Made by a program: the position numbers and the translations under genes. From Gluconacetobacter aggeris (GTDB lineage Bacteria > Pseudomonadota > Alphaproteobacteria > Acetobacterales > Acetobacteraceae), in contig NZ_JABEQD010000011.1 in assembly GCF_014174395.1 (NCBI RefSeq), forward strand, positions 1 through 64,000: a stretch of 64,000 nt of DNA. Direction: 5' to 3'. The notes beneath the pieces were generated by a model. The model was not told the DNA's origin and did no database searches. It was given only the letters and a program-made list of their open reading frames with translations. Shown here piece by piece: positions 1 to 64,000 of the stretch. Each line of letters begins with the position of its first letter. The stretch's first letter is position 1.

Positions 1-1
1 T

Positions 2-322
2 GCGGGGCTGCGGGCGATGGGGCTGAGCCTGTATGGGCAGGATGCCTATCGCATGACCAACGTGACGGGGGTTTATATTCCCGACGGCGTGGATGGCGAG
101 CGGGTGCGGGCGCGGATGCGCGGGGAGTTCGAGATCGAGATCGGCACCGCCTTCGGGCCGCTGGCGGGGAAGGTCTGGCGGATCGGCGCGATGGGCTACA
201 ATGCGATGCGGTACAAGGTGCTGATCACGCTCGGTGCGCTGGAGGCCGTCCTGCGGGCCGAGGGCTACGCGCCGCCGCCCGGCGCGGCCATCGATGCGGC
301 CCGCGCCGTCTATGGAGAATGA
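2..322 (+). CDS. class V aminotransferase, C-terminal part (alanine/ureidoglycine-glyoxylate type)
   Basis: This is the 3' end of a PLP-dependent class V aminotransferase; the reading frame is open from base 2, so the gene starts outside the window. The visible 107 or so codons form the small C-terminal domain. They contain the signature KVWRIGAMGYNAMRYKVL, typical of alanine-glyoxylate and (S)-ureidoglycine-glyoxylate aminotransferases (PucG family), followed by an ALEAVL helix. The catalytic lysine lies upstream and cannot be checked. These enzymes move an amino group from serine, alanine or ureidoglycine to glyoxylate in the cytoplasm. The exact substrate cannot be decided from this fragment. 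The gene converges on the DsbA-like gene 10 bases away. Confidence 0.8.
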   Translation, partial: AGLRAMGLSLYGQDAYRMTNVTGVYIPDGVDGERVRARMRGEFEIEIGTAFGPLAGKVWRIGAMGYNAMRYKVLITLGALEAVLRAEGYAPPPGAAIDAARAVYGE

Positions 323-332
323 CGCGCCTTGT

Positions 333-1124
333 TCAACTATGCCGGGATTTTTCGATGGCGGCTTTCAGCGCGTCGTAATCCACAGCGCCGGGGATGATGT
401 AGCGGGCGTCGAAGACGAAGGTGGGCGTGCCTTCCAGGTGGATGGCCTCGGCCAGCTCCGAATTGGCGCGCAGGGTGGCGGCGACGGCGGTGCCTGCCAT
501 GTCCGATACCAGGCGGTCCGCGTCCAGGCCGGCCTGTTTCGCCAGGAGGCGGATGCGGGTGGCGTCGGGCTTCGTGGTGTCGGTCATGATGGCGCGCTGC
601 ATGCGGAAATAGGCGTCCTGGCCGCCCTGCAACGCGGCGGCGACGATGGCCTGTGCCGTCAGCAGGCTGGCCGGGCCCAGTACCGGCACGACTTTCTCCA
701 CGATGCGTACGTCGGGGTCGTCATGGACCAGCCGGTCCAGGTCGGGCAGCACCTTGCGGCAATAGGGGCAGCGCGGATCGTAGAATTCGAGCACCGTCGT
801 CCGGGCCCGGGGCGCGCCCAGAATCGCGTCGCTGGGTGCCGGCGTCGTCAGGGCCGCCCGGTTGGTGGCCAGCGCGTCGCGGGTGCGAGTCTGTTCCTGT
901 GCCTCGGCCCCGGCGCGCAGGGCGGCGATCGCGTCGGACAGGATCGAGGGGTCGGTCTTCAGCGCGTCGCGGACGATGGCGACGATTTCCTTGCGCTGGG
1001 CGGGGGTGAAGAAGCTGTCATCGGCGCGGGCGGGGGCCGCTGACGACAGGGCCAGCATCATGCCGAGACCGGCGGGAATGGCCGGGCGGAGCCTGGCGAG
1101 GCTGCGGGACGAGAAAAAAGACAA
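333..1124 (-). CDS. DsbA-family periplasmic thiol:disulfide oxidoreductase
   Basis: Predicted 263-residue secreted thioredoxin-fold protein. A signal peptide (arginines at 7-13, hydrophobic core, ending near APARA at about 31-34) precedes a helical segment of about 60 residues and then the redox domain. The active site is CPYC at about residues 119-122, in the context YDPRCPYCRKVLPDL. The cis-proline loop EGTPTFVF lies near the C terminus. Layout and CPYC resemble ScsC/DsbA-type or DsbG-like proteins that oxidise or isomerise disulfides in the periplasm. The frame stays open upstream to 1322, but a TTG at 1124 has GGAGG six bases before it and puts the signal peptide at the N terminus, so that start is chosen. 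No DsbB or DsbD partner is nearby. Confidence 0.82.
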   Translation of the reverse strand: MSFFSSRSLARLRPAIPAGLGMMLALSSAAPARADDSFFTPAQRKEIVAIVRDALKTDPSILSDAIAALRAGAEAQEQTRTRDALATNRAALTTPAPSDAILGAPRARTTVLEFYDPRCPYCRKVLPDLDRLVHDDPDVRIVEKVVPVLGPASLLTAQAIVAAALQGGQDAYFRMQRAIMTDTTKPDATRIRLLAKQAGLDADRLVSDMAGTAVAATLRANSELAEAIHLEGTPTFVFDARYIIPGAVDYDALKAAIEKSRHS

Positions 1125-1271
1125 GGGCGGCCTCCGGCGCTCGGGTTCCGTAACGGGGCTGTCTGTAGAGCAGAATGGGGTGGCGCGGAAGGGCGCCGGG
1201 GGACAAGGCGAGTTGCCGATGCTCCCGAAGACCGCTAATTCCCGATAGCCCGGTGGTTTCATCCTCGGGGC

Positions 1272-2795
1272 ATGACGGCGGTAATGGAGAATCTGTGCGT
1301 GCGTGAACGTCCCCTGAACCACCCGTTGCGCCGTTGCGGGGCCTTGCTGCTGTCCACGGTCCTGGCTACGGCGCTTGGCGGATGTTCGGTCAAGTCATTC
1401 AATGACCCGTTGGGATCGGCCAGCCATGTCCTGTTCGGCGGCGGCTCCGACACGCCGAAGGGGCCGACCTACCTGACCGGCTATATCGGCAATGTCGTTT
1501 CGGACGAGCCGCAATCCGCCATGGTTGCCCGCGACGTTCTGGCGCGGGGCGGCAATGCCGCCGACGCGGCGGCGGCGCTGGGGATGACGCTGGCGGTCAC
1601 TCTGCCGTCGCGGGCCTCGCTGGGGGCGGGCGGCGCCTGCGTGGCGTGGCGCCCCGGCGAATCCGGTGGTGGCCGGGCGTTCCTGTTCCTTCCGGTCGCG
1701 GGATCGACGACGCCCGAGCCGGGGAGCGCGCGGGTCGACCGCCCGGCGGCGGCGCCGATGCTGGCACGCGGGCTGTATCTGATGCATCTGCGCTATGGCA
1801 GCGTGGAGTTCGCCGAAACCCTGGCCCCGGCGATGCAACTGGCGCGCGGCGGCATTTCGGTCAGCCGGGCGCTGGCTACGGACCTTGCGGCCGTCCAGGG
1901 GCCGCTGCTGGCCGATCCGGGCGCGCGGGCGATCTTCAGCCGGGGCGACGGCAAGGTGCTGGCCGAGGGTGACGCCCTGGTGCAGCAGCGCCTGACCGGC
2001 GTGCTGGAACAGATCAGCAGCATGGGGGTGGGCGACCTTTATAACGGGGCGCTGGCGCGCTCGTTCGTCGCCGGCAGCCAGGGTGCGGGCGGTGGATTGA
2101 CGGTGGCGGACCTGCGCGGTGCTGTTCCGGTCGAGACCGATCCGCTGACGGTGCGCGCGGGCGAGGTGCGGGTCAGTTTCCTGCCGCCGCCGGCCGATGG
2201 CGGGCTGGGCAGCGCGGTTGCCTTCCGGGCCCTGAATGAAGGCGGCCAGAGCGATCGTGCCGGCCAGTCGGCGGTTGCCGCCTGGCGCGGCCAGACGGCG
2301 GGTGCGCAATCGGGCGCCGAGTTGGTCGCCAGGGCGCAGGCGGTGGTCGATTCCGGCACGGTTTCGACCGGTGGAACGCTGCCGCATCTGCCGGCTTCGA
2401 CCTCGTTTGCCGTGGTTGACCGGCATGGCGGGGCGGTGGCGTGCAGCCTGACGATGGATAATCTGTTCGGTACCGGCCGTATCGCAGGGAGTACGGGCAT
2501 TGTGATGGGGGCGTCGCCGCGCCGCCTGCCGCCGCCGCTGCTGACGGCTGCGATCGCCAGCGAGGGCAGCAGGTTCCGGGCCGCGGTGACAGGATCGGGC
2601 CAGAACGACGCGGCCGATGCGGTCGCGGCCGAAATGAAGCAGGTCCTGGCGGGCGAAAAGCCGGGTGCGCGGCCGGTGACGGTGGATGGGCGCATCAACG
2701 CGATTTCCTGCCCGGCGGGGCTGCCGGGGGGCGAAGGGAGCTGTGCCGGCGGTACCGACGCGCGTTCGGCCGGCCTGTCGGTGGGATCTGACTGA
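1272..2795 (+). CDS. gamma-glutamyltransferase-like lipoprotein, divergent
   Basis: 507-residue protein of the Ntn-hydrolase gamma-glutamyltranspeptidase family. It has a lipoprotein signal ending in LGGC (Cys about 38), so it should be anchored to a membrane outside the cytoplasm. The family block GGNAADAAAALG is at about 93-104, and the nucleophile region PASTSFAVVD (candidate Thr about 377) is followed by a LFGTG segment. Known members self-cleave before the Thr and hydrolyse or transfer the gamma-glutamyl group of glutathione. Oddity: the C-terminal glycine-rich substrate loop (SPGGSRI-like in E. coli GGT) is replaced by a TGSGQNDAADA segment, and the protein is somewhat short. Enzymatic activity is therefore uncertain. 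It is divergent from the DsbA-like gene, and a thiol/glutathione link is possible but unproven. Confidence 0.72.
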   Translation: MTAVMENLCVRERPLNHPLRRCGALLLSTVLATALGGCSVKSFNDPLGSASHVLFGGGSDTPKGPTYLTGYIGNVVSDEPQSAMVARDVLARGGNAADAAAALGMTLAVTLPSRASLGAGGACVAWRPGESGGGRAFLFLPVAGSTTPEPGSARVDRPAAAPMLARGLYLMHLRYGSVEFAETLAPAMQLARGGISVSRALATDLAAVQGPLLADPGARAIFSRGDGKVLAEGDALVQQRLTGVLEQISSMGVGDLYNGALARSFVAGSQGAGGGLTVADLRGAVPVETDPLTVRAGEVRVSFLPPPADGGLGSAVAFRALNEGGQSDRAGQSAVAAWRGQTAGAQSGAELVARAQAVVDSGTVSTGGTLPHLPASTSFAVVDRHGGAVACSLTMDNLFGTGRIAGSTGIVMGASPRRLPPPLLTAAIASEGSRFRAAVTGSGQNDAADAVAAEMKQVLAGEKPGARPVTVDGRINAISCPAGLPGGEGSCAGGTDARSAGLSVGSD

Positions 2796-2928
2796 GGGAC
2801 CGGCGCCGGGGTCTGGTGCTGCCGCTTGTGGATGATCATGTTTTGTTCTAGTTTTCGTTTGGTCGGGACCGCCGGGCGAGGCGGGCAGTACCCGGGGTTT
2901 TCATGATATCGGAACGGGATTGAAGGCG

Positions 2929-3981
<1,053 letters not shown>

Positions 3982-3994
3982 CCGGCGCGGGGCG

Positions 3995-4384
3995 ATGAGC
4001 CGGCACGCGGGGCCGCGTGGCCTCGCAGTGCTGGCTCTGCTGGCCGGTCTGACGGCCTGCGGGTTCAAGCGGCCGGATGGGGAGTCGATCGATGTGCCGC
4101 CCCTGACCCTGTTCAGCGGGCAGGAGCGGCCGGGCGCGGCCCAGACTGCATCGGCCGGCCGGCAGCATGATGGATCGCAGCCGATGTCTGCCGCGCCGGC
4201 GGGGCGGCAGCCGGATTATCAGCCGCTTCCCGATGCGTGGGGCATGCAGATGATTGCTTCCGGATTCGATTCCAATGCCGCCGGGGATGACGGGCAGAAG
4301 GAAGATGCCGGGCATTATGTGATCCCCGACACGCAGGTGAGTTATGGCGCCCGTGGCCGTGGACAGACGGTGAGGGGGCAATAG
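3995..4384 (+). CDS. small lipoprotein of unknown function downstream of recA
   Basis: 129-residue protein with a lipoprotein signal peptide: an N-terminal RHAGPRG, then the hydrophobic stretch LAVLALLAGL and lipobox LTAC with Cys at about residue 23. The mature part is polar and rich in Gly, Ala, Gln and Asp with no recognised domain, and is probably extended. The start is the ATG at 3995; the same frame is open upstream inside recA, but that part has no start next to a ribosome site and would bury the signal peptide. It begins 13 bases after recA and ends before a strong inverted repeat, so recA and this gene probably share a transcript. No function is assigned. Confidence 0.7.
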   Translation: MSRHAGPRGLAVLALLAGLTACGFKRPDGESIDVPPLTLFSGQERPGAAQTASAGRQHDGSQPMSAAPAGRQPDYQPLPDAWGMQMIASGFDSNAAGDDGQKEDAGHYVIPDTQVSYGARGRGQTVRGQ

Positions 4385-4400
4385 GCCGCGGAGCCTGATT

Positions 4401-4438
4401 GGAAACGGGCGCTGGCGGCGCGTTCCGCGCCTGTTTCC
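4401..4438 (+). terminator. stem-loop after recA/lipoprotein
   Basis: Inverted repeat GGAAACGGGCGC (4401-4412) and GCGCCTGTTTCC (4427-4438), 11 of 12 positions paired, loop of 14 bases, 16 bases after the lipoprotein stop. It lacks a clear U-tract, so it may pause polymerase or protect the mRNA 3' end rather than be a classical intrinsic terminator. The rest of the gap to coaA (4439-4675) shows nothing I can name; a 68-codon frame at 4466-4672 has no family resemblance. Confidence 0.45.
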
Positions 4439-4675
4439 CATCGGGCCCCGAGTCACGTCTGTGTCATGAGACGGCCGGAATGTGGCGGTTTTGTGCCTTT
4501 CTTTGACCGAAAGGGCCGAATGCGGGGGCGGAAGGGCGTGGGGTCCACTGGATCGCTCCAGGCGTTGATGTTACGCCGCGCTGAACGAGACCGGAATGAC
4601 GGTCCATCCTGGGGAAGCGGATTCATGACGGTTGGCACGAAACCCGGCGGCATCTGCCCGGTCCGGGCATAGAGC

Positions 4676-5644
4676 ATGATGCTGCGGATGCCTCCGTGGG
4701 GGTCGGTGTCGCGGGACGGCGATCCACCGCTTCCGTATCTGACCTTTTCGCGTTCCGACTGGGCGGCGTTGCGGGCCAACGTGCCGCTCTCGCTGTCCGA
4801 GGACGAGATCGCGGCCCTGCGCGGCCGGAACGAGCCGGTGTCGCTGGCCGATATCACCGAGGTCTATCTGCCTCTGTCGCGCCTGCTGAACCTGTATGTC
4901 ATGGCCTCGCGCGGCCTGAACAGCATGGTCGAGAGCGCGTTCCTGGGGTGTCCGCGCATTTCGGTGCCGTTCATTATCGGCATCGCCGGCAGCGTGGGCG
5001 TGGGGAAGAGCACCTTTGCCCGCCTGCTCCAAGCCGTGCTGTCGCGCTGGCCGGATCATCCGCGCGTCGACCTGGTGACGACCGACGGGTTTCTGCTGCC
5101 CACGCGGGTTCTTGAGGAACGGAGCCTGATGCAGCGCAAGGGCTTCCCGGAGAGTTACGACCTGCGGCGGATGATCGCCTTCCTCGCCGCCGTCAAGGCG
5201 GGCGAGCGGTTGCAGCAGGTGCCGCTCTATTCGCACGAGGCCTATGACATCGTGCCGGACCGTTTCCAGACGGTGGACCGGCCGGATATCCTGATCTTCG
5301 AAGGGCTGAACGTGCTGCAGACCGGTACCGACCGGTCGATGGTGGCGTCGGATTATTTCGATTTCTCGATCTATCTCGATGCCACGACCAGCGATATCGA
5401 ATCGTGGTATGTGGAACGGTTCCTGCTGTTGCAGCGCACGGCGTTCCGCAAGCCGACTTCCTATTTCCATCACTATGCCGACCTGTCGCCGTTCGAGGCC
5501 GAACGGGTCGCGGGGCAGATCTGGAACCGGATCAACCTGCCCAATCTGGAAGCCAATATCCTGCCCACGCGTGAACGCGCGCGGTTGATCATGCGCAAGG
5601 GGCGGTCGCACGCCATCGACGAAGTGCGCCTGCGCTATCTGTGA
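4676..5644 (+). CDS. coaA: type I pantothenate kinase CoaA
   Basis: Cytoplasmic ATP:pantothenate kinase, the first and usually rate-controlling step of coenzyme A synthesis. The 322 residues are close to the 316 of E. coli CoaA. The P-loop GSVGVGKS is at about 105-112, followed by the [11 protein letters not shown] block, the [13 protein letters not shown] motif, the [10 protein letters not shown] segment and the closing IDEVRLRYL, all characteristic of prokaryotic type I PanK. Type I enzymes are known to be inhibited by CoA. The start at 4676 is the first of two adjacent Met codons; another in-frame Met lies at residue 5. It stands alone, 100 bases before anmK on the same strand. Confidence 0.95.
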
Positions 5645-5743
5645 GGGTATCGGCGTCGCGCGCCGGACGACTGTCTGACGGTCATGTTCCGCCATTGATC
5701 CCGATGCGATAGTCTGGATGCTGTTTCGGGAGGGATAGGTCCG

Positions 5744-6853
5744 ATGATTCGGGTGATCGGTCTGATGAGCGGCACGTCGCTGGACGGGGTGGATGCCGCC
5801 GCCATCGAGACGGATGGTATCATGGTCGGGGCGGTCGGGCCGACGACGACCGTTCCCTTTCCGCCCGAGCTTCGGGCGCGGACCCGGGCCATTCTCGATC
5901 GTGCGGCGAGCCTGCGGGCGGATGATCCGGACCTGCTGGCTGTCGAGCATGATCTGACGCGCCTGCATGTTGCGGCGGTCCGCGCTCTGGACTGGCCGGC
6001 GGATCTGATCGGTTTTCATGGCCAGACGATCCTGCACCGTCCGGAGGAGCATAGAAGCTGGCAGGTCGGTGATGCCGGGCTGCTGGCGGCGGAAACCGGG
6101 GTGCCGGTCGTGCATGATTTTCGCAGCGCGGATCTTGCCGCGGGGGGCGAAGGGGCGCCGCTGGTGCCGGTCTTTCATCAGGCCCTGGCCCTTGGGCTGG
6201 AACATCCTTTGGCCGTGCTGAATATCGGCGGGGTGGCGAATGTCTCGCTGATCGGAGCGGCGGGGGAACTGCTGGCCTGCGATGTGGGGCCGGGCAATGC
6301 GCTGCTGGATGACTGGGCGATGCGCCATACCGGCGTGCCCTATGATCGCGACGGGGCGCTGGCCAAGGCGGGGCGGGCCGATGAAGCGGTTCTGAGGGAC
6401 CTGATGGGCGACCCGTTCTTCCGTCGACCGGCGCCGAAATCGCTCGACCGCCTGTCGTTTCATCGTGCCATGGACCTGCTGGCCCCTCTGTCGCCGGCCG
6501 ATGGGGCGGCGACGCTTGCCGCCTTTACCGTTCGGGCGGTGGCGGAACTGCCCCTGCCATTCGCGCCGCGCCGCTGGCTGGTCTGTGGCGGTGGCCGTCA
6601 TAACCCGGTGCTGATGGAGGGATTGCGGCAAGCGCTGGGCGCTGCCGTCGAACCGGTCGAGGCCGTGGGATGGAATGGCGATGCGCTGGAAGCCCAGTGT
6701 TTCGGTTTCCTCGCCGCGCGTGCCGTGCGCGGGCTGCCGCTTTCCTTCCCCGGAACCACCGGGGTGAAGCGCCCTGTCAGTGGAGGGCGGCTGGAAGAGC
6801 GGGGGGTGCCGGCCGCCGCGACGCGGATGCTGGACCTGCTGCGGCAGGGATAG
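5744..6853 (+). CDS. anmK: anhydro-N-acetylmuramic acid kinase AnmK
   Basis: Kinase that opens and phosphorylates 1,6-anhydro-MurNAc to MurNAc-6-phosphate during recycling of cell-wall muropeptides in the cytoplasm. The 369-residue length is the family norm. The N-terminal signature IGLMSGTSLDGVDAAAIE, the GFHGQTILHRP block, NIGGVANVS, the CDVGPGNALLDDW block and the C-terminal CGGGRHNPVLM are all conserved ASKHA-fold motifs. The start ATG at 5744 has GGGAGGGATAGG upstream. A MurQ etherase or MurU-type partner is not in the window. Confidence 0.95.
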   Translation: MIRVIGLMSGTSLDGVDAAAIETDGIMVGAVGPTTTVPFPPELRARTRAILDRAASLRADDPDLLAVEHDLTRLHVAAVRALDWPADLIGFHGQTILHRPEEHRSWQVGDAGLLAAETGVPVVHDFRSADLAAGGEGAPLVPVFHQALALGLEHPLAVLNIGGVANVSLIGAAGELLACDVGPGNALLDDWAMRHTGVPYDRDGALAKAGRADEAVLRDLMGDPFFRRPAPKSLDRLSFHRAMDLLAPLSPADGAATLAAFTVRAVAELPLPFAPRRWLVCGGGRHNPVLMEGLRQALGAAVEPVEAVGWNGDALEAQCFGFLAARAVRGLPLSFPGTTGVKRPVSGGRLEERGVPAAATRMLDLLRQG

Positions 6854-6871
6854 AGCGCCGGCCCATACCGG

Positions 6872-7642
6872 TCAGCCGTCCGTCTGGCGGGGGATGCCGA
6901 GGGTATCGAGGCGATCGTGGACCCGATTCGAGAGGGCCGTGTCTCCGTGCGGGCCGAGGGCGTGCAGGGTGCGCTCCATGGCCAGCAATACGTCCGATGT
7001 CGCATCGCCGACCGCGCGCCGCCACCAGTCCAGGGCCTCGGCATGCTTGCCCATCGCCAGCAGCGCCGATGCGTAATTATGCTGTCCGCGATAATCGCCG
7101 CCTTCGGCCGAGCGGCGGTACCATGCGAGAGCCGTGGCGGGGTTGCGTTCGGTGTGCCAGCCCTCTTCGGTGAAGCGGGCGACCAGGTTCATCGACTTGG
7201 CGTGTCCGCGTTCGGCGGCGCTGCGGAACAGTGCCAGTGCGCGGCGCAGGTCGACCGGCATGCCGAGGCCGCGCATCGTCATGATGCCCAGATTGTAGCA
7301 CCCCCAGAGGTCGCCCAGGCGCGCCGCCATTTCGTAGCTGGCGGCGGCGGCCGGGAGGTCGGCCGGACAGCCCCATCCGAAATGATGGCATCGCCCGAGC
7401 ATGTTATGGGCGGGAGCATAGCCGGCGGAGGCGGCGATTTCGTACCATTTTCGCGCCTGCTGCGGGTTGGGCGGCACATAGATGCTGTCGAGCAGGATAT
7501 CGCCCCAGCACACCTGTTCCGAAACATGGCCCTGCGCGGCCCGGATGCGGATTTCGTCGATGAAATCGGGCAGTGGGGGCGGTGTGTCCCTGTCGCGCCG
7601 GCGCTGGATGGCGGTCTTTTTCAGGATGTCGAGAAGCCGCAT
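6872..7642 (-). CDS. Sel1-like (TPR) repeat protein, paralogue of the 11196-11876 gene
   Basis: 256-residue protein of tandem Sel1-like helical repeats. Units of about 36 residues recur with the A-x(2)-G-x(4)-Y/N-L-G pattern, for example ASAGYAPAHNMLGRCHHFGWG, AARLGDLWGCYNLGIM and SAEGGDYRGQHNYASALL. No signal peptide is evident, so it is probably cytoplasmic and mediates protein contacts. It clearly resembles the Sel1 protein encoded after the TonB receptor (shared patterns NMxGRC, GWG, RGHxKS, EEGW, WYxRxAEGGD), so the two are paralogues bracketing the iron locus. Its start faces the dioxygenase gene. A Sel1 protein beside piuA-piuC is also known in Pseudomonas aeruginosa (from memory), which supports a shared role in iron uptake. 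Confidence 0.8.
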   Translation of the reverse strand: MRLLDILKKTAIQRRRDRDTPPPLPDFIDEIRIRAAQGHVSEQVCWGDILLDSIYVPPNPQQARKWYEIAASAGYAPAHNMLGRCHHFGWGCPADLPAAAASYEMAARLGDLWGCYNLGIMTMRGLGMPVDLRRALALFRSAAERGHAKSMNLVARFTEEGWHTERNPATALAWYRRSAEGGDYRGQHNYASALLAMGKHAEALDWWRRAVGDATSDVLLAMERTLHALGPHGDTALSNRVHDRLDTLGIPRQTDG

Positions 7643-7700
7643 CTGCTGGGAACCCGTGACGGTTGACGCTTGGCGCTACAAACCATGACCGGGGCATTTA

Positions 7701-7721
7701 TGCAATTGATAATCTGTCGCA
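7701..7721 (+). promoter_or_regulatory. candidate Fur-type operator upstream of the dioxygenase gene
   Basis: A 21-base near-palindrome with arms of the form TGCNANNGAT and ATCNNTNGCA around one central base, located 94 bases before the dioxygenase start and in the intergene shared with the divergent Sel1 gene. The inner GATNATC core is the classical centre of Fur boxes. Iron control of this locus is an inference; no known box for this genus was compared. Confidence 0.45.
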
Positions 7722-7814
7722 ACCTGGCTATTCAGCGATCTTGCATGTCGCCCGCGTGGGGCGTTGCCGTTCGTCCAGGCGCGGACCATGCAAGCGCCAT
7801 AGATCGAGACCGCC

Positions 7815-8501
7815 ATGTTGCTGCATATCCCCAATGTCCTTTCGGACGATGAGCTTCTGCACTGTCGTCGCGCGCTTGCCGAGGCGAACTGGGCGGATGG
7901 GAGGGTGACGGCGGGGCCGCAATCGGCATCGGCCAAGAACAATCTCCAGATCCCGCTGGACCATCCGCTGCATCGTTCGCTGGGTGAGGTCGTGCTGCGT
8001 GCGCTGGGGCGGAACAACCTGTTCAACAGTGCGGTCGTGCCGCTGCGCGTCGTGCCGCCGCTGTTCAACCGCTATGACGAGGGCATGTCGTTCGGTGCGC
8101 ATGTGGACAATGCCATCCGGCCGATCCCCAATTCCGGCGGAATGCGTATCCGCACGGATGTTTCCTCGACGCTCTTCCTGACCGACCCCGACGAATATGA
8201 CGGGGGCGAGCTGAGGATACACGATGCCTCGGGCGTGCAGGAGATCAAGCTGCCGGCCGGGGACATGATCGTCTACGACACCACGGTGCTGCACGATGTG
8301 ACCCCGGTGACGCGTGGCAGTCGCTGGGCGTCGTTTTTCTGGACGCAATCGATGGTCCGGGACGTGGAGCGGCGGCGGATCCTGTTCGATCTGGATCGCA
8401 CGATCATGGATCTGCGCATGCGTCTGGCAGATGACGATCCTGCCGTGCTCGAACTGGTGAATTGTTATCATAATCTCATGCGTCAATGGTGCGAACTCTG
8501 A
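7815..8501 (+). CDS. PKHD-type Fe(II)/2-oxoglutarate dioxygenase (PiuC/YbiX family)
   Basis: 228-residue member of the YbiX/PiuC family of non-haem iron, 2-oxoglutarate-dependent hydroxylases, matching the usual length of about 225. The metal triad is visible: H96 and D98 in FGAHVDNA and H160 in [10 protein letters not shown]170 in [10 protein letters not shown] is the likely 2-oxoglutarate ligand, and the C terminus ends in the family motif [12 protein letters not shown]. Family genes sit next to catecholate-siderophore receptors (E. coli fiu-ybiX, Pseudomonas piuA-piuC), and here too a TonB receptor follows. The natural substrate is not established. The start is the ATG at 7815; upstream lies a candidate Fur box. 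Repeat element copy A starts two bases after the stop. Confidence 0.92.
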
Positions 8502-8503
8502 GT

Positions 8504-8661
8504 TCCTGACCAAAATGCGCGCTGGCGGCGATCCGACGCGTGTTTTCTGTGCTCCGATGCTCACGGCCCTCAAGGCCGCTCCGCTTCGGTGCTCGAAAAC
8601 ACACGCCGGGCGCGGCCCTACCGGGCCGCTCTCGCTCACCAGCCCACATTTCCGATCAGGA
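8504..8661. repeat. dispersed inverted-end repeat, copy A (158 bases)
   Basis: Roughly 85% identical by eye, in inverse orientation, to 36142-36299 and of exactly the same length. The ends are inverted repeats: TCCTGACCAAAATG at the left and CGGAAATG-containing TCCTGATCGG read from the right. An internal long hairpin pairs GTGTTTTC with GAAAACAC and has a GGCC/GGCC tip. It starts two bases after the dioxygenase stop codon and lies between that gene and the TonB receptor. It encodes no plausible protein. It is probably a non-autonomous mobile repeat that now forms the 3' end of the upstream transcript. Confidence 0.85.
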
Positions 8662-8809
8662 ACTGAATGGAACAATACAGAAATTATCTATAGATTTCAG
8701 TATTCTTGTGCGGCGACCGGCGGGAGTGCATCGCCGGGAATGGACAGGACATTTTTTGTCGCAAATGAATTTCTTGACGCTTTGTATCTCTCGTGAAACA
8801 TACTCTGTT

Positions 8810-8828
8810 AATGCGAGTGGTTCGCATT
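8810..8828 (+). promoter_or_regulatory. candidate operator upstream of the TonB receptor
   Basis: Perfect inverted repeat AATGCGAGTGGTTCGCATT: seven-base arms, five-base spacer, ending seven bases before the first possible start codon of the receptor gene. A TTGACG at about 8774-8779 upstream could be a -35 element. The position, just before a ferric-siderophore receptor, suggests binding by an iron regulator such as Fur, and the arms share TGCNA/TNGCA with the box at 7701. The remaining bases 8662-8809 are AT-richer than the surroundings and hold no gene. Confidence 0.5.
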
Positions 8829-8835
8829 TTCATGT

Positions 8836-11187
8836 ATGGCATTGAGGAAACCCCGGAGAATGGGTGTCACTGGAAAATGGCGTGTGGCGCGGCAGGTGGC
8901 GCCCCAGCGCGGTCAGGTCCTGTGCGGTCTGGCGATGGCGATGATCGGGTCGCAGGGGCTGGCCGCGACGCCGGGTGTGGCGGCATCGGACAAGCTGACC
9001 GATGAGGAAAGGAAGAAGGCGCATCAGGATCGGCCCAATCCGCGGCACGAACATATCGAAGTCGTGGGCATGTGGCATGACATGTCGCCGAAATTCACCG
9101 CCTTGCTGCTCGATACGCCCAAGAGTGTTTCGGTCATCTCGCGCCAGTTGCTGACCCAGACCGCGTCGAACACGCTGGCCGATGCGTTGCGCAACGTGCC
9201 CGGGATTACGATGGGCGCGGGCGAGGGGGGCAATCCGGTCGGCGACCGGCCGTTCCTGCGGGGGTTTGACGCGCAGTCGAGCACCTTTGTCGATGGATTG
9301 CGCGATGTCGGGGCGCAGTCGCGCGAGACGTTCAATGTGGAATCGATTGAAATCGTCAAGGGCGATACCGGGGCCATCGCCGGGCGGGGCGGGGCCGGCG
9401 GTGCGATCCTGATCAACAGCAAGATGCCCACCCTGAAGAATGTGGTCGATGCCAATCTCGGCTTCGGCAATGCCGATTACAAGCGCGGCACGTTCGACGG
9501 CAACTGGCGGATTGCGGATACGGGGGCCTTCCGGCTGAACCTGATGGGTGACGACCAGGGCGTGGCGGGGCGCGGGCCCACCCATTATCGGCGTTTCGGC
9601 GTGGCGCCGGCGGTGTCGTTCGGGCTGGGTACCCCCAACCGCGTTACGCTGATGTATTACCATATGCAGAATGACGACCTGCCCGATGTCGGCATTCCGT
9701 ACAATAATCCGACCTTCAACCCGCGCTCGGGCGGTGCGGCGCGGGTCATGGCGAGGGGCGATGGCGCGCCGGTCAAGGTGCCGTTCGATACCTGGTACGG
9801 GCTGGAGAACCGCGATGCCAACCAGGATGGCATCGACATGGGCACGCTGCGGCTGGAACATGATTTCAGCAGCGCGCTGCATCTGCGCAATACCACGCGC
9901 TATTCGGAAACGACGCAGAACGACCGCTGGACGATGCCGGACGACAGCCAGGGCAATATCTATTACGGTTATGTCTATCGGCGCCTGAACAGCCGTTTCT
10001 CCACTTTCGATACGGCGACCAACCAGACCGATTTCTATGGATCGTTCGATCTGGCGGGCTTCAGGAACCAGTTTGCCTCCGGCGCGGAGTTTACGCGCGA
10101 GCAGGGCAAGAACGACAATTACACGGCCTATGTGAACGGCCAGAATGTGGGATCGGGAACCAATTTCACCCGTTGCGCCACCGCGCTGGCCTTTTCGTCG
10201 GGCACCTGTACCGCGCTGCTCGATCCGAATCCGGGCCAGCTCTGGACGGGCGACCTGAGGCATACGGGGAACCCGAACAGTACGCGCTTCGATACCAAGG
10301 CGGTCTATCTGTTCGACACGATCACGCTGCTGAAGCAGCTCCAGGCCAATGTCGGCCTGCGCTACGACAATGTGCAGAGCACCTATCGCGCGGCGGCGGG
10401 CGAATATGGGCGTGGCGACAATCTGTTCACCTACCAGGGTGCGCTGGTCTACAAGCCGCGTTCCAATGGTTCGATCTATGCGTCCTATGCCACGTCGGCG
10501 ATTCCGCCGGGCAATTCGGTTGGCCAGGGATCGGACGATATCAGCCTTGGTGCCGACCGATCGGGCAATATCGGCGCCGTGCTGAAGCCGGAACGCGACC
10601 GCACGATCGAGGTCGGTACCAAATGGAACGTGCTGCATAACCGGTTGCTGGTGACCGGCGCGCTGTTTCAGATCGACGCCACCAATTTCAAGATCACCAC
10701 CGCGACGGGCGGGATCGACAATGGCGGGACCAAGCGGGTTCGGGGATTCGAGGTCGGCCTGAATGGGCAGATTACCCGCGACTGGTCGATCAATGGCGGC
10801 TTCACGTACCTGGATGCGCGGCTGCTGAAGGCCGGCGGGTCCGGAGCTGCTGCCGGGCTGATGGATGGGCGCCATGCGCCGAACACGCCGGAGAACAGCC
10901 TGGCGCTGTGGACGACCTATCGCATCTTCCAGCCGCTGACGGTGGCGGCGGGCGTTTATTACATGGGCAAGGTGTACGGCACGGATTCCCCGACGGCACC
11001 GAAATTCGTGCCCAATTACTGGCGGTTCGATTTCATGGCCACCTACAGGTTCATGAAGCACTACAGCCTGCAGCTCAATATGCAGAACCTGGCCAACAAG
11101 CGGTATTTCACCCAGGCCTACACCACGCATTATGCGACGCAGGCGCCGGGCCGCACGGCGCTGGTGAACCTGAACGTGCATTTCTGA
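8836..11187 (+). CDS. TonB-dependent siderophore receptor (Fiu/PiuA-like)
   Basis: Outer-membrane TonB-gated transporter of about 783 residues. An N-terminal signal region is followed by a TonB-box-like EHIEVVGMW segment near residue 74-82. The plug domain carries TPKSVSVISRQLL, LADALRNVPGITMGAGEGG, the RGFDAQSSTFVDGLRD loop and IEIVKGDTGAIAGRGGAGGAI. A 22-strand barrel ends in the aromatic-terminated LVNLNVHF. The motifs fit catecholate-siderophore receptors, consistent with the adjacent YbiX-type dioxygenase. The start is uncertain: ATG at 8836 (used) or ATG at 8860, which has GAGGA 11 bases upstream and gives a more standard signal peptide. A Sel1 gene follows 8 bases after the stop, suggesting an operon. 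Confidence 0.93.
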   Translation: MALRKPRRMGVTGKWRVARQVAPQRGQVLCGLAMAMIGSQGLAATPGVAASDKLTDEERKKAHQDRPNPRHEHIEVVGMWHDMSPKFTALLLDTPKSVSVISRQLLTQTASNTLADALRNVPGITMGAGEGGNPVGDRPFLRGFDAQSSTFVDGLRDVGAQSRETFNVESIEIVKGDTGAIAGRGGAGGAILINSKMPTLKNVVDANLGFGNADYKRGTFDGNWRIADTGAFRLNLMGDDQGVAGRGPTHYRRFGVAPAVSFGLGTPNRVTLMYYHMQNDDLPDVGIPYNNPTFNPRSGGAARVMARGDGAPVKVPFDTWYGLENRDANQDGIDMGTLRLEHDFSSALHLRNTTRYSETTQNDRWTMPDDSQGNIYYGYVYRRLNSRFSTFDTATNQTDFYGSFDLAGFRNQFASGAEFTREQGKNDNYTAYVNGQNVGSGTNFTRCATALAFSSGTCTALLDPNPGQLWTGDLRHTGNPNSTRFDTKAVYLFDTITLLKQLQANVGLRYDNVQSTYRAAAGEYGRGDNLFTYQGALVYKPRSNGSIYASYATSAIPPGNSVGQGSDDISLGADRSGNIGAVLKPERDRTIEVGTKWNVLHNRLLVTGALFQIDATNFKITTATGGIDNGGTKRVRGFEVGLNGQITRDWSINGGFTYLDARLLKAGGSGAAAGLMDGRHAPNTPENSLALWTTYRIFQPLTVAAGVYYMGKVYGTDSPTAPKFVPNYWRFDFMATYRFMKHYSLQLNMQNLANKRYFTQAYTTHYATQAPGRTALVNLNVHF

Positions 11188-11195
11188 CCGGCGCG

Positions 11196-11876
11196 ATGCG
11201 GGAGGCTGGACCCGACCAGGCGACGGCCGGTGTCGCGACGATCTGCGACCTGGCCGGCGGCGGGCTGGCCGATGCGCAGCTCGCGCTGGGGCAGATCCTG
11301 CTGGATGGTGTGCTGCTGCCCCGCGACGCGCGTGCGGCGCTGGGGTGGTTTCTGGCGGCGGCGCGGCAGGGCAGCGCCATGGGGTGCAACATGGTCGGGC
11401 GCTGCTGCGAACTGGGCTGGGGCATGGCTGCGGCCCCGGCCGAGGCGCTGCGCTGGTATCGTCGGGCCGCCTGTGCCGGCCTGGATTGGGGCATGTACAA
11501 TTATGCCACCGGCCTGACCCTGGGGTGGGACGGGCCGCCCGACCATGTGCGGGCGCTGGCCTGGTTCCGGCGGGCCGCCGCGCGGGGACACTGCAAATCC
11601 TTCAACATCATCGGTGGTTTTTATGAGGATGGATGGGCGGTGACGCGTGATCTTGTCCAGGCGCGGGCATGGTATGCCCGCGCCGCCGAGGGCGGCGATT
11701 TTCGCGGGCATTTCAATCTCGCCCGCTTTCTGCTGGCGGAAGGCGAGATGATCCGGGCGCGCCGGCATTTCGAGAATGCCTGGCAGACCGCGACGCCGGC
11801 CTTTCGAACGCGGATGGAGCAATTCCTCGTGGAAAGCGGGATCGAGATGCGTTTTCGCCCGGCGCCGAACGGCTGA
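11196..11876 (+). CDS. Sel1-like (TPR) repeat protein, second copy
   Basis: 226-residue Sel1-repeat protein starting 8 bases after the TonB-receptor stop, so probably co-translated with it. Repeats are visible as ADAQLALGQILLDGVLLP, AARQGSAMGCNMVGRCCELGWG, ACAGLDWGMYNYATGL, AAARGHCKSFNIIGGFYEDGW and AAEGGDFRGHFNLARFLL. No signal peptide is seen. It aligns along its length with the Sel1 protein at 6872-7642. The ATG at 11196 is chosen because the frame upstream lies inside the receptor gene. The role is unknown; the conserved company of receptor, dioxygenase and Sel1 protein suggests an accessory function in iron acquisition. Confidence 0.82.
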   Translation: MREAGPDQATAGVATICDLAGGGLADAQLALGQILLDGVLLPRDARAALGWFLAAARQGSAMGCNMVGRCCELGWGMAAAPAEALRWYRRAACAGLDWGMYNYATGLTLGWDGPPDHVRALAWFRRAAARGHCKSFNIIGGFYEDGWAVTRDLVQARAWYARAAEGGDFRGHFNLARFLLAEGEMIRARRHFENAWQTATPAFRTRMEQFLVESGIEMRFRPAPNG

Positions 11877-11944
11877 AGCGGGACGGGCGAGCCCCTGAAG
11901 CCACACCTGCCGTCGAAGTCGGGCAGTGTGATTCGTCCCCGGCA

Positions 11945-13213
11945 TCAGAAGCCGAGTACGCCGTCCATACCGAAGGTGAACACACCTGTATTGCGACCGT
12001 CATTGAACGGAGAGGTTCCGTTCAATGACCGGTCGAAGCGGATTTCGGGCCGCAGTTCGAAGACGCGGACCCCATGGCCGAGCGTTGGCCTGTAGGTTAC
12101 CCCGAGCGTCAGCGCGCCATAGGTTGTGGGAGGCGCTGCCTCCAGGGGGACCGCGGCGCCCGTAAAGGCGGTCATGTACGCGGTGTTGTTCAGGAAGCTG
12201 AGGACGAACTGGCCGGTATTGTCGCGATAGATTTCACCGCGATAGTTGAAGGTCAGCGACGGGGTGATCTTGTAGCTGAGGAAGCTCACGAAACTGTAGG
12301 TGTCGGCGCGCAGGCCGTCATCATGCAGGTAATTGAATTCGCCCGTGACCGACAGCCTGTCGTTGATCTGGTACGCGGCGTTGATATCGTTCCAGTACCG
12401 CATCGCGCTGTCCGCGCGCGGACCGAGGGCTGCGACGGCATTTTCCGGCCCGACGCGGCTGAGTTCGATGATGTTGAGCTTGCCGCCGGCGAGGCCGTTC
12501 AGGTTGAAGCCGAAATATCCCGCCGCCTCGTGGTTGGGGTCGCTCTTGCCGAACGTGGTCTGATTGCCGGTATCGACGCCGAACGTGACGTCGAGAAGCG
12601 GAATGACATGCCATTTGAACATCGCGCCGACATGTTCGAACGGTACCGAGTATTCGGATGTGTAGGCAAGTGTATAGAAGGGGCGCGTCGTCGGATCGAG
12701 CGTTTCGACGCCCATCGGTGCCTGGAGGATGCCGGCCTGCATATCCAGGCCGCCGCTGGTCAGCCAGGGCAGATGCACGTCGACATGGGCCTGGGCGGGG
12801 ATAAGCTGGTAGCGGTTCGAGAATGCGCGATCGGAGACGCCCAGCAGATGATAGTAGCGTGCGTCCGAGCCGTAGAGCGCCTCCAGCGTGAAGCCGATCT
12901 GATATTCGCTCTTGCTCGGATCGATGGCCTTTGAAAGCGTGAATTCGAGCTGGTTCAGTTGGACCTGGTTGGCATGGTCGGCGAGGAAGTTGCCAAAATT
13001 GATCCCGTTATCGGGGCGGGCTGGATTGGCCATGATTCCACCTTCGATCTGGCCCACCAGGGTGACATCATTGAGCCATTGGGAAACGCCCGACTTGCCT
13101 GACGAATGGCCGAATACCGCAACCTGGGCCTGGGCAGCCGCCGGAAGAGCGAGACCGCTTGCCGTGAGGAAAAGTGAAATGGAGAAACGAGATTTCTTTC
13201 TTGGCTTCGACAC
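11945..13213 (-). CDS. outer-membrane beta-barrel protein (porin-like), downstream of amtB
   Basis: About 422 residues: a basic N-terminal KPRKKSRFS, a signal peptide ending in AAAQA, and a mature chain of alternating amphipathic strands ending in phenylalanine (GMDGVLGF), as expected for an outer-membrane barrel. The internal layout (VTLVGQIEGGIMANP near the N terminus, YQIGFTLEALYGSDARYYHLLGV, APMGVETLDP) resembles the putative beta-barrel porin-2 (BBP2/OmpL-like) group, recalled rather than checked. The start is GTG at 13213, with AGAGGA seven bases before it; an ATG at 13249 has no ribosome site. It lies 87 bases downstream of amtB on the same strand, so a nitrogen-linked outer-membrane channel is possible. 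Confidence 0.72.
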   Translation of the reverse strand: MSKPRKKSRFSISLFLTASGLALPAAAQAQVAVFGHSSGKSGVSQWLNDVTLVGQIEGGIMANPARPDNGINFGNFLADHANQVQLNQLEFTLSKAIDPSKSEYQIGFTLEALYGSDARYYHLLGVSDRAFSNRYQLIPAQAHVDVHLPWLTSGGLDMQAGILQAPMGVETLDPTTRPFYTLAYTSEYSVPFEHVGAMFKWHVIPLLDVTFGVDTGNQTTFGKSDPNHEAAGYFGFNLNGLAGGKLNIIELSRVGPENAVAALGPRADSAMRYWNDINAAYQINDRLSVTGEFNYLHDDGLRADTYSFVSFLSYKITPSLTFNYRGEIYRDNTGQFVLSFLNNTAYMTAFTGAAVPLEAAPPTTYGALTLGVTYRPTLGHGVRVFELRPEIRFDRSLNGTSPFNDGRNTGVFTFGMDGVLGF

Positions 13214-13236
13214 GCTTCGTTTCCTCTCTTTATTGT

Positions 13237-13258
13237 GAGGGGGAGGCACCTCCCCCTC
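13237..13258. terminator. perfect stem-loop between amtB and the porin-like gene
   Basis: GAGGGGGAGG-CA-CCTCCCCCTC: ten perfect base pairs with a two-base spacer, lying 23 bases upstream of the porin-like start codon and downstream of amtB. On the transcribed strand no U-tract follows, so it is more likely a partial terminator, processing site or mRNA-stability hairpin that sets different expression of amtB and the porin-like gene. Confidence 0.5.
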
Positions 13259-13299
13259 TTTCTACGTCCTTGACGAAGTGGCGCCTGAATCTTGTCGCA

Positions 13300-14685
13300 T
13301 CAGTTGATGCGTTCTCCGTGAAGGGTCATGTCCAGCCCTTCTTCTTCCTGGTCCGCCGTGACGCGCAGGCCGATCGCCAGGTCAATAATCTTGAGCAGGA
13401 TGAAGGATGCCGCGGCGCACCAGACGATGGTGATGCCCACGGCCTCGGCCTGGGAGACGAACTGCGCGAACGAACCGCTGATACCGCCGGGATTGGCATC
13501 GGTGGCCGAGAGCGGTCCATAGGCGAATACGCCGGTCAGCAATGCGCCGATGATGCCGCCGATGCCGTGCACGCCGAACGCGTCCAGGCTGTCGTCATAG
13601 CCCAGCATGTGCTTGAGCGACGTGGCGGCCCAGAAGCAGACCACGCCGGCTACCACGCCGATGATCAGCGCGCTGCCCGGCAGGACGAAGCCCGCCGCCG
13701 GCGTGATGGCGACCAGGCCGGCGACGGCACCGGAGATGATGCCCAGCACGGTCGGCTTGCCGCGGCGGACCCATTCGGCCAGCATCCAGCCGAGGCCGGC
13801 GGCGGCGGTGGCGATCTGGGTCGTTGTCATGGCCATGCCCGCGCGGCCGTTGGCGCCGACGGCCGAACCGGCATTGAAGCCGAACCAGCCCACCCACAGC
13901 AGCGACGCGCCGATGACGGCGTAGGTCAGGTTGAAGGGCGACAGATCGTCCTGCCCGTAACCCTTGCGCCTGCCCAGCACCAGGGCCGTCACCAGGCCGG
14001 CCACACCGGCATTGATATGCACGACGGTGCCGCCCGCGAAATCGATGGCGCCCAGGCCGGCGACCCAGCCCAGCGGGCTCCACACCCAGTGGGCGATCGG
14101 CGAATAGACCAGCAGCGACCACAGGATGGTGAAGACGCACAGGGCGCTGAACTTCATGCGCTCGGCGAACGCGCCGGTGATCAGCGCCGGGGTGATGATG
14201 GCGAACGTCATCTGGAACATCATCCAGACGCTCTCGGGGATCGTCATCGTGACCGCGTTGGGGGTGCCCGCGCCCATCGTGAAGCCGATATCGGCGCCCT
14301 TGGCGATATGCGCGCCGATGCCGTTGAGCAGGACGCGCGACAGGTCGCCGATATAGGGGGTGCCGGTGCCGAAGGCCAGGCTGTAGCCGGCCACTATCCA
14401 GACGATGGTGACGATGCAGCAGATCGCGAAGGACTGCATCAGCGTCGCCAGCACGTTCTTGCGGCGGACCATGCCGGCATAGAACAGGGCCAGGCCCGGG
14501 ATGGTCATCATCAGCACCAGCGCGGTGCTGACCAGCATCCATGACGTGTCGCCCGTGTCGATCGCAGGGGGCGCGTCGGCGGCGAGGGCGGGTGTGGACA
14601 GGCCGATGATCGGGACAAGGGGAGCCAGGACCTTGATGACACCCGAGAGCCTGAGAGCCTGGGACGTGAAAGGGGGATTCCTCAT
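13300..14685 (-). CDS. amtB: ammonium transporter AmtB
   Basis: 461-residue Amt/Rh-family channel conducting ammonium across the inner membrane. A cleavable-looking signal (ending PALAAD) precedes 11 expected membrane helices. Family motifs seen are DTSWMLVSTALVLMMTIPGLALFYAGMVR, the pore segment WVWSPLGWVAGLGAIDFAGGTVVHINAGVAGL with the conserved His, and a second pore-His region DDSLDAFGVHGIGGIIGALL. The start ATG overlaps the glnK stop in an ATGA arrangement, so translation is coupled. GlnK is known to plug AmtB when nitrogen is sufficient, and the NtrBC genes in this window are the probable regulators. Confidence 0.96.
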   Translation of the reverse strand: MRNPPFTSQALRLSGVIKVLAPLVPIIGLSTPALAADAPPAIDTGDTSWMLVSTALVLMMTIPGLALFYAGMVRRKNVLATLMQSFAICCIVTIVWIVAGYSLAFGTGTPYIGDLSRVLLNGIGAHIAKGADIGFTMGAGTPNAVTMTIPESVWMMFQMTFAIITPALITGAFAERMKFSALCVFTILWSLLVYSPIAHWVWSPLGWVAGLGAIDFAGGTVVHINAGVAGLVTALVLGRRKGYGQDDLSPFNLTYAVIGASLLWVGWFGFNAGSAVGANGRAGMAMTTTQIATAAAGLGWMLAEWVRRGKPTVLGIISGAVAGLVAITPAAGFVLPGSALIIGVVAGVVCFWAATSLKHMLGYDDSLDAFGVHGIGGIIGALLTGVFAYGPLSATDANPGGISGSFAQFVSQAEAVGITIVWCAAASFILLKIIDLAIGLRVTADQEEEGLDMTLHGERIN

Positions 14686-15020
14686 AGGGCGCTGTCCCCC
14701 GTGTCACCTGTGCGAATGCGCATTGCCTGCTCCAGATCAAGAATGAAGATTTTCCCGTCACCGATCTTTCCGGTGTTGGCGGCCTGGCGGATGGCCTCCA
14801 TCACGGTATCGGCAAGGTCGTTCGGGACCGCGATTTCAAGTTTCGATTTCGGAACGAAATGTTCCTGATATTCCGCGCCGCGATAGATTTCGGTCTGGCC
14901 TTTCTGGCGGCCGAATCCCTTGACGTCGGTCACGGTGATCCCCGTAACGCCGAGGGCGGACAGGGCCTCGCGCACGTCATCGAGCTTGAAAGGTTTTATT
15001 ATTGCAACGATTAGTTTCAT
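14682..15020 (-). CDS. glnK: nitrogen regulatory PII protein GlnK
   Basis: 112-residue PII signal protein, the exact family length. It senses 2-oxoglutarate, ATP/ADP and, through uridylylation, glutamine. Tyr51 in the T-loop (TEIYRGAEYQEHF) is the uridylylation site; the B-loop TGKIGDGKIFI is intact. The ATG at 15020 is preceded by GGAGGAGATC; the longer open frame up to 15101 has no support. The stop overlaps the amtB start by four bases. I looked for a sigma-54 -24/-12 pair in 15021-15269 and did not find a convincing one, which is odd for a glnK-amtB operon. Confidence 0.97.
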   Translation of the reverse strand: MKLIVAIIKPFKLDDVREALSALGVTGITVTDVKGFGRQKGQTEIYRGAEYQEHFVPKSKLEIAVPNDLADTVMEAIRQAANTGKIGDGKIFILDLEQAMRIRTGDTGDSAL

Positions 15021-15269
15021 GATCTCCTCCCTGAGGAACCACTCGTCGCCGCAAGCCTGCGCAATGCGGTACGATCGAGGATGACTTGCCGCCGGACGCA
15101 TGGATCAGGTGGCCAATACGGAGCGGGAATGCACCCCGTTTGTGCCGGGACGGGATCTACGCCACCGTCCGGTCCCTGCTTCATGGCAGGGCTGGTCGGT
15201 TCGCGGCTTCGATTTCTAGATATCGGCTATCGGGGAGTAGAGTTCCGTCATGAAAACCGGGATAACGAC

Positions 15270-16457
15270 ATGACTGTGTCTTCTGTGCCTGCTGGGGCCG
15301 GGATCATTCGCCTGATCGCCTGTGCCGCCGGCCTTGTGGTGGCCAATATCTATTACGCCCAGCCGCTGATCGGCCTGATCGGCCCCGATATCGGCCTGGC
15401 GCCGGCATGGCTGGGCAGCATCGTCATGCTGACGCAACTGGGGTATGGCTGCGGCATGATCGGCCTCGTTTCGCTGGCCGATATCGTGGAGAACCGGCGG
15501 CTGGTCCTGGTGGCGCTGGGAGGGCTGGCCCTGACGCTGCTGGCCTCGGCCTTCGTGCGGTCGGCGGGGGCATTCCTGCCGATGGCGTTCGCCATCGGTG
15601 TCTTTGCCACCGCCACCCAGGTGCTGGTGCCGCTGGCGTCGCATCTGTCGGCCGAGAAGGATCGCGGCCGCGTGGTGGGTACGGTCATGGGCGGGCTGAT
15701 CGGCGGGATCATGCTGGCCCGGCCGTTCTCGAGCGTCGTCGCCGATTATGCCGGCTGGCATACCGTCTTCCTGGCGTCGTGCGCGATGACGCTGGTGCTG
15801 ATGGCGGCGCTGGCGCGCGGCCTGCCGCGCCGGCAGCCCGTGCATGACGGGCTGACCTACCTGCACATCCTGGCATCGCTGCCCGGTATCCTGCGCGATA
15901 CTCCGCTGCTGCGCCGGCGGGCGTTCTATCAGGGATCGGTGTTCGCCGCGTTCAATGTCTTCTGGACCGCGGTGCCGCTGCAACTGGCATCGGCCCCCTT
16001 TCATCTGGGGCAGACGGGGATTGCGCTGTTTGCCCTGGCCGGGGCGGGGGGCGCGCTGGCGGCCCCCGTCGCCGGGCGCCTGGCGGACCGGGGGCTGACG
16101 AATGCCGCGACGACAGGGGCGATGGCGATGGTGGCGGGGGGCTTCGCGCTGGGGCTGGCGGCGGTGGCGGGCCACGCGCTGGTGCCGCTGGCGGCGGCGG
16201 CGATCGTGCTGGATGCCGGCGTGCAGACCAACCAGGTGGTCAGTATGCGGGCGATCTACATGCTGCGGCCGGAGATCCGGGGACGGCTGAACGCCCTGTT
16301 CATGACCATCGTCTTCCTGTGCGGCGCCGCGGGCTCGGTGCTCGCGGCCGCCCTGTTTCACCAGGGCGGGTGGCAGGCGGTTTCGCTCGCCGGCGCCGTG
16401 CTGCCCCTGGTTGCCCTGGGGCGGCAGGTCTCGGCGGGCGAAGCAGCGCGGCGTTGA
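15270..16457 (+). CDS. MFS transporter
   Basis: 395-residue major facilitator superfamily protein with about 12 hydrophobic segments. Cues are the first helix pair GLVVANIYYAQPLIGLIGPDIGL, the helix 2-3 loop LADIVENRRLVL (MFS A-type motif variant), the RGRVVGTVMGGLIGGIMLARPFSS segment and a second-half loop GRLADRGLTNAATTGAMAM. This pattern occurs in drug/sugar efflux MFS proteins (YgaY/AraJ-like). The ATG at 15270 gives a natural MTVSSVPAG start; the frame is open further upstream to 15081 but without support. Substrate unknown. It is convergent with the glycosyltransferase across a short hairpin. Confidence 0.85.
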   Translation: MTVSSVPAGAGIIRLIACAAGLVVANIYYAQPLIGLIGPDIGLAPAWLGSIVMLTQLGYGCGMIGLVSLADIVENRRLVLVALGGLALTLLASAFVRSAGAFLPMAFAIGVFATATQVLVPLASHLSAEKDRGRVVGTVMGGLIGGIMLARPFSSVVADYAGWHTVFLASCAMTLVLMAALARGLPRRQPVHDGLTYLHILASLPGILRDTPLLRRRAFYQGSVFAAFNVFWTAVPLQLASAPFHLGQTGIALFALAGAGGALAAPVAGRLADRGLTNAATTGAMAMVAGGFALGLAAVAGHALVPLAAAAIVLDAGVQTNQVVSMRAIYMLRPEIRGRLNALFMTIVFLCGAAGSVLAAALFHQGGWQAVSLAGAVLPLVALGRQVSAGEAARR

Positions 16458-16463
16458 GTGCCG

Positions 16464-16485
16464 CGCCCGGCCGGCAGGCCGGGCG
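16464..16485. terminator. stem-loop between convergent genes
   Basis: CGCCCGGCC-GGCA-GGCCGGGCG: nine perfect pairs, four-base loop, seven bases after the MFS stop and eleven bases before the glycosyltransferase stop. There is no strong U-tract on either strand, but the position between two convergent genes fits transcription end. Confidence 0.5.
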
Positions 16486-16495
16486 TTGGGACCAT

Positions 16496-17542
16496 TCAGG
16501 CGGTCTTCCTGGCTTCGATCAGTTCGCGGTAGATGTCGAGATAATCCTCGGCCATGCGCCGGGCGGTGAAGCGTTGCTCGAATCGCTCACGGATGCGGTC
16601 GGACTGCAGCTCCGGCAGGCGGGCGCACGCGGTGATGGCCTCGTGCTCGTCATTCACGATCAGGCCGGTCAGGCCGTCTTCCAGCACTTCGGGGACCGAG
16701 CCGCGACGGAAGGCGACCACGGGCGTGCCGCAGGCCATGGCCTCGATCATCACCAGGCCGAACGGCTCGGGCCAGTCGATCGGCATCAGCAGTGCCCGCG
16801 CGCCGGACAGGAAGGCGGGCTTCTGCCGGTCGTTGATCTCGCCGATCAGTTCCACGCCCTCGCCCAGCATCGGGACGATCTCGCGCTCGAAATACTCGGC
16901 ATCCACCTTGTCGATCTTGGCGGCGATCTTCAGCGGCACATTGAGGGCGCGGGCGATGCGGATTGCCTTGTCCACGCCTTTTTCCGGGCAGATCCTGCCC
17001 AGGAAGGCGAAATAGTCGCGCGGGCCCGGCTGCGGCGTCAGCAGCTTCTCGGGCAGGCCGTGCAGCACGGTGCGGACGTAATGGGCCTGGGGCAGGGGCA
17101 GGCGCTGGTTGTTGGAGATCGAGACGATCGGCACCTTGGGGAAGGCGTCGAACACCGGCTGCAGCTCCATCAGGTCCAGGCGGCCGTGCATGGTGGTCAG
17201 CATCGGCGTCTTCTGGCGGCTGAAATAGGTGAAGGGCCAGTAATCCATATGGAAATGCAGGATATCGAACTGCTCCGCCACCCGGGCGACCTGTTCCATC
17301 ATCAGCATGTGCGGCGCGATCGGGTCGCGAATCGCGGGGTCGAGGCGCAGGGCCTGCGGCCAGCAGGCGGTCAGCCGGGCGGAGGTCACGCTGTCGCCGC
17401 TGGCGAACAGGGTCACATCATGGCCCATGGAAGTCAGTTCTTCCGTCAGGAAAGACACGACACGCTCGGTGCCGCCATACAGTTTGGGCGGTACGGCTTC
17501 ATGGAGCGGCGCGATCTGGGCGATACGCATGGGGCAGTTCAC
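16496..17542 (-). CDS. family 4 glycosyltransferase
   Basis: 348-residue GT-B fold glycosyltransferase of group 1 (GT4). The N terminus MRIAQIAPLHEAVPPKLYGGTERVVSFLTEEL is the acceptor-side glycine loop seen in many GT4 proteins. The C-terminal half has the nucleotide-sugar region GRICPEKGVDKAIRIARALNVPLKIAAK and the EX7E-type motif in EPFGLVMIEAMACGTPVVAFRRGSVPEV. The acceptor and sugar are unknown. Such stand-alone genes are common in acetic acid bacteria and rhizobia. The start is either GTG at 17542 (GGAAGAAAGAA just upstream; used) or ATG at 17530, which gives the usual MRIAQ N terminus. Confidence 0.87.
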   Translation of the reverse strand: MNCPMRIAQIAPLHEAVPPKLYGGTERVVSFLTEELTSMGHDVTLFASGDSVTSARLTACWPQALRLDPAIRDPIAPHMLMMEQVARVAEQFDILHFHMDYWPFTYFSRQKTPMLTTMHGRLDLMELQPVFDAFPKVPIVSISNNQRLPLPQAHYVRTVLHGLPEKLLTPQPGPRDYFAFLGRICPEKGVDKAIRIARALNVPLKIAAKIDKVDAEYFEREIVPMLGEGVELIGEINDRQKPAFLSGARALLMPIDWPEPFGLVMIEAMACGTPVVAFRRGSVPEVLEDGLTGLIVNDEHEAITACARLPELQSDRIRERFEQRFTARRMAEDYLDIYRELIEARKTA

Positions 17543-17828
17543 TTCTTTCTTCCGCAGGAATGGACAGGGGATGCTAGCGTGCGATCACGAAACGGCAAAT
17601 CGATGGCAGGCCTCGACGGCACGCCGCGATGGCGGGCCGGCTACAGGTGGAACGAACCGGGATAAGGGATGTTCCATCCCATGGGCCGGCTTGCCCGGCA
17701 TCTGCGGGGAAGGGCAGGGAGAGCCTATCTTTCTTCCCCTCGATCCGGATAGATAAACATTTCAAGGTGTGGAACTTTCCGCGCGTCACGACGACCGGAT
17801 GAACCGGCAGCAGAGAGGGCAGCCGATT

Positions 17829-19628
17829 TTGGCGACTGATACCGAGACCACCATTTCAGACGATCAGTTGGTTCATTATCTGGGCCGGCCGCTTTCCTTC
17901 GTCTTCCGCTATGCGCGGGGTCATGCGCTTCTGCATGCCGTGATTTTCCTTTCGGTCATGGTCGCTGTCGGCTGCACGGTCGGTGCCACATATGCCACCC
18001 GTTTCCTGGTCGATACCATGACCGCGCACGGTGTGGGAGAGATGCGCCCCATCTGGAATGCGGTGGCGATCCTGGTGGCGGTCATCACCTTCGACAATAT
18101 GTCGTGGCGGGTGGCCGGGTGGTTTGCCACCTATGCCTTCGTGGCCATGACCGGCGATGTGCGACGCGACCTGTTCCGCTACCTGACGAGCCATTCCGCC
18201 GGTTATTTTGCCGACCGTATGCCGGGCGCCATGGCGGCGCGCATTTCCACCGCGTCCATGTCGGTGTTCACGCTGGAAAACCTGGCGGCGTGGAATGTCC
18301 TGCCGCCCTGCCTGAACGTGGCGCTGTCGATCGGGCTGCTGCTGACGATCAGCCCGGTCATGGCGGGGGTGATCGTGACGCTGTCGGCGGCGTTGTGCTT
18401 CCTGATGTTCCGCATGGCGGCCGGCGGCCGGGGCATGCACCAGCATTATGCCGCCGAGGCGGCACGCGTGGATGGCGAGATGCTGGACATCGTCAACAAC
18501 ATCCCGCTGGTCCGCTCGTTCGGCATGACCCAGTACGAGCGGCTGCGCCTGGGCGATACCATGCGCCAGGAAATGGGGGCGCGCAGCCGGTCGCTGCGCT
18601 ACATGGAAAAGCTGCGGCTGGTGCACGCGGTGCTGACGGCGGTGCTGACGGCGGGCCTGCTGTCCTGGGTGGTGATGCTGTGGCATCTGGGCCGGGCCAG
18701 CGTCGGCGACGTGGTGATGGTGGCCAATCTGGGCTTCATGATCCTGCACGGGACCCGCGACCTGGCCGTGGCGCTGGTGGAGACCATCCAGCATGTCGCC
18801 CGGCTGGACGAGGCGCTGTCCGCGATTCTCGTCCCGCATGAAATGGTCGATTCCCCGAATGCGCGCGGCTTTGCCGGCCCGGTGCGCGGCGAGGTGGCGT
18901 TCCGCGAGGTGATGTTCGCCTATCCGGGCGGGAAGCCGGTGCTGTCGCATTTCAACCTGGTGGTCGAGGCCGGGACGCGGGTGGGGCTGGTGGGGCGGTC
19001 CGGGTCGGGCAAGAGCACGATCCTGGCCCTGATCCAGCGCCTGCGCTACGTGCAGGGCGGGGCGATCCAGATCGACGGTGTCGATATCCGCGACCTGGAC
19101 GAGAAGAGCCTGCGGGCCTGCATGTCGGTGGTGCCGCAGGACGTGTCGCTGCTGCGGCGGTCGGTGATGGAGAATATCCGCTATGGCCGCCCCGACGCCA
19201 CGGATGACGAGGTGATCGCCGCCTCGATCGCCGCCGGATGCCGCGATTTCATCGACGCGATGCCCGAGGGCTTCCAGACCGAGGTCGGGGACCGGGGGGT
19301 CAAGCTCTCGGGTGGGCAGCGGCAGCGGATCGCCATTGCCCGTGCGTTCCTGCGCAATGCGCCGATCCTGATTCTCGACGAGGCGACCAGTGCCCTGGAC
19401 AGTGAAAGCGAACAGCGCGTGCAGGAGGCCCTGGACCGGCTGAAAGTCGGGCGCACCGTGATTGCGGTGGCCCATCGCCTGTCCACCCTGCGCGATTTCG
19501 ACCGGATCGTGGTGATGGATCACGGCCGGATCGTACAGGACGGGCCCGTGAGTGTGCTGGAACGGACCGAGGGCCCGTATCGCGACTTCCTGGAGCGCCA
19601 GTCCATGTTCATCGAGGGTGCGCTGTGA
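17829..19628 (+). CDS. ABC transporter, fused permease and ATPase (exporter type)
   Basis: Type IV (ABCB/MsbA-like) half-transporter of about 600 residues: an N-terminal six-helix membrane domain, then the nucleotide-binding domain. Seen in the NBD: Walker A GRSGSGKST, Q-loop VVPQDVSLL, signature LSGGQRQRIAIARA, Walker B ILILDEATSALD and the H-loop AVAHRLSTL. It exports an unknown substrate as a dimer. The start is uncertain: TTG at 17829 has AGAGAGGG nine bases upstream and gives MATDTETT; GTG 17769 and ATG 17799 are in-frame alternatives with weaker ribosome sites. A GntR regulator starts five bases after the stop. Confidence 0.9.
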   Translation: MATDTETTISDDQLVHYLGRPLSFVFRYARGHALLHAVIFLSVMVAVGCTVGATYATRFLVDTMTAHGVGEMRPIWNAVAILVAVITFDNMSWRVAGWFATYAFVAMTGDVRRDLFRYLTSHSAGYFADRMPGAMAARISTASMSVFTLENLAAWNVLPPCLNVALSIGLLLTISPVMAGVIVTLSAALCFLMFRMAAGGRGMHQHYAAEAARVDGEMLDIVNNIPLVRSFGMTQYERLRLGDTMRQEMGARSRSLRYMEKLRLVHAVLTAVLTAGLLSWVVMLWHLGRASVGDVVMVANLGFMILHGTRDLAVALVETIQHVARLDEALSAILVPHEMVDSPNARGFAGPVRGEVAFREVMFAYPGGKPVLSHFNLVVEAGTRVGLVGRSGSGKSTILALIQRLRYVQGGAIQIDGVDIRDLDEKSLRACMSVVPQDVSLLRRSVMENIRYGRPDATDDEVIAASIAAGCRDFIDAMPEGFQTEVGDRGVKLSGGQRQRIAIARAFLRNAPILILDEATSALDSESEQRVQEALDRLKVGRTVIAVAHRLSTLRDFDRIVVMDHGRIVQDGPVSVLERTEGPYRDFLERQSMFIEGAL

Positions 19629-19632
19629 CGTG

Positions 19633-20445
19633 ATGACGGCATATTGGAATGACGGGGATGAGCAGGACGTGATGCTGCGCGTGGTGGCATGCCCCGATGG
19701 AAGGGAGACTGGCGTGCCTGCCGGAGAGAGTGGGCACCGTGGGGCCGAGCCGGGCCGGCCAGCCCGTGCCGCGACGGATGGCGGCAGGCGTGCCCTGAGT
19801 GCCGATGCCTATGAATATATTCGCAGCGGCCTGATCCGCAGCCGGTACCGGGTGGGCCAGAGGCTGGTGCTGCGCCCGCTGGCCGCGGAACTCGGGCTGA
19901 GTCCCACGCCGGTGCGTGAGGCCCTGCTGCGGCTGGTGTCGGAACAGGCGCTGGACCTGAACGACCGCAACACGGCGGTGGTGCCGGACATTACGCCTGC
20001 CAGTTTCCGCGAGATCCATCGGCTGCGCGTCGACCTGGAAAGCCGGCTGGTCCAGGCGGCGGCACTGCGCGCCACGCCGGAGGAGCTGGAGGCCCTGTCG
20101 GACCTGCATGAGCGGTTCCAGCAGGCCTGCGCCCGGCAGGATGAGGGCATGATGGCGGCCGGCAATGCCGATTTCCACGCGATGCTGGCGACCATGGCCG
20201 ACCTGCCGCTGACGGCGAACATTCTGCATAATCTCTGGGCGCGGATCGGACCGCTTTATGCCCTGGCGCGCACGGCGCCGCCCGCGCGGCCGCCCGGCGT
20301 GCCGCACCCGCATGACGAGCTGATCGCGGCGCTGCGCGCGCATGACCCGGTTGCGGCCACCCGCGCGCTGGTCACTGACGCGGATTATGCGCGAAGCTGG
20401 ATCGAGCCGCTGCTGTCGCAGGGTATGGTAGAGGACCAGCCGTGA
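19633..20445 (+). CDS. GntR-family transcriptional regulator (FCD subfamily)
   Basis: 270-residue regulator. After a polar N-terminal stretch of about 55 residues comes a winged-helix DNA-binding domain (AYEYIRSGLIRSRYRVGQRLVLRPLAAELGLSPTPVREALLRLVSEQAL). A C-terminal all-helical FCD ligand/metal-binding domain follows, with the FREIHRLRVDLESRLVQAAA start and the D-x(3)-H (ADFHAML) and later H positions used for metal binding in this class. Such proteins usually repress small-molecule catabolism or transport genes. It begins five bases after the ABC exporter, and the next small gene overlaps its stop, suggesting an operon. The effector is unknown. Confidence 0.85.
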   Translation: MTAYWNDGDEQDVMLRVVACPDGRETGVPAGESGHRGAEPGRPARAATDGGRRALSADAYEYIRSGLIRSRYRVGQRLVLRPLAAELGLSPTPVREALLRLVSEQALDLNDRNTAVVPDITPASFREIHRLRVDLESRLVQAAALRATPEELEALSDLHERFQQACARQDEGMMAAGNADFHAMLATMADLPLTANILHNLWARIGPLYALARTAPPARPPGVPHPHDELIAALRAHDPVAATRALVTDADYARSWIEPLLSQGMVEDQP

Positions 20446-20663
20446 GGGGGATATCGTGCGCCGCTCGTGTGGCGACGATCATCGCCGTAATCGCGAGTGC
20501 TTGCCTGCTGGTGGGCGGCTTTGTTTTCCAGGTGCCGTTCTGCCTGGGCACCCTGGATTGGCTCGGCCGCCACAGGTGGATATGGCTGACGCTGGGTGTG
20601 GTGATCTCGATATGGCGCCGTTGGAACGTGCCCTATGCGGAGCGCGTTCGACAGGGGTGGTGA
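20442..20663 (+). CDS. small membrane protein of unknown function
   Basis: 73 codons beginning with GTG at 20442, which overlaps the GntR-gene stop in a GTGA arrangement, so translational coupling is likely. Two hydrophobic stretches are seen: VATIIAVIASACLLVGGFVF (about 10-29) and a weaker WIWLTLGVVISIW (about 46-58). A basic tail with RRW and RVR follows. No family is recognised. Coding is supported only by the coupling and the membrane-protein character. Confidence 0.5.
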   Translation: MRGISCAARVATIIAVIASACLLVGGFVFQVPFCLGTLDWLGRHRWIWLTLGVVISIWRRWNVPYAERVRQGW

Positions 20664-20671
20664 CCATTGGG

Positions 20672-20702
20672 CAGCCGGGGCCGGTCGGACCGGACCCGGC
20701 TG
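20672..20702. terminator. stem-loop between convergent operons
   Basis: CAGCCGGG/CCCGGCTG outer stem (eight pairs) with an inner CCGG/CCGG stem, followed by GAAAA on the plus strand. It lies between the small membrane-protein stop and the minE stop, so it probably ends transcription from both sides. Confidence 0.5.
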
Positions 20703-20714
20703 AAAAGTACCTGC

Positions 20715-20984
20715 TCAGGCGGTCTTGGCCGCAGGTTTGGCTTCGGGGACCTCGATGTCGATCTCGAGCATCGAGACGCCGGCGCCGCGATCCATCTTGA
20801 TCTGGACCTTGTCCTGATCGACGGAAATATGCCGCTTGATGACCTCCAGGATTTCTTCCTGGAGCTTGGCGATCAGTTCCGACTGGCCTTCGCCGGCGCG
20901 TTCGTGCGCCAGCAGGATCTGCAGCCGGTCACGGGCGATGGGGGCCGAGGTCTTGCGTCCGAACAGCGATGTCAGGAAGCTCAT
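20715..20984 (-). CDS. minE: cell division topological specificity factor MinE
   Basis: 89 residues, the usual MinE length. The N-terminal membrane-targeting FLTSLFG, then the anti-MinCD region [14 protein letters not shown], the [23 protein letters not shown] dimerisation domain and a basic, Ala-rich tail. MinE drives MinD off the membrane and sets the pole-to-pole oscillation that places the division septum at mid-cell. The start overlaps the minD stop by four bases; the order minC-minD-minE is the standard operon. Confidence 0.97.
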
Positions 20985-21796
20985 GCGACACTCCGTTTGA
21001 ACAGCCAGTCGAACAGGCCCTTGCGTTCGGTGGGGACGCTGACATCCAGGGTCTCGCCCTCCAGCCGGCGCACCGCTTCGAAATAGGCGCGGGACGGGGC
21101 GCTGGTCGGGTTGGACAAGGTGACCGGCATGCCGAGATTGGATGCCCGCAGAACCTCTTCGCTCTCGGGAATGATGCCCAGCAGGGGAATCGACAGGATT
21201 TCCAGCACGTCTTCGGTGCGCAGCATTTCCCCGCGTGCGGCGCGCGCCGGGTCGTAGCGCGTCAGCAGCAGGTGCTTGTCGATCTTCTCGCCCTTCTTGG
21301 CGCGCTCTGTGGTGCTGTCGAGCATGCCGATGATGCGGTCGCTGTCGCGCACCGACGAGACCTCGGGGTTGGTCACCACCACGGCCTGGTCGGCATGGTA
21401 CATCGCCAGTTGCGCGCCGCGTTCGATGCCGGCCGGGCTGTCGCAGATCACCCAGTCGAATTTCTCGCGCAGTTCCTCGATCACCCGGGCGACGCCCTCG
21501 GGGGTCAGGGCGTCCTTGTCGCGGGTCTGCGAGGCGGGGAGAATCGAGAGGGTTTCCACGCGCTTGTCGCGGATCAGGGCCTGCGCCAGCTTGGCGTCGC
21601 CCTGCACGACGTTGATCAGGTCGAACACCACGCGGCGTTCGGCCCCCATCACCAGATCCAGGTTGCGTAATCCGACGTCGAAATCGACGACGACGACATT
21701 TTTCCCGGTCTGGGCCAGTGCCGCGCCGAGGGCAGCGGTCGATGTGGTCTTGCCCACACCGCCCTTACCCGAAGTGACAACCAGCACCTTGGCCAT
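20981..21796 (-). CDS. minD: septum-site determining ATPase MinD
   Basis: 271-residue deviant Walker-A ATPase of the ParA/MinD family. Signature features are [17 protein letters not shown] at the N terminus, the [17 protein letters not shown] switch I region, [15 protein letters not shown] (Walker B) and a C-terminal amphipathic tail GLFDWLFKR that binds the inner membrane. ATP-bound MinD recruits MinC, and MinE triggers hydrolysis. Its start lies about 100 bases after minC. Confidence 0.98.
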
Positions 21797-21898
21797 ATGC
21801 GTGTTTCCTTATGTCCGGACCTGCCGTTCTGCGGCATCGTCTTGATATGAATCTAATGGCGGAAATGTGGTGAGGGCAACGGGAAAGCGGGATTTTCG

Positions 21899-22630
21899 TC
21901 AGTTGAGCGTCCGGACGACCAGCATATCGTCCTCCAGCATGGCCTGGGCGGAGCGGTCGAGCAGGGTTGGGTCGATTTCCTCGGCGATCATGTAATAGCC
22001 GTCGATCGCCAGGAGTTCGGCCTTCATCACCGCCGCGAAGATTCGCGCGCCCGTCTGTCCGCCCATGCCGGCGATCGCCCGCCCGCGCAGGGTGCCGTAG
22101 ACATGGACCGAGCCGCCGGCCGAGATCTCGGCCCCCGAGGCCACGGACCCGATGACCACCACGTCCCCGTCCGGGTTCTGGACCGACTGCCCCGACCGCA
22201 CCGGCCCTTCGACGATCAGCGCCGCTGCCGGCATTGATGGCGCGGGAGGCATGGGCGCGGCATGGCCTGCATTGTCCTCGGGCAGTTCCACCGTGCCGGC
22301 GGCGCGGCCGCCGTCGAAGCCCACGGGCCAGTCCCAGCCCGCTACCGCCGGCCAGTCCGGGTCGCCCCCTTCGATTCCGATGACCCGGACCCCGCGCTCC
22401 AGCAGGGCGGGATAGAGGTCCGCCAGCCCTTCGGCGTCGCCTGCCAGCAGGCCCAGATCCAGGATGATCGGCTTGCCCACGAAGAAGGAGGGCGAGCGCG
22501 CGATCTGGGCATCCAGCCCGCGCAGCCAGTCGTCCAGTTCGGCTTCGGGGGACAGTACCAGGGCCAGGAAGGAGCGGCCACGGGCGCGGATGCGGGGAAG
22601 CGGTCGGGTTTCGTCGGACAAGGGCGTCAC
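21899..22630 (-). CDS. minC: septum-site determining protein MinC
   Basis: 243-residue inhibitor of FtsZ polymerisation. The N-terminal domain (LALVLSPEAELDDWLRGLDAQIARSPSFFVGKPIILDL) and the C-terminal beta-helix domain with VVIGSVASGAEISAGGSVHVYGTLRGRAIAG are typical; the latter binds MinD. A Pro/Ala-rich linker separates the two. The 100-base gap to minD holds no gene. Confidence 0.94.
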   Translation of the reverse strand: MTPLSDETRPLPRIRARGRSFLALVLSPEAELDDWLRGLDAQIARSPSFFVGKPIILDLGLLAGDAEGLADLYPALLERGVRVIGIEGGDPDWPAVAGWDWPVGFDGGRAAGTVELPEDNAGHAAPMPPAPSMPAAALIVEGPVRSGQSVQNPDGDVVVIGSVASGAEISAGGSVHVYGTLRGRAIAGMGGQTGARIFAAVMKAELLAIDGYYMIAEEIDPTLLDRSAQAMLEDDMLVVRTLN

Positions 22631-22777
22631 GGACCTTCACGTTGCGGGGAAGGGAACCCGTTCCAGCTACCGTGAGAACGGGGCGCTGTCGAGCGATCCG
22701 CGCGTGCGGGCTTCGATTTCCGTGTGGGTGCGCGGCGGGCCTTGGCGAGGCGGGATTCGATGGAATAAACTGTCACA

Positions 22778-23446
22778 ATGCGCATTCTCTATCATCTTCC
22801 TCTCTCGCCCTATTGCCGCAAGGTTCGTCTGGTCCTGGGCGAGAAGCGGCTGCCGTTCGAACCGATGATGGAACGGGTCTGGGAACGCCGGCCCGAATAT
22901 CTGTCGGCCAACCCGGCTGGCACCGTTCCCATGCTGGTCGAGGAAAACGGGCTTTCGATTCCCAATTCGTCCGTGATCTGCGAATATCTGGAAGAAGCCT
23001 ATCCCGATACGCCGCTGCTGGGGCGGACGCTGGCCGAGCGCGTCGAGGTTCGGCGGCTGGTTGCCTGGTTCGACGAGAAATTCGCGAACGAGGTTACGCA
23101 GAACCTGCTGCATGAGAAGGTGATGAAGCGGATTGCGGGACGGGGCAACCCGGACGGCAATGCGCTGCGGGCCGGATATGCCAATATCCGCTATCATATG
23201 TCCTATCTGGACTGGCTGGCGGAGACGCGGAAATGGCTGGCGGGGCCAACCCTTTCGCTGGCCGATTTCGCCGCCGCGTCCCATCTGTCCTGCCTGGACT
23301 TCATCAACGATGTGGACTGGAGCAAGGCCCCGGCCGCCAAGGACTGGTACGCCAGGATGAAATCCCGCCCGTGCTTCCGCCCGCTGCTGAACGATCGGGT
23401 GACGGGAATCGTGCCGCCGGATCATTACGCCGACCTCGATTTCTGA
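22778..23446 (+). CDS. glutathione S-transferase family protein
   Basis: 222-residue cytoplasmic protein with a thioredoxin-fold N-terminal domain. It opens with ILYHLPLSPYCRKVRLVLGEK, with the S-P-Y-C-R-K active-site motif, then NPAGTVPMLVEENGLSIPNSSVICEYLEE, where cis-Pro and the ES/NS glutathione contacts lie. A helical C-terminal domain includes GPTLSLADFAAASHLSCLDF, the conserved N-capping/hydrophobic-staple region. The class and substrate are unknown. The flavoprotein gene starts eight bases after the stop, suggesting joint transcription. Confidence 0.9.
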   Translation: MRILYHLPLSPYCRKVRLVLGEKRLPFEPMMERVWERRPEYLSANPAGTVPMLVEENGLSIPNSSVICEYLEEAYPDTPLLGRTLAERVEVRRLVAWFDEKFANEVTQNLLHEKVMKRIAGRGNPDGNALRAGYANIRYHMSYLDWLAETRKWLAGPTLSLADFAAASHLSCLDFINDVDWSKAPAAKDWYARMKSRPCFRPLLNDRVTGIVPPDHYADLDF

Positions 23447-23453
23447 CCGGCCG

Positions 23454-24650
23454 ATGGCCATGACGATCGATGCCGACGCCATCGTCCTGGGCGCCGGGGC
23501 GGCCGGGCTGATGGCGGCGCTGGCCGCCGGCCAGCGCGGGCGGCGCGTGGTGGTGCTGGACCATGCGGCCGAAGCCGGGCGCAAGATCCTGATTTCGGGC
23601 GGCGGGCGCTGCAATTTCACCAATCTGGATACGGAGGCCGGGCGGTTCCTGTCCGGCAATCCGCATTTCGCCAAATCGGCCCTTGCCCGTTTCGGCCCTT
23701 CCGACATCCTGGAGTTGATCGGCCGCCACGGCATTGCGTGGCACGAGAAGACGTTGGGGCAATTATTCTGCGACGGGTCGGCGCGGCAGGTGGTGGCCAT
23801 GCTGCTGGCGGAATGCGCGGCCGGCGGCGTGGATATCCGCCTCTCGCACCGGATCGTGGGGGTGACGGGCGGCGAGGGGTTCAGCGTGGAGACCGATCGC
23901 GGGATCTTCTGCGCGCCGTCCCTGGTGCTGGCGACCGGGGGCCTGTCGATTCCGCGCATGGGGGCGAGCGGGCTCTCGCATGGGCTGGCCCGGCAGTTCG
24001 GGCTGCGCGTCGTGCCCACGGCCCCGGCGCTGGTTCCGCTGACGCTGGATGCGGCGGAGCTGGAATGGACGCGCGAGTTGGCCGGCGTTTCGCTGGACGT
24101 GCTGGCTCAGTGCGGCGGCGCGCGGTTTCGCGAATCGATGCTGTTCACCCATCGCGGCCTGTCGGGGCCGGCGATCCTGCAGATTTCGTCCTATTGGGAG
24201 CCGGGCCGGGCGATCAGCCTGAACCTGCTGCCCGGATGCGATGCCGGTGCCGTGCTGCGCGAGGCGAAGCGCCAGCGGCCACGGGTCGAGGGACGGACGA
24301 TGCTGGCGGGCTTTCTGCCGCAGCGCTTTGCGCAGGCGATGGCGGCGCGCCATATGCCGGAACGGCCGGTGGGCGATGTTTCCGACACGGTGCTGAACCG
24401 CCTGGGCCAGGTGCTGGCCGGGTGGAGCCTGACGCCGGCGGGGAGCGAGGGCTTTGCCAAGGCCGAGGTGACGCGCGGCGGCATCGATACGCGCGACCTG
24501 TCGTCACGCACCATGGAGGCCCGGACGGTGCCCGGCCTCTACGCGGTGGGCGAGGCGGTGGATGTCACCGGCTGGCTGGGGGGATATAATTTCCAGTGGG
24601 CCTGGGCCAGCGGCCATGCGGCCGGCCGGGCCATTGCCGAGAAGGGTTGA
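23454..24650 (+). CDS. FAD-dependent oxidoreductase, HI0933/YhiN-like family
   Basis: 398 residues with the two-part Rossmann FAD site. The DADAIVLGAGAAGLMAALAAGQRGRRVVVLD stretch holds the GxGxxG loop and the terminal Asp. The family block GRKILISGGGRCNFTNLD follows, and the C-terminal GLYAVGEAVDVTGWLGGYNFQWAWASGHAAGRA is the second FAD-contacting motif. This is the BaiN/HI0933-like group (TIGR03862-like), whose substrates are mostly unknown. No membrane segments. Start ATG at 23454. Confidence 0.9.
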   Translation: MAMTIDADAIVLGAGAAGLMAALAAGQRGRRVVVLDHAAEAGRKILISGGGRCNFTNLDTEAGRFLSGNPHFAKSALARFGPSDILELIGRHGIAWHEKTLGQLFCDGSARQVVAMLLAECAAGGVDIRLSHRIVGVTGGEGFSVETDRGIFCAPSLVLATGGLSIPRMGASGLSHGLARQFGLRVVPTAPALVPLTLDAAELEWTRELAGVSLDVLAQCGGARFRESMLFTHRGLSGPAILQISSYWEPGRAISLNLLPGCDAGAVLREAKRQRPRVEGRTMLAGFLPQRFAQAMAARHMPERPVGDVSDTVLNRLGQVLAGWSLTPAGSEGFAKAEVTRGGIDTRDLSSRTMEARTVPGLYAVGEAVDVTGWLGGYNFQWAWASGHAAGRAIAEKG

Positions 24651-24731
24651 GGGGCTCGGGGCGTCGGGCAGGCAACCAGTTGGTGGGGCCGGCCGTTTGA
24701 TGGTCCTTGTCCCATGGAACGGGAGGACGGA

Positions 24732-24989
24732 ATGGCGACCTATCGCATTGCGCGCCGGCTGGTCACGAAAGGGCGGATGGTCCTGATCCTGGCCGGGCTG
24801 GCGGCGCTGCCTGCCGGATGCACGGGCGTGGCGGAGGGGTACCCGCCGCCGCCCGGCGCGCCGATCGCCGGTTACGGCTATCTGTGCAAGGCGGGTGTCT
24901 ATAGCTGCCATCTGCCGATGCAGGTGCCGCTGGGATCTGCGTGCTCGTGCCCAGGGCTGGGGGCGCCGTCTTACGGGAACGTGCATTGA
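24732..24989 (+). CDS. small cysteine-rich lipoprotein of unknown function
   Basis: 85 residues: basic N terminus (RRLVTKGR), hydrophobic VLILAGLAAL and lipobox PAGC. The mature part of about 55 residues has Pro-rich YPPPPGAPI and four more cysteines (LCKAG, YSCHL, ACSCPG), which could form disulfides or bind a metal. The ATG at 24732 has GGAGG about five bases before it. No family recognised. It converges on the superoxide dismutase gene across a hairpin. Confidence 0.65.
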   Translation: MATYRIARRLVTKGRMVLILAGLAALPAGCTGVAEGYPPPPGAPIAGYGYLCKAGVYSCHLPMQVPLGSACSCPGLGAPSYGNVH

Positions 24990-24996
24990 TCGTGGG

Positions 24997-25031
24997 GTGG
25001 GGGAGGGGGCCGCATGGTCTTTCTCCCCCAC
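24997..25031. terminator. stem-loop between convergent lipoprotein and sodC
   Basis: Nine perfect pairs: GTGGGGGAG (24997-25005) with CTCCCCCAC (25023-25031), loop of 17 bases. It sits between two stop codons of convergent genes and probably serves as a two-way end signal. Confidence 0.5.
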
Positions 25032-25043
25032 CGGCGCGGTGGC

Positions 25044-25586
25044 TTATTCGGCCAGGACCGCGCAGGCTGCCCGGTCTCCGGCGCCGCCGATCGGCTGGGT
25101 CTGGTAATCGTCGGGTTTGACGTGAATGACCAGCGATGACCCGTCGGCATCCACCAGGGCGGGGCGTCCGCCATCGCCCTTGAAGGACACCAGGGTGGAA
25201 TAGAGCTCGACCGTCGCGGTGCCGTCGGTGCCGACATGGATGTTCGGCAGGTCGCCCGAATCGTTGGCGTTGGCGTTCAGCAGGCCGTGCACGGGCTTGG
25301 CGATGTCATGGGCATGGACATGGCCGCCAGCGCTCTTGAACGTGGGGGGCGCGCAGGTGCCTTTCTCGTGGAAATGCACGCCGTGCCAGCCGGGCGCGAG
25401 GCCGGTCGCGGCGATGCGCAGGATGACGCCTTTCGGCGCTTCCGTGACCTCGACCGTGCCGTGGGAGGCACCGTCGTTGCCCTTGAGGTCGCCCGTCAGC
25501 CTGTCGGCCGCCAGGGCGGAGACGGGAAGGGCAAGCAGCCCCAGGCCGAGCGCCGCCAGCATCGTTTTGCTTGAATAGGCCATCAT
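25044..25586 (-). CDS. sodC: Cu/Zn superoxide dismutase family protein
   Basis: About 180 residues with a Sec signal peptide ending LPVSALAAD, so periplasmic. It has the Cu/Zn SOD metal motif GWHGVHFHEKGTC with the HxH copper ligands. HVHAHDIAKPVHGL comes next, then GDLPNIHVGTDGTATVELYS and a C-terminal LVIHVKPDDYQTQPIGGAGDRAACAVL with the structural Cys and Arg positions. The enzyme dismutates superoxide. The start is one of two adjacent ATGs (25586 or 25583) with GAGGA four or seven bases upstream. It lies between a small lipoprotein and a TonB receptor; a link to iron or oxidative stress is only suggested by position. Confidence 0.92.
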   Translation of the reverse strand: MMAYSSKTMLAALGLGLLALPVSALAADRLTGDLKGNDGASHGTVEVTEAPKGVILRIAATGLAPGWHGVHFHEKGTCAPPTFKSAGGHVHAHDIAKPVHGLLNANANDSGDLPNIHVGTDGTATVELYSTLVSFKGDGGRPALVDADGSSLVIHVKPDDYQTQPIGGAGDRAACAVLAE

Positions 25587-25729
25587 GTGTTCCTCGTTCT
25601 GCAACAGGCTGAAAAGCTAGCATCATTTTAGCGCCGGGTCCGAAACGCGGTGGTTCGATGCCGCATGCTGGCCGAAACGTGACGTCCGCCCGGCCTTGCG
25701 CGGCCGGGCGGCGTCGACCGCGCCGGTGC

Positions 25730-27916
25730 TTACAGGTCTGCCGTGATCGAGAATTTGAAGGTCCGGGGCATGCCTTGCAGCAGATAGCCCCCGAAGGCCG
25801 AGGCCCAGTAGCGGGTGTTGGCCAGGTTCTCGACGCCGAAGCGGGCCGTCATCGCCTTGTGATCGACCAGGAACGTGTAGCGGGCACCGAGGTCGAAACG
25901 GGTCCAGCCCGGAACGCGCAGGGTGTTGGCAGTGTTCGCCCATTGGTGGCCGGTGCGGATGGCCTGGCCCGTCAGCGTGCCGCCCTTGAGGAACGGCAGG
26001 TCGTATTCCAGATTGGCGTTGATGGTGTAGCCCGGCACGCCGATGGCGCGGTTGCCGTCATACAGGCCGCCCGCGGTGCGCCGCTGGTTGGCGTCGATGA
26101 TCGATGTGCCGCCATTGAAGCGCAGGCCCTTCACGATCTCGCCATTGATCGTCCATTCGATGCCGCGATTCCGCTGCCGCCCGTCGACGGAGAAGATGGA
26201 TTGTCCGGCGTCGCCGTATGGCACCGCGTAGGCGTTCGGCTGCGAGATCTGGTAGAGCGCGAGGGAGGTGTTGAACCGCCCGATATCGTATTTCGCGCCG
26301 ATTTCGTACTGGACCGTCTGATAGGGCGGGAAGGTCTGCCCGATATTGACGACGTTGCCCGATGCCTGCGGCCCCTGTGCCAGCCCTTCGATGCGGTTGA
26401 AATAGATGGATGTCCGGCGCGTCGGGTGCACCACCAGCCCGACGACGGGGGTGAAGGCATCCTGACTGTAGCGGGTGAAGTAGTTTCCGTAGCCGTAATC
26501 GTTCACCAGCATGTTCTGGTAGCGGAACCCGGCGGTGAGGGCGACGCGATCGTCGAATGCGGAGACGGTGTCGGAGAAGAACAGGCTGTAGAGTCGGGTG
26601 TAGCCGTCTTTCTGCGGATTGTTGACGTTGCCGCCGATGAAGGTTTCGGGGGCGGACTGCCGGTAGAATGTCGGCCGGTAGAGGTTGGAGCCGAGCGAGG
26701 TCAGGGCGAAGGCATAGGCAGTGTCCTTCTCGGACCACAGGCCGGAGCCGCCGGCATTGACCTCATGCTTCAGCGGACCGGTGGTGAAATGTGCCCGGAT
26801 ACCGGCCCGTGTGCTCTCGTTGGTCTGCACATAAGGCACATACATCGACCCGTTGGTTCCGGCGCCGGTCGCGGCGTTGGTGACGGTCAGGCTGGAATAA
26901 TTGCCCTTTTCGTTGCCGCCGAGGCCGCCGAAGGCCGCGTAGGCCGTCAGGTGCGTCGAGAAATCATGCTCCACGTTGAGCATGCCGAAAATGTAGTTCA
27001 GCTCGGTAAAGGTCCAGGGCTGGCCGTAATTGCTCGACGGCGCGGGCGCGCGCGGCACGCGCGTCAGCGTCGAGCCGAGCAGCACGCCGGGGCGGCCCTG
27101 TTCCACGCTCTGGTTCTCGTAATCCATGTCCAGCGTCACGCGTGTCCTGTCGTCGCGGCTGCGCCAGTCGAAGCCGCCGCCGACTGCCACCGAATGGCGG
27201 CGCTCCAGGTCGATGGAAGTCCGACCGCTCTTGCCCGCGACGTTGATCCGGATGCCGAACTGATTGTCGGTGCCGAAACGGCGGCCGACATCGACATTGC
27301 CGCCGCCCATTCCAGCACTTTCGTAATCGCCGGTCATGCGTGTCAGCGGGGTTTCGCCAGCATGCTTGAACATCAGGTTGATATTGCCGCCGATCGAGGA
27401 GCCGCCCGGCGCCGCGCCGTTGAGGAAGGCGCTGGCGCCGTTGAGGACCTGGACCTGGTCATAAAGCTGCGGCGAGACGAGCTGGCGGGGCACGATGCCG
27501 TAGAGCCCGTTGATCGACACGTCGTCGCCATAGACGGGGAAGCCGCGAATGACGAACTGCTCGGAGAAATTGCCGTAGCCGTAGGTCGTGCGCACCGACG
27601 GATCGTTCTCCAGCACCTGCCCGAGCGTCTGCGACTGCTGGTTCAGGATCAGGGCCGAGGTGTAGCTGCGGACATTGAAGGGCACATCCAGTCCCTTCTT
27701 CGTCCCCAGCGCGCCGAGCTGGCCGCCGGAGATGACTTGCATCTGGTTGCGGCGCTTGGCCTGCACGATGATCTGCTCGTCCGTTTTTCTTGCGTCGGCG
27801 TCGACCTGCGCCTGCTCCGGGGCCGACGCGATGGCGGGCATCGACACCGAGAGCATCAGCATCGTTGAATAAGCTGCGGTACGGCCGAGGGAACCGAAGA
27901 TGGATCGAGCGTGCAA
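25730..27916 (-). CDS. TonB-dependent siderophore receptor
   Basis: About 728-residue outer-membrane receptor. A signal region ends near MPAIASA; the plug domain has VPFNVRSYTSALILNQQSQTLGQVLENDPSV, a RGFPVYGDDVSINGLYG loop and VQVLNGASAFLNGAAPGGSSIGGNINL. A long barrel ends in the aromatic FKFSITADL. It belongs to the ferric-siderophore receptor group (TIGR01783-like). The frame is open to 27982, but a TTG at 27916 has GAGG six bases before it and gives a compact signal peptide; this start shares the 13 bases GAGGCCGCCCTTG with the DsbA-like gene. It is divergent from a DUF3649-PepSY-DUF3325 operon. Confidence 0.92.
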   Translation of the reverse strand: MHARSIFGSLGRTAAYSTMLMLSVSMPAIASAPEQAQVDADARKTDEQIIVQAKRRNQMQVISGGQLGALGTKKGLDVPFNVRSYTSALILNQQSQTLGQVLENDPSVRTTYGYGNFSEQFVIRGFPVYGDDVSINGLYGIVPRQLVSPQLYDQVQVLNGASAFLNGAAPGGSSIGGNINLMFKHAGETPLTRMTGDYESAGMGGGNVDVGRRFGTDNQFGIRINVAGKSGRTSIDLERRHSVAVGGGFDWRSRDDRTRVTLDMDYENQSVEQGRPGVLLGSTLTRVPRAPAPSSNYGQPWTFTELNYIFGMLNVEHDFSTHLTAYAAFGGLGGNEKGNYSSLTVTNAATGAGTNGSMYVPYVQTNESTRAGIRAHFTTGPLKHEVNAGGSGLWSEKDTAYAFALTSLGSNLYRPTFYRQSAPETFIGGNVNNPQKDGYTRLYSLFFSDTVSAFDDRVALTAGFRYQNMLVNDYGYGNYFTRYSQDAFTPVVGLVVHPTRRTSIYFNRIEGLAQGPQASGNVVNIGQTFPPYQTVQYEIGAKYDIGRFNTSLALYQISQPNAYAVPYGDAGQSIFSVDGRQRNRGIEWTINGEIVKGLRFNGGTSIIDANQRRTAGGLYDGNRAIGVPGYTINANLEYDLPFLKGGTLTGQAIRTGHQWANTANTLRVPGWTRFDLGARYTFLVDHKAMTARFGVENLANTRYWASAFGGYLLQGMPRTFKFSITADL

Positions 27917-27961
27917 GGGCGGCCTCAATTGACAAGCCGTGAAAGGAGTGGACACATAGAC

Positions 27962-27980
27962 GCGAATGAGAACTGGTCGC
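27962..27980. promoter_or_regulatory. candidate iron-regulator site between divergent TonB receptor and PepSY operon
   Basis: GCGAATGAGAACTGGTCGC is an imperfect palindrome with GCGA/TCGC ends. The 8-mer GCGAATGA recurs at about 28050, right at the start of the DUF3649-like gene. The region between the two divergent iron-related genes is where a Fur-type site is expected. Assignment to Fur is inference. Confidence 0.35.
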
Positions 27981-28046
27981 AATACGAGGAGAGGCGCGAA
28001 TGGGTAACCCCTGGTATTCTCCAGCCGGACGTTGCCCGAAAGTCAC

Positions 28047-28328
28047 ATGCGAATGACTCTTAAAACCAATCGGAAAACCGTGAATGGCGGCCTGTGGAAA
28101 CGATGGCTGGGCCGCTTTGGGGGGAGTGTGGCCTGTGCCTATGTCTGCACGCTGGGACTCTTCTCGCTCGCTTCCGGCCATGCCGGCGGACTGGATGCGA
28201 CTCTGGTTCAGAGCCTTGCAATCGCCGTGCTGCCGCTGGTGATCGTCGGGCTGTGCGCCTTGCCGGGCCGGAGGTCGGGTCCGTCTGTCTTCGTCGCGCT
28301 TGCCGTGCCGTTCCTGCACCTGTCCTGA
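28047..28328 (+). CDS. small inner-membrane protein, DUF3649-like
   Basis: 93 residues with two hydrophobic helices (SVACAYVCTLGLFSLASG and LVQSLAIAVLPLVIVGLCAL) and a final hydrophobic stretch FVALAVPFLHL. Size, topology and position (after a TonB siderophore receptor, before a PepSY protein) match DUF3649 proteins, which accompany iron uptake genes. Starts at ATG 28047 or TTG 28032; no strong ribosome site. Its stop TGA overlaps the next start by one base (TGATG), so translation is coupled. Confidence 0.65.
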   Translation: MRMTLKTNRKTVNGGLWKRWLGRFGGSVACAYVCTLGLFSLASGHAGGLDATLVQSLAIAVLPLVIVGLCALPGRRSGPSVFVALAVPFLHLS

Positions 28329-29782
28329 TGCGCGATATCCTGCGCAATCGCATGGGCTGGCTTCATGCCTGGGTTGGCTTTGTCGGCGGGCTGGTGCTGG
28401 TCGTGGCGTTCACAGGGGGCACGCTTGCCCTTTTCGACACGGAAATCACGCGCTGGATGGAACCGGAACTGGCGGCGTTGCCCGAAGCCGCCATGACCGG
28501 TGAGGCTCTGGACCATGCGGGGGCGCAGGTATGGGCGTTGCGCGAGAAGGGGCAGAACGTGTTTCTGAACCTGCCCTCGGCCCGCGATCCGGTGCTGCGC
28601 ATCCTCCATTATGACGGGCATGCATTTGTCGGCCCGGTGCTCGATCCGCGCGACGGCACCGCACTGCACAGCCGCGAGACGCGGGGCGGACAATTGTTCT
28701 TCGACCTGCACCAGTCGCTTTATCGCGGGCCGGTCTGGGGCAATCTGGTGACGGAAGCCGCCGGCATCGGGCTGATCGTCGCCGTGATGTCGGGGGTGAT
28801 CATCCATTTTCGCAATCTGGCGTCCGATCTGCTGCTGTTCCGGCCCTTTGCCGCGCCCGGACGGGCCTGGCTGGACGCGCATCTTGTGGCGGGTGTGCTG
28901 CTGCTGCCGTTCATCGTCATGATGGCCTATACCGGCGCCGTCATTCATGCGCCCCGGCTGTTCCCGATGATCGGGGCCGGCCATGCAGCCCGGCCCGCGG
29001 GCCGCCCCGATGCCGGGATGCGCGTTGTCGGCCCTTACGCGCCACTGGCTCCGATGCTGGCGCAGGCGGAGGATGTTTTCGGGCGTGGCCGGATCGGCTT
29101 CGTCATGTTCGGCACCGGAACGGTGTCCTTCTATCGGGCAGATGCAGCGGATTTCGCGATGACGCGGGACCATGCCGATTTCTCGGCTAGCGATGGAAGG
29201 CTGGTCGGGGTGGAGCGGATCGGGCACGGGATGCCGCGTCTGGGTGGCGCCATGCGGGGTCTGCATTTCATCCGGTGGGGAACGCCTGCGCTGCGATGGC
29301 TGTATTTCGTCTGCGGTGTCGTCGGCAGCATGATGATGGCGGCGGGGCTGGTACTCTTTCTGATGAAGCATCGACGCGTCCATGGCGGCACGTTCCGGCT
29401 TGCCCTGGCGGAAACGCTGGCCCTGGCGGTTACGCTCGGCCTGCCGCTCGCTTCGCTGGGTTATCTGTGGGGCAGTCGGTTGCTGCCGCCGGAACTGATG
29501 CATCGTGCGGACCGGGAAACGGGGGTTTTCTTCCTGGTGTGGCTGGTGGCGCTGGTCCATGCCGGCATGCGGTGTTTTGGCGGCGCCGTCCGTCCTGCGT
29601 GGCGGGACCAGGCTTGTGCGATTGCGGTCCTTGGCTGTGGATTGCCGATTCTCGACGCCATGTCACGTGCGGGGACCGCGCTCAGGCTGCATGCGGATGT
29701 CTATCTGGCGGTGGATGCCTGTGCGCTGGGCTTCGGGCTGCTGGCACTGTGGGGGCAGCGTGTGATCGTGCGGGCTCGATGA
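28328..29782 (+). CDS. PepSY-associated transmembrane protein
   Basis: 484-residue inner-membrane protein. The first helix HAWVGFVGGLVLVVAFTGGTLALFDTEI is the classic start of PepSY_TM (PiuB/iron-regulated membrane protein) proteins. A large periplasmic domain (about 40-150) follows, then helices GIGLIVAVMSGVIIHF, GVLLLPFIVMMAYTGAVI, WLYFVCGVVGSMMMAAGLVLFLMKH and further C-terminal helices. Homologues such as PiuB are thought to help reduce or release iron from siderophores after TonB import. Coupled to the DUF3649-like gene upstream and overlapping the DUF3325-like gene downstream by four bases. Confidence 0.88.
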   Translation: MRDILRNRMGWLHAWVGFVGGLVLVVAFTGGTLALFDTEITRWMEPELAALPEAAMTGEALDHAGAQVWALREKGQNVFLNLPSARDPVLRILHYDGHAFVGPVLDPRDGTALHSRETRGGQLFFDLHQSLYRGPVWGNLVTEAAGIGLIVAVMSGVIIHFRNLASDLLLFRPFAAPGRAWLDAHLVAGVLLLPFIVMMAYTGAVIHAPRLFPMIGAGHAARPAGRPDAGMRVVGPYAPLAPMLAQAEDVFGRGRIGFVMFGTGTVSFYRADAADFAMTRDHADFSASDGRLVGVERIGHGMPRLGGAMRGLHFIRWGTPALRWLYFVCGVVGSMMMAAGLVLFLMKHRRVHGGTFRLALAETLALAVTLGLPLASLGYLWGSRLLPPELMHRADRETGVFFLVWLVALVHAGMRCFGGAVRPAWRDQACAIAVLGCGLPILDAMSRAGTALRLHADVYLAVDACALGFGLLALWGQRVIVRAR

Positions 29783-30060
29783 TCGTCCTGGTCTCGCTGG
29801 TTTGCTGGGGGCTGGCATTGTCGGGTCATGGGCTGCTTCAGCCGAAAATCCGGCGGCTGCTCCAGATCGGTGGCGGGCGCCCGGTTGTGCCGAGGGTTGC
29901 GCGCCTGGTCCTGCCGCTGGTTGCGTTGGGCGTATGTGCGCGGCTGGAGATGCCGCTTTCGATTTTGGTCTGGGTGGGAACGTTTTCGGTCGGCGGGTTG
30001 CTGGCCGGGGGTGTGCTGGCGGTGGAAGTCTTTCGGCGGGGCAGGCCGAGGAGGTCCTGA
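29779..30060 (+). CDS. small membrane protein, DUF3325-like
   Basis: 93 residues: an N-terminal helix IVLVSLVCWGLALSG, a basic loop KIRRLLQIGGGRPVVPR, helix LVLPLVALGVCARL and a third helix LSILVWVGTFSVGGLLAGGVLAVEVF. The ATG overlaps the PepSY stop (ATGA). Small proteins of the DUF3325 family typically close receptor/DUF3649/PepSY iron operons; the family assignment rests on size, topology and position. Confidence 0.65.
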   Translation: MIVLVSLVCWGLALSGHGLLQPKIRRLLQIGGGRPVVPRVARLVLPLVALGVCARLEMPLSILVWVGTFSVGGLLAGGVLAVEVFRRGRPRRS

Positions 30061-30165
30061 CCGTCGTCGGCAGGTTGGTATGGCATTCGGCGCGCGGCGA
30101 TCCCATTTCTGTCGGAGACTGTGCCCGTGATATCGAACGGGTGCGAGACGGGCGGGCGGGGCGGC

Positions 30166-31542
30166 ATGGCAGGCAGGCGGGATGAACGGGGAAGCGGGGA
30201 TCTGTTCGGTGATCCGGCGGTCCGGGAGGTTCGGGATGCCCCGCCTGGGGCGCGCCGCGTGCGGTCGGCACCGCCGCGCACCCAACCCCTGGCCGACCGG
30301 CTGCGCCCGGCTTCGCTGGATGAGGTGGTGGGGCAGGACCATCTGCTGGGGCCGGAGGGTGCCCTGCGGCGGATGCTGGACCGGGGCACGCTGGCCAGCC
30401 TGATCCTGTGGGGTGGGCCGGGGGTCGGCAAGACGACCATTGCCCGCCTGCTGGCCGATGCGGCGGGGCTGCGATTCGTGCAGATTTCGGCTGTCTTCTC
30501 CGGCGTGGCGGATCTGAAGCGGGTGTTCGACGATGCCAGGCAATGGGCCGGCACGGGGCGGGGCACGCTGTTGTTCGTGGACGAGATCCATCGCTTCAAT
30601 CGGGCCCAGCAGGATGGATTCCTGCCGGTCGTCGAAGACGGGACGGTGGTGCTGGTGGGGGCGACGACCGAAAACCCGTCCTTCGCGCTGAATGGGGCGC
30701 TGCTCTCGCGCTGCCAGGTGATGGTGCTGCGCCGGCTGGATGACGAGGCGCTGGAACGGCTGCTGTGCCGGGCCGAAGCCGAGAGTGGGCGGCCCCTACC
30801 GCTGACGCCGGATGGGCGGGCGACCCTGCGCGCGATGGCCGATGGCGACGGGCGCTATCTGCTGAACATGGTCGAGCAGGTTCTGGCACTGCCGGATGAC
30901 CGGATGCTGGATGCGCAGGGCCTGTCCAGCCTGCTGGCCCGGCGCGCGGTGCTGTACGACAAGGACCGCGAGGAACATTACAACCTGATCTCGGCACTGC
31001 ATAAATCGCTGCGGGGGTCCGACCCCGATGCGGCGCTGTACTGGTTCGCCCGCATGCTCGAAGGGGGGGAGGACCCGCGCTTTATCGCCCGGCGGCTGAC
31101 CCGCTTCGCGGCCGAGGATGTGGGCATGGCCGATCCGCAGGCGCTGCCTTTGGCCGTGGCGGCGTGGGAAACATACGAGCGACTCGGCTCGCCCGAGGGG
31201 GAACTGGCGCTGGCGCAACTGGTGGTGCATCTGGGCACGGCGCCGAAATCGAATGCCGTCTATACCGCCTACAAGGCCGCGCGGCGGCTGGCGAAGGCGA
31301 CCGGCAGCCTGATGCCGCCGGCCCATATCCTGAACGCGCCGACCGGGCTGATGAAAGAGCTGGGCTACGGCAAGGGATATGAATACGACCACGATGCCGA
31401 AGAGGGATTTTCCGGCCAGACCTACTTTCCGGACGAGATGCGGCGCGAGGCGCTGTACAGCCCGACGGGCCGGGGATTTGAAGCGGAAATCGCGCGACGG
31501 CTGGACAGGTGGGCCAGACTGCGGGAAAGCCGTCAGTCATGA
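30166..31542 (+). CDS. rarA: replication-associated recombination protein RarA (MgsA), AAA+ ATPase
   Basis: AAA+ ATPase of the RarA/MgsA/WRNIP1 family, which acts at stalled replication forks with RecA and SSB. Seen: PLADRLRPASLDEVVGQDHLLG (family start), Walker A GGPGVGKTT, Walker B LLFVDEIHRFN, sensor 1 GATTENPSF, sensor 2 region and the C-terminal tetramerisation domain with KGYEYDHDAEEGFSGQTYFPDEM. Length 458 from ATG 30166; a GTG at 30121 is an alternative. The stop overlaps the rluC start (ATGA). Confidence 0.95.
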   Translation: MAGRRDERGSGDLFGDPAVREVRDAPPGARRVRSAPPRTQPLADRLRPASLDEVVGQDHLLGPEGALRRMLDRGTLASLILWGGPGVGKTTIARLLADAAGLRFVQISAVFSGVADLKRVFDDARQWAGTGRGTLLFVDEIHRFNRAQQDGFLPVVEDGTVVLVGATTENPSFALNGALLSRCQVMVLRRLDDEALERLLCRAEAESGRPLPLTPDGRATLRAMADGDGRYLLNMVEQVLALPDDRMLDAQGLSSLLARRAVLYDKDREEHYNLISALHKSLRGSDPDAALYWFARMLEGGEDPRFIARRLTRFAAEDVGMADPQALPLAVAAWETYERLGSPEGELALAQLVVHLGTAPKSNAVYTAYKAARRLAKATGSLMPPAHILNAPTGLMKELGYGKGYEYDHDAEEGFSGQTYFPDEMRREALYSPTGRGFEAEIARRLDRWARLRESRQS

Positions 31543-32516
31543 GTGTAGTGACCCTGACCGTCAGCGATGACGAAGCCGATATCCGCCTCGACCGCTGGTT
31601 TCGCCGCCATTACCCCCATTTGACCCAGGGGGCCTTGCAGAAACTGTGCCGCACGGGCCAGGTGCGGGTAGATGGCAAGCGCGCCGATACCGCGACCCGG
31701 CTGGTGCCGGGGCAGGCGGTGCGCGTGCCGCCGATCCCGGCCGCCGCGCGGCCGGCCCCGCCGCCGCGGCCGGTGCTGGACGACCGCCTGGTGCGCGAGA
31801 TCCGGGGCATGGTGCTGTACAGCGACGCGCAGGTGATCGTCCTGAACAAGCCCGCCGGGCTGGCGGTACAGGGCGGCCCGGGCATTACCCACCATGTCGA
31901 CGGCATGCTGGATGCGCTGAAGGAGAACGACGACGATCCGCGCCCGCGCCTGGTGCATCGGATCGACCGTGACACGTCGGGCCTGCTGCTGCTGGCGCGC
32001 ACGCCCGGCGTGGCGGCGAAGCTGGCGGCCTCCTTTCGCGGACGCGACGTGCGCAAGACCTACTGGGCGGTCGTAGTGGGGCGGCCCACCCCTGCCAGCG
32101 GCGTGATCGACCAGCCGCTGGCCCGGCTGGGGGCGGGGCCGGGCGCGCTGACGGTGGTGGCGTCGCGCAAGGATGAGGATGCGGCCCATGCGCTGTCGGA
32201 ATATGAGGTGCTGGATGCGGCCGGGCGCCGCCTGTCCTGGCTGGCGCTGTCGCCGCTGACGGGACGGACCCATCAGTTGCGCGTGCATTGCGAGGCATTG
32301 GGCACGCCGATTTTGGGCGATCCGAAATATGGGGGGGACAAGGCGCATCCCGAGGGGTTCGCCGATCGGCTGCATCTGCATGCCCGGTCGCTGGACCTGC
32401 CGCATCCGGCGGGGGGGCGCCTGCAGGTGTCGGCTGAATTGCCGACCCATATGCGCGAGACCTTCAGGCAACTCGGGTTCACCGCCGGGGCCACGCCGGC
32501 CCCACGGCGGAGCTGA
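31539..32516 (+). CDS. rluC: 23S rRNA pseudouridine synthase, RluC-like
   Basis: 325-residue RluA-family enzyme. An N-terminal S4 RNA-binding domain (DIRLDRWFRRHYPHLTQGALQKLCRTGQVRVDGKRAD) precedes the catalytic domain with the HRIDRDTSGLLLLAR motif, whose Asp is the nucleophile. The C-terminal GRTHQLRVHCEALGTPILGDPKYGG follows. S4 plus domain layout favours RluC (23S rRNA 955/2504/2580) over RluD, whose likely gene lies at 54912-55880. Start overlaps the rarA stop; asmA follows four bases downstream. Confidence 0.9.
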   Translation: MSVVTLTVSDDEADIRLDRWFRRHYPHLTQGALQKLCRTGQVRVDGKRADTATRLVPGQAVRVPPIPAAARPAPPPRPVLDDRLVREIRGMVLYSDAQVIVLNKPAGLAVQGGPGITHHVDGMLDALKENDDDPRPRLVHRIDRDTSGLLLLARTPGVAAKLAASFRGRDVRKTYWAVVVGRPTPASGVIDQPLARLGAGPGALTVVASRKDEDAAHALSEYEVLDAAGRRLSWLALSPLTGRTHQLRVHCEALGTPILGDPKYGGDKAHPEGFADRLHLHARSLDLPHPAGGRLQVSAELPTHMRETFRQLGFTAGATPAPRRS

Positions 32517-32519
32517 GCC

Positions 32520-34985
32520 GTGCTGCCGGTCGTGTGGGAAGGGCCGCAGCCGCCGCCGCGACCGAAACGGCGGCGCTGGCGGCTGCTGGCGGCCGTGGCC
32601 GTGGTTGGGGGGCTGGCCGCCGGGGGCGTGCTGGCCGCGCGGGTGCTGATCGACCCCGCCGCGCTGCGCGCGCAGATGATGGCGGCGGTGTGGCACCAGA
32701 CCGGCCGCGTGCTGCGGGTGGGGGCGGTGCAGGTGCATGTCCTGCCTTATCCGTCGCTCTCCGTTCGGGATCTGGCGCTGTCGGACATGCCGGGCGGGGC
32801 GCGGCCGGACATGCTCACGGCTGCGGGGCTGGAGGCGCGGCTGGCCCTGATACCGCTGCTGCGGCATGAAATCCGGCTGGAAGAAGTCCGGCTGACCCAT
32901 CCCGACCTGCTGGTCGAACGGCTGGCGGATGGGCGGGCGAACTGGCAGATGCAGCCGCCCGCCGAATCCGATCGGCCGCCGGGTGGGGTGTCCGCCCCCT
33001 CGACGCCATGGCGGGTCCGTATCGGCAGCGTCCGCATCCAGGATGCCGACCTGCGCTGGGACGATAAGCGGGTCCATGCCAGCGGGGCGGTGACGCTGGA
33101 ACGGTTCGATCTGTATGGGCTGACCGGCGCCACGCCCGCGATCGCCGCGCAGGGGCATCGGCAGGGTGATCCTGCGGCTGTCGTCACGGTGTCGGGGCAA
33201 TCGGGGCGGCTCTTCAGTGCGGAGCCCTCGGCATGGCCCGTCCGGTTGCAGGCTGCATTCCGGGTGGATGGGCGGGATGCGGGGAGTGCCACGCTGGAGG
33301 GGACGCTCTCCGACCCCATGCGGCTGCGTGGCTACGATGTCGTTGTGCATACGGCCATCGGGCAACTGACCGATCTCGACCGGTTGTTCGTGCATGCGAA
33401 CCTGCCTGCCGTTCACGATCTCGACCTGACGGCGCGGGTGGTGGATCTGGGATCGGACGCCGTGCCGATGCCCGGCCTGCGCCAGGTGCGGCTGCGTACG
33501 GGGGCGATCGACAGCGTGCCGCCGGTCGGCGGACTGACGCTGGACCATCTGGCGGTCGATGCGCCGACGCCGGCCGATCATGTGGCGATCGAGATGGCGG
33601 GGCATTATGTCGGCCGGCCCTTCGCGCTGCATGGCACGGTGGGGACGCCGGCCGAGACCCTGGCCGCTGCGCGCAGTCTCCTGGCCAGCACGATGCCGCT
33701 GGATCTGGTGGTGGATGCCGCCGGTGGAACGCTGCGGCTGGGCGGAACGGTTGGCGGCGGCCAGTCGGCGCTGGACGGGCATCTGACCGCAGGGCGGCTC
33801 GCGCTTCCCGGTGATCTGGTGCTGGATCATCTGACGGCCGATGCCCATCTGGCCATGCGGGGCGGAACCGATATCAGGCTGACCGGATTGCGGCTGGATT
33901 CCGCCCAGATGACGCTGGACGGGGAATTGTCGTTTCTGCGGCAGGGCGGGACGAAGGGTGTTCCGCTGCTGAATGGACGGCTGCATGCCAGCCGGCTGGA
34001 TGTCGATACGCTGCGGGGCGCCGCGCCGGCCGGGCAGGCGCCCGATGACGGGGCCGCGCCGACAGCGCCCGCGCAGCCGCAACCGCCGGCGGATGAGATT
34101 GAGGCCGATGCGCCGCTCCCCTTCGAGCGTCTGCGGCGGATGGACGGTGATCTGGACCTGACGGCGGATCAGATGCGGCTATATGGTGAGGATTATCATG
34201 CGGCCGAGGCGCATTTCGTGCTGCGTGGGGGGCATCTGACGATCGATCCGCTGCATGCGGATGGGGTGGGGCGCAGCCTGGACGCCATGCTTTCCATCGA
34301 TGCGTCGGGCGCGGTACCGCGGCTTTCGGCCGATGTGCGGACCCTGGTTCTGCCGGCCGACTGGGTGGCCAGGGCGTTCGACCTGAGCCCGATGCTGCGC
34401 GGCAGCCTGCAGCTTGTCGGCAGTGTCCAGACCCAGGGAAACGATCGCGCCGCGCTGCGGGAGCAGTTGGGCGGGCATCTGGGCCTGTCGATGGTCAAGG
34501 GACAGGTCGACGGCAATATGCTGGGGCGGCTGCTGGGGCCGGATGCCTCTGCCGCCACGCGGGGGACCTCGGTCGCGCTGCGCTGCCTCGGCCTGCATAT
34601 GACGCTGGGCGACGGGCGGGCGGCGCTGGATACGATCGGGTTGCAGACCTATCGGCTGGCGGTCACGGGGCATGGAACGATCGGCCTGGCGCGGCAGGAT
34701 CTGGACCTGCACCTGCTGCCGCAACTGCTGATCGGCGGAACCGGCGCCACGATGCCGATCATGGTTGGCGGTACCATCCTGGCGCCGCAGCCCCGGCCGG
34801 AACCGGCGGGGCCGGGGCATCGCTTCATGCTCAGCATCGGCCCGTCGGCGGGGATCGCCGATCCGTGTCCCGACACATTGAAGGCGGCGCGCGAGGAACG
34901 GCCCGGCCCGGCGCCGGATGCCGCGCCCAGGAGCAAGGCGCCGAAGGTGATGGATGTTCTGCGTGGCCTTGGATTGTTTCGATGA
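32520..34985 (+). CDS. AsmA-family protein
   Basis: 821-residue envelope protein. A basic Pro-rich N terminus (PPPRPKRRRWR) leads into one membrane helix (LLAAVAVVGGLAAGGVLAARVLI), then the AsmA N-terminal domain (VGAVQVHVLPYPSLSVRDLALSDMPG, a beta strand run) and a long periplasmic beta-rich body. The C-terminal AsmA_2 region has LRGSLQLVGSVQTQGNDRAALREQLGGHLGLSMVKGQVDGNMLG. AsmA-like proteins are bridge-like lipid transporters between the membranes. Starts with GTG four bases after rluC. Confidence 0.9.
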   Translation: MLPVVWEGPQPPPRPKRRRWRLLAAVAVVGGLAAGGVLAARVLIDPAALRAQMMAAVWHQTGRVLRVGAVQVHVLPYPSLSVRDLALSDMPGGARPDMLTAAGLEARLALIPLLRHEIRLEEVRLTHPDLLVERLADGRANWQMQPPAESDRPPGGVSAPSTPWRVRIGSVRIQDADLRWDDKRVHASGAVTLERFDLYGLTGATPAIAAQGHRQGDPAAVVTVSGQSGRLFSAEPSAWPVRLQAAFRVDGRDAGSATLEGTLSDPMRLRGYDVVVHTAIGQLTDLDRLFVHANLPAVHDLDLTARVVDLGSDAVPMPGLRQVRLRTGAIDSVPPVGGLTLDHLAVDAPTPADHVAIEMAGHYVGRPFALHGTVGTPAETLAAARSLLASTMPLDLVVDAAGGTLRLGGTVGGGQSALDGHLTAGRLALPGDLVLDHLTADAHLAMRGGTDIRLTGLRLDSAQMTLDGELSFLRQGGTKGVPLLNGRLHASRLDVDTLRGAAPAGQAPDDGAAPTAPAQPQPPADEIEADAPLPFERLRRMDGDLDLTADQMRLYGEDYHAAEAHFVLRGGHLTIDPLHADGVGRSLDAMLSIDASGAVPRLSADVRTLVLPADWVARAFDLSPMLRGSLQLVGSVQTQGNDRAALREQLGGHLGLSMVKGQVDGNMLGRLLGPDASAATRGTSVALRCLGLHMTLGDGRAALDTIGLQTYRLAVTGHGTIGLARQDLDLHLLPQLLIGGTGATMPIMVGGTILAPQPRPEPAGPGHRFMLSIGPSAGIADPCPDTLKAAREERPGPAPDAAPRSKAPKVMDVLRGLGLFR

Positions 34986-35743
34986 ATGGTAAGCCTGTGA
35001 CGCCTCAACTCTCTTCCCCCGCGACCCGCCGCCGGTTCTGGGATCGCACGGATGTGGTGTCGGAGCCGGAGGGATTCGCCGTCCGGCTGGACGGAAGGCC
35101 GGTGCGCCTGCCGGGTGGGACGGTGCTGCGGGTGGGCAGCCATGCGCTGGCCGAGGCGTTGGCCGGGGAGTGGCAGGATGCGGGCGGCGGCGGGAAGGGG
35201 GGCGATTTCACGCCCTCTGAACTGAGGCTGACCCGGATTGCGGGCTCGATGCTGGAGCGAATTGCTCCGGACCGTGCGGCCGTCATCGGCGTGCTGCTGG
35301 GATACGCGCGCCATGAACTCCTGTGCTACCGGGTGCGTTATCCGGCGCTGCTGGTGGAGCGGCAGCAGCAGGAATGGGACCCATGGCTGGACTGGCTGCG
35401 CACCCGGTACGGGATTGCCTTGCGGACGACAGACGGGGTGATGCCGGTCGATCAGCCCGCCGGCGCCCTGGTGGGGTTGCAGGCGGTGCTCGAAGCATTG
35501 TCGGACGGGGTGCTGGCCGCCCTGGGTGTGGCGGTGCCGGCGCTGGGGAGCCTGGTGCTGGGCCTGGCACTGGCGGACGGGCGGCTGACGGCCGAGCAGG
35601 CGATTGCTTGCGCGACTCTCGACGAGCGGACCCAGATGGAACTCTGGGGGCACGATGCCGAGCAGGCTGGCCGGCTGGAGACGCTGGGGCTGGATGTTGT
35701 GGACGCGGCCTCGTTTCTGGCGTTGCTGCGCGCCGATTCGTGA
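34982..35743 (+). CDS. ATP12-family F1-ATPase assembly chaperone
   Basis: 253 residues of the ATP12 family, which in mitochondria and alphaproteobacteria helps assemble the F1 alpha subunit. Family cues are FAVRLDGRPVRLPGG near the N terminus, ALAEALAGEWQ, ELLCYRV, the ERQQQEWDPWLDWLRTRYG block and the C-terminal MELWGHDAEQA. The start ATG at 34982 overlaps the asmA stop by four bases, continuing the coupled run rarA-rluC-asmA-atp12. Confidence 0.9.
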   Translation: MNGKPVTPQLSSPATRRRFWDRTDVVSEPEGFAVRLDGRPVRLPGGTVLRVGSHALAEALAGEWQDAGGGGKGGDFTPSELRLTRIAGSMLERIAPDRAAVIGVLLGYARHELLCYRVRYPALLVERQQQEWDPWLDWLRTRYGIALRTTDGVMPVDQPAGALVGLQAVLEALSDGVLAALGVAVPALGSLVLGLALADGRLTAEQAIACATLDERTQMELWGHDAEQAGRLETLGLDVVDAASFLALLRADS

Positions 35744-35875
35744 CGGTCGGGCGGTCATGGAACCGCCATAAAGTATCGGCAGCTTCCGGCTTGCGTTCCG
35801 ACACCGAGCCAAACACTCTGTTACAGGACTTCGCGTTAGAAGGAACGGACACCACGACGAGTCAGGAGATATCGC

Positions 35876-36088
35876 ATGGCCTTGATCGACTGGCGGCCGC
35901 TTTCGGAAATGCCCGGCATTGCCGGACATGAGATGGACCGGGCATCGAGGGGTCAGGCTGATCGCCCTGTATCGTCGCACCGCGTGAGGCAGCGCGTCGC
36001 CCACTGGGTTGCGACCTGCGCGATGGGCGCATGGGCCCTGCTGGCGATCGTGCCCGTCATCGTCGTCATCATGGCGATCGACGGCTGA
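35876..36088 (+). CDS. small membrane protein of unknown function
   Basis: 70 residues with a polar N-terminal half (IDWRPLSEMPGIAG, then a basic segment) and one C-terminal helix WVATCAMGAWALLAIVPVIVVIMAI, so it is probably a tail-anchored inner-membrane protein. CAGGAGATATCGC before the ATG gives a good ribosome site. The 132-base gap before it is compatible with its own promoter. No family recognised. Confidence 0.6.
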   Translation: MALIDWRPLSEMPGIAGHEMDRASRGQADRPVSSHRVRQRVAHWVATCAMGAWALLAIVPVIVVIMAIDG

Positions 36089-36141
36089 TCGGCCGGAAAA
36101 TTCAGCGAGAGAAATTCCGAGGCACGCGGGATCGCCGTAGA

Positions 36142-36299
36142 TCCTGCTCGGAAATGTGGGCTGGTGAGCGAGAGCGGCCCGAAGGGCCGCGCCCGGCGTG
36201 TATTGCCGAGCATCGCAGCGGAGCGGCCTTAATGGCCGTGAGCAGCGAAGCGCAGGCAATGCGCGCCGGATCGCCACCGGCGCGCATTTACGAGCAGGA
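36142..36299. repeat. dispersed inverted-end repeat, copy B (158 bases)
   Basis: Inverse-orientation partner of 8504-8661, same length, about 85% identical by eye. The ends are near-perfect inverted repeats: TCCTGCTCGGAAATG on the left and CATTTACGAGCAGGA on the right. The internal hairpin pairs TATTGCC with GGCAATG and GCGGCC with GGCCG; these bases differ from copy A but pairing is kept. The right end abuts the ispDF stop codon with no gap, so the element forms the start of the ispDF 3' untranslated region, in the same orientation as copy A relative to its upstream gene. Confidence 0.87.
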
Positions 36300-37454
36300 T
36301 TAGGGGACGAGGACGGTGGCGCTGGCGGTGCAGGCGATCCCTTCCTCGCGGCCGGTGAAGCCCAGCCGCTCGGAGGTGGTGGCCTTTACCGAGATCCGGT
36401 CGATGTCCACATTCAGCAGGTCGGCCAGGCGCTGGCGCATTGCTTCGGAATGCGGGCCGATCTTCGGACGCTCGCAGATCAGCGTGACGTCGGCATTGAC
36501 CAGCATGCCGCCGCGGGCGCGGATGCGCTCGCCGGCATGGACAAGGAAGCGCGCGCTGTCGGCGTCTTTCCATTCGTTCTGGCTGGGCGGGAAATGGCGC
36601 CCGATATCGCCTTCGGCCAGTGCGCCGTAGATGGCGTCGCACAGGGCGTGGATGCCGACATCGGCGTCCGAATGGCCGGCCAGGCCGCGATCGTGGGGCA
36701 CGGTGATGCCGCAGAGGATCAGCGGCCGGTTCTCGGCGAAGGCGTGCACGTCGTACCCGATGCCGGTGCGCGGCAGCAATGTCGGACCGATCAGCCGTTC
36801 CAGGCGCATCAGATCTTCCTCGTAGGTCAGCTTGATATTGTCTTCCGAGCCGGCAACCAGTGCGACCGTGTGACCTGCCGTTTCCAGCAGGGCGGCGTCG
36901 TCGGTCGCGTCGGTGGCGGCCGCGCCGCGATGCAGGTCGCGCAGCAGGGCGAAGCGGAAGCCCTGGGGCGTCTGGGCGCGATACAGATCCTCACGCGGGA
37001 CGGTTGCCGTGATGACGCCGTCATGACCGCGCTTGAGCGTGTCGGCCACCCGGACGGCCGGGATGGCGCCGGGATGGGCCGCCAGGGCGGCGATCACGGC
37101 CTGGGTCACCTCGGCCGGCACATAGGGGCGGGCGCCGTCATGGACCAGGACCAGCTCGGGCCGTTCGGCCGCAGGCAGGCGATCCAGCGCTTCCAGCCCC
37201 GCGCGGACGCTCTCCTGCCGGGTCGCGCCGCCCGCGACGGGCGGGAGGGTATCCAGCCCGTGCAGGGCCTCGGCCAGCGCGTCGGTGTCACCGACCGGCT
37301 GGAGCAGGTCCACATGGGGACTCAGGGCATCCGCCGCGTGGCGGATGATGGGCCGGCCGCCGAGCGTCAGATACTGCTTGGCGACAGGCGATGCCGTCGT
37401 GGCGCTGAAACGTCGGCCCACGCCCGCGGCAAGAAGAATGGCTGCAACACGCAT
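36300..37454 (-). CDS. ispDF: bifunctional IspD-IspF (MEP isoprenoid pathway)
   Basis: 384-residue fusion of two enzymes of non-mevalonate isoprenoid synthesis. The N-terminal IspD half (about 1-225) carries [14 protein letters not shown] and [11 protein letters not shown], and [12 protein letters not shown]; it makes CDP-methylerythritol. The C-terminal IspF half (about 226-384) carries [10 protein letters not shown], the zinc ligands in [20 protein letters not shown] and [17 protein letters not shown]; it makes the cyclic diphosphate. Such fusions are typical of alphaproteobacteria, next to dusB-ntrBC. It is divergent from dusB. Confidence 0.96.
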
Positions 37455-37555
37455 GGCGGAGCAATGCGGCGGACATCCTCCGTCGTCAAGCGCCGGTACG
37501 CATTTGTTTCAGGTGCCTGCCGGCCATTTCGGGTTCCGTGGGCCTGCTATCGCGA

Positions 37556-37584
37556 TTGCGTGATGCTCTCGAATTCGATATTCT
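37556..37584 (+). promoter_or_regulatory. candidate sigma-70-type promoter for dusB-ntrBC
   Basis: TTGCGT (37556-37561), a 17-base spacer and TATTCT (37579-37584), in the relatively AT-rich gap between divergent ispDF and dusB, about 100 bases before dusB. Only similarity to the general -35/-10 pattern supports it. Confidence 0.35.
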
Positions 37585-37685
37585 GCTCAAATCCTGAGCA
37601 TCCATGCTGGAAATTCGTCCAATCCGGCGCATTGTCGTTGGGACGAAGGCAGGATCTGTCAGCCCAGATGGGGGTAGTGCCGTTC

Positions 37686-38747
37686 ATGTCGTCCGAGTTG
37701 TTGCGTCCAGTCGATCTGGGGAGGGGCGTGGTGCTGCGCACCCCGGTCATTCTCGCCCCGATGTCGGGCGTGACGGACCTGCCGTTCCGCCGCCTGGCGC
37801 GCCGGCTGGGGGCCGGGCTGGTGGTATCCGAGATGATCGCGTCCTGGGCCATGGTGCGCGAGAACCAGGCGACGCTGCGCATGGCCGAGGTCGCGGACGA
37901 GGACGGGCCGAACGCGGTGCAGCTTGCCGGGTGCGAGCCGGAGGCGATGGCCCAGGCGGCGCGCATTGCCGTCGACCGCGGTGCGGACATGGTTGACATC
38001 AATTTTGGCTGTCCGGTCAAGAAAGTGGCGGTGGGCCAGCAGGCGGGGTCGGCGCTGATGCGCGACGAGGCGCTGGCGGGGCGGCTGCTGGACGCCGTGG
38101 TGCGGGCTGTGGACGTGCCGGTGACGCTGAAGATGCGCATGGGTTGGGACCATGCCAGCCTGAACGCGCCGGTGCTGGCGCGGATGGCCGAACAGGCCGG
38201 TATCCGCATGGTGACGGTGCATGGCCGCACGCGGCAGCAATTCTACAACGGCACGGCCGACTGGGCCTTCGTCCGCAGGGTGAAGGAGGCGGTGTCGCTG
38301 CCCGTGATCGTCAATGGCGATATCCTGACGGTCGACGATGCGCGGCGGGCGCTGGCGCAGTCGGGCGCCGACGGGGTGATGATCGGGCGCGGCTGTTATG
38401 GCCGCCCGTGGTTCCTGGCACAGGTGGGCCATGCCCTGACGACCGGCGAGGAGGTGCCCGACCCGGCGCTGGCGGCGGAGAAGGCGATCGTTCTGGAACA
38501 TTACGACATGATGCTGTCGCATTTCGGGGCGCATCCCGGCCTGCGCCTGGCCCGCAAGCATGTGTCCTGGTACTCGGCCGGCCTGCCGGATTCGGCGGGT
38601 TTCCGGGCCGCGATCAACCGGGTGGACGAAGCAGCCGTGGCGATCGCGATGATCGGCGACTTCTATGACCGGCACATCGAAGCCGGTTCGCGCCGCGAGC
38701 GCAGGGGTGGTTCGTCGGGCGGCCAGGACGCCGCCCAGGCCGCCTGA
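37686..38747 (+). CDS. dusB: tRNA-dihydrouridine synthase DusB (NifR3)
   Basis: 353-residue FMN-dependent enzyme reducing specific uridines of tRNA to dihydrouridine. Seen: [30 protein letters not shown], the catalytic-cysteine motif [28 protein letters not shown] and [15 protein letters not shown]. In alphaproteobacteria it precedes ntrBC, hence the old name nifR3. The ATG at 37686 is used; an in-frame ATG at 37668 would add six residues. The ntrB start overlaps its stop by one base. Confidence 0.95.
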
Positions 38748-39865
38748 TGCCCATGCTGGCGGACCTGCCGCCCGACGAACTGCCCCGCCCGGACGGGGGG
38801 GCGCTGCTGGATGCCATGCCCATGCCGGTGATGCTGGTGGGCAGGAACAATCGCATCCGCCATGTCAACAGCGCGGCCGAGCCGTTCTTTGGCATGTCGA
38901 GCCAGCATCTGGTGCAGATGCATCTCTCCGACGTGCTGGCGGCCGATCATCCGATCTTCCTGCTGGTGGAGCAGGTGCGGCGCGACGGGGTGACGATCGC
39001 GGAGCATGAGCTGACGCTGGACGGTCCGCGCCTGCACCGCAGCGGCATCACCGTGCAGGGGACGCTGGTGGCCGAGCATCCGGACGCGGTGCTGCTGACC
39101 TTTCACGATTCCTCGGCGGCGCGCGCGCTGGACCGGCAACTGACATTCCGCTCCGCCGCGCGCAGCGTTTCGGGCATGGCCGCGATCCTGGCGCATGAGG
39201 TCAAGAATCCACTCTCGGGCATCAGGGGGGCGGCGCAACTGCTGGAAGGGTCGGTCGGGGAGAGCGACCGGGAGCTGGCGATCCTGATCCGGGACGAGGC
39301 AGACCGGATTCGCGACCTGGTCGACCGGATGGAAATCTTCAGCGACAAGCCGCTGGAGCGGCGGCCGGTGAACATCCATCGGGTACTGGAGCATGTCCGG
39401 TTGCTGGCGCAGCAAGGATTTGCCGCCAATATCCGTTTTGTCGAGGAATATGACCCGTCGCTGCCGCCGGTGTGGGGCAACCGCGACCAGTTGGTGCAGG
39501 TGCTGCTGAACCTGGTCAAGAACGCTGCCGAGGCGATCGCCGGGGAGGGCAAAGCGGGGGAAATCACGCTCGGCACCGCCTATCGCCATGGCGTGCGCCT
39601 GGCCGTGCCGGGCATGGAGCAGCGGGTCGAGCTGCCGCTGGTGGTTTCGGTGCGCGATAGCGGCCCGGGTATACCAGAGAGCATCCGCCCCCATCTGTTC
39701 GAGCCCTTCCTGACCACCAAGGCGGGGGGAAGCGGCCTGGGGCTGGCGCTGGCGGGCAAGATCATCGGCGATCATGGTGGTGTGATCGAGGTCGATAGCC
39801 GTCCTGGCCGCACCGAAGTGCTGCTGCATCTGCCTGTGGTGGCGGAGGGGCGAGGGCAGCCCTGA
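38747..39865 (+). CDS. ntrB: nitrogen-regulation sensor kinase NtrB
   Basis: 372-residue soluble histidine kinase/phosphatase. An N-terminal PAS domain (LDAMPMPVMLVGRNNRIRHVNSAAEPFFG) is followed by the H-box AAILAHEVKNPLSGIRGAAQLLE, with the phosphorylated His. The ATP-binding domain has the N-box NLVKNAAEAI, G1 box VRDSGPGIP and G2 GGSGLGLALAGKIIGDHGG. PII proteins are the known upstream signal and NtrC the partner. It sits between dusB and ntrC. Confidence 0.96.
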   Translation: MPMLADLPPDELPRPDGGALLDAMPMPVMLVGRNNRIRHVNSAAEPFFGMSSQHLVQMHLSDVLAADHPIFLLVEQVRRDGVTIAEHELTLDGPRLHRSGITVQGTLVAEHPDAVLLTFHDSSAARALDRQLTFRSAARSVSGMAAILAHEVKNPLSGIRGAAQLLEGSVGESDRELAILIRDEADRIRDLVDRMEIFSDKPLERRPVNIHRVLEHVRLLAQQGFAANIRFVEEYDPSLPPVWGNRDQLVQVLLNLVKNAAEAIAGEGKAGEITLGTAYRHGVRLAVPGMEQRVELPLVVSVRDSGPGIPESIRPHLFEPFLTTKAGGSGLGLALAGKIIGDHGGVIEVDSRPGRTEVLLHLPVVAEGRGQP

Positions 39866-39928
39866 CCCGCCAGGTTGCCGTTTTTTCGTTATCTTATTGC
39901 CCGTTTCGATTGAGAGACCGGATTTCTT

Positions 39929-41377
39929 ATGCCCCTTCCGACTGTTCTTGTTGCCGATGACGACCGATCCATCCGCACCGTTCTCAGCCAGGCGCTGGGG
40001 CGTGCCGGCTATCAGGTTCGTACGACCGCCAGCGCCGCGACCCTGTGGCAGTGGATCGAGGAAGGCGAGGGCGACCTGGTCATTACCGACGTGGTGATGC
40101 CCGACGAGAACGGTCTGGACCTGATTCCGCGCATCAAGCGGGCGCGGCCGGACATGCGGGTGCTGGTGATGAGCGCCCAATCCACGTTGATGACCGCCGT
40201 CAAGGCGACCCAGCGCGGGGCGTTCGAATACCTGCCCAAGCCGTTCGATCTGAAGGAACTGCTGTCGGTGGTCGAGCGGGCGCTGGCCTCGCCGGCCCGC
40301 ACGCTGGCCGAGCCGGCGCCGCCCGAGACCGAGGAGCGGATGCCGCTGATCGGCCGGTCGATGGTGATGCAGGACATCTATCGCATCATCGCGCGGCTCA
40401 CGACGTCGGACCTGACGGTGATGATCAATGGCGAAAGCGGCACCGGCAAGGAACTGGTGGCGCGGGCGTTGCATGATTATGGCCGCCGGCGGGGTGGCCC
40501 GTTTGTCGCCGTCAACATGGCGGCGATCCCGCGCGAACTGATCGAGAGCGAGCTGTTCGGGCATGAGCGCGGCGCCTTTACGGGAGCGACCAGCCGCAAT
40601 CCGGGGCGGTTCGAGCAGGCGACGGGCGGCACGCTGTTTCTCGACGAGATCGGCGACATGCCCCCCGAGGCGCAGACGCGCCTGCTGCGCGTGCTGCAGG
40701 AAGGCGAGTTCACGACCGTCGGCGGCCGGCAGCCGATTCGGGCCAATGTCCGGATCGTGGCGGCCACGCATCGCGACCTGCGCCAGTCGATTCGCAACGG
40801 GACGTTTCGCGAGGATCTGTTCTATCGCCTGAACGTGGTGCCGATCCGCCTGCCGCCGCTGCGCGAACGGGTCGAGGATATTCCGCTGCTGGCGCGGCAT
40901 TTCCTGGATCGGTGCCGCGAGGATGGGCTGCCGGCCAAGATGCTGGCCGATGGTGCGCTCGAGCGCCTGCAGGCCAGCCGCTGGCCGGGGAATGTCCGAG
41001 AGCTGGAAAACCTGATGCGCCGTCTGGCGGCCCTGTATCCGCAGGAGACGATCACGGGTGACCTCATCGACCAGGAACTGGTGGAGGCATCGCACGACCA
41101 GGAGGCCGAGACGACGGAAATCCTGGCCAAGGAACCCTTGGCCGACGCGGTGGCCCGGCATATCCGGCATTTCCTGGCGGCGGGGCAGGATGGCATGCCG
41201 CTGCACGATATCTATGATCGGGTGATTGCCGAGGTCGAGCGGCCGCTGATCCAGATGACGCTGGCTGCCACCAGGGGCAACCAGATCAAGGCGGCGGCGA
41301 TGCTGGGCCTGAACCGCAATACCCTGCGCAAGAAGATCCGGGACCTGGAAATTCCGGTCGTACGCGGCGTAAACTGA
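39929..41377 (+). CDS. ntrC: nitrogen-regulation response regulator NtrC (sigma-54 activator)
   Basis: 482 residues. Receiver domain with [14 protein letters not shown] and the phospho-acceptor Asp in [16 protein letters not shown]+ domain with Walker A GESGTGKE, the sigma-54 contact motif GAFTGA ([14 protein letters not shown]), Walker [11 protein letters not shown] and R-finger region [16 protein letters not shown]-terminal Fis-type helix-turn-helix ([23 protein letters not shown]) ends the protein. Activates sigma-54 promoters under nitrogen limitation, likely including glnK-amtB in this window, although no -24/-12 site was found there. Confidence 0.97.
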
Positions 41378-41414
41378 CATCCATGAGTCTTTTGATGCGT
41401 CGGGCGACAAGCGG

Positions 41415-43688
41415 GTGCTGACCCCAAGGCACGGTTTCAATATCCGGCGGCTGATGTCGGGGATGGGGTTGATGCGCGGGCTGTTCGGGCTGCTTGCGCG
41501 GCGCAATGTCGCCATTGCCCTGGTGGCTTTGGCCCTGTGCTTCGGTGTTGCCACCTTCGTCGTGCTGTCGGGCGGGATGTCGGTGACGCATTATCCGCGC
41601 ATCCAGGCCCTGATCTTTATCCTGAACTTCCTGGTCCTGCTGCTGCTTGCGCTGGCGCTGGCGGAACGGCTGGGGCGCGTGATGGCCGATCGGCGCCGTG
41701 GCCTGGCCGGGGCGCGGCTGCATGTGCGCCTGGTGACGCTGTTCGGCATCGTCGCGGTGGCGCCGACGGTGCTTGTCGGCACCTTTGCCGCGGCCTTCTT
41801 CCATTACGGCATCCAGATTTGGTTCAGCGATCGGGTCAACACGGCGCTGAACGAGGCGTTGGAGGCCTCGCGCGGATATCTGCAGGAACATAACGCCAAT
41901 ATCCGGACCGAGGCATTTTCGCTGGCCAATTACCTGGCCGGGGCGGCCAACAGCCTGGAAGGGTCCGGGTCGGACCTGATGCATGATCCCGAGGCGCTGG
42001 ACCAGGTGCTGGATTCGCAGGCGACCCTGCGCGGGCTGAACGAAGCGGTGATCTATGATCCGCTGACCAACACCGTGGTCGCCAAGGGGGGGCTGATGAG
42101 CCGGCCGGGCGACATGCAGGCCCTGCCGCCGCCCTCGGCCACCATGATGGCGCGCACCAACGAGATCGCGATTCTCGATTCGCCGGACGAGAAGACGGTG
42201 CGGGCGGTGATTTCGCTGGGCGATACGCCTGCGCTGATGCTGGTGATTACCCGCCCCGTCGATCCGTCGATCCTCGACCATATGCACAAGACCGAAATGG
42301 TGGTGGCGGATTATCAGCGGCTGAACCGGAACCGCTCCAAGATCCAGTTCACCTTCGTGCTGATCTTCGCGCTGGTGGGGTTGCTGGTTCTCTTCGCCGC
42401 CGTGCTGGTGGGGCTGGTGCTGGCCAACCAGATCGTGCGGCCGCTGGGGCTGCTGATCCTGGCGTCGGAGCGCATCAGCGATGGCGACCTGAAGGTGCGG
42501 GTGCCGGAGGGCGAGCGGGATGATGAGGTATCGAGCCTGTCGCGCGCCTTCAATCGCATGACCGACCAGCTTTCCAGCCAGCGTTCCGAGCTGATGATCG
42601 CCTACAGCCAGATCAACGAGCGCCGCCGGTTTACCGAAGCCGTGCTGTCGGGCGTATCTGCCGGGGTGATCGGCCTGGATGCCCAGCAGGTGATCGAGCT
42701 GCCCAATCGCGCCGCCGGTGTTCTGCTGCAAAAGGATCTGGCGGCCGCCGTCGGGCGGCAACTGGTCGATGTCGTGCCCGAGTTCGGCCCGATGCTGAAG
42801 GAGGCGGCCAGTGCCCCCGACCGGGTGTGGACGGGCGAGATTCACGTTGGATCGGGCACGAAGGCCTGCACGCTGCTGGTCCGGATCGGCGGCGAGATCA
42901 GCGGGGGGGCGCCTGATCGGTATGTCGTGACGTTCGATGACATTACGGCCCTGCAGGCGGCCCAGCGCAAGGCGGCGTGGGCCGACATCGCCCGGCGGAT
43001 CGCGCATGAGATCAAGAATCCGCTTACGCCGATCCAGCTTGCGGCCGAGCGGCTGAAGCGCCGCTTCCTGCGCGAAATCACCTCCGACCCCGAGACGTTC
43101 AGCCAGTGCGCGGATACGATCGTGCGGCATGTCGGCGATATCGGGCGCATGGTGGATGAATTCTCGGCGTTCGCGCGGATGCCGCAGCCGATCATCCGGC
43201 CCGAGGACCTGTCGCGAATCGTGCGCGAGGCGCTGATCCTGCAACGCAACGCGCATCCCGAGATCCGTTACGACACCGATCTGCCCGATCATGGGCCGAT
43301 CGTGTCGTGCGACCGGCGGCTGGTCGGGCAGGCGTTGACCAATTTGCTGCAAAATGCCGCCGATGCCATTGCAATGCTTCCGAAAGATGGTGATGCTGCC
43401 GATCGCCCGACCGGACCGGTCGGCACTGTCCGGATTGTCTTGCGTATCGAAGGAGCGGCCGCCCATATCGCGGTTGTCGACGATGGGATCGGTCTGCCTG
43501 AAGAAGACAGGCAGCGACTGACCGAGCCCTATGTGACCCACAAGCCGAAGGGAACCGGGCTGGGGCTGGCGATCGTCAAGAAAATTCTGGAAGATCACGG
43601 GGGAAGCATCCGTCTGGAAGACAGGCAGGATGGACGGGGAGCTGTTTCGGTCTTGATACTGCCAGTAAAGGACGAGCATGGCGCATGA
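41415..43688 (+). CDS. ntrY: membrane sensor kinase NtrY
   Basis: 757-residue membrane histidine kinase. Helices NVAIALVALALCFGVATFVVLSGG, IQALIFILNFLVLLLLALALAE and VTLFGIVAVAPTVLVGTFAAAFF precede a periplasmic region. A further helix (FTFVLIFALVGLLVLFAAVLVGLVLAN) leads to HAMP (RPLGLLILASERISDGDLKVRV) and a PAS domain. The H-box is ADIARRIAHEIKNPLTPIQLAAERLKRRF; the ATPase domain has GTGLGLAIVKKILEDHGG. Start GTG at 41415. The ntrX start lies inside its last codons. Confidence 0.95.
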   Translation: MLTPRHGFNIRRLMSGMGLMRGLFGLLARRNVAIALVALALCFGVATFVVLSGGMSVTHYPRIQALIFILNFLVLLLLALALAERLGRVMADRRRGLAGARLHVRLVTLFGIVAVAPTVLVGTFAAAFFHYGIQIWFSDRVNTALNEALEASRGYLQEHNANIRTEAFSLANYLAGAANSLEGSGSDLMHDPEALDQVLDSQATLRGLNEAVIYDPLTNTVVAKGGLMSRPGDMQALPPPSATMMARTNEIAILDSPDEKTVRAVISLGDTPALMLVITRPVDPSILDHMHKTEMVVADYQRLNRNRSKIQFTFVLIFALVGLLVLFAAVLVGLVLANQIVRPLGLLILASERISDGDLKVRVPEGERDDEVSSLSRAFNRMTDQLSSQRSELMIAYSQINERRRFTEAVLSGVSAGVIGLDAQQVIELPNRAAGVLLQKDLAAAVGRQLVDVVPEFGPMLKEAASAPDRVWTGEIHVGSGTKACTLLVRIGGEISGGAPDRYVVTFDDITALQAAQRKAAWADIARRIAHEIKNPLTPIQLAAERLKRRFLREITSDPETFSQCADTIVRHVGDIGRMVDEFSAFARMPQPIIRPEDLSRIVREALILQRNAHPEIRYDTDLPDHGPIVSCDRRLVGQALTNLLQNAADAIAMLPKDGDAADRPTGPVGTVRIVLRIEGAAAHIAVVDDGIGLPEEDRQRLTEPYVTHKPKGTGLGLAIVKKILEDHGGSIRLEDRQDGRGAVSVLILPVKDEHGA

Positions 43689-45069
43689 AATCCTGATCGT
43701 TGATGACGAACCGGATATCCGGCTGCTCATCGAGGGCATTCTTCGGGATGAGGGCTATGAGACCCGGCTGGCGGGAGATTCGGATTCCGCGATCAGCGCG
43801 TTCAGGGCGCGCAGGCCGTCGCTGGTGATCCTGGATGTCTGGCTCCAGGGGTCGCGCCTGGACGGGCTGGGCATCCTGCAGGCGATCCAGGGCGAGGAAC
43901 CGGCCGTCCCGACCATCATGATTTCCGGCCATGGCACCATCGAGACGGCCGTGGCCGCGTTGCAGCATGGCGCCTACGATTTTATTGAAAAGCCTTTCCA
44001 GTCCGATCGGCTGCTGCTGGTCGTCAGGCGTGCGCTGGAGGCCTCGCGCCTGGCGCGGGAGAACGCGGAACTGCGCCTGCGCGCGGGACCGGAGGCCATG
44101 CTGTTCGGCGACAGCCCTGCCATTGCCGCCGTGCGCAACCAGATCGAGCGCGTGGCCCCCAGCGGGTCGCGGGTGCTGATTTCCGGCGCCGCAGGCGCGG
44201 GCAAGGAGGTTGCGGCGCGGATGATCCATGCCCGGTCGCGCCGTGCCGAAGGGCCGTTCGTCGCCCTGAACTGCGCCACGCTGGCGCCGGGCCGGTTCGA
44301 GGAGGAGCTGTTCGGCATCGAGGGCACGGCGGACGGTAACGGGCGGCGCACCGGCGTGCTGGAGCGCGCCCATGGGGGCACGCTGCTGCTGGACGAAGTG
44401 GCGGACATGCCGATCGAGACCCAGGGCAAGATCGTCCGCGCGTTGCAGGACCAGAGTTTCGAGCGTGTGGGGGGCGCCACGCGGGTAAAGGTCGATGTCC
44501 GCGTGCTGGCGGCGACCAACCGCGACCTGCAGGAGGCGATCGCCGCCGGGCGCTTCCGCGAGGATCTGTATTACCGGCTGGCGGTGGTGCCGCTGCGTGT
44601 GCCCAGCCTGCGGGAACGGCGGGAGGACATTCCGGGCCTGGCGCGGATGTTCTTGCACCGGGCGGCGGAGAATGCCGGCCTGCCGTTGCGCGACCTGTCG
44701 GGCGACGCGATCGCGGCGTTGCAGAGCTATGACTGGCCCGGCAATTCGCGCGAGCTGCGCAACCTGATGGAGCGGCTGCTGATCATGATGCCGGGGAACG
44801 GCACCGACCTGATCCGCGCCGAGATGCTGCCGCCGTCGGTGGGGCAGGGGGCGCCGACCCTGCTGAAGTTCGACCCCGCCGCCGATGTGATGGGCCTGCC
44901 GCTGCGCGAGGCGCGCGACCTGTTCGAGACCCAGTATCTGCAGGCGCAATTGCTGCGATTCGGCGGCAATATCAGCCGCACCGCCGGCTTTGTGGGCATG
45001 GAGCGCAGCGCGCTGCACCGCAAGCTGAAGCAGTTGGGCGTGACGTCCGACGAACGGGGAGCAGGATGA
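43678..45069 (+). CDS. ntrX: response regulator NtrX
   Basis: 463 residues: receiver (ILIVDDEPDIRLLIEGILRDEG; acceptor Asp in LVILDVWLQGSRLDG), AAA+ domain and C-terminal Fis-type HTH (NISRTAGFVGMERSALHRKLKQLGV). The AAA+ P-loop is GAAGAGKE and Walker B LLLDEVADMP. Where NtrC has GAFTGA this protein has a GIEGTADGNGRRTG stretch, so the sigma-54 contact loop is absent, as in other alphaproteobacterial NtrX proteins, which fits a role with sigma-70. Starts 10 bases before the ntrY stop. Confidence 0.95.
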   Translation: MAHEILIVDDEPDIRLLIEGILRDEGYETRLAGDSDSAISAFRARRPSLVILDVWLQGSRLDGLGILQAIQGEEPAVPTIMISGHGTIETAVAALQHGAYDFIEKPFQSDRLLLVVRRALEASRLARENAELRLRAGPEAMLFGDSPAIAAVRNQIERVAPSGSRVLISGAAGAGKEVAARMIHARSRRAEGPFVALNCATLAPGRFEEELFGIEGTADGNGRRTGVLERAHGGTLLLDEVADMPIETQGKIVRALQDQSFERVGGATRVKVDVRVLAATNRDLQEAIAAGRFREDLYYRLAVVPLRVPSLRERREDIPGLARMFLHRAAENAGLPLRDLSGDAIAALQSYDWPGNSRELRNLMERLLIMMPGNGTDLIRAEMLPPSVGQGAPTLLKFDPAADVMGLPLREARDLFETQYLQAQLLRFGGNISRTAGFVGMERSALHRKLKQLGVTSDERGAG

Positions 45070-45182
45070 GGTTTTGCCCCTCGGGGAAGGGCCTGCTAGA
45101 GAGAGCCAACCGAATTATTGGCGGGGAACGGAGCAGCTTGCGCGGCGTTCGTCCTCGCCGACAGAGCAAGTAAGGCCCAACC

Positions 45183-45479
45183 GTGGCAAAAGAACCTACG
45201 CAGAACGTTCAGGATGTTTTTCTCAACCATGTCAGGCGCTCCAAGACGCCGGTCACGGTGTTTCTGGTCAATGGTGTCAAGTTGCAGGGCATCATCACCT
45301 GGTTCGACAATTTTTCCGTGCTTCTGCGCCGTGATGGGCACACGCAGCTTGTCTACAAGCACGCCATCAGCACCGTGATGCCGGCGACGCCCGTCGTGCT
45401 GTTCGACCCGTCGCGCCCCGAGGGTGCCTCGGCGGATCTGTCGGACAAGGATCTGGCGGGGGATTCCGATCTCGTCTGA
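45183..45479 (+). CDS. hfq: RNA chaperone Hfq
   Basis: 98-residue Sm-like hexameric RNA chaperone that helps small RNAs pair with mRNAs. Sm1 motif region [42 protein letters not shown] and Sm2 motif [11 protein letters not shown] are conserved; the C-terminal tail is acidic ([14 protein letters not shown]). Start GTG at 45183 gives [10 protein letters not shown], a typical Hfq N terminus. hflX follows, as in many proteobacteria. The 113-base gap before it holds no gene I can name. Confidence 0.97.
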
Positions 45480-45486
45480 GATTCCC

Positions 45487-46773
45487 GTGGCGCAGTCGCC
45501 CACGCGGGCGGCCGTCATCCTGCCATGGGAGCGGCCGGACCGTCAGGACGAGGTTCGCGCCGCCGAAGCCCGGCTGGAAGAAGCCGTGGGCCTGGCGGCG
45601 TCGATCGGGCTGGTGATCGTGCGGCAGGCCGTGCTTCTGTTGCGCGCCCGCCGGCCGGCCACGCTGCTGGGAAGCGGGCAGGTGGAGTCGCTGCGCCAGG
45701 CGGTGCAGGAGGATCGCGTTGCCGTCGTGGTGGTGGATACGCGCCTGACGCCCGTGCAGCAGCGGAACCTGGAAAAGGCCCTGGGCTGCAAGGTCATCGA
45801 CCGTACGGCCCTGATCCTGGACATTTTCGGCGAGCGCGCCGCCACCAAGGAGGGTTCGCTCCAGGTCGAACTCGCGCATCTGGAATATCAGCGCAGCCGT
45901 CTGGTCCGGACCTGGACCCATCTGGAGCGGCAGCGCGGCGGCTTCGGCTTTCTCGGCGGGCCGGGTGAGACCCAGATCGAGGCCGATCGCCGCATGATCG
46001 GCGACCGTATCGTGCGGTTGAAGCGCGAGTTGGAGCAGGTGCGGCGCACGCGCGGCCTGCATCGTGCCGCGCGGCGGCGGGTACCGTTTCCCGTCGTGGC
46101 GCTGGTCGGCTATACCAATGCCGGAAAATCGACCCTTTTCAATGCGCTGACCGGGGCGACCGTTTATGCGCAGGACCAGTTGTTCGCGACGCTGGACCCG
46201 ACGATGCGCGGCATTCGCCTGCCATCGGGCCGGCGGATCATCCTGTCCGACACGGTGGGCTTCATCAGCGACCTGCCGACGGAACTGATTGCCGCCTTTC
46301 GCGCCACGCTGGAGGAAGTTGCCGAGGCCGACATCATCCTGCATGTGCGCGATATCTCGCATCCCGACACCACGGCGCAGCGCGCCGATGTCGAGGAGGT
46401 GCTGGAGGGCATGGCGACCAGCGGAACGCTGGAGGACGACTGGCGGCGGCGGGTGATCGAGGTGCAGAACAAGGCCGACCTGCTGGGCGGCCGCGATGCG
46501 GTGCCGCCCCGGGCGGGCAGTGTCGTGATTTCGGCGATTACCGGCGACGGGCTGCCCGAATTGCTGGCGGCGATCGACCAGCGCCTGACCGAGGCGATGG
46601 AGATCGTCCATTACACCATTCCGGTGAAGGACGGCGCGCTGCTGGCGTGGCTGTATGCTCATGGCGAAGTGACGTCGCGCGATGATGGCGAGCAGGCTAT
46701 CGTGGTGACGGTGCGGCTGTTGCCGGCCGATCGCGCGCGGTTCGAACAGCAACTGGCCAGTCGCGAGCGGTAG
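45487..46773 (+). CDS. hflX: ribosome-associated GTPase HflX
   Basis: 428-residue GTPase that rescues stalled ribosomes. The N-terminal domain has LLGSGQVESLRQAVQEDRVAVVVVDTRLTPVQQRNLEK, followed by the linker LVRTWTHLERQRGGFGFLGGPGETQIEADRR. The G domain has G1 GYTNAGKST, G3 DTVGF and G4 NKAD. The start GTG at 45487 is 7 bases after the hfq stop; the frame is open to 45424 but that part overlaps hfq. Confidence 0.93.
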   Translation: MAQSPTRAAVILPWERPDRQDEVRAAEARLEEAVGLAASIGLVIVRQAVLLLRARRPATLLGSGQVESLRQAVQEDRVAVVVVDTRLTPVQQRNLEKALGCKVIDRTALILDIFGERAATKEGSLQVELAHLEYQRSRLVRTWTHLERQRGGFGFLGGPGETQIEADRRMIGDRIVRLKRELEQVRRTRGLHRAARRRVPFPVVALVGYTNAGKSTLFNALTGATVYAQDQLFATLDPTMRGIRLPSGRRIILSDTVGFISDLPTELIAAFRATLEEVAEADIILHVRDISHPDTTAQRADVEEVLEGMATSGTLEDDWRRRVIEVQNKADLLGGRDAVPPRAGSVVISAITGDGLPELLAAIDQRLTEAMEIVHYTIPVKDGALLAWLYAHGEVTSRDDGEQAIVVTVRLLPADRARFEQQLASRER

Positions 46774-46816
46774 GCGCCCGCCCGCGCCGGATGGGCGGGA
46801 AGGGGGGAGTGATGTC

Positions 46817-47653
46817 ATGACGGTCGCGGTTTCGCGCGCGCATATGCGTACGGTTCTGGACATCATGCGGCAGGCGGCGGCGGATCGGATCATGCCGTCC
46901 TTCCGCCGGCTGGATGCGGACGCCATCCGGTGCAAGACCAGCAAGCTGGACGTGGTGACCGTGGCAGACGAAGCGGCCGAGCATGACATGACCGAGGCGT
47001 TCCTGCGTCTTTCGCCCGGGGCGGCGGTGATCGGCGAGGAAGCCGTCTGTGCCCGGCCCGGCCTGCTGGACGCGATCGAGGATGCGGACCTTGCCTATGT
47101 CATCGATCCGATCGACGGTACGGCGAATTACGCGGCGGGTGTGCCGCTGTTCGGCGTCATGGTCGCGATCCTGCGTCGGGGCGAGATTGTCGGAGCGGCG
47201 ATTCTCGACCCGATCTGCAATGTCGCGGCGCTGGCGGTGCGGGGCGAGGGGGCATGGCAGGTCGGGCCGGACGATGCGGAGCGGCCGTTATGTTGCGCGC
47301 GGCCCGTGCCGGCGGCCGAAATGACCGGCAACGCCTCGTGGCGCTACCTGCCCCCGCCGATTCGCGACCTGGTGGCCCGCAACCTGCCGCGCGTGATGGG
47401 ATCGTGGGATTTCCGCTGTGCCGCGCATGAATATCTGATGCTGGTGGATGGGAAATGCCACTTCCTGCTCTTCAACCGCACCATGCCTTGGGATCATCTG
47501 GCCGGCTGGCTGATCCATCACGAGACCGGCGGTTATTGCGCCCATTTCGACGGAGCGCCTTACCGGTTGACGGATCGCGCCGGGGGGCTGCTCTACGCCC
47601 CCGACCGGGCGAGCTGGCAGGATCTGCGTGACCTGCTGCTGGACCCGGGCTGA
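46817..47653 (+). CDS. inositol monophosphatase family protein
   Basis: 278-residue metal-dependent phosphatase of the IMPase/FBPase/CysQ superfamily. Seen: LDVVTVADEAAEHDM, IGEEAV, the metal-site motif DPIDGTANYAAGVPLFGVMVA and the second metal motif WDHLAGWLIHHETGG. The substrate may be inositol phosphate, histidinol phosphate or PAP; histidinol-phosphate phosphatase is a possibility but nothing local decides it. Repeat element copy D starts on the base after its stop. Confidence 0.9.
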   Translation: MTVAVSRAHMRTVLDIMRQAAADRIMPSFRRLDADAIRCKTSKLDVVTVADEAAEHDMTEAFLRLSPGAAVIGEEAVCARPGLLDAIEDADLAYVIDPIDGTANYAAGVPLFGVMVAILRRGEIVGAAILDPICNVAALAVRGEGAWQVGPDDAERPLCCARPVPAAEMTGNASWRYLPPPIRDLVARNLPRVMGSWDFRCAAHEYLMLVDGKCHFLLFNRTMPWDHLAGWLIHHETGGYCAHFDGAPYRLTDRAGGLLYAPDRASWQDLRDLLLDPG

Positions 47654-47733
47654 GAGGCTGTTTCAAAAGCGCCGATGGTGAGTGGAAGCGTGGCGTCCGT
47701 CAGGTCGCCCAGCGGAGCTTCTGAAGCAGCCTC
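47654..47733. repeat. short inverted-end repeat, copy D (80 bases)
   Basis: Ends GAGGCTGTTTCAAAAGC and GCTTCTGAAGCAGCCTC are inverted repeats matching at 15 of 17 positions. Left-end sequence GGCTGTTTCAAAA..CCGATGG is shared with copy C at 48629, as is the right-end TCGCC..AAGCAGCC, so D looks like C with the interior removed. It begins directly after the phosphatase stop codon and ends 10 bases before the convergent mazG stop. Confidence 0.8.
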
Positions 47734-47743
47734 TGCGTCTCGC

Positions 47744-48532
47744 TTACGCGCCGCTGTCGCGTTCCTGCCGTTTGACGGCCTGCCAGGCGGCCTCCATGTC
47801 CGCCAGGGTGCTGTCGGCCGGCGTCAGGCCGCGTTCGGACAGATGCTGTTCCACTCCGGTGAAGCGGCGGGTGAACTTGGCGTTGGCCTGGCGCAGGCAG
47901 GCTTCGGGGTCCAGGTCCAGCTTGCGGGCCAGGGTGGCGAGCGTGAACAGCACGTCGCCCAGTTCGTCGGCGATTCGTTCGCGGTCGCCCGATTCCAGTT
48001 CGACCTTCAGTTCCGCGATTTCCTCATCCACTTTTTCGGCGACGTCCCTGGCATCGGGCCAGTCGAAGCCGACGCGGGCGGCGCGGGCGGACAGTTTGCG
48101 CGCGCGCAGCAGGGCGGGCAGTGCGGTGGGGATGCCGGCCAGCGTGCCGCTCTCGCGCCGGGCGAGGCGTTCCTGCTCCTTGCCGTCCTCCCACTGGCCG
48201 GGGGCCAGTGCGGCGTCGCCGAAGACATGGGGATGGCGGCGGACCATCTTGTCGCCGATCATGCCGGCGACGGTCGCGAAATCGAACCAGCCGGCCTCTT
48301 CGCCCATGCGGGCGTGATAGACGACCTGGAGCAGCAGGTCGCCCAGTTCGTCGGGCAGGGCGGCCCAGTCCTGCCGGGCGATCGTGTCCTCGACCTCGTA
48401 GGCTTCCTCGATCGCATAGGGGGCGATGGAGGCGAAATCCTGCTCGCGGTCCCAGGGGCAGCCGCTAACGGGGTCGCGCAGGCGGGCCATGATGTCGAGA
48501 AGGCGCGAAAGGGCCTGGGCGGCGTCGGACAT
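47744..48532 (-). CDS. mazG: nucleoside triphosphate pyrophosphohydrolase MazG
   Basis: 262-residue tandem MazG enzyme that hydrolyses non-canonical or surplus NTPs. Domain 1: LRDPVSGCPWDREQDFASIAPYAIEEAYEVEDTI with EExxE and the downstream DELGDLLLQVVYHARM. Domain 2: FDWPDARDVAEKVDEEIAELKVEL with ERIADELGDVLFTLATLAR. The start ATG at 48532 has GGAG about nine bases upstream; the frame runs far upstream through a repeat element but with no start support. Confidence 0.94.
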   Translation of the reverse strand: MSDAAQALSRLLDIMARLRDPVSGCPWDREQDFASIAPYAIEEAYEVEDTIARQDWAALPDELGDLLLQVVYHARMGEEAGWFDFATVAGMIGDKMVRRHPHVFGDAALAPGQWEDGKEQERLARRESGTLAGIPTALPALLRARKLSARAARVGFDWPDARDVAEKVDEEIAELKVELESGDRERIADELGDVLFTLATLARKLDLDPEACLRQANAKFTRRFTGVEQHLSERGLTPADSTLADMEAAWQAVKRQERDSGA

Positions 48533-48628
48533 CCGGGGGCTCCGTTCATGGGTCGGCGGGATCGCCCCATGTCTGCACCGGCGCCGCGGGCGCGTCCAGC
48601 GTGGCGCGATATGCGGATGCTCCGATGC

Positions 48629-48782
48629 GGCTGTTTCAAAAATTCCGATGGCGCGTGGAGGCGCGGCGCCTGCCATGCCTCTGACGACGGTTTCCGAGCA
48701 TCGGAGCGGCCTTGATGGTCGTGAGCGCCGAAGCACAGGAAACGCGCGTCGGATCGCCGCTAGTGCGCTTTTCCAAGCAGCC
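48629..48782. repeat. dispersed inverted-end repeat, copy C (154 bases)
   Basis: Ends GGCTGTTTCAAAA and TTTTCCAAGCAGCC are inverted repeats and match copy D. The interior (about 48690-48770) resembles copies A and B: CGAGCATCGGAGCGGCC, GTGAGCGCCGAAGC and CGGATCGCCGC. The hairpin pairs GTTTCC with GGAAAC, a third version of the same pair set. It fills most of the 309-base gap between divergent mazG and argC, so unlike the others it lies at 5' ends. The remaining bases of the gap show no gene. Confidence 0.8.
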
Positions 48783-48841
48783 ATCTCTGGATGGCGGGTC
48801 GGGCAGGGATTATAGTCCGGTGCCCAGGACCAGGGGGTACC

Positions 48842-49786
48842 ATGAGCGAACAGGCGACGGTTTTCATTGACGGCGAGGCTGGCACGACGGGGCTGGGCAT
48901 TCGTCAGCGCCTGGATGCGCTGCCGGTGACGGTGCGTTCGATCGCGTCGGAACACCGCAAGGATGCCGCTGCCCGCCGTGCGATGATGGAATCGGTCGAT
49001 CTGGTGGTACTGTGCCTGCCCGATGCGGCGTCGCGCGAGGCGGCGTCGATGGCGGCCGAGATCGCGGCTGGCGGTGGCCGGGCGCCCCGGCTGCTGGACG
49101 CCAGCACGGCTTTTCGCGTCGATCCGGACTGGGTTTACGGTTTTCCGGAAATGGGGGACGGATTCGCGGCGCAGGTCGCGGCGGCGGCGCGGGTTTCGAA
49201 CCCCGGCTGCTATCCGACCGGGGCGATCGCGCTGCTGCGGCCGCTGGTTCAGGCCGGACTGCTTGCGCCCGATGCGCCGCTGACGATCAACGCGGTCAGC
49301 GGCTATAGCGGCGGCGGCCGCGCGATGATCGAGGCGCACGAGCGGGAAGGCGGGCCGGCCTTCGAACTGTACGGGCTGGGGCTGGAGCACAAGCATCTGC
49401 CCGAGATCACCCGTTATGCGGGGCTGACGCGTCCGCCTGTCTTCGTGCCCTCGGTCGGGCATTTCCCCCAGGGCATGATCGTCTCGGTGCCGCTGCATCT
49501 GGACCTGCTGGCCCGGCCGGCGACGGGGGGTGATCTGCGGGCGGTGCTGGCCGATTTCTATGCCGGTTCGGACCGGATCAGTGTGCCCGAGGCCACGCCG
49601 GGCCTGTCCGCCGAAACGCTGGCGGGGACCGACCTGATGGAATTGCGGGTCCATGCCAACGAATCGCGTCGACAGGCGGTGCTGACCGCGCGGCTGGACA
49701 ATCTGGGCAAGGGGGCCTCGGGCGCCGCGATCCAGAATATCGCCCTGATGCTGGGCCTGGCTCCGCCGGCACCGCGGGCCGGATGA
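48842..49786 (+). CDS. argC: N-acetyl-gamma-glutamyl-phosphate reductase, type 2 ArgC
   Basis: 314-residue NADPH-dependent reductase of arginine synthesis, third step. It is the short type 2 form: FIDGEAGTTGLGIRQRL at the N terminus (no extra domain), LCLPDAASREA, LLDASTAFRVDPDWVYGFPEM and the catalytic Cys in SNPGCYPTGAIALL. SGYSGGGRAMIE and VGHFPQGM follow. Other arginine genes are not in the window. Start ATG at 48842. Confidence 0.95.
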   Translation: MSEQATVFIDGEAGTTGLGIRQRLDALPVTVRSIASEHRKDAAARRAMMESVDLVVLCLPDAASREAASMAAEIAAGGGRAPRLLDASTAFRVDPDWVYGFPEMGDGFAAQVAAAARVSNPGCYPTGAIALLRPLVQAGLLAPDAPLTINAVSGYSGGGRAMIEAHEREGGPAFELYGLGLEHKHLPEITRYAGLTRPPVFVPSVGHFPQGMIVSVPLHLDLLARPATGGDLRAVLADFYAGSDRISVPEATPGLSAETLAGTDLMELRVHANESRRQAVLTARLDNLGKGASGAAIQNIALMLGLAPPAPRAG

Positions 49787-49847
49787 TCGCCGGGTTCCGG
49801 TTGTGCGATTGCCTCCCGGCCCGTTTTGCTGATAAGCAGGCCCGCAG

Positions 49848-49931
49848 GCGAGAGTGACGGAACGGTAGACGTAGTCGGCTCAAAATCGACCGCCGCAAGG
49901 CATAGGGGTTCGAGTCCCCTCTCTCGTACCA
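49848..49931 (+). tRNA. tRNA-Leu (CAA)
   Basis: Class II tRNA with acceptor stem GCGAGAG/CTCTCGT. The anticodon stem is GTCGG/TCGAC around the loop CTCAAAA, so the anticodon is CAA. It has a long variable arm and a T-arm AGGGG-TTCGAGT-CCCCT, and CCA is encoded at 49929-49931. It lies between argC and serC on the same strand. Confidence 0.92.
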
Positions 49932-49945
49932 TTTCTCCGGACAGG

Positions 49946-51130
49946 ATGATGTCTGCTCTCTCTCCCGACGCGATCGCGAAGCCGGGCGTGCGCCCCGCCA
50001 ATCCCTGTTTTTCCTCCGGCCCTTGCGCCAAGCGTCCGGGGTGGTCGCTGGACGCGCTGTCCGGCGCGCTGCTGGGCCGCTCGCATCGCGCCCCCGAAGG
50101 GCGGGCCCGGCTGAACGAGGTTATTACCCGCTCGCGTGCCATCCTGGGCCTGCCCGACGACTGGAAGCTGGGGATCGTGCCGGCGTCGGATACCGGCGCG
50201 GTGGAGATGGTGCTGTGGTCGCTGGTCGGTGAGCGCCCGGTCGACGTGCTGGCGTTCGAGAGTTTTTCGGCGACCTGGGCCGACGATATCGTCAACCAGT
50301 TGCACGCGCCGGCCGCGCGGGTACTGAAGGCCGATTATGGCCGTCTGCCGGACCTGGCGCAGGTCGACTGGGCGCATGACGTGGTGCTGGCGTGGAATGG
50401 CACGACCTCGGGCGTGCGCATTCCCGAGGGAGCGCCGATCCCCATGGAGCGCGACGGGCTGGTGATCTGCGACGCGACCTCGGCCGCGTTTGCGATGGAC
50501 CTGCCGTGGGATCGGCTGGATGTCGTGACCTGGTCCTGGCAGAAGGTGCTGGGCGGAGAGGCCGCGCACGGCATGCTGGCCCTGTCGCCGCGTGCGGTGC
50601 GTAGGCTGGAAGAAGCATCGGCGCCGCGTGCGCTGCCGAAGATCTTCCGCCTGACGGCCAAGGGGCGGCTGATCGAGGGTATTTTCAAGGGCGATACGAT
50701 CAACACGCCCTCCATGCTGTGTGTGGAGGACGCGCTGGACGGGCTGCGCTGGGCCGAGGCGATCGGTGGCCTGCCGGCCCTGGTTGCCCGCAGCCAGGCC
50801 AACCTGGCGGTGGTGGCCGACTGGGTGGCGCGCTCCGGCTGGGCTGCGTTCCTGGCCGCCGATCCGGCCGAACGCTCCAGCACCGCGATCTGCCTGACCA
50901 TTGTGGCGCCCTGGTTCGTGGCGCTGGATGCGGCGGCGCAGGCCAAGGCGGCCAAGCGGATCGTCGGCCTGTTGGAAGCGGAGGGCGTGGCGCTGGATAT
51001 CGGCAGCTATCGCGATGCGCCGCCGGGCCTGCGGCTGTGGGGTGGTGCGACCGTGGAGGCGGATGATCTGCGCGCGCTGATGCCGTGGCTGGACTGGGCC
51101 GAAGCCGAAGTGCGCACGGAGTTCGCCTGA
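49946..51130 (+). CDS. serC: phosphoserine aminotransferase SerC
   Basis: About 394-residue PLP enzyme of the alphaproteobacterial/methanosarcinal-type SerC group, converting 3-phosphohydroxypyruvate to phosphoserine in serine synthesis (and a related step in pyridoxal synthesis). Seen: [36 protein letters not shown] and [16 protein letters not shown]. The PLP lysine lies in [19 protein letters not shown]. The start must lie after tRNA-Leu: ATG 49946 or 49949. serA, often its neighbour, is absent; hisZ starts 58 bases later. Confidence 0.93.
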
Positions 51131-51188
51131 CGCGTTCCTGCCCGCGCGTGGGCTGACGAATGACTGCAAGGATGGTATAGGCGCGCGC

Positions 51189-52334
51189 ATGACGGACGAT
51201 CCGCCTCCCAATCCCGCCCTGCTGCCCGCAGGCTTTGTCGATCTGCTGCCTTCCGATGCCGAGGCCGAGGCCGCCGGCATGGAAAGCCTGATGCAGGTCT
51301 TCGCCGCGCATGGCTACAGCCGGGTGAAGCCGCCTTTGCTGGAGTTCGAGGACACGCTGCTGAGCGGGTCCGGGGCGGCGGTGGCCGAGCAGGCGTTTCG
51401 TCTGATGGACCCGGACACGCGGCGCATGATGGCGCTGCGCCCCGACATCACGCCGCAGATCGCCCGCATTGCCGCGACCAGGCTGGCCGATGCGCCGCGT
51501 CCGCTGCGCCTGTCCTATACCGGGCTGTGCGTGCAGGCGAGTGGCGGGGCGCGGGAGAGCGACCGGCAGATTTCCCAGGCCGGTATCGAGCTGATCGGCC
51601 CGGATACGCCCGAAGCCGATGCCGAAGTGGTGGCGCTGGGCGCCGAGGCGCTGGCGGTGCTGGGGGTGCCCGGTGTGTCGTTCGACCTGACGATGCCGCC
51701 GCTGGCGCCGGCGCTGATCGCGGAGGTTGGCTTTACTCCGGCCGAGCGGCAGGCGCTGATGCGTGCGCTGGACCGCAAGGACGCGGCGGCGGTGGCGAAG
51801 CTGGCCGGCGGGCTGGCGCCGGTGCTGACCGAATTGCTGCATGCGGCCGGGCCGGCCGAGCGTGCGCTCTCGGTCCTGGGCGGGCTGGTCCTGCCCGAAC
51901 CGGTGCGGGCGCTGAGCGAGCGTCTGGCCGCCACCTTCGCCGCGATCAAGGCGCGGGTGCCGGACATTCGCTTGACCATCGATCCGGTCGAATTCCGGGG
52001 GCTGCATTATCATACCGGCGTCTGCGTGACGGTGTATGCCCGCGGGCAGCATGAAGAGCTGGGCCGTGGCGGGCGCTATGTGTCCAATAATGACGAGCCG
52101 GCCTGCGGCCTGACCCTGCGCCCCGAGGCCCTGCTGCGTGCGGCGCCTGCCAGGGCAGGGCGCGCGCGCGTGTTCCTGCCCGTGGGCAGCGATCCGGCAC
52201 TGGGCAGGCGGCTGCGGAGCGAGGGATATGCGACCGTCGATGGGCTGGCGCCCGTTGCGGACAGCGTGGCTGAGGCAAGGCGCCTGGAATGCGATATGAT
52301 CGTCGCCGGCGATGGAGTGGTGGCGCTGAACTGA
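51189..52334 (+). CDS. hisZ: ATP phosphoribosyltransferase regulatory subunit HisZ
   Basis: 381-residue paralogue of histidyl-tRNA synthetase lacking the anticodon domain. It partners the short form of HisG, the first enzyme of histidine synthesis. Seen: LLPAGFVDLLPSDAEAEAAGMESLMQVFAAHGYSRVKPPLLEFEDTLL, MALRPDITPQIARIAATRL and the C-terminal YHTGVCVTVYARGQHEELGRGGRY. Its presence implies a short HisG elsewhere. It precedes purA by 87 bases. Confidence 0.93.
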   Translation: MTDDPPPNPALLPAGFVDLLPSDAEAEAAGMESLMQVFAAHGYSRVKPPLLEFEDTLLSGSGAAVAEQAFRLMDPDTRRMMALRPDITPQIARIAATRLADAPRPLRLSYTGLCVQASGGARESDRQISQAGIELIGPDTPEADAEVVALGAEALAVLGVPGVSFDLTMPPLAPALIAEVGFTPAERQALMRALDRKDAAAVAKLAGGLAPVLTELLHAAGPAERALSVLGGLVLPEPVRALSERLAATFAAIKARVPDIRLTIDPVEFRGLHYHTGVCVTVYARGQHEELGRGGRYVSNNDEPACGLTLRPEALLRAAPARAGRARVFLPVGSDPALGRRLRSEGYATVDGLAPVADSVAEARRLECDMIVAGDGVVALN

Positions 52335-52421
52335 CGCGCCTGTTAAGCCGGGCGGCTGGGCGGCCAGTGTCGCCCCTTTTGTGCTGCGTTCCGGCCGGAC
52401 CGTTTTTCTGAGGAGCTTCTG

Positions 52422-53711
52422 ATGTCCAACGTCACCGTGATCGGCGCCCAGTGGGGTGACGAGGGAAAGGGCAAGATCGTCGACTGGCTTGCCAGCCGCG
52501 CGGATATCGTCGTCCGTTTCCAAGGTGGGCACAATGCCGGCCACACGCTGGTGGTCGGTAACCAGACCTACAAGCTGTCGCTGCTGCCTTCCGGCCTGGT
52601 CCGTGGCAAGATGGGCGTGATCGGCAATGGCGTCGTCGTCGATCCCGAAGCCCTGCTCAAGGAAATCGACCGCGTGACGGCTCAGGGGCTGGAGGTGACG
52701 CCGAAGACCCTGCGCATTGCCGAGAACGTGCCGCTGATCCTGCCGGTGCATGGTGCGATCGACCGCGCCCGCGAAGAAGCCCGTGGTGACCGCAAGATCG
52801 GCACCACCGGCCGTGGTATCGGCCCGGCCTACGAGGACAAGGTGGCCCGCCGGGCTATCCGCCTGTGCGATCTGGCCGAGCCCGAAACGCTGGACTGGAA
52901 GCTGGACGAGCTGCTGCTGCACCACAACACGCTGCTGGCCGGCCTGGGTGCGCCGACCTTCACCAAGGCGGAGCTGCTGGAGCATATGAACGCGTTGGCC
53001 CCGCGCGTGCTGCCGTACATGGACACGGTGTGGGATCTGCTGGACGACGCGCGCCGGGCCGGGCGCCGCATCCTGTTCGAAGGTGCGCAGGCCGTCATGC
53101 TGGATGTCGATCACGGGACCTATCCGTTCGTGACCAGCTCCAACACCATCGCGGCCAATGCGGCGACCGGCAGCGGTGTCGGGCCGGGCACCGTCGGGTT
53201 CGTGCTGGGCATTGCCAAGGCCTATTCGACCCGCGTGGGCGAGGGGCCGTTCCCCAGCGAACTGCATGACGAGATGGGGCGCACGCTGGGCACGCGTGGG
53301 CATGAGTTCGGCACTGTGACGGGGCGTCCGCGCCGTTGCGGCTGGTTCGATGCCGTGCTGGTGCGCCGTGCGGTGCGCGTTGGCGGCATCAACGGCCTGG
53401 CGCTGACCAAGCTGGATGTGCTGGACGGGCTGCCCGAGATCAAGGTCTGCGTCGGCTATGAACTGGACGGCAAGGAAATCCGCAGCTTTCCGTCGGCTCC
53501 GGCGGCGCAGGCCCGTGTCACGCCGGTCTATGAGGCGATGGAGGGCTGGACCGACAGCACCCGGGGCGCGCGCTCCTGGGCCGACCTGCCGGCGCAGGCG
53601 ATCAAATATGTCCGTCGGATCGAGGAACTGGTCGAGGCGCCGGTGACGCTGCTCTCCACCAGCCCCGAGCGCGACGACACTATCCTGATGCGCGATCCGT
53701 TCGAGGGCTGA
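52422..53711 (+). CDS. purA: adenylosuccinate synthase PurA
   Basis: 429-residue GTP-dependent enzyme joining IMP and aspartate in AMP synthesis. Seen: [19 protein letters not shown] with the catalytic Asp and the P-loop-like glycines, [49 protein letters not shown] and [11 protein letters not shown]. Start ATG at 52422 with GAGGAG upstream. A strong intrinsic terminator follows the stop. Confidence 0.97.
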
Positions 53712-53726
53712 GGTCCATATGAAAAG

Positions 53727-53755
53727 GGCCGGACCTGATGGTCCGGCCCTTTTTC
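53727..53755. terminator. two-way intrinsic terminator between purA and rpoH
   Basis: GGGCCGGACC-TGAT-GGTCCGGCCC: ten perfect pairs with a four-base loop, followed by TTTTT and preceded by AAAA. It therefore forms an intrinsic terminator for purA on the plus strand and for rpoH on the minus strand. Confidence 0.88.
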
Positions 53756-53773
53756 GTTGGGTCGTACGGCCGG

Positions 53774-54661
53774 TCAGTCGGCCATGCTGGCACCACGATG
53801 CGCCTCGACTTCGGCCTTCATCGCGGCCTGGACCTTCTCGAAGGCCCGGACCTCGATCTGCCTTACCCGCTCGCGCGAGATGTTGTAGGTGTGCGACAGA
53901 TCTTCCAGCGTCGAGGGTTCGTCCTTCAGCCGGCGTTCGGTCAGGATGTGGCGCTCGCGCTCGTTGAGGGTCTTCAGCGCATTGTCCAGCAGGGCCTTGC
54001 GACCGCTGAATTCCTCGCTTTCCGCCAGCGTTTCTTCCTGGTTGTCGTGCTCGTCCACCAGCCAGTCCTGCCATTCGCCTTCGCTGTCGGCGCGGAGCGG
54101 GGCGTTCAGGCTGTGGTCGGGCGCCGACAGGCGGCGGTTCATGTTGACGACGTCCTGTTCCGGCACGCCCAGCGACTTGGCGATCTGGTTCACCTGTTCG
54201 GGTTGCAGGTCGCCGTCGTCGATCGCCTGCATCTGGCCTTTCAGGCGGCGCAGGTTGAAGAACAGTTTCTTCTGGGCGGCGGTGGTGCCCATCTTCACCA
54301 GCGACCAGCTATGCAGGATATATTCCTGGATCGCGGCGCGAATCCACCACATCGCATAGGTTGCCAGCCGGAAGCCCCGATCGGGGTCGAAGCGGCGGAC
54401 CGCCTGCATCATCCCGATATTGCCCTCGCTGATCAATTCGCCCAGCGGCAGGCCATAGCCGCGATATCCCATCGCGATCTTGGCGACCAGCCGCAGGTGC
54501 GACGTGACCAGCGCATGCGCGGCCTTGCTGTCGCCCTTGTCCCGCCAGCTCCGCGACAAACGCTGCTCGTCTTCCGGCGAGAGCATCGGAAACTTGCGGA
54601 TATCCTGGAGGTACCTTGAAAGGTTGGTCTCAGGACCAACATTGAGAACGGAAGAGGCCAT
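53774..54661 (-). CDS. rpoH: heat-shock sigma factor RpoH (sigma-32)
   Basis: 295-residue group 3 sigma factor directing RNA polymerase to heat-shock promoters. Region 2 has GNIGMMQAVRRFDPDRGFRLATYAMWWIRAAIQEYIL. The RpoH box, which distinguishes it from RpoD, is QKKLFFNLRRLKGQM. Region 4 has TLEDLSHTYNISRERVRQIEVRAFEKVQ. The ATG at 54661 has AAGGAG eight bases before it; the open frame up to 54748 is unsupported. Confidence 0.96.
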   Translation of the reverse strand: MASSVLNVGPETNLSRYLQDIRKFPMLSPEDEQRLSRSWRDKGDSKAAHALVTSHLRLVAKIAMGYRGYGLPLGELISEGNIGMMQAVRRFDPDRGFRLATYAMWWIRAAIQEYILHSWSLVKMGTTAAQKKLFFNLRRLKGQMQAIDDGDLQPEQVNQIAKSLGVPEQDVVNMNRRLSAPDHSLNAPLRADSEGEWQDWLVDEHDNQEETLAESEEFSGRKALLDNALKTLNERERHILTERRLKDEPSTLEDLSHTYNISRERVRQIEVRAFEKVQAAMKAEVEAHRGASMAD

Positions 54662-54855
54662 TGGTCGGACTCCTTTTCCCTGAGGGAGGCCATGCCCCGC
54701 TGATGTCCTAAAGGCACATCTGGTGACAGGGTTGCATGGGCTGCCCATATGACGCGTGGATGGACTTCACGTCCCCGCGGGGCACCCCCTCAGAGGGCTG
54801 CGCCGCCACGGGACGTCCATTCCAGCGGTAGCGTCACCCGCTGGACTATTGTTCG

Positions 54856-54884
54856 AGCCTATCGGTCAGGTCTGGGAGCGTCAA
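54856..54884 (-). promoter_or_regulatory. candidate sigma-70-type promoter for rpoH
   Basis: On the minus strand TTGACG (54884-54879), a 17-base spacer and TAGGCT (54861-54856), about 195 bases before the rpoH start. The 250-base leader 54662-54911 also contains several self-complementary stretches (for example GGACGTCCC-like segments), which could form a temperature-responsive RNA; this is not demonstrated. Otherwise the gap has no gene. Confidence 0.4.
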
Positions 54885-54911
54885 GGAAGCTCCTCGATTA
54901 TTGCCTTAAAA

Positions 54912-55880
54912 CTAAGCAATCTTTGCCAGAAGCGCCTTGAAATCGTCAGGTGGGGCGGTTTCGAAGAGCATCGCTTCGCCCGTGCCCGGATGGGTGAAGC
55001 CCAGCCGCGCGGCATGCAGGGCCTGGCGTGGGAAATCCAGCGCGGCGCGCCGTGCGTCGTCCGGCAGGGTGCGGGCGACGGCGGGGATGCGGCGCAGATA
55101 GACCGGATCGCCGACCAGCGGGTGGCCGCCGTGGGAGAAATGCACGCGGATCTGATGCGTGCGGCCGGTCGCCAGCCGACATTCCACCAGGCTGAGGCCA
55201 CCATGATGGGTGGCGAGGGTGCGGTAATGCGTCAGCGCCGCCTTGCCGCCATGCGTCACCACGGCCATGCGCTTGCGGTCGCGCTTGTCACGGCCGATCG
55301 CGCCTTCGAACCCGCCGCTAGCCGGGGTCATCAACCCCCATGCCAGGGCCAGATAGGTGCGGTCGATATCGCGGGTCGCGAAGGCGTCGGACAGGGCTTT
55401 GTGGGCCTGTTCGGTCTTGGCGACGACCATGACCCCCGACGTGTCCTTGTCCAGCCGGTGCACGATGCCCGGCCGCCGTTCACCGCCGATTCCCGTCAGG
55501 CTGTCGCCGCAATGGGCCAGCAGGGCGTTGACCAGCGTGCCGTCCTCGTTGCCAGGTGCCGGATGGACCACCAGCCCGGCGGGTTTGTCGAGCACGATCA
55601 GGTGGGCGTCCTCGTACAGGATGGTGAAGGGAATGCTCTGGGCCTGGGGTGTGGCGGGGATTGCCGGGGGCACCCTGATTTCATAACACAGGCCGGGCCG
55701 CACCGGATCGGCGGGCTCGCGCAGGATCTGGCCGTCGCGCAGAACGTGGCCGGCCTCCATCAGGGCCTTGACGCGCGAACGTGACAGCGTATCGAGCGCG
55801 TCGGCAAGGAAGCGGTCGGTCCGCTGGCCGGCATGCTCTTCGGTCCCGGTGAGGCGGATGGGGGGCGTGTCGTCGGTCAT
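54912..55880 (-). CDS. rluD: 23S rRNA pseudouridine synthase, RluD-like
   Basis: 322-residue RluA-family enzyme. An N-terminal S4 domain (RTDRFLADALDTLSRSRVKALMEAGHVLRDG) is followed by YEDAHLIVLDKPAGLVVHPAPGN. The catalytic HRLDKDTSGVMVVAKT, with the nucleophile Asp, and the closing GRTHQIRVHFSHGGHPLVGDPVYLRR come next. The VHPAPGN motif favours RluD (23S rRNA 1911/1915/1917). It lies upstream of rpoH on the same strand, an arrangement common in alphaproteobacteria. Confidence 0.93.
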   Translation of the reverse strand: MTDDTPPIRLTGTEEHAGQRTDRFLADALDTLSRSRVKALMEAGHVLRDGQILREPADPVRPGLCYEIRVPPAIPATPQAQSIPFTILYEDAHLIVLDKPAGLVVHPAPGNEDGTLVNALLAHCGDSLTGIGGERRPGIVHRLDKDTSGVMVVAKTEQAHKALSDAFATRDIDRTYLALAWGLMTPASGGFEGAIGRDKRDRKRMAVVTHGGKAALTHYRTLATHHGGLSLVECRLATGRTHQIRVHFSHGGHPLVGDPVYLRRIPAVARTLPDDARRAALDFPRQALHAARLGFTHPGTGEAMLFETAPPDDFKALLAKIA

Positions 55881-55946
55881 GCACGGCTCTTAACGGAAAT
55901 CGCCCGGTCGGAACATCATGCCGGGCCAGGATGGATCAGGACAATC

Positions 55947-56342
55947 ATGAATGGACAGGGCGTGAGGGAGACGGGATCGGCTCCGACGGTCTCCAGGGGG
56001 CTGTTGGCGGCCGTGATCGGCATGGGTGTGCTGCTGGCGGCGGGCTCGCTGGTGCTGGTCAGTGTGCTGATCCATCGAATCGCGCATCCGCGGCCGGCGG
56101 CGATCGCACGGCCTGCCGCCGAGCCGGTGGTGTTGCCGGCGGGCGATTATGGCGAACTGGTGCTGGGCGAGCCGGCCGGCACGCATGTTACCGGTATGGT
56201 TCGGCAGGATGGGGGGCTGCTGGCGGTCGCGCTGGCCGGGGGCGGTCCGGACCGGGTGCTGCTGTGGGACGTCCAGCATCGGCGAATCATCGCGCGCCTT
56301 ATCCTGAATGCGGCCGCCGGGCAGGGGGCGCCCGCTCCGTAA
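55947..56342 (+). CDS. single-pass membrane protein, DUF6476-like
   Basis: 131 residues: a polar N terminus, one helix LLAAVIGMGVLLAAGSLVLVSVLIH and then a periplasmic or cytoplasmic region with VLPAGDYGELVLGEPAGTHVTGM, DRVLLWDVQHRRIIARLIL. The last block (W-D-x-x-xx-I-x-R-I) is reminiscent of DUF6476 proteins, which alphaproteobacteria encode next to the rluD-rpoH pair; that family link is from memory. It is divergent from rluD, 66 bases away. Confidence 0.65.
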   Translation: MNGQGVRETGSAPTVSRGLLAAVIGMGVLLAAGSLVLVSVLIHRIAHPRPAAIARPAAEPVVLPAGDYGELVLGEPAGTHVTGMVRQDGGLLAVALAGGGPDRVLLWDVQHRRIIARLILNAAAGQGAPAP

Positions 56343-56449
56343 TCGCCTGAAAAGCTTCGATCTTGGAAAAAATGCACCGCAAGCCAATTTTCCTGCATCG
56401 GGTGGGTTGCGTCCCCTCTCGTGATGTCATAGAAGCTGCCTCGTCCAAC

Positions 56450-56525
56450 GTCCCGTTCGTCTAGAGGCCTAGGACACCGCCCTTTCACGGCGGTAACACG
56501 GGTTCGAATCCCGTACGGGACGCCA
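56450..56525 (+). tRNA. tRNA-Glu (TTC)
   Basis: Acceptor stem GTCCCGT/ACGGGAC, D-arm with CTAGAGGCCTAGG, anticodon loop CTTTCAC giving TTC (Glu), T-loop TTCGAAT, encoded CCA at 56523-56525. It marks the edge of a change in base composition: high GC to its left, AT-richer cellulose locus to its right. Confidence 0.95.
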
Positions 56526-56630
56526 TTCTCATGGCAAAAAAATAAGATCGGGCTGCTGGCCGGCTCCGGTCCTATTGTTGGATATTTGTAATATCCTTGA
56601 TAAATATAGTCTCACGCTCATGGTGCGAAT

Positions 56631-57761
56631 GTGCACTTCAGGATACTGCCAGTCTTTTCCGCTCTCTTTCCTGTAGATCGTCGACGGGACGTCGATGGGC
56701 TACGTGGGCTGGCTGTTTTGCTGGTGGTCCTGTTTCATGCGGGATGGCTGCGCGGCGGTTTTGTCGGAGTTGACGTTTTTATCGTAATTTCTGGATATTT
56801 CATGGGGCGTTCAGCCCTGTTTCAGGTGCCCTTTCGGCCTGTCGATTTTATTTGCCGGCGTGTCTACCGCCTGTTGCCCGCTCTGCTTGGTATGATTGTT
56901 GTGGTTTCTGCAGCAATGTTGTGGTGGGTTCTGCCTAGCGATCGTGCTGACATTGCGCTCAATGGCGCTTATGCGCTTGTATATTTGTCAAATATTTTTG
57001 CGGCCAGGCATGTTGGGTATTTTGAGGGGCAGAGTATTGCTTACCCGTTCCTGCATACTTGGTCTTTGTCGCTGGAGATGCAGTTTTACACCATTATATT
57101 TCTGATGGCGCTTTTCCTGCCATATGTAAGGCATCGTGGCTGGGCAATCGTGGGTATTTTTATTCTGTCCCTCATTTTTGATGTGGCTGAGCATCTGCAT
57201 GGGGGCGGAACGGCATATTATAATATTTTCGACCGGATGTGGCAGTTCCTGCTTGGAACGATGATCTGGCTTTTGCCGCCGTTGCGTTTGTCTTCCCTTG
57301 TCGCAAATCTGGTCGCTGCCGCGGCTTGCCTGACGATCGTTCTGGCGGGGATATTCTATTCCATCAGCTTTGCTTGCCCATCTCCTCTGTCGATATTGCC
57401 CTGTGTGGCGACTGCGGCGTTAATCGTCATGCCTCAGACCTTGGTCTCGCGTCATGCCTTGCCAATTCTATCTCCGCTCGGTGTGATGTCCTATTCCGTC
57501 TATCTATGGCATTGGCCGGTTATTGTTTTGGCTAATTATGTAACGGCTTTTTATGTGCATGGATGGGTGATGGCCGGTGTGCTGATCCTGTCGCTGGTTG
57601 CAAGTTTTTTCAGTTATGTCTGTATCGAGCGTGTAGGGCTGGTATATGAGAAGCGCGCCTCTCCCGAAACGAGGCTGCGTAAGCTCGTAATGTTGGTGGG
57701 AAAGAGTGTGCTTATTGCTTTTGGACTGTTCATCGTATCGGCGGTTTCACGTATTCGGTGA
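56631..57761 (+). CDS. membrane acyltransferase (acyltransferase 3 family)
   Basis: 376-residue integral membrane acyltransferase (OafA/NodX-like, Acyl_transf_3) with about ten helices. It opens with DVDGLRGLAVLLVVLFHAGWLRGGFVGVDVFIVISGYFMGRS, whose His in LFHAG is the catalytic candidate, and has HTWSLSLEMQFYTIIF. No SGNH domain is attached. Its place just before the endoglucanase suggests acylation of cellulose or another polysaccharide, comparable to BcsY in Komagataeibacter. Start GTG 56631. GC is near 50% in the stretches counted, well below the genes to the left. Confidence 0.85.
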   Translation: MHFRILPVFSALFPVDRRRDVDGLRGLAVLLVVLFHAGWLRGGFVGVDVFIVISGYFMGRSALFQVPFRPVDFICRRVYRLLPALLGMIVVVSAAMLWWVLPSDRADIALNGAYALVYLSNIFAARHVGYFEGQSIAYPFLHTWSLSLEMQFYTIIFLMALFLPYVRHRGWAIVGIFILSLIFDVAEHLHGGGTAYYNIFDRMWQFLLGTMIWLLPPLRLSSLVANLVAAAACLTIVLAGIFYSISFACPSPLSILPCVATAALIVMPQTLVSRHALPILSPLGVMSYSVYLWHWPVIVLANYVTAFYVHGWVMAGVLILSLVASFFSYVCIERVGLVYEKRASPETRLRKLVMLVGKSVLIAFGLFIVSAVSRIR

Positions 57762-57941
57762 GATCGTTTGGCCGCTGGCGGTGTTTTTTATCATTATTTG
57801 AATGGTGTGCAGGCGGCCCGGGCGCGCGGGAAATTTTCTTTTATGGCATGGACTGTAAAATCTCTTTCAGGGTTGGGTAGGCATTGCCGAGGTTTGTATA
57901 TAGCTTAACCGTGTCATTCTGCGATTATATGGCCTCAAAAC

Positions 57942-59012
57942 ATGACCCTTTCCCTCGCCCGGCGCCGCTTGTTTCAGACGATTGCCGGTGGGCTGAGTCT
58001 TCCTCTCGGCAGTGCGGGCCGGGCAGCGACGCCGGATGACTGGTCGTTGTATTGTCAGCGCTTTGTTGCATCGGACGGCCGGGTTACTGACAATGGCAAT
58101 GGTATGCAGTCCCACAGCGAAGGGCAGGGATATGGACTGCTGTTCGCTCAGGCCTTTGACGACCGTGCCACTTTCGACCGTATGTTCGTGTGGACTGAGC
58201 AGACTTTGAAGCGTCCGGATGATGCGTTGCATGCATGGCATTATCTGCCTGATGCTTCGCCTCATGTTCCGGACCAGAACAATGCCACGGATGGTGATCT
58301 GCTGATCGCCCTGGCACTGGTGTTGGCGGGCCGGCGTTGGGGGCGTTCCGACCTGATCGAATCCGCTCGAGCGATCTATGCTGCGCTGCGGGCGCAGGTC
58401 GTGGTCACGGTCGGGCATCGCATGCTGCTTCTGCCCGGGCTTTATGGATTTTCGTCGTCGAATCATGTGGTTATAAACCCTTCTTATTATATCATGCCCT
58501 CGTTGATGGCTGCGTCGGATCTGGATGATCATGATATCTGGCAGCGGGTTATCCATGATGGGCTGGATCTGCTTCGGCAGGGGCGGTTTGGGCGCTGGAA
58601 CCTGCCGCCGGATTGGATGCAGGTGACGAATGAAGTCGTCACGATTGCCCGCGGTCATCCGGCGCGTTTCTCCTATGATGCAGTGCGTGTGCCGCTTTAT
58701 TTGCAATGGGCCGGATTATTGGACGCGGATTTAAGAAGCGGGTTTATGCGCTACTGGAATGCCTGGGGGGTGGGGGGAATGCCGGCCTGGGTGGATCTGC
58801 GTAGTGGTATGACTGCGCCCTATAATGCGCCACCAGGTTTCTATGCGGTTGGAATCGCTAGTGGTCTTTTGGATATGCCCGGTGCCGGAAATGTGCCTTT
58901 CCCTGCCTTGGCTGCGAGTTCGAACTACTATTCGGCTTCGCTGACGCTGTTATCTTCGCTGATTTTGGGCGGCTTGGCATATGGTGTCGTTCAGCAGAAG
59001 GGCGCGTTCTGA
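57942..59012 (+). CDS. bcsZ: GH8 endo-beta-1,4-glucanase of the cellulose locus (CMCax/BcsZ)
   Basis: 356-residue glycoside hydrolase family 8 endoglucanase with a signal peptide (RRRLFQTIAGGLSLPLGSAGRAA, twin-arginine-like start). The acid catalyst Glu is in MQSHSEGQGYGLLFAQAFDD. NNATDGDLLIALAL carries the conserved Asp, and NPSYYIMPSL and FSYDAVRVPLYLQWAG complete the active cleft. In Komagataeibacter CMCax trims nascent glucan and is needed for normal ribbon assembly; here it occupies the equivalent place upstream of bcsAB. GC is low locally. Confidence 0.93.
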   Translation: MTLSLARRRLFQTIAGGLSLPLGSAGRAATPDDWSLYCQRFVASDGRVTDNGNGMQSHSEGQGYGLLFAQAFDDRATFDRMFVWTEQTLKRPDDALHAWHYLPDASPHVPDQNNATDGDLLIALALVLAGRRWGRSDLIESARAIYAALRAQVVVTVGHRMLLLPGLYGFSSSNHVVINPSYYIMPSLMAASDLDDHDIWQRVIHDGLDLLRQGRFGRWNLPPDWMQVTNEVVTIARGHPARFSYDAVRVPLYLQWAGLLDADLRSGFMRYWNAWGVGGMPAWVDLRSGMTAPYNAPPGFYAVGIASGLLDMPGAGNVPFPALAASSNYYSASLTLLSSLILGGLAYGVVQQKGAF

Positions 59013-59017
59013 GGGGG

Positions 59018-59061
59018 TGTCGGGAAATGCGGATCGCCGCCTGCGCGCATTTGCAAACAGG
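59018..59061. repeat. remnant of the dispersed repeat, copy E
   Basis: Five bases after the endoglucanase stop, GTGTCGGGAAATG runs straight into GGATCGCCGCCTGCGCGCATTTGCAAACAGG. The first part matches the left end (TCGGAAATG) and the second the right end (GGATCGCCGCCAGCGCGCATTT) of copies A and B; the hairpin interior is missing. This is an internally deleted copy or a partial match. Confidence 0.55.
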
Positions 59062-59505
59062 CTCTGAGCGATTTTCAGCGACGGGTATTCAAAATCTGTG
59101 ATCGTTATGAGGGTAGGGTCAAGCGAGGGTCAAGCGCGGTTTACCTTTCTCACATGGCGTATTCTCTGGTTGTTCTGAAATATTTTGTAGCAGACCGAGG
59201 TGATCCGGGCGGACAGCCTGTCGGCTGAAGCATGCGGGCATTCAGCTTTCTCGGGTACGGTTGCCAATCTTCGTGCCATGCTGGCGAACAATTTTTTTGT
59301 TGCATTCAAAACGGATAATTTTTTTGCGTTTTCTGTGAAGCGTCTGCTTCGGCTTTATTGTCTAATTCTTTCTTTTTTGATGAATTTTGGTGCACGCCAT
59401 TTGATTTTCTTGGTATAGAAAAGTCTTGATCGGCGACGTGACGAAATTTCATAAGCATGAGATAGTCGGGTTTGCCCCATTGTAGCGAAGCTGGGAGAGG
59501 GTGGG
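59062..59505. other. gene-free AT-rich leader of the cellulose synthase operon
   Basis: About 440 bases without a supported gene. Around 59110-59140 GGGTCAAGCG occurs twice in tandem (GGTCAAGCGAGGGTCAAGCG), a possible protein-binding site. T-rich stretches near 59290-59310 and 59325-59335, and a TATAGA near 59414, make a promoter for the downstream genes likely, but I could not place a matched -35/-10 pair. A 72-codon frame at 59200-59418 is compositionally poor and rejected. GGGAGAGGGTGGG just before 59506 is the ribosome site of the next gene. Confidence 0.5.
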
Positions 59506-60066
59506 ATGACTAGTGACGCAGGGCCTGAATTCCCTCTGATTGCCGATGCCATGCCCAAGGTTCGGGAGGGGCATAGGGATGACGGTGTCGATATTCCCGG
59601 GTTGCGGGCCGCAGTCGATTCACCGGGGCTGCCATATTGGTCGTTTGATAATATGGATCGGATTCCCGGCCGTTCGATGGCCTCCGGTGTGACTGACAAG
59701 GTTGTGTCGGAAGAGCAAGGCGCGCCCATGGCCTTTTCCCCGGCCAGCCGTGTTGCCGTCGATGGTCTTTCCGGACGGTCCGCGCCTCGGCCATCTTCCG
59801 CGCCATTCTCGTTGTTTGGCGGCGCTTTCACGACGCCTTCGCCCTCTGCTGCGCCGATGGACTCAGGTAAAGTGCCTTCGGCCGCCCGGCAGGAATCTGG
59901 TGATGATTTTGCAGCCTTTCGTGCGGCCCCGCAGGTGGGTATAGCGTCTGTTCCCATGTCGGCATCGGAGGCGCGTCGTATGCGATTGGCCGACATGTTT
60001 AGGGTGCTTGGCGGCGTAGCCACGGGCCGTCAGGCAGGATCGGGCCTGCATGGTATATTCCGCTGA
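59506..60066 (+). CDS. short CcpAx/BcsP-like cellulose accessory protein
   Basis: 186-residue hydrophilic protein rich in Pro, Ser and Ala with no signal peptide or membrane helix; mostly predicted disordered. Near the C terminus MRLADMFRVLGGVATG resembles the closing motif of CcpAx (MAEVFMTLGGRAT, recalled) and of BcsP-type proteins. CcpAx of Komagataeibacter is about 350 residues and helps order the synthase complexes and BcsD, so this protein is a short version or a distinct member. Position between the GH8 gene and bcsQ/bcsAB supports a role in cellulose export. Strong ribosome site GGGAGAGGGTGGG upstream. Confidence 0.6.
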   Translation: MTSDAGPEFPLIADAMPKVREGHRDDGVDIPGLRAAVDSPGLPYWSFDNMDRIPGRSMASGVTDKVVSEEQGAPMAFSPASRVAVDGLSGRSAPRPSSAPFSLFGGAFTTPSPSAAPMDSGKVPSAARQESGDDFAAFRAAPQVGIASVPMSASEARRMRLADMFRVLGGVATGRQAGSGLHGIFR

Positions 60067-60128
60067 CAGATAATTCCGGGACAGATAGATTTTTTCATGA
60101 TCGGCCATGCTGTGACTGACGCCTTTCG

Positions 60129-60881
60129 ATGCCCCTGATCTGTTGCGTTTCGCCGAAGGGCGGCGTGGGTAAAAGCACGATAGCTGCCAATCTGGCGGTT
60201 AATTTGGCTCGTCTGCGCTCCCATCGCATCATCGCGGTGGATTTGGATCCCCAGAATATGCTCCGGCTTCATTTGGGTGTGCCGCTGGGAGAGGGGCGGG
60301 GTTTCATGCAGATGCTGCGTCAGCCGCAATTGTGGCAGCATGCTCTGCAGGACACGGCAGAGGGCGTCATGGTGCTGCCATACGGCACAATGGATATGGC
60401 GACTTCGCTTCATGCCTCGGCGGAACTGGAGAATTTTCCGGAGCTGTTGGCCGAGCCCCTGCGCCAGATCGCAGCCGATCCTCACGCTCTGGTTATTGTT
60501 GATACGGAACCGGGCCCTTCTGCTGCATTGCGGGCGCTTCTTCCGCGCATTGACCTGCTGTTGACGGTGCTGGCGGCGGACGCGGCTTCGATGGCGTTAT
60601 TTACAGACATCGAGTCCGGCAGAGCCTACGGGCTGGGGCACGGTGGGCGCCAATGTTTTGTTATCAACCAATTCGATCCGATGACCCGCCTGGGGCCGAC
60701 GATCGTGCGCAATCTAAGTGCACAGATGGGTAACCGGCTGGTGGGGGTGGTACATCGGGATGAGCATGTCGGCGAGGCGCTGGCTGCACAGAAGTCACTG
60801 GCCGCTTATGCCCCGCGGTCGCAGGCCAATCATGATCTGACCTTGATCTCGCATCGTCTGACCGCCCTGGTGAGGAGTTGA
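60129..60881 (+). CDS. bcsQ: BcsQ-like ParA/MinD ATPase of the cellulose operon
   Basis: 250-residue ParA/MinD-type ATPase. Deviant Walker A PKGGVGKSTIAANLAVNLA, then IIAVDLDPQNMLRLHLGV (switch I), LVIVDTEPGPSAALRALLP (Walker B) and a C-terminal DLTLISHRLTALV. BcsQ (YhjQ) in enterobacteria localises the synthase to the pole and is needed for cellulose; the Asp-rich and Pro-Gly segments here match that group. It is followed five bases later by bcsAB. Classical Komagataeibacter bcs operons, as I recall them, do not carry bcsQ. Confidence 0.87.
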   Translation: MPLICCVSPKGGVGKSTIAANLAVNLARLRSHRIIAVDLDPQNMLRLHLGVPLGEGRGFMQMLRQPQLWQHALQDTAEGVMVLPYGTMDMATSLHASAELENFPELLAEPLRQIAADPHALVIVDTEPGPSAALRALLPRIDLLLTVLAADAASMALFTDIESGRAYGLGHGGRQCFVINQFDPMTRLGPTIVRNLSAQMGNRLVGVVHRDEHVGEALAAQKSLAAYAPRSQANHDLTLISHRLTALVRS

Positions 60882-60886
60882 TAAGC

Positions 60887-63800
60887 ATGGTGAGCGGCAT
60901 TCTTTCGGGTGCTCGCGCGCGGATGGATGCGATCGGCCGGGCCTGTCAACCTGTCATAGAAGGACGATATAGCCACGCCATTCTTGGTAGCTTCGTGGTG
61001 CTGGGCGGGGCTTGTCTGGCAATGGCCAGCATGGCACTGCTGTCCGACGACGCGCAATTGATTGTCGCGGTGGCGGGCATTGCGTTGTTCTTCTTGGTCA
61101 GTCGTTTTCCGGGCCGCGAGGCGACGCTGTTTTTGCAGGTCATGTCGCTCGTCGTCTCCGCGCGCTATCTAACATGGAGACTGACGGAAACGCTCGCATT
61201 CAGTTCTCTGTTCCAGATGATTCTGGTTCTGACTCTGTGCGGCGCGGAACTTTACGCTCTGATGATGCTGCTGCTCAGTTATTTCCAGACGATACGGCCG
61301 CTCAACCGCAAGCCGGTACCGATGCCTGCCGATTTGGCATGCTGGCCCATAGTCGATGTCTATGTTCCGACATATAATGAGGATCTGGATATCGTCCGTG
61401 CTACCGTGCTGGCCTGTATAGGAATGGATTGGCCGGCGGGAAAATTGAACGTGTACATCCTGGATGATGGACATCGTGACAATTTTCTTGAATTCGCGCG
61501 CGAGGTCGGGGTCGGCTATATTTCCCGACCTAATAATATACATGCCAAGGCCGGCAACCTGAATTATGCGATGACGCAAACAAGTGGTGAATATATTGCC
61601 ATCTTCGATTGCGACCATATACCTGTGCGGGCGTTTCTGCAGGCGACGATAGGATGGTTTATAGTCGATCCGACCCTGGCCATGATGCAGACGCCGCATC
61701 ATTTCTATTCTCCGGATCCTTTCCAGCGGAATCTCGCCAACGGACAGAACGTGCCGCCTGAAGGCAATATGTTTTACGGCTTGCTGCAAAATGGAAATGA
61801 TTTTTGGAACGCGACCTTTTTTTGTGGATCTTGTGCCGTGCTGCGGCGCACCGCATTGGAGCAGATTGGCGGGATCGCGACTGAAACGGTAACCGAGGAT
61901 TGCCATACGGCGCTGAAACTACAGCGCCGGGGATGGTCCACGGCATTTCTGGCCATGCCACTTGCCGCGGGTCTGGCAACCGAACGGCTCATTCTGCATA
62001 TCGGCCAGCGCATGCGGTGGGCGCGTGGAATGTTGCAGATTCTGCGGCTGGATAATCCGCTGTTCGGACCCGGTCTGAAGGTTGCTCAGCGGCTATGTTA
62101 TTTTTCTGCCATGGCGGGATTTCTGTTCGCTATTCCGCGTCTGATCTTTCTGGTCTCCCCACTCGCCTATTTGCTGTTCAACCAGACCCTGATCGCGGCA
62201 TCACCCGAGGCGCTGCTGGCCTATGCCTTTCCGCATTTTTTTCATTCGATCGGGACGTCGGCGCGCGTGCAAAAGAACTGGCGCTATTCGTTCTGGAACG
62301 AGATTTACGAAACGGTGCTTGCGCTCTTTCTTGTGCGAGTGACCATTATTACCTTGCTGTTTCCCAAGCACGGTAAGTTCAATGTGACCGAGAAGGGTGG
62401 AACGCTCCAGAGTGCATATACGGATTGGCGGGCTCTTTACCCGAATATTCTCCTTTGCGCGGCCTTGGTAGCAGGTCTGGCATGGGGACTGCTGCGCTTG
62501 GTCCTGATGCATAATGACATCATAACATTCAATGCATTGTGGATGAACGAACTGTGGATTTCAGTCAGCACGATAACCGTGCTTGCTGCTATCACCGTGG
62601 GGCATGAGACGCGCCAGTTACGCCGCAACGCGCGCATTCATGCCGTACTCCCCGTGACGATAGGCCGTGATGACGGGCGGCTTGTCAGAGGGATGACGGT
62701 TGATCTCTCGCGCGGAGGATGCCGAGTGTATCTGGATCCTGCGGATGTGAAGTCGTTTAGAACTGGTGCAGAAATAAAAGTGCACGTCGAATTACATGAG
62801 GGGCCTATTCCTGCCCGGGTTGCGACAGTGCACGACGGAGTGATGAGCTTGGAATGGCAACCCGCTACGCTTCGTGATGAAGCACGGAGCATCCGCTTCG
62901 CCTTCGGACGTGCCGATGCATGGGTTAACTGGTCCGACTATCCCCCCGACCGTCCGCTCCGCAGTCTGTGGCTTGCGGTCAGTTCCATTCGCAACCTGAG
63001 GGTTCGACGTGACAAGCCGGCGAGCGCCCAGCGCCATAGGGAGGCGATCGCGGCGCGGCTGCGCGCCAGCCAAGCCGTGGGCAGAAATGAGCGGCGCGCC
63101 GTAAGCCTGAGACCGCGTAAGACTAACATTACGATGATCGGCTTGCTCGCCCTGGGTTTAAGCATCAGCGGGGCTCAGGCTCAGACTTCTCCTCCGTCTT
63201 CGGACGTGCCTGCGACGGGAGGTGGGGACGACACGCTGCCCTTGCCGAATGCGGGAGAGCATGCCGCAAATCCTTCGGTTGGTGGGGCTCCGCTGATCAT
63301 GGGTATCCCCAGACCGACAGCCACAGCATCCACTGCCGTCGGAAATGTAGAACTTCCCGGCACGTCTACGCGGACATGGACCTTGCAGGAACTGGGCGCT
63401 CCCGCATCCCTGCGCATGACGCCTTTTGCCTCGATCCAGGGCCTCGATTTCGACCTGCCGCACAGCCAGCTTGTGACCGACGCTCATGTCACGTTCAGCG
63501 GTGCTTTGTCGCCTTCCTTGCTGCCGCAGAGCAGCAGTATTACGATCCGACTAAATGATCAGTATGTTGGAACGATTCCTGTCAATCGCGATCATCCGGA
63601 ATTCGGGCCGCTGACTTTTGCGGTTAATCCGGCCTTTTTCATGGGCAAGAATACGCTCAACTTTACCTTTGCAGGCCAGTATTCGGAAACGTGCGGTAAC
63701 GAAATCAGCCCTGCTCTATGGGGTGAGATTTCGGGGCAGTCTACCATCAGCATTACGACAGCTCCTTTGCCCGCGCGGCGCATCCTGTCCGCTCTGCCTG

Positions 63801-64000
63801 CGCCGTTTCTCGATACGGCGATGAACGAGCGCGCCGTTGTTCCTATCATCATGCCCGCAAAGCTCGATACGTCGTCGCAGCAGGACATTGCGGTGTTGAA
63901 AGCGGCATCCGTGGTTTCGTCCTGGTTCGGCAGGATCGTGGACTTCCATCATGTCACCTTTCCGGTTTCGGAGGAGGTTCCGCTGGGGGGAAATGCGGTG
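60887..64000 (+). CDS. bcsAB: cellulose synthase, fused BcsA-BcsB (3' end outside the window)
   Basis: Open for 1038 codons to the window edge with no stop. BcsA part: membrane helices, then a GT2 domain with DD at about 193-194 (VYILDDGHRD), DCD at 241-243, FFCGS about 311-315, TED at 336-338 and QRMRW at 374-378. More helices follow, then a PilZ domain for c-di-GMP with RQLRR at about 576-580 and DLSRGG at about 606-611. After about residue 700 a basic linker leads to a hydrophobic segment (ITMIGLLALGLSISGAQAQ), then BcsB-type periplasmic sequence (LDFDLPHSQLVTDAHVTFSG, TFAGQYSETCGNEI). This BcsA-BcsB fusion is the acetic acid bacterial form and makes and guides beta-1,4-glucan across the inner membrane. 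Confidence 0.95.
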   Translation, partial: MVSGILSGARARMDAIGRACQPVIEGRYSHAILGSFVVLGGACLAMASMALLSDDAQLIVAVAGIALFFLVSRFPGREATLFLQVMSLVVSARYLTWRLTETLAFSSLFQMILVLTLCGAELYALMMLLLSYFQTIRPLNRKPVPMPADLACWPIVDVYVPTYNEDLDIVRATVLACIGMDWPAGKLNVYILDDGHRDNFLEFAREVGVGYISRPNNIHAKAGNLNYAMTQTSGEYIAIFDCDHIPVRAFLQATIGWFIVDPTLAMMQTPHHFYSPDPFQRNLANGQNVPPEGNMFYGLLQNGNDFWNATFFCGSCAVLRRTALEQIGGIATETVTEDCHTALKLQRRGWSTAFLAMPLAAGLATERLILHIGQRMRWARGMLQILRLDNPLFGPGLKVAQRLCYFSAMAGFLFAIPRLIFLVSPLAYLLFNQTLIAASPEALLAYAFPHFFHSIGTSARVQKNWRYSFWNEIYETVLALFLVRVTIITLLFPKHGKFNVTEKGGTLQSAYTDWRALYPNILLCAALVAGLAWGLLRLVLMHNDIITFNALWMNELWISVSTITVLAAITVGHETRQLRRNARIHAVLPVTIGRDDGRLVRGMTVDLSRGGCRVYLDPADVKSFRTGAEIKVHVELHEGPIPARVATVHDGVMSLEWQPATLRDEARSIRFAFGRADAWVNWSDYPPDRPLRSLWLAVSSIRNLRVRRDKPASAQRHREAIAARLRASQAVGRNERRAVSLRPRKTNITMIGLLALGLSISGAQAQTSPPSSDVPATGGGDDTLPLPNAGEHAANPSVGGAPLIMGIPRPTATASTAVGNVELPGTSTRTWTLQELGAPASLRMTPFASIQGLDFDLPHSQLVTDAHVTFSGALSPSLLPQSSSITIRLNDQYVGTIPVNRDHPEFGPLTFAVNPAFFMGKNTLNFTFAGQYSETCGNEISPALWGEISGQSTISITTAPLPARRILSALPAPFLDTAMNERAVVPIIMPAKLDTSSQQDIAVLKAASVVSSWFGRIVDFHHVTFPVSEEVPLGGNAV

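Follow-up and report, generated by a model that had tools for sequence, protein, structure and literature searches.

A dispersed family of foldback elements lying in one main orientation at stop codons in Gluconacetobacter aggeris and other Alphaproteobacteria

Results

Elements in the window

The window analysed here, a stretch of 64,000 nucleotides (nt) from contig NZ_JABEQD010000011.1 of Gluconacetobacter aggeris, carries three copies (A, B and C) of a repeat of about 160 nt. Copy A (8502-8663, minus strand) is a full-length element abutting the TGA stop codon (8499-8501, plus strand) of a 2OG-Fe(II) oxygenase (PKHD-type) gene (7815-8501), and has TGA on either side (8499-8501 and 8664-8666). 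Copy B (36138-36303, plus strand), also full-length, abuts with its 3' end the TAA stop codon (36300-36302, minus strand) of ispDF, which lies on that same strand at 36300-37454. In the ispDF orthologues at this site the stop is TGA or TAG, and the outer stem differs and is mostly still paired. Copy C (48625-48786, plus strand) is a degraded copy between the divergent mazG and argC genes and matches the covariance model (76.5 bits, E 2.8e-14). By eye, G010 has a full copy at this site and G001 a short one of the 61-nt type, and no element is seen there in the relatives G005, G007, G008 and G009.

A first-pass annotation of this DNA had described A, B and C. Copies A and B do lie where it placed them, in opposite orientation and at about 158-166 nt, and the likeness it saw by eye was confirmed: BLAST aligned query bases 1-148 of 158 at 87% identity, and a repeat search found two segments, one of 112 nt at 83% and one of 43 nt at 95%. 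The ends that it quoted and the stem pairs of all three copies are likewise present in the sequence. Its claim that C shares the interior of the other two is only partly right, because C shares mainly the 3' half (71 nt, 86% identical with A), has other ends in its 5' arm and has an unexceptional fold (z -1.55; 13 of 200 shuffles as good). Copies A and B each form one continuous foldback that none of 200 shuffles equalled, with energies of -108.5 kcal/mol (z -10.7) and -118.4 kcal/mol (z -11.5), respectively, so that B folds more stably than either A or C.

That annotation missed two shorter relatives in the window and did not mention stop-codon position. One is an 80-nt palindrome with C-type ends (GAGGCTGTTTC / GAAGCAGCCTC) at 47654-47733, directly 3' of the TGA stop (47651-47653) of an inositol monophosphatase-family gene (46817-47653). 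The other is a 52-nt remnant with element-like ends at 59013-59064, directly 3' of the TGA stop of an open reading frame (ORF; 57942-59012) and with TGA on either side (59010-59012 and 59065-59067). Neither is assigned a strand, and neither matches the covariance model at E<=0.01.

Size and range of the family

Copies A, B and C belong to one dispersed family of elements of about 160 nt. For the covariance model R1 the 30 best BLAST copies were taken, except L013, a tandem partial copy, leaving 29; the model gave 90 matches at E<=0.01 in the G. aggeris genome, two of them the opposite strand of a listed copy. In a scan of the genome contigs, 80 of 107 stretches were among those listed. Removal of the two duplicates and of three other matches (C2:270720-270764, C2:157025-157133 and C11:123427-123598) left a census set of 85, six of them without a fetched locus. 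Within the genus, all 14 genomes, G. aggeris included, have matches. The same is true of at least 57 of 299 genomes of the family Acetobacteraceae and, using a model built from distant members, of at least 43 of 385 genomes of the class, both counts being lower bounds because only 7-9 candidates were scored per genome. Thus, the further copies in the genome and its relatives on which the earlier proposal of a repeat family depended do exist. Note that opposite-strand double, core-only and cut matches of a further match list were removed by hand, that Endobacter, MAG and Novosphingobium rows are excluded from the sets of 137, 117, 30 and 80 copies used below, and that the flank-fragment sample included 22 of 30 fragments.

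Carriage by plasmids or phages was rejected, as copy B had no blastn match at E<=0.01 in either collection. A known Rfam RNA family was also rejected for want of a credible match: at the gathering score the window has two tRNAs only, and at E<=5 nothing came near that score over the element in copy B or in 11 distant loci. Our search of the CC-licensed PMC literature found no report of this repeat family; the excerpts at hand of the G. diazotrophicus genome paper list 223 insertion sequences (IS) and mention no such repeat (PMC2765452).

The elements lie at stop codons in a nearly fixed orientation

The main finding is the position of the elements at stop codons and their nearly fixed orientation there. 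In the G. aggeris census, a stop abuts the right end in 39 and the left end in 2 of the 79 copies with a locus, and copies of at least 145 nt have a right stop in 30 of 55 cases. These tests used crude ORF rules rather than annotation. The census counts were made with a GC3 filter, and a GC3-filtered rule applied to two copy sets gave 22 of 30 copies with a right and 1 with a left stop, and 43 of 80 with a right and 2 with a left stop. A looser rule without the filter gave 72 right and 9 left among 117; all nine left stops belong to copies that have a right one as well, so 63 copies have a right stop alone and none has a left stop alone. These 117 copies were drawn from G. aggeris and ten named species of Gluconacetobacter, and the census is the cleaner count since some of them are orthologues. 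Stops make up 307 of 3438 non-coding TNA sites (9%) in the background. The right end lies at a stop (within 6 nt) in 19 of 23 copies from other Acetobacteraceae, the left end in 0, and in other families of the class the figures are 17 of 29 and 2, against 4.8% for random positions. Short copies (<100 nt) are few: 15 are in the census, 13 of them with a locus, and five have a right stop, one of these also a left one.

Targeting of TNA accounts neither for the excess at stops (about 50-80% against 9%) nor for the orientation. The TNA target alone sets no orientation, because the right trinucleotide of the 45 non-stop copies is TGA in 7 and TCA in 5, and some of the abutted stops are TAG, which is not a TNA sequence. 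Selection rather than target choice probably lies behind the orientation. IS5-family IS are also found at stops (6 of 13 with an 80-codon rule, 2 of 13 with 150 codons), so part of the stop preference may belong to the IS. The general direction of transcription was rejected as the source of the orientation, the elements at non-stop sites running along both neighbours in 14 cases and against both in 6. A terminator at convergent gene ends was rejected too: convergent and tandem neighbours stand at 29:37, against 177:243 in the background, so there is no preference for convergent gene ends, and no regular T-run was seen by eye in the flanks.

The hairpin could be kept behind the stop because it protects, terminates or tunes the upstream mRNA, mobility having merely seeded the copies. 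Such an RNA element of 3' regions would suit the near-fixed orientation at stops, the lack of this preference at non-stop sites, its repetition in other genera and families, the retention of stop and element position at several orthologous sites and an apical motif conserved over the class. It also has a precedent in those E. coli REPs that lie within 15 nt of a stop (PMC12306157, PMC5082802). The first-pass annotation had likewise raised a possible conversion into regulatory RNA. However, the better-paired strand of our element is antisense to the gene whose stop it abuts. The model strand is the more stable in 120 of 121 and in 19 of 19 copies and has 142 G.U against 22 A.C pairs, although the G.U counts lean to the model strand because the structures of the alignments (A2 and A6, see below) were derived there. 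Neighbouring genes in background proportion also speak against a 3'-region RNA, as do the nine of 39 orthologous pairs with at most three changed base pairs, in which 7 base pairs were broken one-sided and 3 compensated (1 was lost two-sided and 4 were kept one-sided). We consider it unlikely that this is what the elements mainly are.

The fold covaries within the genome and across the class

The whole element is one long foldback, with an interior made of an inner stem, a side hairpin and the conserved apical motif. In alignment A2 (29 G. aggeris copies), 23 of 62 pairs covary, against a shuffled mean of 13.1 (0 of 500 shuffles as high) and 3-8 in slid structures; these pair counts are slightly low because the MAFFT alignment of L018 and L021 is displaced by one base at the 3' end. 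In alignment A6 (11 distant sequences, mean column identity 65%), the count is 42 of 49, against a shuffled mean of 26.0 (again 0 of 500 as high) and 22-30 in slid structures. The covarying hairpin of the first-pass annotation is therefore upheld, since in both alignments paired sites change together more often than in either control.

Across the 39 orthologous pairs, 180 changed base pairs were compensated, 68 were changed on one side and kept, 37 were broken one-sided and 4 two-sided. The side hairpin changes almost always as a unit, with 57 two-sided against 4 one-sided changes. At one site the element is inverted in one species relative to another (L049 vs L316), and two 61-nt copies bear one end of each type. 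Much of the covariation within orthologous sites thus looks like replacement of, or recombination between, copies, not stepwise compensation. The same observations would be expected if the covariation had arisen without selection, the arms of the palindrome being homogenised by template switching or recombination between copies. Yet the covariation extends to the outermost bases beside unique flanks and holds in the 11 distant sequences, whose conserved apical motif counts against within-copy homogenisation because that process conserves no motif. As an account of the covariation, this one appears improbable.

Ends, flanks and related insertion sequences

A TNA trinucleotide flanks the right end in 66 and the left end in 41 of 137 copies, the background being 2.6%. 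The left and right trinucleotides agree in 15 of the 137 (shuffled mean 10.4; 510 of 10,000 shuffles as high), and they are identical in copy A, the remnant at 59013-59064 and L373. For 12 G. aggeris copies there is a relative whose site looks empty; among these 12, an identical TNA stands on both sides of L047, L048 and A only, and only at L047 is the junction clean. Here, CTTCTGA[element]TGAAAGATG corresponds to CTTCTGAAAGATG in two relatives (G001 and G010), giving a TGA duplication.

IS5-family IS of the genus behave similarly. From a set of 40 stretches, 7 without an inverted repeat, 12 with chance ones only and 3 whose ends lay a few bases within the repeat as reported were left uncounted, and 5 of the remaining 18 were duplicates. 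Of the 13 non-duplicate copies with GAG ends, 12 have TNA on both sides, and in 11 the two trinucleotides are the same. Moreover, the end GAGCCTGTTTGGAAA of an 883-bp IS of the genus is identical over 15 of 15 nt at one or both ends of 6 of the 137 copies, and 3 further copies have one mismatch to it, the best letter-shuffled end reaching 9/15. An IS with the same ends, as anticipated by the first-pass annotation, therefore exists. The 883-bp IS is an IS5-family, IS1031-like element, and IS of the IS1031 group follow a TNA rule. No model match was found in 29 of 30 fetched transposase loci; the exception is L373, the one copy that goes against the prevailing orientation, its left end lying behind the TAA that closes a 154-codon transposase frame, with TAA on both sides.

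As in MITEs, the elements are short, dispersed and bounded by terminal inverted repeats, and share ends with an autonomous IS5-family element; a target-site duplication is found at the one clean empty site, most copies having unlike trinucleotides on their two sides. That they encode no transposase, as had been stated, follows from their being too short for such a gene, and the earlier reading as mobile repeats is supported by the dispersed copies, the TNA flanks, the clean empty site and the IS-type ends.

A single-strand hairpin element (IS200/IS605-, REP- or attC-like), its folded model strand being the substrate inserted beside TCA and the right TCAG being part of it, would fit the strand-specific fold, the greater frequency of TCA as right than as left flank (51 vs 24 of 137) and the duplication seen, since adding the element and a TCA behind an existing TCA would give a formally identical result; it is nevertheless very improbable, given that Y1_Tnp (PF01797) has no match in the G. 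aggeris genome (control positive in 5 of 14), that right flanks of TGA (7) and TTA (6) and the paired TAA of L373 also occur, that the ends agree with those of a DDE-type IS whose TNA duplications are genuine, that no attC core was recognised in the ends, and that a right-hand excess of TCA would also be expected from stop-codon selection. A Y1/RAYT REP system was rejected on the same PF01797 result.

Comparison with known repeats

REPs are linked to a Y1 (RAYT) transposase; the present element differs from them in its length (about 160 nt, 158-166), its TNA flanks and the lack of Y1_Tnp in its own genome. GTAG- and CGTC-tagged REPs are also dispersed palindromes. REPs measure 20-40 bp. The ends of GTAG REPs often provide a TAG stop to flanking ORFs, and CGTC repeats are reported missing in Acetobacteraceae (PMC3733652). 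In our flank profiles the GTAG tag is not common to the copies, copy B alone having GTAG, at its left end.

YPAL, the Yersinia palindromic sequences, are reported by De Gregorio et al. (2006) to insert just after stop codons. We know of no fixed orientation at stops and no class-wide folded core in YPAL. These repeats resemble the present element in size and in being dispersed, intergenic and mobile (about 167 bp; PMC2759123), and differ in being gammaproteobacterial; they are set apart by description, not sequence. IS5-family IS of the IS1031 group share the end and the TNA duplications described above, whereas the present element has no room for a transposase gene.

The Caulobacter CIRs can be likened to it in length and inverted repeats, but are tied to CcrM methylation sites, and GANTC is found in only 1 of 29 aligned copies. 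CIRs are described as intergenic repeats in Alphaproteobacteria, and Rickettsia palindromic elements (RPE) as alphaproteobacterial palindromes of about 150 bp (PMC10969869). RPE are thus alike in palindrome size and class, but lie in-frame within genes, whereas the examined copies of the present element are behind stops or intergenic; CIRs and RPE are both set apart by description, not sequence. In Bradyrhizobium, also an alphaproteobacterium, the palindromes Br-REP1/2 are located in 3' regions, with about 200 sites for Br-REP1 (PMC5082802), but they measure about 20-40 nt and have unrelated consensus sequences.

Discussion

Starting from the established fold and covariation, the TNA flanks, the one clean empty site, the ends shared with IS and the position at stops in a nearly fixed orientation, we favour, at a probability of roughly 0.6, the view that these are non-autonomous MITE-like elements, moved in trans by an IS5-family (IS1031-type) transposase and inserted at TNA with the stop rebuilt, around an old interior folded on one strand. 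IS5-family transposases of the IS1031 type would act in trans on the inverted ends; we infer this mobilisation from the ends and flanks. Insertion would occur at TNA, with TNA duplicated. Wherever an insertion hits a TGA or TAA stop, this duplication would remake the stop and leave the host gene intact, which would explain why insertions are tolerated, and leaves the excess at stops and the orientation unexplained. One transposase would require both ends to match each other, and different copies may be fitted to different IS; some of the compensated changes in the outer stem would follow from this. Inner stem, side hairpin and apical motif together form the interior, which would be an ancient fold retained across Alphaproteobacteria on a single strand, and so may matter either for the spread of the element itself or as RNA.

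A bolder version, which we offer tentatively and think possible rather than probable, is that an ancient, class-wide, mobile structured element specifically colonises stops in a single orientation, owing to some step of targeting or retention linked to the end of translation or transcription. Its conserved single-strand fold would then be the working part, and most copies would be a mobile 3'-end device, not a decaying relic.

With the MITE-like reading, the family joins two subjects that are usually separate, miniature elements driven by IS, and RNA or DNA with a conserved fold. A folded core found across the class, facing nearly always the same way at stops, amounts to a natural experiment: it can show what a hairpin placed right after a stop codon does to the gene, and whether stop codons, being rebuilt by target duplication, can serve mobile elements as harmless insertion points.

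A widespread family of foldback elements

Copies A (8502 to 8663, minus strand) and B (36138 to 36303, plus strand) proved to be as the first-pass annotation had described them: about 160 nt long, in opposite orientation and, by BLAST, 87% identical over 148 bases. Each forms one continuous foldback (A: -108.5 kcal/mol, z -10.7; B: -118.4 kcal/mol, z -11.5). Copy C (48625 to 48786, plus strand), proposed as a third copy, stands only in part: its 3' half matches, but it is damaged and its fold is nothing unusual (z -1.55). Two short relatives had been overlooked, an 80-nt palindrome (47654 to 47733) and a 52-nt remnant (59013 to 59064).

The anticipated further genomic copies were found. BLAST with copy B gave 48 matches in the G. 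aggeris genome (4.32 Mb, 61 contigs), and R1, a covariance model built from 29 of its copies, gave 90 (E ≤ 0.01), 2 of them the opposite strand of a listed copy; our working set comprised 85 places. Shorter copies in this genome form discrete classes (61 nt, n = 10; 117 nt, n = 4; 95 nt, n = 2; 134 nt, n = 2; and others), whose joints look like deletions between the element's short direct repeats, with the hairpin retained.

All 14 genomes searched in the genus carry the element, with 8 to 135 copies each, and matches occur in at least 57 of 299 genomes and at least 29 of 102 genera of the Acetobacteraceae. Across the class, R1 matched at least 11 of 385 genomes (10 besides our own), and R2, a model built from 11 distant sequences, matched at least 43 of 385 genomes and at least 39 of 277 genera, our own genome counted; these R1 and R2 counts are lower bounds because few candidates were scored per genome. 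Among the matches listed, an exact 26-base core was present, as regards named genomes, in Gluconacetobacter species, Endobacter medicaginis, Novosphingobium sp. ST904 and some MAGs. Four distant loci have a tmRNA or tRNA gene within the fetched stretch that contains the element: the gap between gene and element is 37 nt in L266 and 5 nt in L088, and larger in L265 and L267. At locus L063 (5361 to 5997) full copies alternate with core-only copies (model positions 28 to 139), and two copies lie side by side at L139 (1997 to 2330) and at L107 (5361 to 5645).

The fold covaries and favours one strand

The element consists of an outer stem (29 predicted pairs), a side hairpin, present in the Acetobacteraceae copies, an inner stem and an apex, whose motif over the class sample is roughly CGAGAACCGGAGCGCAGCG...CGTGAGCACCGGAAGCGCAG. 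The compensatory changes postulated for the stem are well above the controls: 23 of 62 pairs were compensated in 29 G. aggeris copies, where shuffling averaged 13.1 (0 of 500 shuffles reached the observed count) and slid structures scored 3 to 8. The 11 distant sequences had 42 of 49 pairs compensated, against a shuffled average of 26.0 (again 0 of 500) and 22 to 30 for slid structures.

As modelled, the fold is a property of one strand. The complement was predicted to fold less stably than the model strand in 120 of 121 copies, by a mean of 18.6 kcal/mol, and likewise in all 19 distant sequences. G.U cells outnumbered A.C cells by 142 to 22 and, in the distant set, by 60 to 16. These counts are tilted towards the model strand, on which the structure was derived; the energies are free of this bias, and in both tests the homologous copies are not independent.

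Many elements follow stop codons, nearly always in one orientation

The right end (the 3' end of the model) of copy A adjoins the TGA stop of a PKHD-type oxygenase gene, and that of copy B the TAA stop of ispDF. Of the two short relatives, the 47654 palindrome follows the TGA stop of an inositol monophosphatase-family gene, while the TGA stop next to the 59013 remnant belongs to the ORF at 57942 to 59012. Among these five, only copy C lacks an adjoining stop codon. Genome-wide, a stop lies at the right end in 39 of 79 copies and at the left in 2 of 79; stop codons make up 9% (307 of 3438) of non-coding TNA sites. Under a looser rule, 117 genus copies, orthologues included, had a stop on the right in 72 and on the left in 9; each of the 9 has one on the right as well, which leaves 63 right only and none left only. 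In the other Acetobacteraceae, sampled at one copy per genome and counting stops within 6 nt, 19 of 23 were right and none left; of the first 10 class matches 6 were right and 1 left, and of 29 R2 matches 17 were right and 2 left (random positions, 4.8%). An exception to the rule, L373 (1925 to 2091, in relative G007), has its left end immediately behind an IS5-type transposase frame of 154 codons that ends in TAA; it carries TAA on both sides, in the contrary orientation.

At 45 non-stop sites the right trinucleotide was TGA in 7 and TCA in 5, and between tandem neighbours the element ran 14 times with and 6 times against them. Thus, orientation is tied to the stop codon and not to the target sequence or to the general direction of transcription. 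Judged by eye, seven empty alleles (L035, L039, L040, L044, L046, L047, L048) have a stop at the codon of the filled allele, although the stop itself may read differently, and at L042 our genome has lost that stop and the ORF ends inside the element. The ispDF stop varies between species (TAA, TGA or TAG), and the outer stems at this site differ while staying mostly paired.

Ends, target sites and a related insertion sequence

With the flank boundary set at the first stem base, TNA flanks the right end in 66 and the left end in 41 of 137 copies (background 2.6%); the left TNA does not come from coding constraint, since that side mostly has no gene end. Left and right trinucleotides are equal in 15 of 137 copies (10.4 on shuffling; 510 of 10,000 shuffles as high). 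Comparing 22 G. aggeris copies with four relatives gave one clean empty site, L047, where two relatives read CTTCTGAAAGATG and our genome CTTCTGA[element]TGAAAGATG. TGA stands on both sides also in copy A, L048 and the 59013 remnant. The wider counts speak against a duplication: of the 12 G. aggeris copies for which a relative seems to be empty, L047, L048 and A alone carry equal TNA left and right, and the agreement over all 137 copies, given above, exceeds shuffling only slightly.

Of the 14 genus genomes, 13 carry IS5-family transposases (PF13340). Among 40 stretches around such genes from two genomes, scripted detection delimited 13 non-duplicate insertion sequence copies by their GAG ends, of two types: 930 bp with the end GAGCCCGATCCGAAAG and 883 bp with the end GAGCCTGTTTGGAAAG. 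TNA flanks 12 of the 13 on both sides, identically in 11. A parent insertion sequence with the same ends had been envisaged, and 6 of 137 element copies are identical to the 883-bp end over 15 bases at one or both ends, 3 more having one mismatch; the best letter-shuffled end reached 9 of 15. We take IS1031 to be the group name, and TNA the target rule, for these transposases. From sequence, the TNA flanks, the L047 empty site and the shared ends let the element be read as a passenger of IS1031-like transposases. Every testable feature of an IS5-type MITE was found in it, in keeping with the non-autonomous mobile repeat first proposed.

Mechanism and change at fixed sites

In the best-supported mechanism, a transposase supplied in trans would move the element, which would insert at TNA, and the duplication would rebuild the stop codon, making stops harmless ground. 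Insertion sequence copies also lie at stops (6 of 13 under an 80-codon rule, 2 of 13 when 150 codons are required), and part of the preference may therefore stem from the transposase. However, stop rebuilding explains neither a usage about five to nine times chance nor the near-fixed orientation. Either selection removes one of the two orientations, or insertion is linked to translation or transcription coming to its end. By analogy, a cost or benefit at stops is plausible, since in E. coli ribosomes are stalled by REPs that lie near stop codons (Liang et al. 2015, cited in PMC5082802 and described in PMC12306157). The evidence does not clearly point to a simple terminator or 3' stabiliser, as the better fold is on the antisense strand and convergent-gene gaps are not enriched (29:37 against a background of 177:243).

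In 39 orthologous pairs, 180 of the changed base pairs were compensated; one-sided changes kept the pairing in 68 and broke it in 37, and two-sided changes broke it in 4. Note that this set is mixed: 9 of the 39 differ at no more than three base pairs, and among their changes 3 are compensated, 4 are one-sided with the pair kept, 7 one-sided with the pair broken and 1 two-sided with the pair broken. Many of the rest diverge to the degree seen between unrelated copies (on average 4.6 compensated pairs, against 8.5 for random copies). In the side hairpin, change is almost exclusively blockwise: 57 changes are two-sided and 4 one-sided. Much of the covariation thus separates element lineages, through replacement or recombination, and stepwise covariation at a single site is the smaller share. 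Together with the strand bias, this pattern suggests that the fold is at least as important to the element itself as to the host gene.

Individual sites vary further. By eye, the copy at site A in G001 (L221) is a chimera that joins a C-type to a B-type arm and contains a small additional segment. At site B in G008 (L240) another palindrome (ATATCCGTTCACACTGG...) replaces most of copy B, the part proximal to the ispDF stop remaining. Between L049 of our genome and its G001 orthologue L316 the element is inverted with nearly unchanged end sequences, as expected from recombination between its arms. In our genome the 61-nt copies L174 and L176 each combine a GAGCCTGACCGG-type end with a GAGCCTGTTTGG-type end, which looks like recombination between two lineages.

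The nearest known kinds, likened by description, are YPAL, GTAG REPs, Rickettsia palindromic elements and Caulobacter CIR; YPAL presumably lies after stop codons. YPAL is a Yersinia repeat of about 167 bp (PMC2759123), the ends of GTAG REPs often supply TAG stops (PMC3733652), Rickettsia palindromic elements are alphaproteobacterial palindromes of about 150 bp (PMC10969869), and CIR are intergenic repeats, also of Alphaproteobacteria. The defining features tested for REP/RAYT and for CIR were absent. The CC-licensed PMC literature searched gave no earlier description of this family. We conclude that the element is a new family of a known, MITE-like kind, and that its placement rule at stop codons is unusual and widely conserved.
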